The notes beneath the pieces are model-generated. The model did no database searches. It had not been told where the DNA came from and saw nothing but the letters and a program-made list of their open reading frames with translations. From assembly GCF_964204645.1 (NCBI RefSeq), contig NC_134025.1, positions 9,677,001 through 9,741,000 of the forward strand: a stretch of 64,000 bases of DNA, written 5' to 3'. The first letter of the stretch is position 1, and each line of letters opens with the position of its first letter. Shown piece after piece: positions 1-64,000 of this stretch. Origin of the DNA: Tubulanus polymorphus. Lineage: Eukaryota; Nemertea; Palaeonemertea; Tubulaniformes; Tubulanidae. The position numbers and the translations under genes are program-made.

Positions 1-793
1 GTGTGTAATGCTATTTCAACAAGATTTTTTCTTAGATATAAGATCAAAGAAGTTGATTTTCAACATATTGTTCAGTTTCAACAATTCATTTTTGTCCCTT
101 TTTAATATTTTGAAGTGTATTACCTATTTCAGTAAAAAATATGCAGGATATTGTTGTGTATTTATGAATATGTATGGATTTTGTTTGTTTTGAAAGAGAT
201 TTCTTTATGTTTGGCATGTAGAAAGGAGGAAGGGAAAGACCAATGAGAAACCCAGCTCCAGTTAAACAACACGTCTGGCATGCCTGGCATGCATGATTTA
301 TATCAACGCACGTAGAATTATGCATCTAATCTAGTTACTTCTGAATGTGGATTGTCAAACGCATACAGCACATAAATTCTAAACACTACTACATTTGTAA
401 GCATTCTGGCGATATTTTTAGGGTTAATGATGAATTATATTATGCCGTGCTGACTAATTTCTAATGATTAAATTTATTAAGATTCTTCAAGCCGTAACTA
501 CAACGTAAATGGCCTACCGATGGTAATGTCAAGTATGAAAATGCTAAAGTAACAGTAGGCATACAAACATCAACAAGTGGCAGCATAAGCCACTGGGAGA
601 CTGAAATAAAGTTTCGTGTCAGTAAACAAAAAACATTGCGCCGAAACAACGGTTTCAGATTGTAGCAGGAAGCAAAAGCTGTTGCCATGGTAACCAAAAA
701 ACCTTCCCATCGTATTTTTGAGCCTATGTCTCTAAAATAGCTGAAAATTTCCAAAATGTTACCTCCGTAGTTCACCGCTGATGACAAACCTAC
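1..793 (-). other. Nesprin intron; nothing recognised
   Basis: Left of the last visible exon no further exon with acceptor, donor and coding-like text was found on either strand. The open frame that continues leftward past the 794 donor (to 461) looks like intron read-through. The next nesprin exon should lie outside the window. Confidence 0.6.
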
Positions 794-3521
794 CTGGAAA
801 CGTTCCTTAAGGTCATTGAATGTCTGCTCCATTTCAGCTGTATCCACGTTTTTCACACCGGCGCGCTGCATTTTTTGGAAAACTTTATTCTTGCCCTCGA
901 GCATTGACTTGTAGTACGTTGTTTCAGAGAACAGTGCCTAGAATCGATTCAAGTATAACCATTTACTTCCTGATCAATCTTGCAAAGTCACCAAAGCTGT
1001 GACAAATTTCAGATTCAATACCTTGTGTTTTTCCAACTTGTCAGCGATTGATTCAATATTGCTGCTGTCTGGAGAATTTCCAACTAAAACAGCTTCAGCA
1101 TTGTCCAACCAATGACTTATATCTGAGATTCCAGTTTCCAAAGATTCTACTTGTGGAAGCATATTTTTCAGTCCTTTCACTCGGTCGGGAACTTCCTTCT
1201 GTACTTTTATGATGCGTTCCTTGATGACCTTCAGTGTGCCAAGCATTTCGTTGATGGTCTCCTGTGAACTTTCTTTAACAAGGGATTGACCAATCTTAGA
1301 CATTGTCTTGAAGTCAGTTTGAATGCCTTCGACCTCGCTTTGTGCTTTCTGTTAAAACAATTTTCTAACATATGTGAAAAGGAATCGAAGATCACACAAA
1401 AGACAGAAGTATCTTCATAGCTGATAATGCCTACCTCAAGCGCATGGAGAAGCTCTTTTATCTGAGGGTATGAACAAGGAATTGTTTTCTCCAACAGTGC
1501 TTCCACATCCTCCAGCCAATCAGAGATATTATCCACTCCAAACTTATACTCCTCGCGGGCCTTGTCGGCAACTTCTTTCTTGTGAACTGATTCAAGCTGA
1601 AATATATGACACATCATTATCATACAATTCATTCCTCTGACAAGAAAATCATGATTAATTCAAATAAGGATTTTAAAATTCTAGCAACTTCTGCTTAGCC
1701 CCTAACATGAAACATACCTGTTCAGTACCATCTTTGAAACGTTTATTAACAAATAACAAATTTTGTTTTATCTCGTTAGCAATTGGTGGTTCACAAACGT
1801 CAATAAGATAATTGCCGGCTTCGTTCAACATTTTGTGTTTCTCTTGAAACTGCGGAAAGTCTTCAAAGAATTTCTAAATATGAATCAAAGAAATACATCA
1901 ATTAGTACAGTTCTTTTAAAGGAAGTTAGGATTACATTTTTCATAGATATTCCACAAATATAAAACTTACGTTTCTTTCTTCAAGTGAAGCGGACAATTT
2001 CTTTTCGGCATCTGAAAGCCAAACCTGAAGCATATCGTCACAACTGAGGTAACGTTTCCAATATTGGCTCGTTTTGTCGAGTGATGTCTGGCAACTTTGC
2101 ACCTCCACTTTTAACGGATCCCATTGGTCCTTCACCTCTTCCAGGAAACTATCGACTGCTTGTATAGAATCAGTATCTGGAAGCAAACAAATGTCAACTC
2201 CATTGTATGCAACAATATAGGATAAATGAAACAAGTAAGCCAAGAGTAACCAAAAATCTAAATTGAGTCAACAAAAGTCAGACAAGTTGAATATACTTAC
2301 CATTTGGATCAAAACTTTTCTTCTGTGCCTCTGACTTATTCTTACAATCTCCAAATGCCTTATCGAATGTTTCAAACAGCTTCTGGTTTTTGATATAATC
2401 CTAGTCAAATGAAATCACCAAATGAGTACCAATGTGAATAAGTTTCAAAATGCTTTAATGAAACAATTGGTCATCGACCAAGGGTTCTTTATTTGATTTC
2501 CAATTATCAACTTACGTTACAATCATTGAGCATATCATCGACATCATCTTGGCGTCCTACTTTACCTCCCCAATCTTTAACTTTATCATCTGTTTGGTCG
2601 AGTAATCCGAGCAAACGGTGACGAGACTCTTCGTATTCCATCTTGCGTAAAATATGAGGAGCTGCCAGAACGACTTTGCTGATTCGCTTGCCAATATCGT
2701 CCAGTTGTTGTTTGGGTATCTTTTTGCCGTCGACTTCGCCTTTTTGCTTGATCTGGTTGAAAGCCCTTCGAATCGAATCGGCATCTTTGAACAAAGCCTT
2801 GAAAAAAGACCAAAATGTCATTAACCAGTAATACATGTGGCGTGATGTTACTAGAGCCCAAGATAAAAACAGTACTCTATGCAAAATTTTTCAAAAATAT
2901 GTCAATCGCACCTTGTGTGTTCCAACTTTCCCTTTCAAAATCTCAGCAATTTCATTATTATCACTTATATCTTTTGGCACTACATCGTCATATATGAGCT
3001 GTTCAGCTTTTAACAACCATTCCGCAATATCACCGCATTTGCCAGGCAATGCACGATCAAGTTTATCCTGCCACGCTTTGATTTGTTTGTTCGTTTCGTC
3101 CCAGCGACCATTTAGATAATCAGACTTTTCTTTATCGATCACCAAAGCGCTTCCAGAATCGTACAACTGTTTCAATCGATCCACACCTTCTCTATACTGA
3201 GCTTGTTCACCTTTTAGTTTCATTAAATCCTGAAAAACGAAATGGGGGACATCTTAACAATTCAATGACAAAAACCCATAGACATCGAATTAAAAGAACT
3301 AAAATGCCATTTAAAGAACTTGACAACCATAGAGAAATAAGGCCTTTTAAACCAACAGACGGTGAAATGACAATGCGTACCTCATACTCTGCAGCAGGAT
3401 CAGTGATAGGCTGTTTCGCCATATCTAATTTACCATCAGTCTGATCAAGCCAACTGAGAACTTCGTTGTATAACTGCCGCTCGGCCTCTGCAGCCATTTT
3501 TTCATCAGCTTCGGAATTGAG
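794..3521 (-). CDS. SYNE1-like: Nesprin N-terminal spectrin-like repeat exons
   Basis: Nine exons (3521-3381, 3229-2912, 2797-2516, 2400-2301, 2176-1971, 1873-1718, 1596-1435, 1348-1022 and 937-794) encode the start of the rod. Helical, charged heptad text is clear (SWLDQTDGKLDMAK, WQDKLDRALPGKCGDIAEWL, QVWLSDAEKKL, SDWLEDVEALLEK, SHWLDNAEAVL). The conserved Trp of each repeat is visible. Order and wording match the first repeats of vertebrate nesprin-1. Most exons are symmetric in phase 0; only the pair around 2301/2176 uses phase 1. The gene continues left of the window after the donor at 793. Confidence 0.93.
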
Positions 3522-6500
3522 CTATGTATGAAAAAAAATGAAGCAATTAATGATTCAAATATAATTTTCAAGGTTTAAGTACAAAATCAAGTTACGTTAC
3601 ATGGTTCAGCTAGACGATATGAAGAGATTTTATTTTTGTAAATCTTATAGTTTTATCTAACCTTGTACTTTAGATTTGATTCAGCAACAGCAATTCATTA
3701 GTCAAAGATAGGGAAATTAGATTCAATTAATATAACAAACAAACAAGTTGAATCACAAAATCATATCGGCACAACAAATAATGTATTGAAACTAGCATGA
3801 ACTATACATACATTTTATTGCGTATAATCTAAATGAAGCATATCAACCCTAATTGAAATTTAATGAAATGGTGTCAGCATATTTGGTAAATTGAGGCTGT
3901 GGTCACAACATCAAAGGAAATATTAGATATGTGGTGTATATGTAAGGTTTTTGTATATGGTCTGGGCATTGAAGATATTAGAAAAGACTAAACAATGAAG
4001 TACCAGTACCAGTTCTGTGGCATAGCTGAACAGCTTCCGATGCTATTGAATGATGCATGCAAATATATGTAAAACACCAAGACAATGAGAAAGGCATAAA
4101 AACGTATATTGCTCATGGATGAACTTCAAATTGCCATGTTGATATGAAATTTCAATATTTTTTTCGTGATGGATGCACATTGAGTGTAAATATACCACCT
4201 ATTCAATGAGAAACTAGCATGCAATATAAGAACACCTGATATGACACGGACAGATATGCATAATTGACCACAAGCTCACCTTTGGACATTTTATTCGTCG
4301 ATCTCCATCCAAAAATGGATGCATAAGCATAAACTGATGTAACGATTTCAGGCATGAAGTCTATAGTTAAACAAAACAAAACAAGCAATACATGGTTAGT
4401 ATTTAATGAGTGCAATTCTACGGAAGCTTTATTCGCTTTCTGAGCCCATATACTATACGATGCCATTTAACAAATTCAATCTAAAAATCGTACCAATTAA
4501 ATATACCGGTATCAATTTGTATTGATAGCCGAGTGAATGTGTTCATCTTGCAAATACAGGTAAATGATATGAGACTTTTGAATTCAGAAATAATCTACCG
4601 GTAGTATTAATTTCACTCTTCTTAAAAGTTTTTCCTGATGCAGGATTCACTCTGGTAATTGGAACGATTTCATGTGTCTAAACTGCTTAAAAGCATCTAT
4701 TAGCTGCCGTTAGGTTTTTAGCTCATTAAGTTTCAGTGCACTGTATTTTCTTTGGTGTATTTATTGTTATCATCACGTGCACAGGTAACAAACATTTTAT
4801 TTCAATCAATAAAGGATATCATTTTATCAGTGATCATCTTTAGAGGAAGGAGTCAAGCCCGTCGAAATTCACCAAGAGATACAAAGCACAGGTAAGTACA
4901 TACAGTAAACCATCAATCAATAAATTGATGCCGAGTTGGAAGATGCATCAAAGTGCTTAAATAATACAAGCCAAATAGAGCGGTCAAGTTTAAATAATGA
5001 TGCACTCCTCTTTTACATAGGGGTGTCTGAAGCGTAAGAATAAAGTACACAGATAGGACATGAGGATTTTTACCTCCTCAGTGAGCACTGGAACCTAAAA
5101 TATGTGCAATAAAAATATTTTCGATTCATTAGGTGATAATAACAATTGAATAAATGAATATGAATTGTAGTGGCTTATCTATCTTCAGCACAGTTGACGG
5201 CTATCATTAGGACGCAGGCTTCACATCAGTCTATCGATCAAAACCAATTATCGCCACAAAAAATGCCACCTCATAAACCATCCAGTAGTTAAACTAATGG
5301 ATGGATCATGCGGTAGAATATGGTGAAAAATACGTCAAACAATTAGTGCACTGATTCACAAATTGCCATGTGCCTTACAATATGAAGTGCATTATGGACA
5401 AAAATAACTTGTAAATAAAAATGGTGTAAAATTTCTAAACTCCCATGATGTAAGACTAGAATATTAAGCAACTGAAAAAAATTCATCTAAAATAAACTTG
5501 ATGCTTACCTTCGGGTCAGGATTATCCGGATCAGGATAAGCCTTCATAAATTGAGCGACGTATGTCATAATGGACTTCTCATCTGGTTTATCCATATCAA
5601 CATCTGTACAAATTGATGACAAAATATCATATCATACAACTATCCATGGTAAATAAATATACATGTATTATCCCTAGGTCTGTTGGGAACATTGAATTCA
5701 TTGGTACCCAGTTCCAGTTACGGGCAAATTACAACTTTCAAATTAAAATCAGATGAGTACCTTCTGGATCCAACAATCGAGGGATTCCGAGGTGGCGTTC
5801 AGCTTTGCTGAATGCATCTTCGAGATTCTCACGGTTACTCCTACGATGGACTTCATCCATATCGACAATATCTGGACGGACATTGTGTACAAGGGCATTA
5901 AATGCAACACCATCCCTCCAACTTTTACCAAAATCTTTCACTGGAACGCCGCTTTTGCTGTGAATGATAATAATAAATTTTTCAGAATTTACAAAAAAGT
6001 CATGACCACTAACTTCGTTTAACAAATTTTTCTCTAGCTTAACGTTTTGCTCAGAATACTCACTCGGTAACAGCTTTTTCAGCCCAGACAAGCAGGGCTT
6101 TCTTCGCTGTCATTTTGAAGCGTTGCAACGAAGAATCTCCATCTTGTAAATCCAGCCCAGCGAGTGCAGCTGCTGAATTTTCTTCGATCTAATTGAATAA
6201 GAGCAAAGATGTCTTCTTGGCAAAATTTGTTCGAAAATATCTATAATACTGAACAAATTAAGACACAAGGCTTTATGTGCATTTTTCAGTACATTTTTTG
6301 AATGTTACATATTTCAGCTATTCCAAATCAATCTTGTATGACAATCTATGAAGATAAAATCTAGACAAGTAAGCTAAATACCTGGAAATACAGAATAATT
6401 GTCCAAACGAGACCGAGAACAATTGACGGCTTGCCATCTGCGATGTCGGATGGATTTATGTTGACTAATTTGATCTTTTTACTCTCCAAAAAATCTAAAG

Positions 6501-9500
6501 ATGTTCTGATGTTGTTTAAGAAATGCACTCGCTGCAAGTGTTTCGTTCTTTCATGCGGCTGAAATGAGCAGGAAAAATTCGATAACATATTTGAAACAGC
6601 CACCCTATAGTCGAATTGCATTCATAATGGACTCACCAGTTTTTCCCCGGACAACACCTCAAGCAGCTGCAGTAACATCACCCCATTTTTGATATCATTG
6701 AATAACTCTGTTACCTTCGAAGGTGGATCATACTGAAAGAAGTATAACAATAAAAGGCAGAGATTAGTTAAAGGTATTTTGAAAGTTGGGTCTTAATTTT
6801 CTAAACTGAATTGTTCATAACAGACACAAATACATAAGAAATATATCAAAAGCAAATAAGGAGTAATATCCCGAGATACTTACATTACATAGATAGGAGT
6901 TGATCCAGTTTGTGAAGGTCTTTTTCTGCACTCTTTCTTGTTCATCTAGAAGAAAAAAAAGTAATGCAATATTGAAATTAAGTTTTTCAAGAACCTAACT
7001 GCTGAAAGTAAAATATATACATCAAATTCTATATCAACATAAAGAGCCTTATAGTTTCAGGGGAAAAACAACATACAAGAAACTCTCTTTGCAGGAAGCA
7101 ATCCTGCTCTCATCGTATTCTCAATTTTCCTCACGTCGAAACCGATCATATGACGTTCCTTTGGGAACTTTTTCCGCAGTTTCCACTTTAAATCCATCAC
7201 TATTGCCACCGAACAATGCAATGCTGAACGCGGCAGTATTCGATATGATAAAAACATTCGTCAGTTCTACGCGAATCAGAATTATTTCATTATGTTAAAT
7301 AAATATCATACGTAATCTTCTTATGTTAAGTCTTCATGGGAAATTGAATTCATCCACATCGACCAAACCTCGGATGCTAAGACCACTTAGTGCTACCAAA
7401 AATGCCATTATAGGTGCAAAAAACTTTTAACCGGTTAATAACTAACCTTGTAGAATGAAGCGAAATAATTCGGTAGGATCAAAATGCTTATTAAGTAACT
7501 TGGCATACATTGATCAACATGTTTACAACTAGAAAACGAAGTTCAAGTCTTGCCTCTTAGCCTAACGAGTGGGAATCAAGCAATGTGGTTTACCTATCAA
7601 TACTCGTTCATTAGCATCTCACTGGATTTTTTTTTTGCTTATCGCCAATGAACAGTCGACCGCAAAATCAATAAATCAATGTGAAATCAACTGCACGATT
7701 AATTTCTTTATCGAGTACCAGCAGAGAAATTTACCAACGGGAGAATGATGATTTCTTAAATGCCTCGTACTACTTGAATAAATTGGGAAATTAAAACAAT
7801 TTGTCACAAATGAACTGAAAATTGAGAGTTCTGAGGTACACAAATTCAAGCCTGCAAAACTATTAGCTCCACATATTCTAACAAAAAATATTTTGCATTT
7901 CTTTTACCGTCGTAGTAAGAAATAATTCAGGCAAAGAGGCATTTAGTTATATAGAAAGGTATTTCTTTGTGAAATCACAGAAGAGGTCATGGAACGTATA
8001 ATTAATCACGTTCCAATATATGCTTATTGCATAGCAGGGGGCACTGAAATGTTTGAACTGGTTTAATGTTTAACCAACTTATTACGAACACTACAGAAGG
8101 GAAAAGACCACATATGGAAGCTTAGTCGGTGAAAATAATACTATAATCAGTAGTTTTTAACAAGAATTCATATTGATTGTTGTTGTATATTTGCTAACTT
8201 GATAAACATATAAATAAGTGGGGATTTTTTTAGATAGGCTTTTATCTTACATTCCATAAACGCAGTTCTGCAGGTCATAGCACTTTATCAATTAATATAT
8301 TTAAGAGATCAGATGAAGTAATCTAAGAATTTTTTCATTCTGTGAACACTCCTCTACTTAAAACTATACTAATGTATTAAACTGAAAACTCGAGAAAATT
8401 AAGGAACGCAAGAGAGGAAAATTGTAGGTGCATACTTAACACATAGCCAGATTCCTCATTCTGTCCATGCAAAAGCTGATTTACCAGAGCAAATGGTTTG
8501 GAATCTACCGGTAAATTATAGGCAAGGTTTTCGCCAGATTCAGCAGTAACTGGTAAAATTGCCTGGACAAAATTGTGCTCTACATTAAGCAAATTCACAG
8601 ATGACTGATACACATCGTCGAAATCTTCAGCAAGCATTTCTAATTCGGAGCGAGTGGAAACGCCATCGCAATTAGGACTGCTAACGAAACATGGAGGACT
8701 ACGGCGTTCATTCTCTTCCAAAACATCAGTAAATGCCTTCTCCAACTGCTCCAAAACATTTGTTAAGTCGTTCAACTTGTCTAAATTGTCAGAGTTATCA
8801 CTCTCATCAGATGGCGAATGTAATACGGGATGTTCCAGTTCCGACTCCGAACAAGTTACTGTCGTGTCGTGAAAATTCAATGTATCACAGTCAGATGAAA
8901 GAAATGTCTCTGACGTGAAGTAGCCACTATCCTTACTGATATCCCAAGAACCTTTGTTAGCACTGCCTTCTTTAATGTCTAACCCCTTCTCTTGCATTCT
9001 AAACATTTCTTTGCTGATAATCTTAGGTCTTGCACCTTTTTGTGACCAGTCATCTGTGACAGGAACTGAAATTGTTTTGTCGTCATTCTCTTCAGATGAA
9101 TGTGTTAACTTAAGCGGAGATCCACTGGCATTTTGTTGTTTCCTTTTATTGACTACGGCATCATCATCATAGTCACGATTTGTCTCTGATGCACTATACC
9201 ATTTTTCATCGGCATCAGTTGGAAGAGTATACTTGAATTTATTGCTGACTTTACGTTTACCGCGCAAATTGAAATTCAATAATATCGGTTTGATGGCAGG
9301 CAGTTTCACAACGGTGCTTGATTCAAGATCTTTATAACTTGAAGATTCGATTCCAGTGGACATGTTTTCATTTTGAAGAAATTCTTCACCATCATTGCAC
9401 GTCAAATTGGTTTTTGATAATGTCCTTCTTCTTTCGTAGTTCCGATGATCGATTTCAGACATTCGATCAAGATTTGGAACTGTATCGGCTGAAGAGAATG

Positions 9501-12500
9501 TCATAACCATATTTGGACCTGTATCATCATTTATTTGTTCAACTGGAAACTCAGCCCCTCTGACATCAGCAACTTGAGAATTTTCAGCTTTCACTGATTG
9601 ACCAACAACTGAATAAACTGTTGCCATTTTCTGATCTTTCCCATATTTCAAACTGTCAAGGTCTGAACATCTATCGATATTTGGGACATTACCAGCAGGA
9701 GAAAATGCCATGTCCATAGTTGCTTCTTTTCTAGTCTGCGTTTCATGGAGCTTTCTTGTTTGTTCATCATTACTTAAGGATGGTGTTTTTTCTTCGAAAG
9801 GGACATTGTCAAATTCAAAATAAGGAAAGTTTACACAATCAGCATTCTCATATGATGAGTGAGGTTTGAAACTGTTCTTAGAATTCGTCAATTCTTTTGC
9901 ACATATTTCCCCTTCCTGATTAAGGACTTTCTCATTGTTTCTACTATCATCGTTTGATGTAGATTGTATATCACATGCAATCTGTTCAATTTCTTGTTCT
10001 CCATTATCATATGTCTTCATCCCATCTTTAGTTGATCCGCTTTCAGAAGTGAATGGTTCTAGTACTTGCACAACTTCATCAATGGTTTGTATCTGCTGTC
10101 TATCAGCATATTCTTCCATGAAATTAGAGCCATGAAACATATCATCATGATGAGGTTCATCATATCTATGACACGCGAGCGGCGTTATTTTGGCATTCAA
10201 GCCACTGCCACCATCAAGTGGACACAGATACATTGACGCGTGGGAAGTTTGATCATCCTCCAGAAAAACATCTTCTAGTACATCTACATCGAGTAAGTTG
10301 CTAGATATTTTCTCGTAGTAAATTTCATCACGTGTTTCTTGTTGAATTGTGTATGATTTGTAAGTTCTTGAAAAAGCTTGCACAATAACATCGGGATAAA
10401 GATCCGCTTCCTCGATTAATTCTTCACTATGCAAAGTATGTGTACGGACAGCCAATGGAGATTTCATATTCGCTCGCCCCTCTTCACCAAGCTGCAATTT
10501 TTGTTCAATATCAGATTTCTTCAACTCTGATGTACTGGTAGTGATGTTTTCTTTTTTTGATGGAGCCAAATCGGGTAGATGAGTTGTAACTTTTTCCACA
10601 TGTTTGATTTCAGAAGACTCTGAAATACTACTTTCTGAATATGTAGACCTAGGTTCTGCATTAACTTCAGTTAAAGTCTTTCCTTTGTAAAACTCCTTAT
10701 GAGATGATTTCTGAATGGTTTGTTTAGTTTTAGTTTCCAACATCTCAACCGATACTGTCGAACTATTGTCTTTGTCATTAACGCTTATAGTATGTTTCTG
10801 CTGCTCAATGGTACCCTCATGCTCGACGTCTGAAGTCTTTGTAACCTGATCCGATAGCGGAAGAACTAAATTCATCGTATGGTAATATTCTTCATCCGTG
10901 TCCTTGCGTCGGTGAATTTTCTTGCGTTTCTGTGATCTTCTTTTTTCATTCGTCTCGTCGCTCCCTTCATCCGACTTGACTTCTTTATTCCTCGAGACTA
11001 GTTTCGGCGCATTTTCTTCATCGCACCACTCGAACACGTAAATGAATGTTTCGCCGTTGATGTTGATGCGACAGCGCACGCGTTTCTTGCGCCTAAACTT
11101 CCATCTCGGGATGCGGATGCGTATGTGACCTTCGGCTTGGACGTTCCACGGCATCGTCGCAAAAGTTCAATCCCCAGCTACTTCAGTATACTGGTATCAG
11201 TCGTTTCTTCCGGCACATGGAATAACCCGAACGAAACAAGAAAGAATTTTCACCGCACTGGTGTGAATGAAGATCGATTGTGAAGAATTTTGCACAATAT
11301 GATAGGTCATTGAAAGGTAAACAAAGAACATTATCATTCCGTAGATACACACTTTTCACAAACAGTCAATATAGGCATATCAGGTTGCCACGTTTCATAC
11401 AGTTATATGTGACTTGCATTAAATTTTCAGGCTCTTAAATCAGTCAAATAAAAGAAGCAAATATTCCGTGCCGTTTGTCAAGCAATTGACCTCACACTGA
11501 CAGGAAAATTCCAACCTTAGCCATAATCACGCGAACCAGAAATGGCCGTATCTAAATCGACCACTAGAAATCAGATAAGAACGTAAAACAAACTTTCGAT
11601 AGAAGTGAATTACATTTGCTACTTCAATTTTTTCGTAGATGAAAAGTTCTTCGAGGAACTTACCCAATGTTACTATTTCGATAAGTAAATACTTGGTTCC
11701 GGGCAACAGTTTCCGAGGATCATAACAAATTGGACACACAGAAAATGGGTTGTTCGCGAATTGGCAATTGGAGATGTCACCAGATACAGCGTGTTTCTCA
11801 ACAACGGCGAGAATTTCACCGGTATTTGAATTGACCACCGACCTTTGCCCGTTATAATCGGCAAACGAAATTGCGGGCGGGAATCCTCGACCATCAAGAC
11901 TTCGATACCTCACAACTGCTGGTAAATCATCGAACCCTCCGACCATCGAATTCAGTAATCCGAACACGAAGGTCTTAACTTCTAACAAAGGAAATAAACT
12001 TTTTACTCCTCGTTCATTACGTTGATGGTCGTCATCTGCCTCTTCCGGGCTCATTAGACCGATTATACACTTTTCCGAAAACTATTGACACGATTATATC
12101 AACCCGGCTCCCTGGTCACAGTACCATCATAATGCATGAATGCATGTACAGGTAAATAAATGTATATTGAATGAAGTTTCGAATGATTGCTGGTAGGTAG
12201 CGAAAACACCTGGTGTTGCGAACATCTGACACCACCCGAGCGATGAACAAATAGATATACTTTTTAAAAAAATCTGAGTTTACAACAATAACTATCGGTA
12301 CCTAAATCACCAATAAGATTATTATCTAACTAAATAAAGTGAACCTGTTGTTTTGTAACAATGCATAGAATACAAACATGAAAGCTTGTTTTTTCGAGGA
12401 TCAACTAGCTTGACAAACAGTGCATGCAATTTCCAGTATCATCTTATTGATTTGAAAAAGTTATTTCAGATTTTTGTCCGCACCCCTAATCATATGGAAA

Positions 12501-15500
12501 ATAATTGTTTCAAAATAAATGATATCAAGGCACGGTCACAAAATGGGCCTACATTATCTATTGCGAAGAGATTGATAATACATAATTGAAATTCCATTCT
12601 TTAAAAATAGAAACACTAGATGGATGAGCAATGAATCATATGCGTATATACATAGATATTTGATTGATGAAGTTATAGGTATAATACAATATACGAGATA
12701 TTTCATACTTCATGCTATAAACTAATCCGTCTACCTTGTAAATAAGCTATAATATCTTCAACATAGGGGGAATCAACTTCTTCCATAGTGAGCATCCATA
12801 TTACATGAATGCAGCACCTAGTAAAGCATCGATTTTCTAAAAACAATTGAATTTTCACAAAGTTATCGGGACGTTGTAAAGATAAGCTATTCGGTGTATA
12901 TACCAATGTGAAATGGATAACTATCCCTTCTATAGAATTATGGGATGTTTCTCGAAGGAAATGTTGTTCGGCAATCGTCGACTTAATCTGAAGAGAAACA
13001 GAAATAAATGCCGTACGAAATTTTAAATCGCGCAAGGTAAATAGTATGCGTTGAATGGTTCCAGATTACTGGTGGTGAATATACTAGCGCTGCCACCTAC
13101 GAATAAACAAGCAAACTAGAGCGCTTCCTTGGCAACAAGTTTACGCACCCAGCGCTATGGCGTTCATACATACTTAGTGGCATTAACCCTGTAATACTCT
13201 GTAAACCTTTCAATCAAAGATATTACCGGTATCCCTGTCAAAGGAATTAGTATTCTGGCATACAGAAAATGAAAGAAAATTCAGGTGATAAACTTTCCCT
13301 CTATTATGTTGTCCATCGATGAAGCAAATAATTATATAAGGAATTGGCCGAAGAAGTTCACAAATGTACAATGTACCACAGATGCGGGCTAAAGAAATTT
13401 CTACACAGGGATATTGATATTTTCTTCTCTTTTAAGATCATTGCATTTGAATAGAATTTTGAAAAGTAGATTTCTTCGCATAATATTCGAGAGGGACTAT
13501 TCTCCATTGCAACTGATTTTATTTTAAAATTCACCTTGAAATTTGTTCAGATCATTTTCGCAAAATCACACTGCATAAAATTATTATCACCCTGGTAGGT
13601 GGTACATGTTCAATGATTAATTATGCATGCGAACTATGTTTATGATTCGGAAATGTTCTACTAACATTTATTCAACGAATTAATTGCGCGATCTCTCAAT
13701 CTTAAAAATGTTTGCTTAACTAAGGAACCCACACACACGATAACAACTACATGTGCCTTTGCATGTGCTTAGCGTGCAATTTAATCATTCATTAAGGATT
13801 TCATTGGAATCGTTTGCCGAGCCGAACTGTCAATGTTAGAAATGAAGTGATGATTGTTGTGCGTTGTACACAAAAACCGAAAATACAGTTCTTCGATCGG
13901 AATCTAAAGAAAATCCAGAACACCGATCGAGGCGCCTTCGGCAAAAAACATGGTTATGACATGGCAGAAACGCTTCTCTAAAACACATGCTAAGGCTATT
14001 ACAAACCTTTTTTATAGTTCATATGAGCGCGGTATCGTTTTTGGAGGTCGACGCTTTCCCGTCGATTGCGCGAAGTCCGTACCGGCGACTCCCCATCCGG
14101 AGGAAGATGGGGCGATTGCTTCGGTGTCGTACGCGGCGTGTGGCCCGGCGACAACCATCCGGACATCATTCGCGGCGAGAGCGTCCGCGGCGACAATATC
14201 TCCGGCGAAGACATCGCGATCCGAGTCGCGCATCAATCCGAGGTTCGATGGCGAGATTACTCGCGACTAGATACGGAACCCTAAAAAGCGGACGCCGTCG
14301 CTGGTGCTTATTTCGTGAATCGGTTCATATCCCATCTCGTATTCGCGTCGATGCTCAGCGGCAACTAGTCTCCGTGTAACGTAGCATCCTTACACGTTGC
14401 AGGTAAATGACAGCATATGCCACAACGCTGAAGAATTTAATTCGATCAACTAATTCCGATCATAGCAATATATCGAACCATTACCCATTGACAGTCGCGG
14501 CACACGCATACACCGGTCACAATTCAGCAATATAAACAACGTCTGTTTAATCAGCGGGCCTTCGTGTAGTGTGGGTACTCTTTAAAACTGATAACGAAAT
14601 CAGAACAAAATGTAGATAGGCCGTTAAGAAAACGTCTCCGAATTTGATCAATAAAAACCAGTGGTTAAATTGAATGCGTAGAACAATACGGATCTATGAA
14701 AGCCTCCGCTAAGTAATTTCAACATGGTTCGTTGGTAGTGTAAAGGAACTGGTTATAAATTCCGAGCTGAATTTTCATTTCAAACGGCGTAATGAGGCTG
14801 AACAAAGGTATGCCATGGCGGAGAAACAACGCGTATTTTATTTATTGTAAGAAGTCATGGCTTTTCTCGTCAAAAGAAGTAGCCGGTTTGGCTCGGTGAC
14901 AATTGGAACCTGTTGACGCCAACAATTATCTCGATTGAGCTGTCAAGACTATAGCTGCAATCCCACGGAGACAATTCTCAGCCCGGATCAGGCCTGCGTT
15001 AAATACGGCCTGCACCACTCCCTCCGTACTAAACACTGCTTAAACGAAGTGAGCCAGTTCTAGAACCTGTAGCAATTCACATGTCATTATTTGACCCGAG
15101 CTCAAATTTGGTTCGGGCTAAGTCCGATGTTTTTGGTTGGGCCAAACAGGCACGGGCCAATAAGCACTCACGTAAACTGTCATTCCGGGCCTAATTTGGC
15201 ATGGGCCAAAAAACGCTTGTGTGATCGCCGCTTATACTGACTCAACTGGGGTGAAATTACAACAAATCCAAACCAAAATGATGTGCAATTTAAATGATAC
15301 TGTCAAGGCAACACATGAGAAATCTGGAAGAGCAGCTGTATTTTGAAACTCCAAACAAACTCCAAACAATCTGCACGAAAAAATTGAAGAGTACAGAAAC
15401 TCGTTCTTCCCCAAAACTATCAATGACTGGAAAAGGTGTACACATATCGGTTCCAGCGTTAACCCGCAGAGCATCAACTAACCAACAACGCACACCTGCA

Positions 15501-18500
15501 CCAATCATACACGCTATCGTGGACGTGGACGGTGCAGTACTAACTTAAGATAAGAAACAAAAAAATGACATCTTACTTACTACCAGGGATAGGCATCATA
15601 AAGTAGCTCAGATGTCAACAAAAGACATTTGTTTCACATCATACGCCCACATCTCAAAGTGTAAATTCATAAATTATGGTAGATAAGTCTACACTTATTC
15701 ACCATAAATACGACAACCGTAAACCATACCTTTTAGTTCAGTATCTATAGAATCCAGAAACACATTTAAACAAGGGAATAAGTCAGCGCAACAAGAACAT
15801 AGGGGCATAGCTGAACTCTTCAAATATATGGTGTTCAATATCAGAACATGGTTTCTCGTAAAGTATTTCAGAAGTCAATTGAAGCATATTCCAAGCTGAA
15901 AGAATGTACTGGCATTAACTGACAGAATTCCGTGATGTGTAGCCAGCCTTGAAAGTTTTCGACCAAGTCATAGTTAGTAGTAATATATGTATCTTGGATT
16001 TCATTAAAGCTCTTCGAAAACCTATTTAATAGAAGTCTGTCAGCGCGTACCTACGTACATAGTCGGGATTTACAAACATAATATCATTGGTTCACGTAAG
16101 ATACTTAACAGCGCAGGTATATGTCAACAAACTGGTGAAGAAAAGTATACAATTTTGACAAGATGCTTACCTGGCTCAGGGGGCGCATCTGACCTGAGAT
16201 AGTAAATACCATATTTGCACATGATATCCATATTCGAGCTGCAATATTCATACTCGGGCATGAAACCAAAGCCCAAAATATGTCTCCTCCATGATAAAAC
16301 GGCTTCATTCCTCATTTCCAATAGGCCTCTATCCCTTGAAAATCTTTGGACCTTTTTTGTATCAATGAACAGTATTTTCAATCATATTCCAAGATAACTT
16401 TTCAAACATTTGTCATCATTTTGTAGAGGAATCCACTATTGAATCAAAGTCGTTGATTTGAATCCAGTGATATCAAGCTACCGCATATCTATGTTTTGTT
16501 TTCGAATCAAAAACCCATTTACACTTGAAAAACATGACGTAGAGTGAATTCTAGATTTGCGAATCATTAAAAATTCAATGCGAAGCCATTCGTTTTTTAC
16601 GTAAATGTACATCGCAAAATATACCACACAAGCACTTCAAATCCCGAAAATTAATTAACAATATTTCCTAGCTACAGGTACACATATTCCAGCATTGGTT
16701 TTCTATTCCGTCTGTCCGTCGCAATGCATTGCATACAATACTGAGACAGTGGTCGACTTAAACTGAAACCCTATATTTCCGCGCCTATATATCCCGCCAA
16801 AAATGGCCAAAGTCGTTCTTTTTATCATAATCGACACCTCGCATGTACGAATGTCATCAAAAAATACCGAGCCCGACTTAAACGGTACAGAAATTAATCA
16901 CATTTTCTATACATTTCGCTATCAGAACGAATGCACAGACCGTGTTCTCTTTTGAGTGAAGTATAACAAAAAATATCCTCCAGCTTCTGTCGATGTTTCC
17001 ATAGAAACCTTTTCATATACCTCTCCTTAGATATTTCCCATCGACAACGGACACGGACACCGACTAACATTACATAATCATTACATAATCGAGCGCTAAT
17101 GCATCGAAAAATGCCGCATTTTTTAAAAAGTATCCGATCAAATCACCCAAACTATCGAGACTAAAAGTCATCCAAAACCTGCCATAATTTGTCGAGACCT
17201 TATGATTTTTATAGCAGCGAAATAAATAGCGAAGGATACGCTGCACTATACGCAATATCGGAAGCCTATGGCAACCAGCCGTACTGCGCGAGAGCAGAGA
17301 CACACGTTAAACGTGATGACACAATATTGTATGAACAAAAGGAATTATAAATAACTTAAAACCAATAGCGATATAGATTCATGATGTGATTGTTACTGCT
17401 GCCGATAAAATGTGGAAATTGCGGGGTACATCGATATTTTAAAATTTCATAAGTATTCCCAATTGGTTTTAGTCAATGCATGTTTGTTCAGATGCTGATT
17501 TAAGTCATTGTTACAGATTATTCCAAATGGATCAGCGAGACTTTTAAGAAATACTTTTCTATAAAATGATGAAATATAGGAAACAGATCAATAAGGCTTT
17601 TAAGAACTATTCTTCTTTTTTTAAAATCATGAATTATACTGTTATCAGTCAGGTATGCATAACAAGATTAGAAAAAAATGAATTCAAGTCTTATCTCGGA
17701 TATTGACAAACCAATAATACCGTTACCAATAACTGAATGACCTAATACATTTATATAGATATACCTATGTACGGAACAGGAAATTGATTCTTCAATTTTC
17801 AGTAATGTAGTTTTCATTACAAATATAATCAATGCATTTCTTTTGTCAATTAATGAATAGTATATGAATCTTATTACAAGGAGACATTCTTCCATGAGCG
17901 CATCCGTGTTTGCTTTTTTCATTTTTTTTATTATTTACGAAATAATCAAGCGTATTTCTAAGAAGGCAAATATCTATTTTAAAAAAACATAGACATATAT
18001 TTCTTATCAAACTCTTCTCTACAAAACATTTTCTACCTTCATTCGTAGATAACGATGACTCGAGATATAAATGTGCTTTTATCACATGTCTTACCTCTGT
18101 ACTTATGAAATTGGTTTTCCAATTTCTTCGTAGCACCAACCAGCGAGGCCATTTTGTTCGTTATAATCTCTCTACGATAAAACTGTCTGAAAAACGCGGC
18201 CCAAAAAGTGGCCTACTGCCAAATACGCAGGAATTCTGGTATCATGAATAACTCAAAAAATAATCTTCTCTTCGAAATCGTTTTTCGTTAAGTTTCTATG
18301 ATGAAAAACAGCCATTGGTTCGACGACCAATCTTCGAAGTTGGCTGACTATGAAGTGTCGGAATTAAAAACATAGCATTTGAGGGCATTCGTTCTATACA
18401 CATATAAAACCATACCAACGAACCCGTCACGGTATTGTATAAGGCCTACATATCCAGAAGTACAAATATGAAGACACATAATACGCATACATATATTGCA

Positions 18501-21500
18501 GGTTCAGGCAAAATCGAGGGACCGGAACGTCACCGGATTCCCATAAAAGTAAAAAGGTATTCGCAAAGAATAGTTAAATCATATGGCATTTTCTTTCGAA
18601 AGAAGTATTTGCCGAAGTGTGCCAAGCATTCAGTTAAACTTGATTTATTTCTTAAAGGTTATTTTTTTAAATGAAAAGACACAAAAGAAACGTGAAAGTC
18701 AACTTTCGATATGCATTTCATTCCTTTCTAAACGTATATCTCACCTTCATTTAAACGACACTTTAAATACAAACTCAATTGGCACCTTTAGGAACTTTCT
18801 TTCAACAGTTTCTCAATTTATATAAACTCATTAGTAAATTTGACGTTAAATATCTACACAAAAAAGAGCCGTATAAGCTCTGGAATATTCCTTTTTCTAC
18901 ATTGAATTACCCCTAGCGCATGTATGCATCACTCTATCTTAGATTTATCAACAAACATTGAATTCCTGAAAGCTTGAATTTGATTATTCAGTCATGAATA
19001 CCAGGTATCAGTTAAAACTTGTCTACAGTATTTCCTATTAAATTTCATTTTAAGATACGAAACATAAGACGAAATTCTTGAAGACTTCCATTATTTCTAT
19101 AAGACGTGTGAATGTCATGTGTGAGGATTTGTTAAAATCTGTAACAAATCAGTAGTCTGATCCCCAGCCTAGAATTCAAATAACCAGCTATACTTTTCTT
19201 TTTTTAATCTTAAAATAGGGATTGACCCTGTTAGATTTTTTGTTTTCATTAGGCGTCCCTTACAAACCCACCAAACCTGCCGGGAGCGAAACAGGGGGTC
19301 GGATTTTGAAATCGAAAATCGAAGTTCAGATATAGTTGTGTGATCGGCGGTCGAAATTTTGTTTAAGTCTTAGTACATAATAAGCCTTTTTACAGTTTCC
19401 AGGCGCCATTTTTTTGGGTACCCGCCGGGTCCGCATTGTTGAAATTTTTGTCCCTATTTTTCTCCGGTTTAATTTTTTTATTTCGTTCATATCTCTGGAT
19501 TTGATTAAGATAGAAACAAAGTTAAAATATCGATGAACTCGGCTGATAATAAACTTTTTTATGATATTACTCATTTGTTAAGTTAATGCAACAATGCGCA
19601 CTGGTGAAGTTATAAACATTGATAACGTCTTCCCGATAATTCAACTTGAATTATTGCTCATCTCATTCAAAAGTTCGTAATTCTTACAAATTTTAATCTA
19701 CATTTTTGAAGTTTTCAGGATCAATAGCCATCTATATGTGGTCCTATATACCTTTTACCGTTTTCAATTATCCGTATTAGTTTTTAAGTAGTTGCGAGTC
19801 AAACTTCCAAAACACGTTTTCCCGGGTCCCCTGCGTGCATCTATATATCAGGAAATTTCACAATTTCACCAGTCCCTTCTTCGTTGAAAATCAATTTTTT
19901 AAGTAACCAGGGAAATAAGGGCTCCTAGGTTTTTGAAAAATGGTAATTAAAGATATATATTCTCTAGGATTTGTCAAAATAAACGAAATAACCCAGGCGT
20001 TGCTTTAACCAGCTATCTAGGTTCGCAACAGAAATTATCATTTTGTCCAACATGTTTCATTCGATTCCAAAACTGCACGTACGGCTATACGATTGCAAAT
20101 GTGAAAGTCAGACATCATGTGGCACATGTATGAGAACCACAGTCTCAATGCTGCGTCGTATTGCCGTCGCAATTTTACATGGCTACTTACGTGAAGTGGG
20201 CTAATACAGACCTTGAATACAGGCCTTGAGAATGTGCCAAATCTCAAAACAACTATCAAACGCACGAGATCAATTTTGACAGAAAGTAAACGAATGTTAT
20301 GTTCCTCAATATATACTAATATATTCAAATTCAATTTGAAACACCTTCCAGCTCGTGTCACGATCAGTAATAAAGATCGAACATCGAACATTCTCAAAAA
20401 AACAAACCCGATCCAACGGTTTGCAAGCGTCAAGTTTGACACAGCCATGGCTGCCTCCATTTGCGTGGAGCTGCTGCTGAAAATTCAAAAATGTAAATCG
20501 GGTACCGGTATTTAACCGAGGACCGAGTGCTCGCCATTACACCATGGTATTTCTGATGGTTATTTTTTGAGCAACTGGCTCCAGAATCACCTGCCAACGG
20601 CCATATTTCATTGATGCAATATACCGGTACTGTGAAACAATATAATATTGACGGGAGATCAATGAAACTTAAATGCCTGACACTAGAAGACTTATTTCGA
20701 CTTTTTTGACTATCTTAGATGATTGGGAGAGGGGTCCAAAAATAAGGACATTTTCCGTATATTAAGGCTGCGAGTAGGGTGCTCCTCGGTGTTGAAACAA
20801 ATACATCCAAAACAATTTAATTTGCAAAAGGATGAGTGTTAAATTTGTAGGCTTTAAGCGATCACTGTCTTGACAAAGATGGTAACCTTAATGGGAAGGA
20901 GCGGGGGTCCGGACTACCGACCCTCCAAACCCGTAGTCTGTCCCTGTGTTACTAGAAATATATCTCTATTAACCATTTTTTCAAATAACTAGGTGCCCTT
21001 GTTTCCATAGTTACGGAAAATTTTGATTTTAACAAAGTAGGACCGGTTGAATTGTCAAATTTCTTGATATAAATATGCAAACATGATACTCTAGAAAACG
21101 TGTTTTGGAAGTTTGACTCGCAACTACTTAAAAACTAATACGGATAATTGAAAACGGTAAAAGGTATATAGGACCACATATAGATGGCTATTGATCCTGA
21201 AAACTTCAAAAATGTAGATTAAAATTTGTAAGAATTACGAACTTTTGAATGAGATGAGCAATAATTCAAGTTGAATTATCGGGAAGACGATATCAATGTT
21301 TATAACTTCACCAGTGCGCATTGTTGCATTAACTTAACAAATGAGTGATATCATAAAAAAGTTTATTATCCGCCGAGTTCATCGATATTTTCACTTTGTT
21401 TCTATCTTTATCCAATCCAGAGATATGAACGAAATAGAAATATTAAACGGGGAAAAAATAGGGACAAAAAATTCAACAATGCGGACCCGGTGGGTACCCA

Positions 21501-24500
21501 AAAAAATGGCGCCTGGAAACTATAAAAAGGCTTATTGGAAATTTTGGTTGTTTTCAACCCCTGAAAAATTGTCCAATATGCCAAAGCCTTGATAAGAAGA
21601 CAGGCGATTGCTTACTGACCAAAGTTTAAAACTTCAAAACGTAAAACAAACATAAATAGAAATTTTGGTTTATAGTTGTCAAACCACGGAAATATTTCCA
21701 TACGCTAGCGATAAGTGTAATGTTCACATAATAATGTTCGAAGATAAGATTGAGCACAAAAACACAACACTCATATGGAACAGACATCAAAATGGCCCTT
21801 GTTTCGCTCCCGGCAGGTGTGGTGGGTCTGTAAGGGACACTCAATCAAAAAATGAAACGAAATTTACCAACCAAATAAATAACAGGGACAATTCCTATTT
21901 TAAGATAAAAAACTCGGCACATACCTGACGCCTTTAACCAGTATTTCAATGTAATAACATTGGATGACAAGTTAAACCCTAGTCAACATATTGTAACTAA
22001 GTTGTTCGGTCGAAACTTATGCCACATCTGACGATGATCTCTAGTGTGAGATCAAACGTCGTGTCTTTTAGATTTTTTTTATAAAACAAATTCTCGATTT
22101 TAAAGTTCTCTTAATTCGTACATAGCGGGTTTTTATCTTATTATGCCACATCTTCTGAACAATAAATGCGGCACATTATTACACCGCCCACGAGGTTTTC
22201 ATCGGCTCCATCTATATACACTATATACAACTCAATTCTAGATCTTACCTTTGTACGTTTGCCGTTTATCATCGACTACCTGCGAAGCCTGCAAGATGTC
22301 TTCTTTTTCGAGGCTGACGCTTCGAACTCGCGACATCTCATGTGCGTACGCGGTAAAAAAACTAAACGATAGACGGTTCACTGATACTTGTCATTGCACT
22401 AAATCGCAAAATTTTGCTCGGGACCTAGTGACGACACTTCTCCGCGATAAACGTTATCTAAATTCCGAAATTGAAATTAAACCGCGCCGAGGACAGCGCA
22501 ACACTCACATATACGTATTAGCTATATATACTTAAATATCAAGCGCTAAATAAATACATTTCTAGCACTGTAAAGATAATGTTTAAGCACAAACAATGCG
22601 AAATGAACTTATTCAAATTAGTTTGGGAGAAATTTTCTGACGCGTATTATTAGGTTTGGAACCTACTGCATTGACACCGTAACGACACCCCCCTAACGGT
22701 ACATGTAATAAAAATGCATTCGATGATAAATTGGCCTTTTTTAACGAGTCATGGTCAGTACTTGATACTGAAAAGATCGGCTTTAAGATCAAACGAAGTC
22801 AGCGAAGCCGAATTCGTGACCACTGAACAAATGCCATATCATTTCAATAGCGTTACTACTTCGCGATTTAAATTTCAGTACAATGATATATAAACCAAGT
22901 GAATGACAGGAATTTTCTAAAGAGAACCATGGCAAATTGATTAGTTTTATCACACTACAACAGTTACAAATGAGCTGATCTTCTCTGATTTGAAGAGAAT
23001 AAAACAGTGTATCAAGTCTTAAACAGGCTTAGAACCATCCTCCAACAGCGAAGATTCGAACCTGATGGCATCGAGACTGAGCCACGGCACGAAACCCTGC
23101 CACACTAGCCCGAGTGCGCGGCAGTTTCTTGTGGCAAACTTGCGCACCTGGTCTAGTGTGGCAGGGCTTTGCGCCATGGCTGAGTCTAGGGATGTCATCA
23201 GGTTCTAATCGTTGCCAGGGGAGGATGGCTTATAACCTAATCTAACACAAGAAAAATGATAACTAAGAGAAGAAAAACTATGCATAGGTTGTTTAGCATA
23301 TCTTTAACAAATCTAAGACTTCCGAATGATTTCAACTAGGAAATAAAAAAATTTGCAAAATTTTTATTAGTCAATCCATGCTATCTCGATTAAGAAAATT
23401 TTAGCAGCGTTAATGTCAACACTTTGTCTTTGAATTCGTACAATATGACTTGATTTAACTTGACTAATAATTGCTTTGGGGGTAGTGGCACTCTTCCATT
23501 CAGCGCGGATTATAATGTCGGACAGGAGAAGTCGAATTAACATAACTGAAATTGCGCGATTGAAAAATGAAATAGACCTCTGGCAGAATTCCAAACGAAA
23601 ATTCCTCTAAAACCACCTTCCGTCAAGATTAAGAACTATTGATATATCTATGATGAACTTCAAAATACAATAAGCCCAGAATAAAGTGTTAAACAGAATT
23701 GAAACATATAAACAGCTTTTTTCAAAAACGTTTTGTACGGCTTAAAATTCAGGAAACATCAATATATAGAGAGACTACATTCTAAGTGTATATCATTATG
23801 TACATATTTAAAGGTTTTAACTACTTATAACCCTCAAACCAATTCTAACTGTTATAAATCTAATGCTGATCCTATTCTTAATTTTAAGATTTTAAAAATC
23901 AGTTATACGGATATAGCCGAACACTTCCGCTAACATAAATGGAGAAATTTGTAAAAAAAAAATCACGAAATTCATATTTCAACTAATTACGGCAGGTACT
24001 TGAAAAGAAATAAACTAGAACAGTATCGCCTGTAAAAGTCCCACGAGAATCAAAATTATATGCATTCTTGATACGATTTATGAGACATTTTCATGTAAAC
24101 TATAAAACCAGTTCATTCATTCGAAATATTTCTGAATCTCCCGAACTGAATTAATAACGATTTTCTATTCTAGTTCTACGAATGTTCACTGCGGCGCCAC
24201 TATCTAACAGTATGAAAGGTAGAAACTTCCAGAATATCTTAACTTAGGTGCGAAAGTTCACCGTTGTTTTTTTCCATTATCACCAAAAACCTTTCGATCA
24301 ATTCAAGAACTTTTGAACTTTTTAAGAAACACAGTTATAACGTTTCTTTTCAAGTTGCCTTAAAGAGCAAGTGGAAAAAAATGATAATAATTCCAGATTC
24401 ATAGTAACGTTTTTTTCTTGATCAAGTCCGCTAAAATAAGTAAAATATATTGTCTACTGTTAGATAATCTGACTAACTAATATTGAGCTACTTCATAATA

Positions 24501-27500
24501 TCAAATATTTAAGGTATATTGCGGTAAGCTGCCTGTCTGACATTCTTGATTGACTTCAACATTATGGGAGGGGAACGTTTCTGAATCCGGTTTACATAAT
24601 TTCGATCGTTCTTAGGAATATTTGATTAACCGACATCGGAAAAAACGGTTACAGGATCGCGATAACAATAGGCGAAAAAAGAGTTTATCGGTAAAACGTC
24701 ACATAAATATCGACGGTTATGTAGAAAAGTTTGCGTTGCGGTGACTTGTTACACAGCGTATCCTCTGGCAACGACCAATAGGGGACTGTTATATGTCTAT
24801 ATATATATTCGTCCGCGTGTTAAGTATGAGAAAACGACTACCTGTCACGGAAGTGCCAATTCTCTTTCCACTTACACTAACGAACAATGTATTAAACATA
24901 CAGCTATATGAATAGAATTGACAGACGAACATTAAACATTTTCACGTCATAGACAAGTTTTAAGCTACTTAAATGCCGATCCCTGCAGTCGATCGCGTTC
25001 GATTGTGACCGTAAGCCGCAGGGGGCGTTCTGCGACCAGAAGGTCTCGGGTCTTTGCGCCTTTATGTGTAAAGTTTCACACCATTTTGCGTATAAAGGAT
25101 TGCATTAGGCAGCCGTTAATTCATCAATGAACTTTGAATTAACTTTTTGCGTGGGCTTGTTATTAATTCAATTATGATCCACGCAGTGATTTATCCACGT
25201 AATTCGTGGTTTTGTAATTTCTTAAACACAAACTTTGCCCCCACAAAATCTCTACGTTACAAGAGTTTAATATTTCAGTTCTACATTGGAAAGTTTTCTA
25301 CAAACCTATTTATAAGATAATTCAAATCTTTTCGAATAGTTTATATAATCGTCCTCAGTTCTCAGATATACTCAAATTAAAAATCAGAAAATCAGGAACA
25401 CTTTCATAAATAAGTTTAAAGACCAATCATAATTGTGCCTTAACTATTTCTTATCTTCAGAACTAACCTATAAACTGAGTCAAACACCTAGAACAAAATT
25501 ATGACAAGTCATCGAAGATCGATGATCATATTATCATTTAGGGTCGTCATTTTATTGTAATTTTCCCTATCATTATAATTATATTATTATTATCTTTATT
25601 ATCACTATATCGCTATTTTGTTTTTGTACACTATTTGTTTTTTGTTTATTTTTCATATCTAGGGCATTCCCCCTTTTTTAGTACAGCCTTTAGGCTTGGA
25701 GATATCCTTTCAATTGTGCAGGGCAGTGTACATTAAAGCAACATTCATAAAAATCTTGTACATATATTGGCAAATAAATATATATTATATATATATTATT
25801 ATCTAATCATTCTCATGTGAAACATCCCATAAAATTTAAGATAAGTCACAAATCCAAATTTCATCCAAACAGAAGACATCGACCGTAATAACAACAAATT
25901 CTCTTGACCCTGGAACCAGATGCAAGGTTAACTGTTCATAATGAATGAATCGATACGTACAGAAATCATTTTCCCTGAACTATCATCAGCACACCTTTTC
26001 ATAATAAAAACACGGTCGCGATTCATTAAATAAGGAAATTTGAAAATGTTTATTCTACGGGATTCAATCGATAAAGGATCGATCACGGATGCTAAAGGAA
26101 AAAACCTGCAAAAATATATGCAATATCATGCGTCGGTAATAAAAACAAGTACCCGTAATATGATTGATACAAGTAGTTTGCGTGTGGCAGATCAAACTTC
26201 ATTATTCATCACCCAGTTAAAACTGTTCCAAGTATGGCAACACTAGAGACGACTGCTGCTACGCATCAATAGCAATCATGAAAATTAAATCCAATAACCC
26301 GCACGCTGTTAACTACACCATAAAGCTAGATACACTGAATTCAGCAGTGTTAATGACCAGTATTTGTGACGAAATTCATCAATTTCTAAAATGCACAGAA
26401 TTGACACTTCGATATTTAAGATTACATGGCCGAATAACATACTGTCTTACAAACATCTCGTGCGCGTAGGAAGCAGTTAACAAACGTCTAGACGTTGAAT
26501 ACAAATTTCAGTAGTTATCATCCGTATTGCATTTTTCAATTGAAAATGATTCATTATTATGTCAACATCATTGCTTCAAATTTGTCGTAATAAAAAAGGC
26601 AAAATTCCTCATAACATTTTTCTACATAAAAGCCATACGGTCTATCTAATAAATTCTAGAGAAAAATCTTCATATCTTTACCTTTTTTCTCTTGTATTTT
26701 AAGGTACACGCTGCCTCCGTCTGATCCGCTACTCGATTTACGCATATTTGAACGGGGTATAAAATTCTCTTCAACACAAAACTAAAACACTTTATCCGAT
26801 TATCTTTTCACTTATATCGAATTTCTAAATTCGTTGCGTTGTCGTCGGCTAGCTAATGCGTAAAAAAAAACGTGTATCTCCTGAGTTGTTGATGATGTTG
26901 CTTCGGGTGTTAAATGCATTCAGAAACTTCATCCAATGAGAGAGAGATGTTTCACAGGAATAGTCCTTGTCACACACTGCTGCAAGCCTGGGCAATCAGA
27001 CCGTCACTACTACAGTACTATTAATAATAATACGACACTGACAGGCAGCTACAGGTATAATTGTTCCACGCGAGTATTCAACTGTGACGAACGAACGCTA
27101 CTACTCACTCACGCTCTAATCATAAATTTAATTTTGCTGCAAAGATTAATTGTAAGCTAAAGGGACACGCGTGAATTAAGGTCGATTGTTTCACCGGGTG
27201 TGGAATCTGATTAAAATGTCGCGAAAGCTAAATAACTAACTACCGTAAGCGACGAATAACCTATCGGTTATGTGTTTGCGTATACCTTAACTTTACCGTA
27301 CTACCACCTCTTCAAGGCTTTTACACGTGTAAACAACTAAACAAATAAACGTTCAGTAATTCGAAAACTCAAATTTTATTATAGAAAATTTGCGAATTTT
27401 CACGCGTCCCATTTCAATTTTATCAACACTATATTATCGATTTAGAAAAAAACGTTTAAAATTATGTAATCATGATATCATTGAATATCAAGTGTTTTTG

Positions 27501-29479
27501 ACGATATTGCTATGAAAAATAATTGTTTCCCATCAACAGATAATTGAACTCTTTTAGAGAAGGCGTAATTAGTTCGAACTTAAATTCAATGAGGAAAACA
27601 AGAATGTGAGATCAATAACAAAATATATAAGTAGAGAATCCTAGAGTAATGCACCAAATGACCTGAGAGTGACAAGGTACAAAGTTTGAAGTGGGCCATA
27701 AAAACAATCTTCCAAATTCTAAATCTTCACACTGGAAAAACAATCTTGAACAACTATTAACCAAAAGTTATCATAAAACACATGATTCGATTATATGAAA
27801 TACGGTCCCATACATATAACTTTAATAAGTCAATAATGTAAGTAAAGTAGTCAGAATTGATAAAAAGTAACCTCAAGATCTTTGTAAAGCCCCCCTCAAA
27901 TAATATGAACACTATTGCCAAATATGATTTCATATTTGAATATGTCTACGAACCAAAACTACATATTTTCTGCTAAATAACATGAAAATCTTTTAAAGGA
28001 AATAGCCATGCATTTAGTAAGCATGGTCTTATATCAAAAGTTGCTCTAGCCCTGAAATCAGAGATAGGGTCTCAAGTGATTTGACGGATACTCATTCAAA
28101 ATTTAACGAAAACTTTACCCCTATATATGGTTTCACAAGCAATGGCAAACCCAGGGGATGCACTGGGAACACGTGGACCGCTCTTCCTTAAGTCCTCATA
28201 AATCTTGCATATCGATTTTACACAAATTTGTGCGAACGGTTTTCGCGATCATCTTGATTTGATAATAACCATAGGACCTATTAGTGATTTGAAATGAAAT
28301 TCGACGAACGGACGACATCGGAGAACCCTGAAACCCATCAGCTCCGCTGACCTTTGGTCACAGCGGATATAAACATATTGTAAAAAAAAAACATGAAAAG
28401 ATATATGGGTATAAAAAACATTTCCATGAGAAGAAAATTGATTTTGGTTGAATGAAAAACGTCAGAAAATACCGGATAACCTAAAATATATGTGTATTTT
28501 ATTGCTTCGAGATCGACCATAAAATATATTGCAAGAATAGCGAAAAATCAGAACGAAAACTGCACAGTACAAATCAGAAGACATAACTGTTAGGAGTTGA
28601 AATATCTGTCGCGAGGCCAATTAAAAAGATTCTAAAATAAACCTTTTATTTCTGCATTTATGGGCTGGTAAATGGTGCTATAAAATGTACACATTACACA
28701 TCCAAGATAATATACGTGCCATTCAAATACCAGTTTAATCTAAACGGTAAATCTAAATAATTCACTCCGCACCGTTCAAATATAAATTCTTTAAGTTGAA
28801 TGTATACTGCGGCGCTAGGGCTGTAATTGTAAAGCAGAGGATTTTTATGAGAAATCTGGCACCAGTTTAAACGAAATTCAAAGAACTCCTAATTATTTCA
28901 TTTTCGGCAAATTACCACCAGGGTACTAACCAGGCCATTAATGCAACTTCAAATTGTCCAGGATATGCTCCAATTCTTTCAAGATTTCAAAAATCATCTG
29001 GATGATTTTTACATTAAAAAAGAACTTTCATTTTTCAGCTTTACGCATATGTAAAGTTACCAGTATATTTATGATACAAAACATACAAATAACAGCACTT
29101 TTTAGTAGCTTCGATCAGTATAATAATGATAGAACTAAAGGCTAAGCATTTTTGCCCTGGGGACATAAAACATTATATCTGAACGTGAAATGATTGTCAG
29201 TCAAGCTGCATAGTTTCCAGGTAGGAATAGAATTTTCCCGACAGGTTTTAGTTGATCAGCGAAAAATGAAGTGTCTCAGTCAATTAAAATCCACATCGAT
29301 AGAACGCTATTGACAAGACGGCGTAGCTCCCTGGCACTTTAAAGAAAAATTGGCACTTTATCAACATTAGTTTCCACACCATTGTAGCGGAGCGCCGCCA
29401 TTTTTTACTTGTAGAAGTAGAGGTCGTACAGAAACGAATGCAGGAAATGTACATAACAAGTATGCTAATCATAAGGAAA

Positions 29480-29574
<95 letters not shown>

Positions 29575-30539
29575 AAACGATTTGACAAACGATCAACGAA
29601 ATTCAACTAATTCAGAAAATACAGTGATACCCATACGCGTTGTTCAATGATTTTTACATTTGACAACGATAATGATCTTATACGACATGCCTTCTTAAGG
29701 CTCTAATGCAAACAGCTTGAATGCAGATCTCTTATATATCTCACTGTGCACAGATGACATATCTTATTGAAACGTTTGGATAACCTTATTCAAATATGTC
29801 TTACAACATATCGAACGATAAAATAATGCGAACGGACACCTCAGAAACCTTTCCTGCCGTGATATTGGGCTTTAATTCAACTGATTACACGTCAATCAGT
29901 TGAATCACGCTTGAAAATTACTGCAGGTACATCGATTCAGCCATCTGTGATAATATACCACGGATAACCGATTGGCTCATACTTGACCTGGATAAAAAAT
30001 GCATCTTGCGCTAACAATTTCAGCGAATCTACTCACAATTCTGTAGTTACAACAATGAGCACCCAGCGAAAATATTGTGGCAGGCGAATTGTGCATATCA
30101 AGATGAACTAATGGCAAATAAAATAAATAATAATAACCCTTATGTTTCAGTACTGATTTTAGTTTATCTGATAATCCGGCTTATTTTTTCGATGAGGAAT
30201 GGTAGAATGGAGTTTTACATCAAATATTCAGGCATGTCATTTGGGAAAAGCCGGTGGTCCTCGTAGGTAACATGATGTTCGAACGTACTCACCAGCGAGA
30301 CTATGTATAGCAGCAGCGATACCGGCCCCGGTTCGACTTATATGCACCGGGTCTTGTAATACTGGAGGTAGAGGGCTGTTAGATCTGGGTAGCTGTATTG
30401 GGCTGCACGCCCTCAATAGCTGCGGACTTGCTGTAAGTGACCGATACGACCCGGCTGGTGTAATCGACCTCGGCGATGCAGCGCCTTCCACGTCGGAAGA
30501 CGGACTCGCAAGAGCCGGACTGCGCAAATTTCGTTTCAT
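794..30539 (-). CDS. SYNE1-like: Nesprin (SYNE1-like) giant actin-binding protein, 5' part, partial
   Basis: Nesprins are outer nuclear membrane proteins that tie the nucleus to actin through N-terminal CH domains; the spectrin-repeat rod and C-terminal KASH segment would lie beyond the left edge. Constitutive exons, in transcript order: 6945-6884, 6732-6637, 6558-6382, 6188-6064, 5957-5761, 5603-5509, 3521-3381, 3229-2912, 2797-2516, 2400-2301, 2176-1971, 1873-1718, 1596-1435, 1348-1022 and 937-794. All have GT..AG borders and matching phases, giving about 862 residues. Nesprin rather than beta-spectrin or plectin is indicated by CH1 text LVNINPSDIADGKPSIVLGL, CH2 text VKDFGKSWRDGVAFNALV and RSNRENLEDAF, and by rod segments that follow vertebrate nesprin-1 order (RAFNQIKQ, KMEYEESRHRLL, GRQDDVDDML, QVWLSDAEKKL). 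The canonical first coding exon is taken as 30539-30293; several alternative first exons are listed separately. SYNE1 versus SYNE2 cannot be decided, since invertebrates usually have one gene. Confidence 0.92.
4280..4360 (-). CDS. Candidate optional 81-nt exon in nesprin linker
   Basis: A minus-strand segment bounded by CTATAG and GTGAGC is 81 bases long, open in phase 0 and symmetric. It encodes 27 residues beginning TSCLKSLHQFMLMHP and ending DGDRRIKCPK. It lies in the 2-kb intron between the last CH2 exon and the first rod exon, where skipping it leaves the frame intact. No homologue is recognised. It is listed because length, phase and borders all agree, but the acceptor is only moderate and the exon could be spurious. 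Confidence 0.3.
5074..5094 (-). CDS. Candidate 21-nt microexon after nesprin CH2
   Basis: On the minus strand the 21 bases (VPVLTEE) lie between TTTTAG and GTAAAA, in phase 0 at both ends. They could be inserted between exon 5603-5509 and exon 3521-3381 without changing frame. This would be a cassette microexon in the linker between the actin-binding domain and the rod. The evidence is only splice-site shape and phase; the acceptor lacks a strong pyrimidine tract. Transcript data would settle it. Confidence 0.35.
5509..6188 (-). CDS. SYNE1-like: Nesprin inter-CH linker and CH2 domain exons
   Basis: Exon 6188-6064 begins IEENSAAALAGL and carries MTAKKALLVWAEKAV, the start of CH2. Exon 5957-5761 supplies most of CH2 (GVPVKDFGKSWRDGVAFN, RSNRENLEDAF, LGIPRLLDPE). 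Exon 5603-5509 ends it with VDMDKPDEKSIMTYVAQF and a short DPDNPDPK tail. The CH1-CH2 linker is short compared with the serine-rich linker of vertebrate nesprin-1. Phases run 2, 1, 0 and are all consistent. CH1 and CH2 together should form an F-actin-binding domain. Confidence 0.95.
6382..6945 (-). CDS. SYNE1-like: Nesprin CH1 domain exons (three exons)
   Basis: Exons 6945-6884, 6732-6637 and 6558-6382 encode the first calponin-homology domain. The first exon starts in phase 1: two bases, AT, complete a codon begun in the previous exon. It carries EQERVQKKTFTNWINSYL, the actin-binding-domain start shared by spectrins, plectin, dystrophin and nesprin. The second exon gives VTELFNDIKNGVMLLQLLEV and the third ends WTIILYFQ. 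The acceptor at 6945 has a long T tract (TTTTTTTTCTTCTAG) and is the common landing site for every alternative first exon described here. Because a donor ending in G produces GAT, the junction normally reads D-E-Q-E, the residue found at this place in vertebrate nesprin. Confidence 0.95.
7077..7197 (-). CDS. Weak candidate nesprin alternative first exon (closest to CH1)
   Basis: A minus-strand frame starting at ATG 7197 (MDLKWKLRKKF) or ATG 7113 (MRAGLLPAKRVS) runs to a GTATGT donor after 7077 and ends in phase 1 with a T. Joined to the CH1 acceptor it would read S-Y-E-Q-E, and Tyr at this place occurs in dystrophin. The donor context (TCTT before GT) is poor. A second reading frame across the same bases is also open, so this is only a candidate. 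Confidence 0.25.
8436..11154 (-). CDS. Giant (906-codon) candidate alternative first exon of nesprin; unknown protein
   Basis: One uninterrupted reading frame starts at ATG 11154 in good context (ACGATGC), with an in-frame TGA twelve bases upstream. The first 50 residues are basic and beta-like (IRIRIPRWKFRRKKRVRCRI). Most of the rest is acidic, Ser/Thr/Asp-rich and probably disordered. It contains a duplicated motif (FSPAGNVPNIDR and FSSADTVPNLDR) and a helical stretch near the end (LNDLTNVLEQLEKAFTDVL). The frame would close at a stop at 8377, but 59 bases earlier is a GTATGC donor after 8436 in phase 1. That phase fits the nesprin CH1 acceptor at 6945 (junction N-E-Q-E-R), and no polyadenylation signal follows the stop. 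I recognise no family. That it is coding is likely; that it joins nesprin is inference. The alternative is an independent single-exon gene of 925 residues. Confidence 0.65.
11664..12054 (-). CDS. Candidate 130-codon alternative first exon; unknown protein
   Basis: From ATG 12054, with an in-frame TAG 33 bases upstream, a frame of 130 codons begins MSPEEADDDHQRNERG and includes VVRYRSLDGRGFPPAISFAD and CPICYDPRKLLPGTKYLLIE. It meets a strong donor, GG|GTAAGT, in phase 1. Two continuations are possible: splicing to the nesprin CH1 exon (junction D-E-Q-E), or to a short local exon after TTTCTAG near 11564 that stops at about 11522. Cys-rich text and balanced composition look like real coding sequence. 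No family is recognised. Confidence 0.45.
12735..12795 (-). CDS. Candidate alternative first exon (MLTMEEVDSPYVEDIIAYLQ)
   Basis: Twenty codons from ATG 12795, or seventeen from the better-context ATG at 12786 (ACTATGG), end in phase 1 at AAG|GTAGAC. The spliced product would read EDIIAYLQ-D-EQERVQ. That resembles the residues before the CH domain in vertebrate nesprin-1 (a helix ending in Leu-Gln before Asp-Glu-Gln-Glu). A longer open frame extends upstream to about 13035, so the exon could also be internal. The donor is only moderate. Confidence 0.45.
12800..14000. other. Nesprin 5' intron; nothing recognised
   Basis: Apart from an open minus-strand frame to about 13035 leading into the candidate exon at 12795, this AT-rich stretch shows no exon, RNA gene or clear repeat. 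Confidence 0.5.
14007..14214 (-). CDS. Candidate alternative first exon, Ser/Pro-rich N-terminus
   Basis: ATG 14214 opens 69 codons with a strong codon signature (repeated TCG CCG) in a locally GC-rich patch, unlike the AT-rich surroundings. An in-frame TGA lies 21 bases upstream, so the ATG is a real start if the frame is coding. The product is Ser/Pro-rich (SPEILSPRTLSPRMMSGWLS), then basic (RESVDLQKRYRAHMNYKK). It ends in phase 1 at AAAAAG|GTTTGT, giving KK-D-EQERVQ after joining the CH1 exon. Several SP/TP sites suggest phosphorylation. The overlapping frames on both strands are shadows. Confidence 0.6.
15232..15500 (+). mobile_element. Degenerate LINE reverse-transcriptase C-terminal relic
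   Basis: One plus-strand frame reads EEYRNSFFPKTINDWKR. This matches the SFFPRTIxxWN signature near the C-terminus of many non-LTR retrotransposon ORF2 proteins. The frame is broken by a TGA about 30 codons earlier and by a TAA soon after, so this is a dead fragment of roughly 270 bp. A different overlapping frame is open for 84 codons (to 15548) but looks like a shadow. Only the signature supports the call. Confidence 0.4.
15730..15808 (-). CDS. Candidate alternative first exon (MPLCSCC...SIDTELK)
   Basis: Twenty-six codons from ATG 15808 end in phase 1 at AAAAG|GTATGG. The predicted N-terminus is Cys-rich (MPLCSCCADLFPCLN), then acidic-helical (VFLDSIDTELK), and would continue D-E-Q-E-R into CH1. 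A Cys cluster at the extreme N-terminus could be a palmitoylation site, which is speculation. Support is phase and donor shape only. Confidence 0.35.
16171..16315 (-). CDS. Candidate alternative first exon (48 codons)
   Basis: ATG 16315 is the first ATG of a frame that opens after a TGA near 16384. Forty-eight codons (MRNEAVLSWRRHILGFGF ... YYLRSDAPPEP) run to a good donor, CCAG|GTAAGC, in phase 1. Splicing to the CH1 exon gives PPEP-D-EQERVQ. Hydrophobic, Trp/Tyr-rich composition differs from the other first exons. Possible, but not supported by any homology. Confidence 0.35.
18095..18152 (-). CDS. Candidate alternative first exon (MASLVGATKKLENQFHKYR)
   Basis: ATG 18152 lies in an excellent initiation context (AACAAAATGG). 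Nineteen codons end in phase 1 at AGAG|GTAAGA, a strong donor. The product continues KYR-D-EQERVQKK, forming an amphipathic basic helix that leads into CH1. Length and charge resemble the short variable N-termini of plectin isoforms. Among the best-supported members of the array by start context and donor. Confidence 0.55.
19203..21908. mobile_element. 2.7-kb element with long terminal inverted repeats
   Basis: Two arms of about 440 bp (19379-19820 and 21095-21537) are inverted copies, about 90% identical by eye, separated by about 1.27 kb. Outside them, further inverted matches (19255-19296 with 21796-21840, and TCTTAAAATAGG near 19208 with its complement near 21890) extend the structure to about 19203-21908. 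No transposase is recognised in the interior, so this looks like a non-autonomous fold-back or long-TIR DNA element. Each arm carries an outward-reading 65-codon open frame (MSxIIKKFII...KKMAPGN), which may only reflect the shared sequence. Confidence 0.8.
20498..20552 (-). repeat. tRNA-like relic or tRNA-derived SINE head
   Basis: Read on the minus strand, TACCATGGTGTAATGGCGAG closely follows the 5' half of an animal tRNA-Gln, including a box-A-like TGGTGTAATGG. It is followed by CGG-TTAAATA-CCG, which can fold as a T arm. The anticodon arm is missing or collapsed and the acceptor stem does not close well. It is therefore a tRNA pseudogene or SINE head rather than a working gene. It lies inside the long-inverted-repeat element. 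Confidence 0.3.
22249..22336 (-). CDS. Candidate alternative first exon (29 codons)
   Basis: ATG 22336 (context GAGATGT) opens 29 codons, MSRVRSVSLEKEDILQ through VVDDKRQTYK, ending in phase 1 at AAAG|GTAAGA, a strong donor. Joined to CH1 it reads QTYK-D-EQERVQKK. The text is polar, with an RVRSVS site that fits a basophilic-kinase motif and an acidic helix. The good donor, length and coding-like composition make it one of the stronger array members. Confidence 0.55.
23046..23216. repeat. SINE-like imperfect hairpin
   Basis: Two arms of about 70 bp (left from 23046, right ending near 23216) are inverted copies at roughly 80% identity. They share CCTGCCACACTAG, its complement CTAGTGTGGCAGG, and CCTGATG with its complement. 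Each arm, read from loop to end, carries a box-A-like TGGCTCAGT/TGGCTGAGT and a box-B-like GGTTCGAATC/GGTTCTAATC. This suggests two head-to-head tRNA-related SINE fragments or a small fold-back element. Confidence 0.5.
24842..24899 (-). CDS. Weak candidate alternative first exon
   Basis: Nineteen codons from ATG 24899 (MFNTLFVSVSGKRIGTSVT) end in phase 1 at ACAG|GTAGTC. Both the start context (T at -3) and the donor are weak. It is recorded because it sits in the same interval and phase as the stronger first exons; it may be chance. Confidence 0.2.
25540..25800 (+). repeat. Possible retroelement 3' tail
   Basis: A T-rich stretch is followed by GTACAGCCTTTAGGCTTGGA with a small inverted motif (GCCTTTAGGC), then a run ending in AATAAA and (AT)-rich simple sequence. 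This layout resembles the 3' tails of LINE or SINE copies in invertebrate genomes. No coding part is attached. Low confidence. Confidence 0.25.
26682..26745 (-). CDS. Candidate alternative first exon (MRKSSSGSDGG...)
   Basis: ATG 26745 (A at -3) opens 21 codons, MRKSSSGSDGGSVYLKIQEK, ending in phase 1 at AAAAAAG|GTAAAG. Joined to CH1 it reads QEKK-D-EQERVQKK. A serine/glycine-rich start followed by a charged helix is a typical variable N-terminus for this protein class. The donor is acceptable and the text looks protein-like. Confidence 0.55.
26800..29480. other. Nesprin 5' intron; nothing firm recognised
   Basis: Only short unsupported frames are seen. One minus-strand frame at 28520 (MVDLEAIKYTYIL, phase 1 at TTAG|GTTATC) could be another first exon, but its donor is too weak to annotate. 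The same holds for 22400-23040, 23220-24840, 24900-25540 and 25800-26680: no supported feature. Confidence 0.5.
29484..29571. repeat. (AT)n microsatellite
   Basis: About 88 bp of almost pure TA dinucleotide repeat with a single AA interruption near 29526. Probably length-polymorphic and prone to cruciform formation. It lies in the long 5' intron of the nesprin gene, about 0.7 kb downstream (in transcript direction) of the canonical first coding exon. Confidence 0.98.
30293..30539 (-). CDS. SYNE1-like: Canonical nesprin first coding exon
   Basis: ATG 30539 (context AGGATGA, in-frame TGA 24 bases upstream) opens 82 codons in a GC-rich patch. It ends in phase 1 at GCTG|GTGAGT, a strong donor. 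The encoded N-terminus is Ser/Pro-rich (RSPALASPSSDVEGAASPRS, SPIQLPRSNSPLPP) and finishes GAGIAAAIHSLA. Spliced to the CH1 exon 23 kb away it reads IAAAIHSLA-D-EQERVQKK, which aligns position by position with the I-A-x-x-x-x-x-L-x-D-E-Q-E lead-in of vertebrate nesprin-1. This is the best evidence that first exons in this interval belong to nesprin. Multiple SP sites suggest phosphoregulation. Confidence 0.72.
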
Positions 30540-30772
30540 CCTCGCGAGACTCGATTCTAGTTTTCAATTGTCGATTCTACAAAAAAACAAAAATACACGG
30601 GTTTCTATAACCTTAATCGCATATTATCATATATATCGCTAAAATTCAGTTTCCTGGAAGCGGATCGCGAGGTAACCATGGCAACGAAACGTTTCCTTCC
30701 CATGACATGTTTCTACCATACAGAAAAAGAAGGCCTTCAACATATGACGCCATAAACGTGTTGTCTGGATAC

Positions 30773-30839
30773 CTATTAATAAACCCACTGAACTGTAATA
30801 ACTTTTCTTCAATTTCTCTTCGTCGTCTGATAAATTCAT
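30773..30839 (-). CDS. Candidate alternative first exon (MNLSDDEEKLKK...)
   Basis: Twenty-two codons from ATG 30839 (MNLSDDEEKLKKSYYSSVGL) end in phase 1 at ATAG|GTATCC. The acidic SDDEE start carries a casein-kinase-2-like site. Joined to CH1 it reads GLLI-D-EQERVQ. It lies only 234 bp upstream of the canonical exon, so the two could share a promoter region. Donor strength is moderate and the start context weak. Confidence 0.35.
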
Positions 30840-31985
30840 ATAAATAAACTGAATTAATTCCCGCTGAATTAGAAAATGTTCGCGCTATCCTACATTGCTT
30901 AACATTGTATTACACCAGTATTAAAAAATACAACGATAATGATACAGAATCAAAGAAGTCGAATAGATCTCGACCTATTTCAACTGCCGTTGATCGACAT
31001 AAAATCAATCACTAACCTAGCAGCATCCGCATATCATCACTCGTAACCTGATATTGACACGATGCAGCTATACATAAAGCCGAGACATTACAATGAACAC
31101 CCGCAGTTCAGAAATAACTGATCGGCATTATTCAGAGCAAACTAGGGGATGTTTATTGCTCGATAAAATGGTTAAAATCCGTCCTATACAAAACTCATGA
31201 TAATCGATAGATGACACGGATAATATCCACAAATAATCGAATTATAGCTCACTTCAATAAACAACGTGATGAATGCTACCTTCGTTCCAATTAGCGATTA
31301 GCGTAACAAGTACATCCCATCTGTCGGTGTAAGCCGTATTTTTACGACGGCACCGGCATCAATAAGCGACATAGAAACACCGCAGTTAATAAGAGAGTTC
31401 ACGCGCTTTCAACAGCATCCATTGTCAAACCGGTTCGCGAGCAAATGAGCGAACGCTTGATGGAATGGTTTCTCGTTGCGTCTTGCTAGTTTTTATTGAG
31501 AGCAGCACACATATCAAATGAATCGATACACACTCACTCACATCATCGCGATGAATGCAGTTATGATAATATTACCTTTCATTGATCTTTCAAAATATAA
31601 CTGCTCATTTACACGACTTGTCGATCAACGATATTAATAACCGACACGCAGGGGTTCGACTGTGATGAATATCATTAAATCTGTTACATACAATCACAGC
31701 GACAAATCGCTGTCAAGAGCAAGGTTAATCAAGGAACAAGTGGGTCTGTGGATACAGGAAAAATAACCATGACTGGTATTGCGTGCATTTAAAAAAGTTG
31801 CCTATTCATGATTTGAATGTATATTTTTCCATTAAGTTATAAATTGTTTACATTGTTTTCCTTATAATACAATAAATCAATGTTTATCAAATGTTTCAAT
31901 ATTTTGGACATTTTTACAGGTGCTTTTCTTCAGTTATCATTTCCTAAGAATATAGGCCTACCTAGCAACAAGCCCAACAACTCTA

Positions 31986-34900
31986 ATCGGGGGCAGATCC
32001 TGGCTGGAAGGTTCGCCTTATATGAAAAGGGTCCTTTTGTAATCAGGGGGGATGGGTACTGCATTTTAAAAATTTACCGTAGGTAATTTTTATGCAACTT
32101 TAGCGCGTATTAGATCAGATCAGTACAGGGGATTAAAAGAAGCCTATATTTTCAAAAGTCACTTGCCCAGAAGAGGGGGAGGGGGTTCGAAACTCTGGAT
32201 CTAGCACTGCTTAAGCAGGAAAATATGTTCACTATCAATCACCATCAATGGTCTCTAAGATTCAAGTCTAACTCATAACTACGGAACAATTCACAAGGGT
32301 CAGATTGATTTCTGGAATTTCACATTTTCCACATATTTCCATATTTTTCACCGTACATTCATTTCACGTGAGTCAATGTACAATTACATAATAGTGGCTA
32401 CTGATCATAATCTGGAACAGATTAGAACAAAATTTCTTAAACATTTATGCAGCTTGTGCATAAATTCTGAGATCAATAAAAAGGGGATCAGAATATTTCT
32501 AGACATGAATTTTCTTGAACTTTTCACACATATTTATTATTCTAATGATTTTTCACAGAAGTTTTTACATTTTTCAAACAATTATAATATCAATCTTCAT
32601 AATTTTTCATTATCAATGATAATACCCCTTAATTAGGTAAATTGGACCAGTATTTTGCATTCCACTTACCAGCACATCTGACGATGCCTTTCTTACGGAG
32701 CGTTTGGTCAAGTAGCCTGTTGTATTTTTTCGTCACAGCACCTCTGGAGGAATGATATATATTGTAATGTATATACACAAGACAGTAGTCAATTCATTTC
32801 AATAAGTGAAATATGAGATTCGAACACTAGTCATTACGCGAATACACTCCGATATTTAAACAATCCAAATGGGCAAACAAACTGATAGTACAATACAATT
32901 AATAGCGTCTTGATCTCATGTTCATATTGGATTAAGCAAATACGAAAACAGGGCATTTGAGATTTTTGATAGAAAGTGAATTAGTAAATATGCCAAAAAT
33001 GGCATTAACCATAAAGTGGTGGTATATAAATAGGCATTTTTACAAACTGTAAACCGGTACAATAATAGGTCATCACTCAACTAACCCAGAGGGACCCTTG
33101 CATGGGTGGACCCGAGGGCTGGATTGAGGAGCAAGATCTGAAGGTCTAACCAAAATCTATTTGACCAGGGCATTCAGTTCTGGCAGTGACTACTCCAGAA
33201 CTTTAGACCAAGTTGTGCCTTTCTTCACTTGACTGTGTAATTTTCAGGATCTTATTTCTAACGAAGTCACTTTTTGACAAAGCACCTTCAAAAAAATTAA
33301 TGAAACACCTTAAAAGTCTTGAGGAAGAACCTTTTGCATTTTCTTTTTAAATCATTATATATTGAATTAATATTCAAATTATTGAGCATTTTTTCTTGTG
33401 CACTTAGAATGTAAAGGGGAGCCACTGGAGATTTTAAAAATTGGCAGAAGCAAAACCCTTTAGGCCTATATCCAAAAGCTTTATTCGCTATTTCCAATGA
33501 CAATGGCCTTTTAAATTTGGATTTTGGACTATCAATTAGGCAAGCAACTCGCCTCATTGCCATCATGTGCAAAAGAGCAGGAGTGCTCATAGTCTGAACT
33601 CGTCAGTACAGGATGGTTAAGAAAATGCCAAGCATCTCACCATCTCAGACTCAGTCTCCGCCCATCCAACAAGGCAAGGGTTGTGCTCTTGCCACAATTT
33701 TCGATGCCCTTCCTTGGAAATGGCAATTTTTGCTTTATATTTCTATGCCGCAACATCAGGCGTGGATCCAGAGGGGGGTTTCAGGGTTCGTGAACCCCCT
33801 GCTACCAAAAAATTTTTTAATCATTCTCTTGAAGGAATGTAAGTAAGCTTACTCAACACAATGCGGGCTAACATAATACTACATAATCAGTACTAGGCCT
33901 ATATCATCTTATGTTTGGCCAAACAATATGTCGTATAGGCCCCCTATCAGAGAATTTAGTCGGTGGTTTAACATTAACATTCTTTTGAACCCCCTCCTGG
34001 AAAGATTCCTGGATCCGCGCTTGAGCACCAAGATCCAAATGCCTGTTGCAATCACACTGGTTCACTGCCAGGACCACTGAAATTTTCCAGATCCCCCTGG
34101 GCCGGGCAGGGTTGGCTGGCCTGACACTCGCTTGGCACTTTTTTGCCCTGCTTTTTAACACAGCCACAGTGTGTGTAGTAATCGCTATATGCCCTTTTCT
34201 GGCATTTCTTTCTGGTCTCAAAAATGCCCTTGTTGGCCTATGGAATGGATCCGCTTTTTTATCCGATTTTAAGTGCCCTTCGAAATTTCACTGGCAATAT
34301 TTTTGACGGCATTATTTCAGCAACCGCTAATTCTGTGTCCGGAATCCGGGCATAATCATAAGATTAATTGGTAAATACTGCTGCTGAGAAAGTGAGGAGA
34401 GATAATCATATTTGATATTAGGCCTCTAATCATGATAAATTATAAAGGGCACATTCCTTTTTCAAGGGGCACTCATGCTTTAGATGAGGGCACCTTGTCC
34501 TTGCCTTTTCAGGGAGGGCTAAAGGGGCACTCGTACTTAAGAAGAGGGCACTATACAAGGAGAATGTTGAAGAAAAGGGCACTTTGCCTTTTCAAGGGGC
34601 ACGCTCAGGCTTTAATTTGTGGTGAATGCTGAAGAAAAAGGAACTTTTTTGCCTAATTTTTAAAATTTTAGGGGCACTTTTGGTTTGGCACACGACATAC
34701 GGATAAATGTGAAGACGAGGCAATTTTTGCCGATTGTTAACAATGAAGGGGCACTTAGCCGTATTCTGTATGATTGTTAAGGGGCACTTTCAAAGATCAT
34801 AGGGGCACTAGGGAAAATATAAAAAACAATGCCAGTGTTTTTCATGGGTGCCTTCTGAGAAATTCATTGTTGATCTTGAAGTTGGCGACAACCATTCTTT

Positions 34901-35140
34901 CATGGGTTCGCCAGCTTCATTTTTATCCCCATCTGTTGAAATCTTGTCTCGGATTCATTTATTCTGGATTGCTCTGATAGTCTCTAGAAGCCCTCTCAAA
35001 GCCTTTAAATGGTACCATATTTTCAAAATTTTCTAGGGGTGGGCCCCTAGACCCCCCCCAAGGACTTCTCTTGCCCTTCATTCAATTTCCTTCCAATACT
35101 GTCTACCCTAGTACCCATCCCCCTGGATCTGCCCCTGACT
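31986..35140. mobile_element. Repeat-rich block with inverted ends and nested MITE
   Basis: Near 31986 the text reads GGGGGCAGATCCTGG. Near 35120-35140 its inverse appears (CTGGATCTGCCCCTGA), with GGGGGATGGGTACT also inverted between the two ends, so they look like the termini of one 3.1-kb composite insertion. Inside, 33757-34029 has its own inverted ends (CAGGCGTGGATCCAG / CTGGATCCGCGCTTG). 34440-34850 carries about ten copies of an AGGGGCAC motif, with inverse copies at 34090-34280. No transposase or reverse transcriptase is recognised. Confidence 0.5.
32670..32741 (-). CDS. Orphan candidate coding exon
   Basis: A minus-strand segment after CTCCAGAG and before a strong donor, GCTG|GTAAGT, encodes AVTKKYNRLLDQTLRKKGIV, with phase 1 at both ends. 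It has no ATG of its own. Charge pattern and splice sites look real. Because it ends in phase 1 it could be an upstream exon feeding the nesprin CH1 exon, but no upstream partner was found. It lies inside the repeat-rich block, so a transposon-derived origin is equally possible. Confidence 0.3.
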
Positions 35141-35739
35141 AATTACACACCATTCGCCCACACCAGAGGCTACTAAATAATACCATTCGTCAAAGGACAG
35201 GATAAACGCTGTCCGCACGTGTGTGACAGTGACCATTTCAATTTCGGGAACATAAATGTGGAAAGACGGCTCTTTCAAAACGAATTTACCTAGGCCTACG
35301 CAGTCCCAATTATACACAATTGCATATGCTCGGAGCCACCCTCTAATGTACGATAAGCGCCACCACTCGGGTTTTGTTCGAACTAACAATGATAGCTGGT
35401 TTGTGATGACAGTACTGAATGAAGATGGGGAATGATGAAGGTATTCACGATTAAACGGTTCTCGCTTTGATTTAATATTTCTAGTACTTTAAACTGGCTC
35501 ACCATCATTGTGCAAAAATAGGGGCTCGTCAGAAAAAGATCCAAGGCCTGCATCCTTTCCAAAATTATTTGTTTCCAATCCATTTGATTTCTTCAATCAT
35601 GATGACTTCCTAATGATTGACTGTCAGTTTTGTCTTCTTACTCTTCTCTTGTCCATCCAAAGATGATTTCAATTCATTTTCAATTTCAGACTACGCTACT
35701 GAGCTGAAGTATTTCTCTCATTAAACGTCACAGCAAATA

Positions 35740-37637
35740 ATGTCATTCATGTTTTCGTTAAGAAGAGCCGTTGGTCGCGCCATTCACCAGTCCGACGCCA
35801 GACGCGATAATGGATCTGTGCAGCGAGCTAGCGGATCCGGATTCAAGTTTGGATCGTGGCGGTCTACGGACGACATGATCGATGACTTTCACAGAGCTGT
35901 TAAAAATAACGATTTCAATTTAGTGAGTATAAGGGGGTCGATTAGGGGTATGCACAAAAGCTGCAATGTCTTAGTGGGAAAAGAACCTTAAGTTTTCTCC
36001 ATGAGTCCATTGCATAAAAATCTGTTTTGATGAAGTTTTGCTGAAGTGCTGAAGATAGTTCCTTTTGCAAATTTTCTGTGAGATGACAATGCAGGGCCCC
36101 TCGTCTGAAGCACCTTGAATAATAAAATGCCCTTTATTCAGGCCGATACCTTTTTTGGCCACAGGCATTGGGAGTCGAAATCATTCCTTAGGCTACTCAA
36201 AGCTTGGTAGTTTCTCAATGCCTTGATTGCTAGATAATTACGGAAAAGTGTAGAAAATAAAAAAACATGATTGACTAAGTCATTGTATTGAATCGTTTCT
36301 ATTTTTTAATCCAAGTTTGCATTTCTGATTCAATTTGCTAAGTGTAAGGCATTATTTGGATAAGTCATTGACAAAATGATGGTCCCGACTGTGCGTTCAA
36401 CTGTATTATACATAGTTCAACCTTTTTTCTGCAGGTGGAGCAGCTGTTGGAATATGGTTGCGAAATCGACTGCGTACGTCCATGCGGTAAGGCGACTGCT
36501 TTGATGATCGCGATTAGTGAATCGCTCACTGACATGGTGCAGTATCTACTGCGTAACGGCGCTGCTGTAAACGGCCAATACAGCGGTAGTTTTACGCCAT
36601 TGATGCTCGCGTGTCTGAAAGGCAATCAACTTTTCGTTCATTTACTCATATCGAGCGGCGCGAACGTAAACCTGCCCGACTCGACGAATCACACGCCGTT
36701 ATTGATCGCCAGCGAAAAAGGCTACGACGACCTCGTGAAACTGCTCGTCGAGCACGGCGCGAATATAAACCATCAATCGGGCACCGGGCTACCTCCTTTG
36801 AACCTCGCGTGGGATACAAATTTCCCGATTCGCGGTCACGGCACCGACGACCACGAAATCTACGATTTGTACAATCGCAACACGGCGCTGATGAAAGCCT
36901 GCCGCGAGAATCACCTAAACGTTGTCCAGGTACTTATAAACAAAGGCGCCAACCTTCAAATTACGTCCGAACTCGGCAATACGGCTTTGCTGATCGCGTG
37001 CAAGATGATAAACGCGTGCTTTTCGAGCGGCGCGTCAAGCCTACGCGAGAAATGCATCGATCACGGAGTTCACATCGTGGAGGAGTTACTCGCCGCCGGA
37101 GCAGTCGTTTCGACGAGCAACTGCTCCGGCGATACGCCGTACGCGATCGTCCTCAATCAAATTCGTGCCTTAGAAGATCTGATAGTCGACCCGGCGCGCA
37201 AGGTCTACATGCTCAAAAACTGCATCGTTGTTATGACCGATTTGATTAAAAATGGCAGCGCGTACTCGCACGGCCTCAACGGCGACAGCTTGTACAAGCT
37301 GTTGTTCGAGTGCTACCTGAGTTTGCAAGAACAGGACCGCGCGTTCCGTCACTGTTGGAAACCGTTATGCAAGTTGTACAAAACGCTCGCGTTGATCGGT
37401 TATCTGCCATCCGATTCGGATTTGAGATTTCTATCGTCGGGCGATTTGACGGACGGCTACAAGAATCCACTCATTACCTGGCTACGCAATCTGATGATAC
37501 ACGGTTACAGTTTGAAGCAGCTCGCACGAATCGAAATACGCAAAAGGCTCGCGTTGCCGTACGTGCAAAATCTGAAAGATAACAGTTTGAAGTTGTCCGT
37601 GTACCTGAAGGATTACATAGTAATGGACGCTACTTAA
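35740..37637 (+). CDS. Ankyrin-repeat protein with C-terminal SOCS-box-like segment (ASB-like)
   Basis: Two exons (35740-35922 and 36435-37637, phase 0, intron TTTA|GTGAGT..CTGCAG|GTG) encode 461 residues. The first 45 residues are basic and unstructured. About six ankyrin repeats follow from residue 46 to about 290: HRAVKNNDFNLVEQLLEYG, TALMIAISESLTDMVQYLL, TPLMLACLKGNQLFVHLL, TPLLIASEKGYDDLVKLL and TALMKACRENHLNVVQVL, with a 35-residue insertion before the fifth and an expanded sixth. Residues 419-461 (SLKQLARIEIRKRL ... YLKDYIVM) match the SOCS-box pattern that binds elongin B/C in ASB proteins. It is therefore probably a substrate adaptor of a cullin-5 ubiquitin ligase. Which ASB subfamily is unclear. 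Exon 2 is richer in GC and CpG than its surroundings. Confidence 0.9.
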
Positions 37638-40138
37638 AGTTTAAGCCTGTAAGCTAAAATGCTGAGCTCAAATGAGAGCCGTGAATTATTGCTATCATAC
37701 TTTAATTATTATAAACCGAAGATGAAGATCTGAGTAATGTTTGGTTTTTATCCATATCACGATTTGCCGAACTTAACTCATATTTTAGGGAGTCTCACTA
37801 GACTGCAAATTTGGTTTTAGTTCAATATTCATATTCATTGTGCTAACTTAAATGTGCCAATTAAGAGCAGTCTGATTTGGCATTGTCTAAACATTGACCC
37901 ACAAGTGTGGATTTTAGTACTTGCAATTTCTATAAATGATTATTGGGCTGTTTAAGAATTTATTGATCTATTGCATTACATCCTTTACTAGGCTAGGATC
38001 ATATTTCCTTGGGGAAAAATTTCTTATTATTTGATGGAGAGCATTTTTAGGTTTAATCTGAATGTATGAATAGCACCAGCCTTAGATTTTGTTTTGTTAG
38101 TACGCATTTGTTCTTATACTCAAAGGAAGAAATCTCAAGAATTGAACACTGAATTAATATCTTTATCAGGTATTTGTTTTTCATCCCACCATATATCAAG
38201 AATTAGCAAATGATGTCAGGAAAGTGCTCTGACATAAATGGAAGCACCCTACATTTAGTCCAATAACGGGGAGTATCTTTGATTTAATGATGTTTACATG
38301 CAAAATCATTTGAATAATGTTCAAATTGAACTGTAGGCTTCTAGTAAATCCACCAGGCGATGTTCTTCATCATGCTGCAAGTTTAGAAATTAAGATGAAT
38401 CCAACATACGTCGATGCATTTTTGGATTTGATGTATTTATCAATTGCTTAATAGATGTTAAGTCATATTTATTTCAGTATTTACAGATGTTAGCTTGATA
38501 GAGCTGTATTATTTGACTAGTCAGTATTGGTGTTATATTTATCGGGGAAGGGAACATAGGATAATTCGGTAATAAAGGGCAGACAAATCCAGGTTAGAAC
38601 TGCATCGGGGCTGGGCATTTATAGTACTGTATTATAAGAAAATAGATGTTGGAAAATCTCTAAAGATATGCATTATGTTCTTAGCTCGACTAAAAAAAGG
38701 AGTTAAGCTCTGAAATACCGTTGGCCTTTCCTGAAAAGATGCCCTCCCATCACACAGCTTCTTAGAATCCAGTCTCTGGTATTATGATTTTGTTCGTTTA
38801 TGATTACCGTAATTGAAAAAGCAGGAATAACAAAAGCAAAATTTTTGAAGTAAGATGTTGCCATCGTTTCTGGAACTATCTTATCTCGATGCTTTCAGGC
38901 TTCAATGCTCTGGATCTACCAATGTTGTGTATTATTATGGGGATGCGTAGGTTTTTGTAACGTTTTTTTGGTTATAGGGTTATAATAGTCTATGGTATAA
39001 TCATGATTTATTTTTTTGCTTTAATCAGATTTTTTGTTTATCATAAAGCTATATTTATTTGTATCAGTTGGTGCTATCGTGTCACAAGATAAAATGCATT
39101 TTGGCAGCGGAACGGCCATAAATGTTTACTGGAGAATTTTCGTTGCTTGAAGGGTAGTTTCACCACAGCTTACTATTGCCCTTTGACAAGATTCAGGTAT
39201 ATTTATTCTGAATACCAGACAATCTTACTGGGTTTCGTTAGAAATAGAAAAATGGCTAGAGACTAAGGATTATTAGACAGGCTATTGGTCAACGTTATTT
39301 ATTTTGAAATGTACTGGTACATGATCATTGTAATTTTCACTTTTTGAAATGACTGGTAATAATCACACTCAATTTCAATAAATCTATTTCGGATTAGTCA
39401 AATGGCTGTTTTTCTGGTTAGAGAAAATGTATTTTAGATAATAGATATTGTAGTGGTGAAAGTATTTATGCTGTAAATTCTAGTCAGTAGTTATTAACCG
39501 ATGTATTTAGAAAGAATTGTTGTTTGAAGAGGTTTATTTTTATGGTGGAAATAAACTATTATTGTTGACGTCATTTAAAAAATGTTGAATTCATATTTGG
39601 GCGACGTATTTTTACTGGTCTGAGCCTGAGCAAAAAATTCTTTTGGCTGTTTTTGAAAATGCGGAATGATTGTGGGCAAATTGTTGTTGCTGTGATCATC
39701 ATTCGAGGATTTTTCATACACTTAAATCTTTTGAGTAATCATTTTATCAAATGATTACACCAAGCTGAAATGAACCAGCTCTGGCAATCGCTACCATTGC
39801 TTACTCCTGACACGTAGTTTATACGTCCATGCTCCTGATAAGACTGGTCGCCACTCTCCACTTACCCGGTAATTGTGTAAGATGTGAAACACATGTAGGC
39901 TACATGTATGCTTTAATATGACTGTTAAGAACTATGTGTTTTGACTTGGAATAAGTAAATTGCTAGAGCAGTTGCCAATGGGATTGGATCACCGTGCCAC
40001 TATGCTGGTAGAATAGCCAACCTAAGCCTGCCTCGCAATTGATCGATTCTGATTTCCTTGTATCACTTTGATTTTCAATTTGGATGCAGGGAACGATGGA
40101 TCTGAACGTTGTATTTTCAGAGGTGAGGATAAAAAATT
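37638..40138 (+). other. Ankyrin gene 3' UTR and intergenic spacer
   Basis: AT-rich sequence with many stop codons in all frames. It probably holds the long 3' UTR of the ankyrin/SOCS gene up to about 39.56 kb and a short spacer to the convergent SART1 gene. No second gene is seen. Confidence 0.6.
39377..39555 (+). terminator. Polyadenylation signals downstream of the ankyrin gene
   Basis: AATAAA occurs at 39377-39382 and again at 39550-39555, about 1.7-1.9 kb after the stop of the ankyrin/SOCS gene on the same strand. No earlier canonical signal was noticed, so the 3' UTR may be about 1.8 kb. The assignment rests on the hexamers alone. Confidence 0.4.
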
Positions 40139-40197
40139 TCAGTCCTTCGTGAAATCTTGAGTAATCATCAATTACTAAAGATTTCACGAAGGACTGA
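40139..40197. repeat. Near-perfect hairpin between convergent 3' ends
   Basis: TCAGTCCTTCGTGAAATCTT at 40139-40158 is exactly inverted at 40178-40197. The stem continues through one G/A mismatch into AGTAAT/ATTACT (40160-40165 with 40171-40176), leaving a 5-nt CATCA loop, so it has 26 pairs in all. It lies between the ankyrin gene and SART1 3' ends and could be a tiny fold-back element or a small-RNA precursor. No family is recognised. Confidence 0.85.
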
Positions 40198-40355
40198 TTA
40201 CTCTAAAGATGAAATTATGCAATAAGAATAATGATTACAAACAGATTATTTACAAACTTTATTTCATATACATGTACTTTACAATACAAAAAACATATAA
40301 TTTACTATCTCGATTGCATTGCTCCAATTCTTGGATGTGGAGGCATATCTGTGCA

Positions 40356-40361
40356 TTTATT
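40356..40361 (-). terminator. SART1 polyadenylation signal
   Basis: AATAAA on the minus strand begins four bases after the SART1 stop codon (TAG ending at 40365). The 3' UTR would therefore be very short, a few tens of bases. Its place directly after the predicted terminal exon also supports that exon. Confidence 0.75.
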
Positions 40362-40364
40362 CGA

Positions 40365-40386
40365 CTATTTAGTAAGAGTGCTTCCC
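40365..40386 (-). CDS. SART1: SART1 22-nt terminal coding exon
   Basis: Exon 19 ends CAATGACTGG|GTGAGC. If that donor is ignored the frame stops at once (GGG TGA). A TTTTCTGTTTTAG acceptor 87 bp on provides 22 bases encoding G-G-S-T-L-T-K and then TAG. This restores the conserved C-terminus, since vertebrate SART1 ends N-T-I-T-K. The match and the AATAAA just after it make the tiny last coding exon convincing. Confidence 0.8.
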
Positions 40387-43300
40387 CTAAAACAGAAAAA
40401 ACGCACGTTAAAAATCAACATGTTAGGAAGAAAAATTCGACAAAATGAGAATAGGTTACTAAGTTTTGCTCACCCAGTCATTGTTTTAACACCACCTCCG
40501 CTCAGTACCAAATATGGAGTTTTTTCTTGACGTTGTTTGTCTTGCAGTAGAGTAGCAGTACCAAGAGGCGTATCAGTTGAACTCATCATTCTCATTAGCT
40601 GTAAACATAACGAAAACATATTAAACGGTGAAAAACAAGAGCTATTTTAGATATGCTATATATGAAAACACCCGCGATAACCAAATTTTATGTACAACCA
40701 CTGACATCATTGCCATTATAAAGAAAGAATATGATCTAGTTAGTAATCATCCCCCAGCAGGTACATGCACAACTTAGATGATAATCAATAGTCTACATGA
40801 AGTGGGATAGCTTCTTGAATATATTTTCAGTTTCCAAAATCCTACCTGTTCTTCTTCTCTCTTTTTCATCAGCTTCTCTGTCTTCTTCTTACCGGAACCT
40901 TTTCCGTGAAAGCGATACGACAGTTGTTTAAATGCTTCCTTTGGATTCAACTTGCGGCCCCCATCGTCGATATACTCCAGTTTCACATCTGGTCTGTAGC
41001 TGTCCTTCTCTTTGAAATCCATCAACATACCGCCGCCGTATCGGTGTTGCTTGTGTCTGTACTTTTCATCAATATCGCTGAAACCATTAGTAAGTAAAAA
41101 CATAACAACAAATACATAATACGGCACAAAAACGTATACAGTAAGTTTCGCCTAACTCAGACTTTTGACTAATTCTGACAAAAACGAACTCGTTTTTTGG
41201 TGATTTCTTACTTATCTATCCTAACTTAAACTTGGACTTTGCTTACCTCGGACCAATTTTACCCATCCCAGTTTGTCCGAGTTGGGTGAGGTTAACTGTA
41301 GTTGATAGTAGTCAGCCCACATTGTTTTACATTTCAGAAATATCCAAATTTGCTCTATCCCAATTATTGCATCAATAGCTCAAGTTATATGTATTGGAAC
41401 ATTGCAATTTTATCCTATTATATCCTGATAGTTACTCACTAGCTATAGAAAAGTATCGAATTGTGTGATAATCATTTCCACTTCGAACAATACTTACTCA
41501 TACTTTTTATCTTCAATTGAATAATGCTGCGCTTGGATTTTCCCCGCCAATTTATGGGTACCTGCCTTTTTCTCATCCGTCTCGATATAACCTGCAAAGA
41601 TTAAAATCTTAATTCAGCTTCACATAATTCACATAACACTACCTTTGTAAAAATTTTGTCATAAAGAACGAATTTTTACCTTTCTTTTGGGCCAAGAGTA
41701 GAGCACCAGCAATACCTTCATTCAAAGATGGTTCTTCATCTAAGACAGCAACATCTTCTCCTTCCTGTAAAAGGAGGTCTTTAAATAAGTTGCAATGCTA
41801 TATCAGAATCGTCGAAGTGGATACAGTGTTAAGTAAGCCGCCATCAAGTTTTTTTGTATTCTAATTCATTCAGCAGATCACCATATTCAGCAGATATTCT
41901 ACAGCAGGACAATAGTAATTTCCTCTGCCCATCCCCAAACAATTTTTCACAAGGCAAATTTTTTTTACTTACGGTAATGGTGACTGGTTTGTTTTCGACC
42001 TCGACTCTTAACCAGCCAGATTTCTGATCTTCTTCCTCTATCTCTTTTCGCCGACGTTCCTGCATAAGCTCTAACTCGTAATCCTAATCAATGACATCAT
42101 AATTAAATATTGATGTAAAACGATTGAAAGTTACTTCTTCCTTCAGGATTTCAAACTAGCACAATAAACTTACCAGGAGTTCATCGCGCTCTTCTTCTCG
42201 GTTTCCGGCGAGACCATAAGTCGGTATTTCACCGAGACTACGACAAAACTCTGACGTCGCATTTAGCATTATTGCAGCATTGTTAGAGGAATGCGCTTCA
42301 CTGTAGTCCATACTCTCTTTTTTTGAAAGAGAAGAGACTATCTTCTCAGCAATCTGTGAAAAAGTGAAATTCATAGATATAACATTGTTCATGAGAAACA
42401 TAAATGCATACATAACGAAAAGCCTCCAAAATATACTAAACTACCTTTTCTGGCTTTGCCTCTTCTTTTCTTCTTTTCAGTTTTCTTGCTTTGTTCAAAG
42501 CTAACTGAAGCTCTAGTTGGGCTTCATCTTCCTCAATAGCAACGTTAGTCAAGTCTCCCTCCGGACCAGATATATCACCTGATAGAACAGAAAAATATTA
42601 ATCTACAACAAAAGATGAGTTAGAACTCAATCATCTATGTCATATAGTGGAACCTCATTACAGCACACACCACTCACGCCGCACACACACCAAACAACAA
42701 TGTAAAATGATTTCTGATATAGGTAATTTTAAGTCATTTATCCTTGACGTAAGTTTTCTTTATCAAAATCCAGACCAGCTATCAAGATTTGTCTAAAAAT
42801 CTACATTGAAAAAGTCAAGATTTTTGAACGAGTATTAGCATGATAATTTACCATCATCATTGGGCTGTAATGATGGTATATCGATATCCATATCTTCCGG
42901 CAGATTTTCTTCCAATTCTCCTTCTTCAGTTTCTTTCTGTTGGCTGTCACAAAGAAGAAAACTTTTTTACAACAGGCGTTGATATTGACTTATGAGAAAT
43001 TGAAAGTTGTAGTTGTAGTTTAAGCATTCAGACTTTCACAGGACTGCACAGGATTCAAACGTTTAACTCTTATAGATACCAGGGTGAGCATCAACAGTAA
43101 TTCTAAGCCAAAAATTTCAATGAAAACCTACTGTTTTCCCCGAGCTCGCGAACCATGATCATCACCAGCAGATAATGGAATCAAATCAGCAGCCTTCAGC
43201 ATACCAGGTTTTTTCCTTATCTTTCGAGCCTTTTTCTTAACCTTTTTGAATTTGCTCTGCGATAGGAAGAATAACACAAATGTATATGACCAATTAGCCG

Positions 43301-45918
43301 AAATTTCAAAAGAAATAGCCACTATATGAACTTTCAGATGGAATTAATTGAAAATGATTTCAGGCTTTTGAAACAAAAAGCATTGTAAATTGAGTTATTT
43401 GATTTTGTAATAAGGGACTTGAGTAAGAATGGGAACTGAAAAATCAACAAACCATCTCATCTTGTGAGTAGTATTCTGAGGCAATAGCAAGACTAGGAAG
43501 TGTCAACGTTTGCTGCAACGAAAAGGAAAAATTAATTATCACATCATTTATAAACAGACAGAAGCAACAAAACAAAGTAATTTTTTTATCAGACTTATCA
43601 TCTCTCAAAGAAAGTTATGGATCCTTAACTCCTTAACTTACAGCTTGATTCTTGAGATTTGCCCGTATCTTTGCCATTTCTCGTTCCTTATCCGCGTCGT
43701 AATTTCCACCTCTTCCCAATTGGAATTCTTTCTTGGCTTCACCCTCAATCTCCTCATCGTACTTGTCAAGAAGATTCTTCACTATCAACTGTAAACGAAT
43801 AACAAATTCATTATTTTCACTGGCAAATTTGAACGGAGTTTACGTGCGCAAACATATCCAACCCAATAAAATACCTGGCCATATTCATCATATTCGGGCT
43901 CATCATATGCGACATAATCAGGCTTCTTTTTCTTGTTTTCAATATTCTTTTTCGCTTTCTCATTGTCGACCATGTTAACATTGACTAGAACATCACCAGG
44001 TTCCTCTTCTTCATCAAGAATTCCTTATAAAACACAAGTGGTGAATATGTACAATACAGTATTGTTTATCTTGGAGCTCAACACTCAATCTTAAATAGAT
44101 TTAACCATAAAACAATACTTCATATAAAATGGAATTCTCTGTCACATGTGTATTTACCTTTATCCTTCAATGTCAATATAACAGTTTTTCCCTCAGAAAA
44201 TGAATCTTCAGCGTGCTGAACTTTTAGACCTTTTAGGTTTTTTGACGAGTAGGACTGCAATGTAAACAGGAACTTCAACATAACTCATCTACCAATACCA
44301 TGTGTACCATAGAAATTCATATCTATCGTGAGTGTATTATTGTATGTTTGAGTAATACAAAGTACCTTCTTTTCACCAATTTTGAATTCTTGATTGACCA
44401 GGCCGCTGACTCCAAACTCTTCGTCCATTTCAGCCAACAGTTTTGCCTAAATGTAGATTCAACGATATAGGTCACTTAGATCAAATAATTTAATTCTGAT
44501 GTTGATATTATTCATAAGTACAATTAATGAAAAACGTTTCTATAGAATATTTTAATCCCACTTTGGCAATTATTTTTGATAGGCAGGTTTAATAGACTGT
44601 AGCACACAGTACATCATCATGCACACATTTTATATGTTTAAGTTAATAGCCAAAGTATTACTATTAAGAGGAAACATCCTACCCTTTTCTCTGCCATGGC
44701 CTTTTCCTTCTCCAGCTTTCTAGTTTTATGAACCCATGAAGACATATCATCATCTTCCGAATCACTTTCGCCTAATGTTTTCACTTTTCTATAGATCAAA
44801 ATATTGAAGTTTAATCGTAAATGAATTCTTCGTACAAGGGCCAACTGCAGTTGATTAGTTAATTTCGTATTGCAAAAAATCTCACCCTAATGCCTGATTG
44901 ATTTTCCTTTTTTCTCGAATGGCTTCAAGTTTTTCCTTCAAGGCATTGGACTTTTTCACCTCGGACAAGTTAACCGGTGGAGCATGAACATCGTCTTTTG
45001 ATGTGGATGCTGGGGCTTCTTCAACTTCAGCTTATAGGGCGAACAAAAATAGGTACATTTACCCTTATTTGAACTTATGAATCATTGATTTTCGTATCAT
45101 ATTAATGTAAAACGACAAGCAAATCCAAAGATTAATGAGCAAATCATCAGCAATATGATTTCAAACATTCACTATTCATATCATTGTATTAAACATACCT
45201 TTAACGCTACTTTCATTTGGGACATCTAGAGGACGAAGGCCTAACTTGATACGCAATTTACTAGTAAAGAGAAGAAAATTATCTAAAACCTTCAACTAAT
45301 TAATTTTACATTACATACACTTTTCAAGGTTATTCTGACTCAAAACATGTAATAGTTGTCAAGTATGGTCATTGCTGCTAATGAATAATAGACATACTTA
45401 GTTTCTTCAATAGACATCGAAATCTCTCCACCACTGGATTTTGACTTTGGCTCCTCTGTTAAGACCAAAAAATTAGATAATACAATAATCAATTTAATTA
45501 TCCAATTCTATACAAAATGGGGTTCTAGATTACCCCATTTCATGATTCGAATTGTATCTATTAATAAGATAAGCATTAATTTTACTGGAATTCGGAAAAT
45601 GGATCTTCCCAAATGAAACATAGGTGAAAAACGAAAAGCGATCTGCGTACCATCGATTTCTTTTTTGACTTCTTGTTTTACCGATCTGGAATGATCGTAG
45701 TCATTATCAGTTCCACCACGACCCTGAGCAGCAGAATCTTCAGCGTATCGCGAGCGTTTTTCATCGATATCATCGCGACCGCTGCTGTTGTTGTGGTATC
45801 TATCGTCGTTGTCGTAACGCGTTCGACGGTCTTTCGACCTTGACCTCGATCTTCTACGTTTTTTATGTTTGTGTTCGCGTTCTCGATCCTTCTCTTTATG
45901 TTTCTTCGACGAACCCAT
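40365..45918 (-). CDS. SART1: U4/U6.U5 tri-snRNP-associated protein 1 (SART1 / Snu66)
   Basis: Twenty exons give 790 residues, close to the 800 of human SART1: 45918-45651, 45455-45398, 45260-45199, 45030-44886, 44788-44683, 44446-44366, 44254-44158, 44023-43875, 43788-43642, 43512-43453, 43256-43132, 42943-42852, 42578-42445, 42353-42174, 42083-41973, 41764-41680, 41591-41498, 41077-40846, 40598-40474 and 40386-40365. All phases agree. The N-terminus is an RS-like basic region ([11 protein letters not shown]). Then come [54 protein letters not shown] and [20 protein letters not shown], all hallmark SART1 text. It is a nuclear factor that holds U5 to U4/U6 and is needed for spliceosome activation. 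Complete in this window. Confidence 0.97.
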
Positions 45919-46480
45919 AATTTAAAGAGTTTAATCTAAAAGGAAAGGGACCAGACTATTTTTTAGAGGAAAAAATATTGGAGCTTTTTTTGGTAACGCA
46001 AAATCCAGAAACTGATGTACATGAACCACTAGACTGATCAAAAAGAAGATTAACAAAATGATGCTCTACTTATTACAATGCCACAGGCCTATCTACTTCC
46101 AACTTACCACATGTACTTACCGATATTCGTTCGTTTTGCGTTCGTTTTTACTTCGCAAATTTACGAAACAAAATTGTTATCGCCGGTACTACAAATTTCT
46201 GAGCAAAAAACCGGATTCGGCCGAGATGACTGGCGTCCAGCGGGCAAAACATTTTTGGAAAATCATTCATTTACTTACTTTCAGAGTTAGTTTTAATCGT
46301 TTTGTACATATGTTTAATAGCCCCGTTTATACTCACACTTAATACTGAGAAATTATCCTAAATCCATCAACCACACTTTAGTGTGCAATGCACAGTCTCA
46401 CTTCTTCCGCATGTGCAAGCATGTCATTCGCTACATGCATCACATGCGTGACATGTCAATCCAGTTTGAATCGATTGTAA
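45919..46480. promoter_or_regulatory. Probable bidirectional promoter region, SART1 / spectrin
   Basis: The 0.6 kb between the SART1 start codon (minus) and the putative spectrin non-coding exon (plus) holds no supported open frame. It probably contains both transcription starts. A cluster of CATGC/GCATG words with ACATGTC occurs at 46385-46465. No TATA box is placed with confidence. Confidence 0.4.
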
Positions 46481-46591
46481 CAGTACTCTCTGTACAGTTG
46501 TGTCAGGTCGGTAGTGTTGGAATGCTTTGATAGCGCGGAAGAAGTAGTTGCGTTTCAACTTTTTGGATATTGTACATAAAAACAGTAACTG
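46480..46591 (+). other. Putative 5' UTR exon of beta-heavy spectrin
   Basis: The spectrin start exon is preceded by an acceptor (CACTGTGTAG) six bases before its ATG, so a non-coding exon must lie upstream. The strongest upstream donor is AACTG|GTAAGT after 46591. The exon would be about 110 bp with an unknown left end, and the intron about 2.1 kb. This is inference from splice-site shape. Confidence 0.4.
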
Positions 46592-48705
46592 GTAAGTTAT
46601 TCATTTATTTAAAATGTTTAAGCTAATTCTGACTATTGGCTTGCGACGTAGTCGTTGGCCTGGGGCTATTTTATTTCGATTTAGGCCTAAACCTACCTTT
46701 AGCGGCTACGGGTACGGCTACTGATTACTCATACTGCTCTTAAATTTAATCTTGTTGACTGCGTTTGTCAAGACTACTAGTAAGTAAGAGTTTAGATAGA
46801 AGTTATGGTGTTGTCGTAGAGGAAGGCCTGCCCTACCACGGCACCCACAGCAGGGCGCGGGACAGAACGAAGCACAAAGCTTGGGGCGGTGGGGTCGGAC
46901 TATCACTGAGGCCCCTCACCACCTCCCCAGAAAATTTTGAAAATAAAATGCTACGCATTTCCCGGTATTTGTGCCATACTATAGCTAATTTTATGAATTT
47001 GGGTGGAACTGAATATTTGGGAAATTGTTGGTCAGACCAAAGGCGGGATGTCGGACACTGTTCCACGACCACGGCGCCAACCTGTTAATGTTAGTTAGGC
47101 TTATGCCGCATTTTAGGCCTAGGACTGAATAGGGATGTCTACGATGTACAGGATGATGTCCCTAGACAGATTGGAATGTGGTGGAGTATTCAGATTCTGG
47201 TGATTACCCCCCAAAAAATGTCAATGGTCATACTTCAGTTTAGAGGCTCAGGTCATGGCAAAAGGGTGGGCACAACTTAGGTATCCTTACCCCAAATGCC
47301 TATAACCCCAGCCTATAAAAAGGTAGGCCTATGGTACCTAAGATAATTGGGGCAATAAGAGTTGCATCATGCTCCTCCCCATCCAATTAGATTAAAAAGT
47401 ATCCGTAAGCTGAAGTAAACAGACCTCATTTCATCATTGCCTGATCGGTCAGACATCCAGATATTTTGAATGTCACATTCAAGCAAAAAATCACCAACTA
47501 ACCTAATAGATTGCTTTTATTGATTTGTTTTCACCTGTTAGCTGATGATAAAGGATTAGCCTATGTTTCGAACTTTTGGATAAGGGTACCGACATTAAGC
47601 TGAAGAATCCACAAGCCATTTACTACTAAAAGAAAATAATAACTGGGCTAGAGACAAGGTACCTTACGTACGGTATGTATTGAATAGTCATTCAATGGAT
47701 GGCCTTTATGTTCATTATAACTTTCTGTATTTCTACTTCAATGGATAGGCTGACAAAGTAAAAAATCGTTACACATGATTCATTTTTGAAAGGGTTAGAC
47801 CTATACATCGTTGTTCCTGGAAAGATCAGAATAGCCGAAAAAAATTGTGTTTGCGAACATATGAATTGATGGAATTCTCTGATTTGCCTCATACCGTAGT
47901 AGATTTGCATGGTAGGTGGCGGCGAAGCCACCCACATTGCAAATGATGACTTAAGCCTAACTGAAATATTGGTAGGCCCTATTAGAATTTTCATGCTGGA
48001 ACTCGAGTAAAGATATTTATCAGGATGCCCGAGCAAAACAAAGAATTGTTATATGACATAGGCCTACATATGCACAGGTATCGATCTACCGGTGCAAATG
48101 CAAGTAGGATGTTTTGGAAAAATAATAATTTGTCATTATCAGAAGCATAATGCAAACCGTTTATGTACATATGGTTGAAGAATGTACGTAGGCAGTAGAT
48201 AAGCGTGGCCTGTCCGATTATTTTTGTCATGTTGATTTCAAACATTCCTGATTAAACTACTGACAGGTGCTGATCGAAGTTTACAACCAATGTGACCAAA
48301 GCTGGCAAAGGTTTATCACTTTCCAGCGCTGTCACTTTCCATGGAAATAGCTAGCTAGGACTACGCAGTATGCAACATTCTATAACTCGCTGAATATTCA
48401 CTATTGGTCCCTGAGGAGTCTTAAAAACAGTGTATTTATATATCCTCAGAATTAATTCTTTGTCGATCAAAGAGTTTGATAGGATTTTCTTGTGTTTGCA
48501 TTGACATAAATAAGGCAAAGCAATAATGCTGTCATAATGATAATGTATATATGTTATATGCATATATGTAGACCAGCCCATTGTCTAGCTGAAGCATTAA
48601 CCTTTGAACTTGCGACAGAGCTGTCCTGCAAAATAAACTGCCTACATATAAACTTGCAAATTTCCGTATTAGTAAATATTGTGTGTTTGATCTTCCACTG
48701 TGTAG
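46592..48705 (+). other. Putative 5' UTR intron of spectrin
   Basis: No supported coding exon. A patch near 46.8-47.1 kb (CCTGCCCTACCACGGCACCC ... GGGCGGTGGGG) is GC-richer than its surroundings and may be a repeat fragment. Several AGGCCTA words occur. The 3' end is the acceptor at 48705. Confidence 0.45.
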
Positions 48706-48711
48706 GTAGCC

Positions 48712-51700
48712 ATGTTTGGTCAACAAGATAGCCTGGCTAACTTCGAGAAAGGTCGGATTAAAGTGCTGCAAGAGGAACGCGTGCGTATTCAGAAAAAGAC
48801 GTTCACAAAATGGATGAATTCATTTCTAAACAAGGTAAATTTCTTCTCAATGCTGTCAGCACATTTCGAAGCAGTGAAGGCACCATGTTTAGTCTAGTCT
48901 ATTTACACATTCGAAGAGTCTATATATTTAACTATTGTGGGCATGATTTTTAAGCAGCTAAATTTGGAAATATTTGAATGTATTTTCAGGTCACAGGTGT
49001 ACCTGTTGACTTAAAATCTAGACTAGCCAATATTAGATTAGATATTTGTGTTGGGGACAGATCTTTGTGGAGATCATGCAGTAGACTCCCAGGACAAGGT
49101 GTATCATATCACAACATTAATAAGAATAGAAAAGCTGTAATAAAGATTTCAGCTAAGAATTATTGTAATATCTTGATATAAGCCTGTTTTAGGCTTTGGA
49201 AATTCAATGGCGATACTTCTTTTTTCCCCGCATTTGTGATATGATATTAGTGGAGAAATTAGACTGAAATTATTTTGAGACAGATTGATAATATTTTGAA
49301 TAAACTAGTGATTGTTTGCATAACACTCTTAAACTACAAATCATACTAGAAGATTCTGCATCAAAAGTTAAATGCCAATGTATCTGATTGCCAAATTTAG
49401 TTTTAATTAGGCCTATTTATAAAGAATTTTTCATCAGCAAAAGAGCTGCTTTTGAATTGCCAATCTCTTATCAATCTAGTAATAGGACTTAATAGAACAT
49501 GTTTTGGCTAGCTATAATGATAGCACACTATTGGAACCCTGTGATTGCACAGCATGGAGTGGATCGCGATTATGTAATACGGTAAAGAATAAACCTAACC
49601 CAAACTAAAAAATCTAATTGAGAAAGCCTATTATGACGTTTTGATCAATTCATATTCTTTCTGTCACTATGCACCAGGTGACCAGACTGTGCCCCTACAT
49701 TCAGAGCTTTCTCATAATAAGCACTTGAGGCCTATGGTTGGGCTTTCGGGGTATGTAGTGGAAAACACTAAAATATAGACCCTATTGTATCATGCATCGC
49801 ACCCATAATTTTTCTATCAGCCCAAACTCGGAGGACGCATATAGATGTATATAAGTTCATACTATGAAAATTGCAAACATTCCTTAATATCAAATGCCGT
49901 ATTTTGTATTATATCTAACAAGTCTTTTCTTGTAACACGTCTTCAGTGCCGTATTTGAAAATATAACCGCATAAAAGGTTATTGTTTGTGCGACCAAGAA
50001 TTCCGGGTACTTGAAATTTTTCTCTCCAAGTCGGTTTGAGTTGTTCTCGAGAGTAAGACAGAATTACGACTTCGATAATTGCCGATTGCGTTACACAATA
50101 ACGAATACTGTATCGAAAAAAATTATTGAATGCGATGTAGAATTCTGTAGTGTTATATTTGCTAGTGACTTGTAGTCGAAATATGTTGAGCATTCTCAAC
50201 CCGCGGTGCTATATCGCTATGATTTCGGATTTCCGCGCGACTAGTCCCGAACTCGATCAAGTTCTAATAAGGTTCTCTCGTCGAATGACAGCCGACCGTC
50301 TGCTTAGGTTTCATTGTATTTTACGGACGAATTCAGCGTAGACGTTTGTTTCGGTTATTTTGTCGCGATCCGGTTTCGACGGGGCCCCGTCGCTGTCTAT
50401 TGTGCCGAAATACTTTTTTTCGGGTGCACGTATGTACACGTATTCGGAAAGTTATTTTACTAATTTCTGAATTACAGGGCACGGTCTAAACCGTTTTGCC
50501 ATGTATGGGCATTTGTTGATAATACAATGACTCGGTCTATTTCATACTCGAGTGCCTAGTCTGACTAACTATGCGTTTTATTTCATATCAGGCACGGCTC
50601 GGGTTGATACGAGGACTGGTAGCTTTACGTCACGAGAAATATGTTTTCAATTCACGTATGTGCTTTACATGGTACCCCGGCTTTTTATGGCTCCGACGCA
50701 AGCTGCCAGCCTCGTTCCAGTTAATCTTTTATTCCATATTAGCAAAAATACATAAAGAGGATGTATTTTTGATATTAGATATAATGATTATTGCCCAGTT
50801 AGACAGCGCGAGTGAATCATAGATCGGTGATGACATGTTTCGCGTGATAATTAAGACCTATTTACATCGGCGGGACATATTTGGTATAGGGTTATAGAGG
50901 CCTCCCGGTATTCATCAGGTCACGAAATTGTCTGTAGCATTCTCGGAAATGAGCTGATCACTCATAGGTTGATGCACGCTTCGAACTTATAGTTTAGGTA
51001 GGAATGCAGGAAGTCAGGATCTGACTGTCTTGTGCCGTGGGAAGCCAACAGAAAAAAAATAACCGCTGAAGCCGGAAATCTTTAATCAAAAGAACGATAT
51101 TAGCTCATATTGAATGCTTACTGTTTGATGATAAATAAATCAGCTGTCTGCTGAAACGAATAAACCCTTTTATATGATTTTGTTTACGATATTCCGAAAG
51201 GCCAAAGCAAAAACACTGCCCAGTTTCACAAAAAGGATTAAGGCCTAAATCGATTTAAGATAAACTGAATTAATGAAGAAATTAAATCGAGTTAAACCTT
51301 TTTGTGAAACTAGGCCCTGGTATATACGCTGTCACCAATAAGTGAAGTTTGAAACCAAGAGACTTGTTGGATGAAGAGTATTTTGGGAATATTTTCGTAG
51401 CCTAAATCGATTTAAGATAAACTGAATTAATGAAGAAATTAAATCGATTTAAGAGTTAAACCTTTTTGTGAAACTGGGCCCTGGTATATACGCTGTCACC
51501 AATAAGTGAAGTTTGAAACCAAGAGACTTGTTGGATGAAGAGTATTTTGGGAATATTTTCGTAGAACTTACAGTCCTAGGGTTTTTTATCTATCACCCAA
51601 TTAAGTTTTACCGGCACTTTTCAGAAGTCTATGTCAGAGGCTTTATAAAGCACAGAAAACATGCTACCCTTGATAGAATCCATGATTAAAGGCTACCGGT

Positions 51701-54700
51701 AATCTACATATTACAGCTTAGTCTTCAACATTAGATTCTATAACCAGACACCTCATCTTTAGGGGAGGTCATCATAGAAGCATCTTGTATCCTAATGCTG
51801 GTTGTAAACTGAGTTTGATTCTGCAATTAGGGGTACCAATACTGGCGTAACCAGTTATCATTTAACACTTGGTAGGTTGTTGCCTAATATCAAGTAAACA
51901 TCAGTTTCTATCGCTCAGATCAGACATCATTTTATGATATTGATAGTTGGTAATTACATCAACATGAACACAATAAATCGTGCAGCCTTATCTAAATCGG
52001 TCGATACTATGATTTATTAATAATGTTGACAGTACCAAATGTGTCCTTGATTATGTTAGACTAGAAAAAATAATACCTTCAAGGTCGACGATTTCATTGG
52101 ATTTTTAACCATTGAATATTTCGTGCTGCTTGACTTTTTTTCTTTCTGTTGAATGCATATCTGATATGTTTCGTAGGGTTTGATTAGCATCAAATTCTAA
52201 CCCCTAAGTACATTTACCGCTGTAAGAATCAGAAGTTATACAAGATGAGTGGCCAAGATTATAGGTGTCCATATTACAGAAAAAAATTCCATATAAAACC
52301 ATGTATAAAACTAAATCTGAATCATCTATAGTTTGTGAGAAAATTTGAATATTGCTGCTTGTATTCACATTCACAAAAAGCATCTAAAACTCATTTGCTT
52401 TGTTACACGCTGTGGTAGTTGTTTTGACTCGGCCATAAACGAAGTAATTGTTAATCTACACATAGACCTACATGTTCGTGATTTATGTACCTGCTGATTA
52501 ATTATCTACGATTTATGTTTATTCTGACTAGGCCTTTCATCAAAGGTATTAGCCAGCCGAGTTGTGAACTAATGTTTCAAGCTAGATTGTTGTGAGGTCA
52601 AATTGATTTCTCATATCGCATAGCCTAAGGCAGAGTTTTCCTTTTTTTTTTCGATACGCCTGAGAAATAACTGATTTATGCTTGAAATTCACCGTTACTG
52701 AGGGGTTACCCCGAAAAAAATTGATATTGCTGATACACTTTTTAGTAGATGTTTGGAAGCCCTGAAAATGGGTACTATGTGTAGAAGAAGCTTCCGATGA
52801 ACTGTGCAATTGGATTTGCAAATTGATAGATAATTCAAAAATCAGCACATTTGTGCAATATACCGTTGTTAATGATTTAATAGCGAGTGCATGTTTCCAT
52901 ACACCTAACAGTAAATGCATACTGTGTCATATTGGCTACAGCTATGAAATCATGATAATTATACAGTTAGCTTATTTTTTTCCTAGTGCAGATCATCTCT
53001 AAAAGAATATCTCCTTACACTGTTACTTTCATTCCCCAGTGGGAACAAACTTCTCTTTCACATTACCGCTATATCAGTCACCAGTTCATCAAAGATATGA
53101 TTTTAGTACTGACTATTTTTTTTTAATTCACGGCATTTGAATGATAATAAGGTATGCATATCGCTCTATATCAAGTTTCATAACAAGAATGTACATGTGG
53201 CAGATGACAATCTATTTAAATTCAACCCCATTTTTTGTATAGGTATACATAGACCTGATGAGATTAGACATTTTTTTCTGGTCCTTTTCTGGTGTCTTGT
53301 CAGTTCGTCTATTTGCGTGAGCTGTGATTATCTTGTCATTTATCACGTAACGCAAACATGATGGTAATTTCCTGGTAAACATTCATTTTCCAGCGCGTTT
53401 TTTCTGGCTAATTATTATGACTTTATCAACAGCTCTTTGAATGCAACTTGAATTAGCTTTGAAATGGATGCATGATTTCCACTTTGTTTATGCAATGCCA
53501 TTTGTTAGGTATATTTTGTTCGAACTACTTTCATGGTTCCAAAAAACTGTTTCAGCATTTCTTTTCAAATGCAAGCTCTGATATAGGGCTATAGACTACT
53601 CACTATAGACGATTGCAGAAAATTGGATAGTAAATAAAATGATTGAGGTCATTCATTGACAGTAAAAAATAAATGTTGATTTTCTGTTGATTTTTTTTCA
53701 GGTCGGTTTGAACTGCAACGACCTGTTCACAGATCTAGGAGATGGGAAACTGCTGATGAAACTATTGGAGATCATATCCGGGGAGAAACTTGGCCGTCCG
53801 AATCCCGGTAGATTACGCGTGCAGAAAATAGAAAATCTGAATAGATCGATCAATTTTATATCAACGAAGGTATCTGTCATCGAGGTCGCATCAGGGTGGT
53901 TTTTTCTACCTCATCTCTTTGGGTCGCATTGATGAAATGTTCGAAATAATTTATGGCGCTAATTCCGTTGAACTCGTTTATACTTCAGGTTAAACTCGAA
54001 AACATTGGTGCTGAAGATATTTTAGATGGTAATCAACGAATTATTCTCGGTCTTATATGGACCATAATTCTACGATTCCAGATTCAAGACATTGTCATTG
54101 AAGATGTAGGTTGTTTACGAGGATATTATTAATTCATTGCTATGTGTATATTTGATTTGATGGAGCATAACTGAACAGCATGGCTGATGCAATTCCCATA
54201 CATATCATTAAAGTATTAGTATGGCAATCTGTGTAAAAATATTTCTTTTCTTGTTAAAACAGACTTTAAATAATTGAAAATCTTGTCATATCATGTATTA
54301 TTTTCCGGTTTTTAGGACGATGGCGGAAGCCATGAAAAACGCTCAGCCAAGGAAGCTCTTTTACTTTGGTGCCAACGAAAAACACATGGGTAACATTTCT
54401 GAATGTCGAAATAATTCAGAGATATTAGAATTGTTGGAGTACTACTGCATGTAAAAGTGTTGTAAACGCTAATCTATTTGCAGATATCCGCATTGCAAGA
54501 TTAAGAACTTCTCGGGCAGTTGGAGGGACGGTATGGGCTTCAATGCACTCATTCATGCTCATAGGTAAAGGATCTTGATATTAAGATATTAAGACACTTG
54601 AAAAATGAGAATGTATACATCGATTTTTCATTTTCAGACCAGACCTGATAGACTATGATAAACTGAATCCAAATCGTCCTATCGAGAATTTGAACTATGC

Positions 54701-55105
54701 GTTCAACGTCGCTGAAACCGAACTGGGAATAAACAGACTGCTAGATGCAGAAGGTCAGAATATGTCTATTTTGTAATCTGAGATCTGTAGATTAACTATA
54801 GCCTAAAGCCATTTTTCAGTGGATTAACAGAGCTATTTTCATCTTGGAGAACAGTTTAGGAAAACCAGGCTCATTTTAGTCATTGATCATAAATGCAACA
54901 CATATTGATAATTTTTTCTACTGCCATAATTAATGTGACTAGTGGAACCTATTGAAATGCAGTTATCTTTTTCTGATTGTTTCATTAAGATCTTGTAAAT
55001 GTTGATAAACCTGATGAGAAGTCAGTTATGACGTATGTGTCATCATACTATCATACATTCGCCAAGATGAAAGAAGAGGGTATCGGTGGAAGGCGTATTG
55101 CGAAG
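48712..55105 (+). CDS. SPTBN5-like (kst): Beta-heavy spectrin actin-binding domain exons
   Basis: Seven exons (residues 1-265) encode both CH domains. CH1 begins [19 protein letters not shown], continues [20 protein letters not shown] and ends [19 protein letters not shown]2 has [56 protein letters not shown] and [14 protein letters not shown]. The first intron (48835-53701) is by far the largest of the gene at 4.9 kb. It holds a 157-bp tandem duplication and MITE-like inverted repeats. Confidence 0.95.
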
Positions 55106-58100
55106 GTATGGTGTCATTCTTAGTTTTGCTCTATGTTGAATAAATGCAAATGACAATAATAAAGTGATGTCTTGAATAGGTTTAACTGATTACTTTATTT
55201 AAAATACTAGACATTCACTTATCAAGAAATGATATTCCAGTCATTTAAAGGTTGATGTTGACGATGAATTCTCATTGCAGGTGCTGAACAATCTTGTTAA
55301 CAACGAGAAAATGATCAACGATTACGAACGATTAGTCACTGATTTACTGCAGTGGATTATGAAGAAGTGCCAAGAACTGACTGATCGTAATTTTCCGAAC
55401 ACTTTGGACGGCGTCAGACAAGAGATGGCCAAATTCAAGAATTACAGAACTGTTGAAAAGCCTCCGAAGTAAGCGTAGTATATTTTCAATGCAACTCGTA
55501 CACATGCTCATAACTTACCGCTTGAATATTCCGCTTTGGATTTCTTTCGCCTGAAAAAATTATTTTTCAAAATTAACAGGTATGTCGAACGAGGAAATAT
55601 CGAAGCGCAAATGTTCGCTATAAAAGCTAAACAGAAAGCAAGTAGTCAACGTCAGTATGTGCCGAGGGAAGGATATCTGATCCATGACATCGAAAGAGCT
55701 TGGACCGGTTTGGAAAAAGCAGAACACGACCGGGAAACAGCCCTTAGAGCAGAGTTGATGCGGTAATATTTTAATGTGCACATTATCCCCCATATTCACT
55801 CGGAAAATTATATATTTGTATTTTATTTTATTCATTAATTTGAAAGAACAATAATTCGGACCGATCACAATACCAACTAACTCTTCTCATACACAGGCAG
55901 GAGCGGTTGGAACAGTTGGCGCAGAAATTCAATCGTAAAGCCGGTCTGCGCGAGGCCTGGTTAAAAGATATGGACCAAGTTTTAACGGAACAGTCAGTTG
56001 GCTCTGTAACGTCATTCCAAGCAGAGGCTGCCGTCAAAAAACACGAAGCCATTAGCGCTGAAGTTATGGAAAGGGTAATTGTCTATCTCTATTTTCAACT
56101 CGAAAGCCATTTCAAAATCATCCCTCTAATTATTATGAAATGTGTTATAATATATTTTTTTATAGAAAGATAGATTCATTCTGCTGTCCAGTATTGCTAA
56201 AGAATTGGTGAATGGAAATTACCACGGCAAAGAAAATGTCAAAGCTAGGTAGGTTTGGCCTTTTAAGGTGAAATCCAAACGTACTATTAATTCAGTTACT
56301 ATGAAGAGGCATGTTTACTTGCTTGTCTGTTTTCTGCTACAGTATGTATCGTTTTGAAATATAATTCTTCGTCTTTATCATCGTTTATAGGGAACAAGAG
56401 ATTACTGATAAATGGAAAGACTTAATCGGAAGGCTACAGAAAAAGAAACAGACCTTGTTGGGTTACTGTGAATTGATGGGTATGTTCAGAGATTTGGAAG
56501 GCCTTCAAGCTGAAATCAAGGAAGTCAGGGTAACTATCTTACACATTGAAAAGATAAAGTTTTCAATTTCTTATACTTTTAGTCTTCATTTGTGGAATTG
56601 ATCATAATCATAGAAAATCATGTTTTGAACCATTGGCATTTTTATTTATGAAATATTTATGAAATATGTAAGCTTATACAAATAATCAAGAATATTTGTT
56701 TAGGGCCCACTGCAGTCAGATGACTGTGGTAAACACCTAATGGCTGTCGATGACTTACTCGAAAAGCACGCAATGATTGAAGCTCAAGTGAATGCCATGG
56801 GAAGACGAGTTCACCAGCTGAACAAGAAAGCTCAAGAACTTGTCGACGATGACCACCCCAGTAGCGAACTTCTGTGTGAAAAATTAACCGATTTGAATAA
56901 AGATTTCGAAAAGTAGGTCGAATTTTAATGCAGATGTTTTGTTACAGGTCACTCACAAGAAATGCGTGTAATTTTTCTGAATGAAATGGAAAACATTTAC
57001 TTTATATTGTGATTGTAGCGTTTACAATTTGTGCGCGACTCGTAAAAAGGATTTGGATGAGTCGCAGAAGTTCTACCAGTTTATGCAGGACTCTGAGGAA
57101 GAAGAATCTTGGGTCACAGAGAAACAGCAAATAGTTCGTTCACAGCCTACTGGAAAAGATCTGAATGCTGTGCTGAAGGCTTTGAAGAACCATGAGGTAC
57201 TGTTTTTTACAGTGAAGTGGTGCTTTCTTCTTAGAAATAGTTCTTAACCTCAAAACTTCATTTAAAGGGATTAGAAGCTGAGCTCGATGCTAGGTGGCCA
57301 GTATGCGAGAAAGTGTGCAACAACGGTGCCGATTTAGTGCGAAGCAAACACCCAAATAGTAAAGATATACGCAAACGCATCGAAGATTTACAGGAGAAAT
57401 GGGATACATTGCGAGAAATGTGTGACAGCCGACGAACAAGATTGAATGATGCGGTCGAAGCCCATCAGGTAAGCTTCACTCTGTCATTCAGTGTTGTCTT
57501 CACAAGTTACTAAATCCTGGGCTATTCCAGACTTAAGTTCTGACTAGCTGACATTCAGTTTCCTTCAGTTTCGCAATTAGTCGATGAACTCCGATAACTG
57601 AAGTTTGCCTTTGTAAACAGTAAAGTTTTAAGATTATTTTACACAGCAATAGCTGATAACAGAAAAGAACTTGATGTTTTCACTTACTGGTTATTCATAA
57701 TGTAGGATTCTTATAATTTAGACTATTACACCTTTGTTTCTGAATCGAAGATATGTTTAGTGGATATCGTGGTGAATTTTTGCATTATGTCTCACACTTT
57801 GTTTTTCAGTATTATGTTGATGCTGATGAGGCGGAGGCGTGGATGAGGGAAAAGATGCCGCTTGTTAGTTCTCCCGACTTGGGACGGGATGAATCCTCTG
57901 CTGAGGTAGGTCTCATGATATTAGGGAAGACTGTTTGAATCTTTTAAATGGTGGTGAAGTTGACATTCATTTCAAATACTTTCAGGCGCTTTTAAGAAGG
58001 CAAAATCGACTTGGTGAAGAGATCAATGCTTATGAGGATGATATCAAAAGATTAGAAGAACTAGCTAGAATAATGACAAAAGCAAACCACAAGGTATTGA

Positions 58101-61100
58101 TGCCTACTGGATGCTCAATCTGCTTTTCACGTTTTTGATTTTTCGAAATTCAGATACCTACTATCTGGAGAGAGAAGAATATGATTTTAATTGATATGAC
58201 ATATTGAACCGTACTTCTGAGACAAAATATATAGAGATATGCATACTGAGTTAGATGTACTATTTTTCTACAACATTTATTGTTACAGATTAGTCCAGAA
58301 ATATTGAAAAAAGGAGGTGATGATGATGAAGAACTGATCGATGTTCCTTATCAAGTGGAGGAAGAACAAATTGTACATAAAGAAGTGATGAGGGATGTAA
58401 TTCTTGATGAAAAAGTACCCCAAGTTAAAGCGCTTTATCCGTACCGTGGTCAAGGCATTAAAGTGAATCAAGGAGAGGTAGGCTTTATGATATGTTATTC
58501 TTTTTGATGATGATTCTTCAGTTTATTATTAGTTCTTGAATACAAATTAGTATTCATCGTCTTTCATGGGATATAACAGGTGATGACTTTGTTGGAAAAA
58601 ACGAATAATGACTGGTGGAGTATAAAGAAAGACAACGGTCAGGAGGGATACGTGCCAGCAAAATATGTCAAGGAAATTGAGCCAAAGCTTACTCAGAGAG
58701 TTGTAAGAAAACCAGTGCTCGTTCCAGAAAAGGTTAAAGTTAAGAAGACAGTGACTAAAAAGGAAAAGGCATCACAACGGAAACTCCGCCGCACACCATC
58801 AGGTACTGCCAGAATCTGATGTCTGTCATATGTTTTTATATACAGATTATATTACAATTAATTGAATTTTATAGAAATCTGTCAGTTAAGACTGGTTTAC
58901 GGTTTGAAGATGGGAATCAAATTTCTGGCGTGAACTGTATATTTTACTTAACTCTTTATAGTTCGATCATCAAAGAATTTGCACTACGACAAGGACAACG
59001 TTGAACAAAGACAGAAAGCTATTTCTGATTCCTATGCCAAGCTATGTGATTTATCGGAAGTAAGTTTATCTTCCCTGACTCATTTAAGAATGTTTTTTCA
59101 TGATTTAAAGATAGGCATTTGCAATTTCCAACCTTTGTTTTAGGCTCGAAGAAATAACTTAGAAGATGCTGTAAAACTATTCCGTTTCTACCGGGAGTGC
59201 GATGAATTCGAATCATGGATGATTGAAAAGGTAAGTTGAAGTTCATGGACACACAGTGACTTATAATCTCTGCTTATAATCTCTGCCATAATCAGTTCCA
59301 TAGTCCAGATATGAAATTTGAATTATGAGAGATGCGCCGATATCTTAACTAAGATTCTTGACTGAGATTTATGTTCTTTCAATCATGAAATTTTTAAATG
59401 TTTTAAATCTATGAATATTTTTCTCATTAACAGGAAAAATTGCTGGAAGGCAATGAAACGCTCTCACAGAATGCAGAATTAATGAAACGTAAATATAGGG
59501 TATGTATGCGAAGATGAAATTTAATATTTCTATGTACTCAATTAAACAGTAGCCCCTGTTAAGGCATATTTGTTTACTGGTGTTACAGCAAAGTTGAGTA
59601 TTGGAAATTAAAAATTCAAACAGTTTGACACATTATCGATCCTAAAGGTCCATCTGTAGTGTTTTTGTTGCAATAAATGTGAAAATTCAATAATTGACAT
59701 ACAGCAGCTTATTGTTGTTTGAACCCACTTTTCACTTCGAACAACCTTTGATATTTTACTCTTTCAAAAATAGGTCAATTTACATACTCAGTATTAATAT
59801 ATCTGAATAATTAGTAGAGGATTTTTCAATGAAAAGAAAATATGTCGTGAAAATTCATGTTTTTATCATTTGCTCATTTATTTTGTGTAGCTGTTAATTG
59901 TCGTAAGTTGAATCCCTGCAGTGTATGTCCTAATCCCGGCTATACATCATTGTAAAGAAGAGTCCCTGCTGTATTGAAAAAATTTCTATCAATCATTAAA
60001 AGAATCCTAGTCAATTGACGTTTGATTTCTTTCTAAGATGAAATTCATGAATCAGTACCACATTGCTATAGAAAAATGAGGTGGTTGCCTTATCCATGCT
60101 TTATGCCTATATTTTGCACTTTGTTATGGTGGTGTATCCCTGAATGATTATATAAGGCCAGGAACTATCAACTAAGGAGAAATTTCTGCACTTCTTTTTT
60201 CAAAAATATCTAAAAAAAAACTAAAACATGATACTGAGAAAAAAGCCTGCCATAAAATAGTAACATACATGTTTATAGTAATTCTTATATGGACCAGTAT
60301 TCAATAGATTTTCATCCAAAATCTAAGAAGTGGTATGTTGTGCTGAATTTTATCTTGCATGCATTTTGTAGAATTTCCTCACTGACCTTGCTGCAAATCG
60401 TGACGAAATTGGAAAGATTAACAAGCTCGCGGATGACATAGTACAGGGCGGATCCAGTCAGTCTAAGAAAGTGGAGAAACGAAGAAAAGAAATCAATGAC
60501 AGGTAATATAGATTTCCATACTGTGATTTATTATCATTAGCTATAAGTTGAAATAAATCGTATCTTGGTGCGTAGACAAATCCTTCATTAAATTACCGGG
60601 TAAGAATTAACTTTCTTGGTATCTTGCATAAAGCAGCTTTTGCACATTATTTTGATAGATGGGACAGACTTCAGCGTAAGAAGATGGAAAGAGAGAAGAC
60701 TCTGGAAGGTGCTTCCAGGTTCGTACATAAATTCTCATCTTTTGCCAGTTAAATGACCTTTGTGTTTTTACAATACTAACTTACATTCCTTGGAACTGTT
60801 TAGTGTTGAGTTGTTTCAAAATACGTGCGACGAAGTTAAAGATTGGATCAATGAAAAAGCGAATGCATTGGATAACGATGATCTTGGCCGAGATCTCAAA
60901 GGTGTGCAAGCATTGCTACGGAAACATCAGGTGAGCGGTGTAACTCGGTACTCGGTGATCTCTCTAAAAAGATGTAATCCAAAAAATAGCGATTCATTGA
61001 AATTTTTCTTTCATTCAGAACCTCGAACGAGAGTTGGATCCACTTGAGGAAAAACTGAAACAAGTGAAATACATAGGAACTGAGTAAGTAGTCTATCGAT

Positions 61101-64000
61101 GTTTCTGAAAAGAAATACTTTCTGAAATGAAATACTTATTGGTTTTTAACGTGAATATCATAATTGATCTTTTCTTCGATATAATTCAGTGTTAAAGCTG
61201 GATACCCCGGAGAAGCTGACTATGTGGATAGCCGTATGAAAGAGCTTCAAGATCTGTGGAATGATCTTAAAGTTAGTATGATTAGTCAATTGTAATCAGT
61301 TTGAGTGTTGACCAATGTTTCTGATATGTACAGTAGGATTTATAGAATATATGTACGGTGAATTATGAATTTTTCTATTGATTTTAGGACAATGCTGACA
61401 AGAGAAAAAAGGCGCTTGAACAATCAGAGGAGAAACATAAGTTTGACGACGATGCGAAGGATCTGGTAAGAAATATGTCGTATCGATAGAATTATACGTG
61501 CATTAATATAGAGTTAAATTCAAATCCAATTCATGTTTCTCTATTCTATATTCGTGAAGATGTCATGGGCTGATGTTGTTAAAGACAAGCTCAAAAATAA
61601 AGAATTAGGTCGAAATGTTCCACACGCTGAAGAACTCCAAAAACAGCATGAGGAACTCAAGAATGATATCGACATTCACGAGCCAATGTAAGAATCATGT
61701 GATTTTCACTGTATTCCTCGTCTATTTCATGATTTGCTTTGCTTCCCTATTGATTTATAACTGTGTCATTTCATAGCTTTGAAGAGTTGGCGACACTGGG
61801 AGAAAAGGTGATGAAACATTCGCCTGCCAGTGCAAAAGATGTCGGAGACAAACTGAAACAGCTACAAGCGGAGAAAGATTTCATAGATTCAGCCTGGAAT
61901 GATCGCAAGGATGATCTCGATCGAAATCTCGATGCCCAGTTATTCTACAAAGAGGCAGACCAACTTGATTCAATTATTAGCAGTCAAGCCACATTCCTCG
62001 ATTTTGATGAGCTTGGTGTAGGTTTTTAGTACATTTTTGTTCGGTATTCATGATTTTGCTGACGTAAATGCCTTAACAGTAGTCAGATCAAAACTCTTAT
62101 CAATGTTTCTTTGTGATAAAAACTCCCACACTGAAATTGAATGATGAATAATTTTGTAAGTTTATTGAACTGACACCACAACATTTCACCTGCAAATTAC
62201 ACATAGCTCACGGCAGTGAATATGTTGTTTTTATCTTCATACCAACAGACATCCGTAGACAATGCCGAACGATTAATGAAACGCCATGAAGAATTCGAAA
62301 ATAAGCTGAAAGCCCAAGATAAACGTTTCGATGCGTTCAGTAAAACTGCTGACGATCTTATTAACAGGAAACACCCTGATAGTGCCAAGTAAGTTTTTAA
62401 ACCAAACACCGAAGTCTATGTTATTCCAAAAGAAGACACTACACGCCTCAAGGGTACTAAAAGCAGATTCAGGATTGTTCCTGTTTTTGCTTTTCTGAAT
62501 ATTACAACATTGTCACTTGCAAACTTTTATGACCATACCCGTGTATTATTTCTTTGTATTTGTATTTCTCAGCATCGACAAAAGACGTAAAGAAGTTCTT
62601 AAGAGGTGCAATTCTGTCAAAGCCAAAAGCGATGCCCGAATGGATCAGTTGAAAGCTGCACTTGCATTTCAACAGTTTAAAACAGACGCTGATGATGTGA
62701 GTTAGAGACTATTCATTTTACACAATCTATCTAATATAGTTTCTAGGAGGTAAAAGAACGTTTAACTGAAAATTTCAGTTGTCGCAATGGATTGATGAGA
62801 AGAAAGAGATGGCACAGGAACAGTCTTATCGCGATCTGGCTAACCTGCCAAATAAATCTCAGAAGCACGATGCTTTTATTGCTGAAATGAAAGCTAATGA
62901 GAAACGCCTACAAGAAATAAATGCTGTGAGCTATTCGTTGTCTAAAATCAAAGAAAAATTGTATGTAATTTGAAATTTTAAAGTAACTAATTTCTTTTGT
63001 GTGTTAGACTGGTAATGGCCTCATTGAAGAGAATCATTACAACGCAGAAGAAGTTGAAAATATTCTGGAAGATTTGAACAAACGCTGGGCAGGTTTGACA
63101 GTGGAATCAAAAGAAAAAACAGTGAAAATGGAACAAGCCATGAAACAACGCGGTCACAATAAAGGAGTCGATGCAGCGAAAGATAAACTCGATGCTATTA
63201 TGAAGCTGTTAGCTTCAGATGATGTCGGAAATGATTTGCGGGGTGTAAAAGAACTGCTGAAAAAACATGGTGTAAGTAATCAATCAAAATTCACCAGTTT
63301 GATAATCGATAGTGAATTTTTCTGTTGTCATTTCTCTTGAATCCTTATTAGATCCTAGAAGGTGATATCGAAAAAGAAGAAGCTCGCATTCGTGCTTTGT
63401 TGGCTCAGGGAGATCAGCTTGCTAAAGATGGTCATTTTGATGCGGACGGTATTCAAAAAGAAAACCAAGAACTTCTAGACATGTAAATTCTGCAGACAGT
63501 ATGACAAAAAACATGGAACCAATTCCGCAATAGTCGGTCAAACTTGATACTGGAGTTAAATCAATTAACATTGAACTTCCATAAATTTTGTCTTACCACA
63601 CTGACAACTATGGAATTCATTCTGTTTGTTTTCTGTAAATCTGTGCTTAAATTGAGGAATACCTGCACCCAAGTCAGAATCTGATAAAAGCCTACACTTA
63701 ATACATTTCCAGGTACAACAAGTTAAAACCACTTCTGGCAGAGCGAGAGAAAAAGTTACAAGATTCATGTAATTTCCAACAGTTCAAGTTTGACACCGAC
63801 GGAGAACTACAGTGGATCAAAGAACAAATACCTGCAGCATCATCAACTGACTATGGAAAAAACCTGATCGATGCCCAAAATCTCCATAAAAAACACCAAG
63901 TAAGATATTTTTCATTGGAAAAATGTTTTTCTCCGCCATTTCATTGATATCTTACTGTCAATCAAAGGTTTTAATTGGTTATTTAGAAATTTGCTCAAGT
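48712..64000 (+). CDS. SPTBN5-like (kst): Beta-heavy spectrin (karst / SPTBN5 type), 5' part, partial
   Basis: Beta-heavy spectrin pairs with alpha-spectrin in the apical membrane skeleton and binds F-actin. Thirty-seven exons are visible: 48712-48834, 53702-53869, 53989-54105, 54316-54389, 54484-54564, 54638-54753, 54990-55105, 55281-55468, 55580-55762, 55897-56074, 56166-56248, 56391-56529, 56704-56912, 57019-57196, 57268-57468, 57810-57905, 57986-58093, 58289-58477, 58580-58802, 58962-59059, 59144-59230, 59434-59499, 60372-60502, 60659-60718, 60804-60930, 61019-61083, 61190-61271, 61388-61465, 61560-61687, 61777-62017, 62249-62388, 62573-62696, 62779-62925, 63008-63271, 63352-63482, 63713-63899 and 63987 to the edge. 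Together they encode about 1,646 residues with consistent phases. An N-terminal CH-CH domain plus an SH3 domain embedded among spectrin repeats occurs only in the beta-heavy class. The full protein should be near 4,000 residues, so later repeats and any PH domain lie to the right. Confidence 0.95.
51218..51316. repeat. MITE-like inverted repeat
   Basis: The ends GCCCAGTTTCACAAAAAGG and CCTTTTTGTGAAACTAGGCC are inverted copies about 100 bp apart. Between them lies AAATCGATTTAAG facing TTAAATCGA. The structure resembles small non-autonomous DNA elements with a CCCAGTTTCA-type end. It lies in intron 1 of the spectrin gene. Its right half is included in the tandem duplication described next. Confidence 0.6.
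51243..51563 (+). repeat. Tandem duplication, two copies of about 160 bp
   Basis: Copy 1 (51243-51399, 157 bp) and copy 2 (51400-51563, 164 bp) are almost identical. They differ by a 7-bp insertion (ATTTAAG) and one visible substitution (ACTAGGCC/ACTGGGCC). Such high identity points to a recent duplication. It starts inside the MITE-like element, so template switching at the inverted repeat is a plausible origin. Confidence 0.95.
55281..58093 (+). CDS. SPTBN5-like (kst): Beta-heavy spectrin repeats before the SH3 domain
   Basis: Ten exons cover residues 266-786, about 520 residues or roughly four to five triple-helical repeats. The conserved Trp near the start of helix A is seen in [41 protein letters not shown] and [13 protein letters not shown]. 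Helix C Leu-rich segments lie between them. The first repeats after the CH domains normally also take part in adducin and actin contacts in beta spectrins. Confidence 0.92.
58289..58802 (+). CDS. SPTBN5-like (kst): SH3 domain of beta-heavy spectrin (two exons) with basic tail
   Basis: The SH3 fold runs over about residues 829-885: VKALYPYRG (the ALYPY ligand face), [17 protein letters not shown] (conserved WW) and [11 protein letters not shown]. An intron in phase 0 splits it after QGE. Before it is an acidic segment ([19 protein letters not shown]). After it comes a strongly basic linker ([20 protein letters not shown]) before the next repeat resumes. An SH3 at this position is the defining mark of beta-heavy spectrin. 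Confidence 0.96.
58962..64000 (+). CDS. SPTBN5-like (kst): Beta-heavy spectrin repeats after the SH3 domain, partial
   Basis: Exons 20-37 continue the rod. Trp-bearing helix A starts are visible as [45 protein letters not shown] and [30 protein letters not shown] and [17 protein letters not shown] are the typical LGxDLxGVQxLLKKH signature of spectrin helix B. The coding sequence runs off the right edge 14 bases into exon 37. The intron at 59500-60371 is the only one longer than 400 bp in this part. Confidence 0.93.

Follow-up and report, generated by a model that had tools for sequence, protein, structure and literature searches.

A candidate array of alternative first coding exons upstream of the actin-binding domain of a Tubulanus polymorphus nesprin gene

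The gene described here is a nesprin, and phase-matched coding-like segments upstream of its CH1 exon exceed what chance produces. The 24 kb upstream of CH1 are likely to hold alternative first coding exons in an array, most probably of six to eight members. The window, which is the whole stretch of DNA analysed, comprises 64,000 nucleotides, and positions are counted from its first letter. We infer promoters, the splicing of each exon to the acceptor at 6945 and a function for the resulting tails. Each candidate first exon would bring its own start codon and could end at a phase-1 donor; it would be spliced singly to the 6945 acceptor, the intervening ones being skipped, and in this way the same actin-binding domain, rod and KASH anchor would gain differing N-terminal tails (short and basic, S/T-P rich, acidic, or giant and disordered). 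Promoter choice probably sets which tail is made, and the tail probably tunes the location of the protein or the actin binding of its CH pair. We put forward only tentatively the fuller proposal that at least eight alternative first coding exons, one of them with 906 residues, are joined to a single acceptor in the gene with the only KASH detected in the genome, N-terminal diversity being generated by choice of transcription start as in vertebrate plectin.

Identity of the host gene and its shared acceptor

The original prediction had assigned the region to a nesprin gene, and this was borne out by tandem CH exons, Spectrin_SYNE1 matches and a KASH match on the same strand.

5509..6945, minus strand: tandem CH actin-binding domain, six exons, boundaries read by hand; PDB and Pfam CH matches
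6884..6945, minus strand: shared CH1 exon, acceptor at 6945, entered in phase 1, reading (D)EQERVQKKTFTNWINSYLCN; CH match
1715..2171, minus strand: nesprin-type spectrin repeats; two Spectrin_SYNE1 matches over the cut-off

The CH exons end at 6884, 6637, 6382, 6064, 5761 and 5509 (that of CH1, like the others, read by hand from the sequence). Pfam CH was matched in two stretches of exons 6945-5509, and PDB matches were to the actin-binding domains of plectin, MACF1 and spectrin (E 7.4e-67 at best); the tandem CH pair that marks the N-terminus of a nesprin was found by both PDB and Pfam. A long nesprin-type spectrin rod was found as well. Only two Spectrin_SYNE1 matches exceed the cut-off genome-wide, both just downstream of the CH exons; among the best candidates scored, 12 of the 13 genome matches reported fall in the nesprin gene, and the rod continues with more long ORFs as far as -67.6 kb. 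A presumed C-terminal KASH was identified by sequence match, as the sole one reported in the genome (C1:9606823-9606993, E 1.2e-23), on the same strand and 77 kb from CH1. By homology, the CH pair, the SYNE1-type rod and the KASH on one strand confirm a CH-type giant nesprin gene. A separate plectin-like CH1 piece is present elsewhere in the genome (C2:23114857-23114919, 90% over 21 aa, E 8.6e-4). In an Rfam search over the window, nothing reached the gathering score.

The CH1 acceptor at 6945 (TTCTTCTAG/ATGAACAAG, the slash marking the splice point; score 7.0) had been expected to need a phase-1 partner, and the reading of exon 6945-6884 in that phase agrees. The recreation of D-E-Q-E at the junction, previously offered as evidence, was rejected as such: with G preceding GT in the donor consensus, the argument is close to circular and carries little weight, and any donor with G at -1 restores D. 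The plectin junction also rebuilds D before E-R-D-R-V-Q-K-K-T-F. The donors of the CH exons themselves score from 0.3 to 7.0 (five of six donors), so weak donors are not impossible for the candidates.

Coding-like segments upstream of CH1

All 11 ATGs listed at the outset lie where they had been placed, in open frames. As for the 11-exon array itself, the phase-1 coding-like excess stood, while 30839, 16315 and 15808 found no support, 11154 has a weak phase-1 donor and 12795 depends on a junction motif of vertebrate nesprins. Eight members, named A to H, were retained; shuffle P values are for any phase unless specified.

30293..30539, minus strand: candidate first exon A, 82 aa, S/T-P rich; donor 6.9, coding 17.4 bits, shuffle P 0 of 300
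26682..26745, minus strand: candidate first exon B, 21 aa, Ser-rich/basic; donor 3.1, coding 5.2 bits, shuffle P 0.010
22249..22336, minus strand: candidate first exon C, 29 aa; donor 6.4, coding 16.3 bits, shuffle P 0 of 300
18095..18152, minus strand: candidate first exon D, 19 aa, 58 nt; donor 6.2, coding 4.0 bits (equal to the threshold), shuffle P 0.003
14007..14214, minus strand: candidate first exon E, 69 aa, S/T-P rich, net charge +8; weak donor 0.9, coding 20.2 bits, shuffle P 0.007
12735..12795, minus strand: candidate first exon F, 20 aa, acidic; donor 1.1, coding -1.0 bits, shuffle P 0.047 (0.030 in phase 1 only)
11664..12054, minus strand: candidate first exon G, 130 aa, single copy; donor 4.9, coding 19.8 bits, shuffle P 0 of 300
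8436..11154, minus strand: candidate giant first exon H, 906 aa, net charge -58, single copy; coding 158.9 bits
16171..16315, minus strand: unsupported listed member; donor 7.7, coding -9.9 bits, shuffle P 0.370 (0.157 in phase 1 only)
15730..15808, minus strand: unsupported listed member; donor 4.4, coding -6.0 bits, shuffle P 0.183 (0.080 in phase 1 only)
30773..30839, minus strand: unsupported listed member; best phase-1 donor -1.4, coding 0.2 bits, shuffle P 0.210 (0.040 in phase 1 only)

A coding model trained on 26 ORFs outside the region, many being spectrin repeats, was applied to every phase of the sequence upstream of CH1; this model scores the true CH1 exon at -2.2 bits. In a strict scan of the minus strand from 7 to 32.5 kb, requiring a donor of at least 3, an ATG-open frame and at least 4 coding bits, six distinct donors passed, against a mean of 0.475 and a maximum of 4 in 120 simulated 24-kb strands, any phase; on the plus strand, none passed. 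Five of the six are usable in phase 1 only, which random phase would give 1 time in 243 (by hand), and the sixth (14083) in phase 0 or 1. At a combined score of at least 8, nine segments were obtained, of which phase 1 accounts for six (P about 0.04, by hand), with 0 in the antisense control and 2 in 77 kb of antisense gene body. The phase excess is modest once all nine are included. With the coding filter off, donors of at least 3 numbered 5, 11 and 1 for phases 0, 1 and 2 on the minus strand and 2, 1 and 6 on the plus strand; at donor scores of at least 0, the plus strand also has four coding-like frames, compared with a null mean of 2.35. The earlier estimate of about three ATG-to-donor frames in other phases was too low when weak donors are admitted, as 166 ATG-open frames exist over all phases at donor scores of at least -2. 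These scans, blind to phase, confirm that ATG-starting coding-like segments are in excess, most of them in phase 1. Several ATG-starting candidate exons whose donors match the phase of one shared acceptor are present at the level of sequence.

Each of ten members (11154 excluded) was also compared with 300 shuffles of its own neighbourhood, P being uncorrected for the 24-kb scan, and six of the ten reached P<=0.01 in any phase. These six (30539, 26745, 22336, 18152, 14214 and 12054) are the supported candidates. Exon B, of 64 nt, lies near both strict-scan thresholds. Among the proposed phase-1 donors, 30293, 22249, 18095 and 16171 proved strong, 11664, 15730 and 26682 fair, and 12735, 14007 and 8436 weak. 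The coding and shuffle values led us to reject 15808 as a member and 16315 as a coding member, the latter of which could be a non-coding exon, its donor being the strongest of the eleven; 30839 was rejected with no usable donor and the shuffle values listed.

It is unlikely, though it deserves some weight, that only two to four of these are true starts (for example 30539, 22336 and 12054 or 12795) and the rest chance, in a Msp300-like manner. Exons A, C and G do exceed the others on donor and coding jointly, exon B is only 64 nt long and reaches 5.2 bits, exon D only 58 nt and 4.0 bits, and Drosophila Msp300 has four postulated starts (PMC8616381), two of them before CH exons by inference; however, a simulated rate of 0.475 per strand, any phase, against six observed leaves scant room for chance.

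A search for acceptor-open-donor segments with at least 4 coding bits returned six, every one inside a member, at a threshold under which CH1 goes undetected, as would other short exons. Between 7 and 36 kb a single tandem repeat was detected, a run of AT at 29484-29571, and a DNA search of 11530-12081 and 15600-16400 found both stretches to be single copy. Pfam gave no match for the five candidate exons scanned (11154, 12054, 30539, 14214 and 22336). S/T-P dipeptides exceed composition in two of the eight exons tested, A (7 vs 2.30 expected, P 0.0012) and E (8 vs 2.21 expected, 0 of 20000), and show no excess in the other six, unsupported 16315 among them.

Individual exons, their starts and their upstream regions

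Exon H is clearly coding; its phase-1 donor at 8436 scores -1.3 and a phase-0 donor at 8485 scores 2.5. Exon G gave a poor single-sequence structure prediction (mean pLDDT 43.8). Exon F ends in V-E-D-I-I-A-Y-L-Q/D, a junction motif which we take to be that of vertebrate nesprin N-termini and on account of which it was kept as a member; it is the sole carrier among the 166 ATG-open frames, with 0 of 470 in three control scans. Exons F and H are probably members of the array. The 906-aa and 130-aa ORFs might instead be separate genes nested in the first intron, rather than nesprin N-termini. This seems improbable: the 11154 ORF does span ATG to stop (925 aa) with a weak phase-1 donor, and neither ORF has a Pfam match, but the coding signal of H is positive over 8484-8425 and negative from 8454 on, a change that precedes the stop (8377) and falls close to the donors 8485/8436, as at an exon end, and G has a fair phase-1 donor beyond which (11664) its coding signal fades and turns negative. 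Exon E sits in a GC-rich peak. A plus-strand ORF overlapping exon E scores 18.6, which calls for caution.

Acceptor-like sites upstream of exon A (30576, score 5.6) and of exon F (12987, score 6.9) suggest that each may be preceded by a non-coding exon. With further such sites upstream of 14214 (3.5) and 18152 (3.4), and one inside exon G at 11981 that is phase 1 in and out, the segments could be read as exons of a single long 5' region, used in succession or as cassettes, rather than as alternatives. We consider this very improbable, as an in-frame stop lies 15-63 nt before the ATG in all retained members but 12795 (273 nt), the 250 nt ahead of 26745, 22336, 12054 and 11154 contain no acceptor scoring 3 or above, and the acceptor-open-donor scan, whose threshold misses even CH1, yielded only pieces of members. 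Against the favoured reading of alternative first exons, an ATG in another frame lies within 100 nt upstream in seven of the eight; a purine occupies -3 of the ATG in six.

CpG o/e is 1.10 over 7-31 kb, compared with values of 0.70 and 0.74 across the rod and CH region and 0.24-0.98 in 500-base steps of 31.5-36.5 kb; 5 of 18 other stretches of the genome average above 1.10. All eight retained members have a CpG peak within 300 nt (that of exon C at 22201-22500), with a shift-test value of 0.027 for members picked after the CpG map had been seen, and eight peaks have no member (7081, 14761, 17021, 19241, 20241, 24561, 28081 and 31161). Upstream CpG o/e averages 1.36 for the eight; taken over all 11, the mean is about 1.30 (by hand). 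Within the 500 nt upstream it is only 1.13 for 12795, 1.15 for 11154 and 0.87 for 12054.

Comparison with known systems

If the array is real, plectin-style targeting of one cytoskeletal linker by first-exon choice would also serve a nucleus-actin linker, and such first-exon use would be either independent or ancient. A phase-1 site just before the CH1 core, shared by this gene and plectin, would make testable the idea of an ancestral acceptor that favoured arrays twice. Removal of one N-terminus may then spare the other nesprin forms.

Mammalian nesprin-1 and -2 have tissue-specific alternative starts (PMC3388047). Their 5' ends in Table 1 and the RACE results of that paper are internal, from intron 14-15 on for nesprin-1 and from exon 49 on for nesprin-2, and would thus lack the CH domains, whereas the Tubulanus candidates precede CH1; its section 5 gives no array before CH1. 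Among the open-licence papers searched by titles and starts of abstracts, none was about first exons arrayed ahead of a nesprin's CH exons. In Drosophila Msp300, a nesprin-1 orthologue and likewise a nesprin with alternative starts, these are postulated at exons 1, 3, 18 and 21 (PMC8616381), from which two of the four would precede the CH exons, fewer than the six to eight proposed here. The protocadherin, UGT1 and GCNT2 clusters are tandem arrays of variable first exons sharing constant downstream exons (PMC1885805); several candidate first exons here would also have constant downstream exons in common, but the members are alike only in composition, as judged by eye. In vertebrate plectin (PLEC), twelve first coding exons are spliced into exon 2, at the start of the actin-binding domain (PMC8468861), and here, likewise, many candidate first coding exons fit one shared exon at that place. 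Unlike plectin, a plakin whose transcripts are described in print, the candidate Tubulanus array is read from genomic sequence and belongs to a gene with nesprin-type spectrin repeats and a KASH. A longer first-exon array in a nesprin would be a novel variation on an arrangement already known.

The host gene and its CH1 acceptor

The candidate first coding exons, named here by the position of their ATG, lie on the minus strand at ~7-31 kb of the window (C1:9677001-9741000, in a genome of 267.8 Mb), upstream of the following feature:

6945-6884, 6732-6637 and 6558-6382, on to 5509; minus strand; tandem CH exons, with boundaries set by hand.

These exons matched Pfam CH and, in PDB, actin-binding domains from plectin, MACF1 and beta-spectrin (best E 7.4e-67). 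Since no chain named nesprin was present among the 60 of 66 PDB matches listed for the CH domain, this table leaves the family undecided. Judged from sequence, the family is decided by the rod and is nesprin, as originally predicted: 12 of the 13 Spectrin_SYNE1 matches reported genome-wide fall in the host gene (the best two at 1715-2171), and the sole KASH match reported in the genome (C1:9606823-9606993) lies on the same strand, ~77 kb from CH1.

The CH1 acceptor at 6945, TTCTTCTAG|ATGAACAAGAAAGAGTG, scores 7.0. The codon across this junction is NAT, its first base being supplied by the upstream exon, and reads Asp when that base is G. Most donors yield D-E-Q-E, since G is the consensus base at donor position -1, and the earlier observation that D-E-Q-E is rebuilt at the junction adds little as evidence.

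Phase-blind scans and CpG content

Within the same 164-kb stretch, but outside 7-31 kb, 26 ORFs (7,881 codons prior to trimming) served to train a phased third-order coding model, and donors were scored with a generic metazoan matrix. Requiring an ATG-open frame, coding of at least 4 bits and a donor of at least 3, with no phase chosen, six distinct donors passed on the minus strand at 7-32.5 kb (30293, 26682, 22249, 18095, 14083 and 11664), and simulated 24-kb strands (120 runs) gave a mean of 0.475 and a maximum of 4. Five of the six have frames in phase 1 only; 14083, located within the 14214 exon, allows a phase-0 as well as a phase-1 frame. Exon 18152 (4.0 bits) and donor 26682 (3.1) are borderline at these thresholds. 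On the plus strand of the same interval no donor passed, and four did so at a donor score of at least 0 (null mean 2.35).

A second scan, with a combined coding plus donor score of at least 8, returned nine segments at 7-31 kb: six in phase 1, two in phase 2 with poor donors (23062 and 20345), and the 906-aa ORF (11154), whose best-scoring end is in phase 0. The antisense strand of this interval gave 0 segments and the antisense of the gene body (77 kb) gave 2; one match per strand was found at 31-36 kb, and matches in all phases at 38.5-54 kb, which holds real genes.

CpG o/e is 0.70 in the rod, 0.74 in the CH exons and 1.10 over 7-31 kb, dropping to 0.24-0.98 beyond 31.5 kb, up to 36.5 kb. 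Such a pattern would be expected of unmethylated promoter territory between methylated bodies, but averages >1.10 also occur in 5 of the 18 further genomic stretches compared. Each of the eight retained members has one of the 17 CpG peaks listed at 6-33 kb within 300 nt, and the remaining peaks comprise one inside the 906-aa exon and eight elsewhere. Two strong peaks in the array, 17021-17320 and 24561-24860, have no supported first exon; either could mark an enhancer or a non-coding first exon, and the former might connect to the strong 16171 donor. The CpG-poor segment 31500-35500 (o/e 0.24-0.87) borders the CpG-rich array, and its two minus-strand ORFs have no match in Pfam.

Candidate members and predicted translation starts

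The original prediction listed eleven members. Local dinucleotide shuffles (300 per exon) support six of them at P 0 to 0.010 in any phase (30539, 26745, 22336, 18152, 14214 and 12054) and leave 12795 borderline (0.047 any phase, 0.030 phase 1 alone). Exons 30839, 16315 and 15808 are unsupported (0.210, 0.370 and 0.183, any phase); the phase-1-alone value of 30839 (0.040) is near that of 12795, yet it lacks a usable donor.

S/T-P dipeptides far exceed composition in 30539 (7 vs 2.30 expected) and 14214 (8 vs 2.21), a sign of protein-level constraint, and this excess is absent from the six other exons tested. Exon 14214 has a weak donor, and an antisense ORF scores close behind it (18.6 vs 20.2). 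The 11154 ORF scores 158.9 bits and is clearly coding. Its signal stops between 8484 and 8425, before the stop codon at 8377, which fits a putative splice near 8485 or 8436; the only phase-1 site there, 8436, is weak. Exon 12795 has no coding signal, which says little for an exon of 61 nt, since the true CH1 exon itself scores -2.2. Its end reads V-E-D-I-I-A-Y-L-Q|D-E-Q-E, in agreement with the human nesprin-1 and -2 pattern at the same place. This junction pattern, built post hoc from those two sequences, was matched by 12795 alone among 166 frames and by 0 of 470 frames across three control scans.

An acceptor-open-donor scan (coding of at least 4, 6.8-32.5 kb) returned six rows, every one inside 11154, 12054, 30539 or 22336; as this threshold misses even CH1, further short exons without signal may exist. 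Acceptor-like sites at 30576 (5.6) and 12987 (6.9) suggest that 30539 and 12795, respectively, may be preceded by non-coding exons. Among the eight retained members, seven have an in-frame stop 15-63 nt upstream of the ATG and six a purine at -3. Seven also have an out-of-frame ATG within 100 nt upstream, which, if transcribed, would impede translation.

Neighbouring genes and known systems

Pieces of a SART-1 family gene lie upstream, on the strand of the array, at 40780-42311 (Pfam E 2.3e-29 on 40780-41151; 2.4e-5 on 42174-42311, below the curated cut-off). Coding-like segments continue to 45918, and the single one tested had no Pfam match. A long, CpG-rich plus-strand ORF (36372-37637) encodes ankyrin repeats and ends in a weak SOCS-box match, below cut-off. 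A second CH gene, judged by its sequence to be probably a beta-spectrin, runs divergently from the nesprin on the plus strand from 48712 to beyond 54752 (ATG segment 48712-48834, CH match 54633-54752); an 837-aa ORF outside the window (70677-73187 on the window's numbering) may be part of it. Elsewhere, zinc-finger-like ORFs at two far-apart places in the genome (L028 and L029), very similar by eye, probably derive from a mobile element.

The most likely reading of the sequence, which we consider probable, is that this nesprin carries a genuine array of alternative first coding exons, with a membership most likely of six to eight exons and not eleven. Among titles and abstract openings found by literature search, none describes a first-exon array located upstream of CH1 in a nesprin. 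Published work reports numerous internal starts for mammalian nesprins (PMC3388047), starts at exons 1, 3, 18 and 21 for fly Msp300 (PMC8616381) and, for plectin, a dozen first exons spliced into exon 2 (PMC8468861). The candidate array would work in the same mode as that of plectin, whereas the protein that carries it here is a nesprin.
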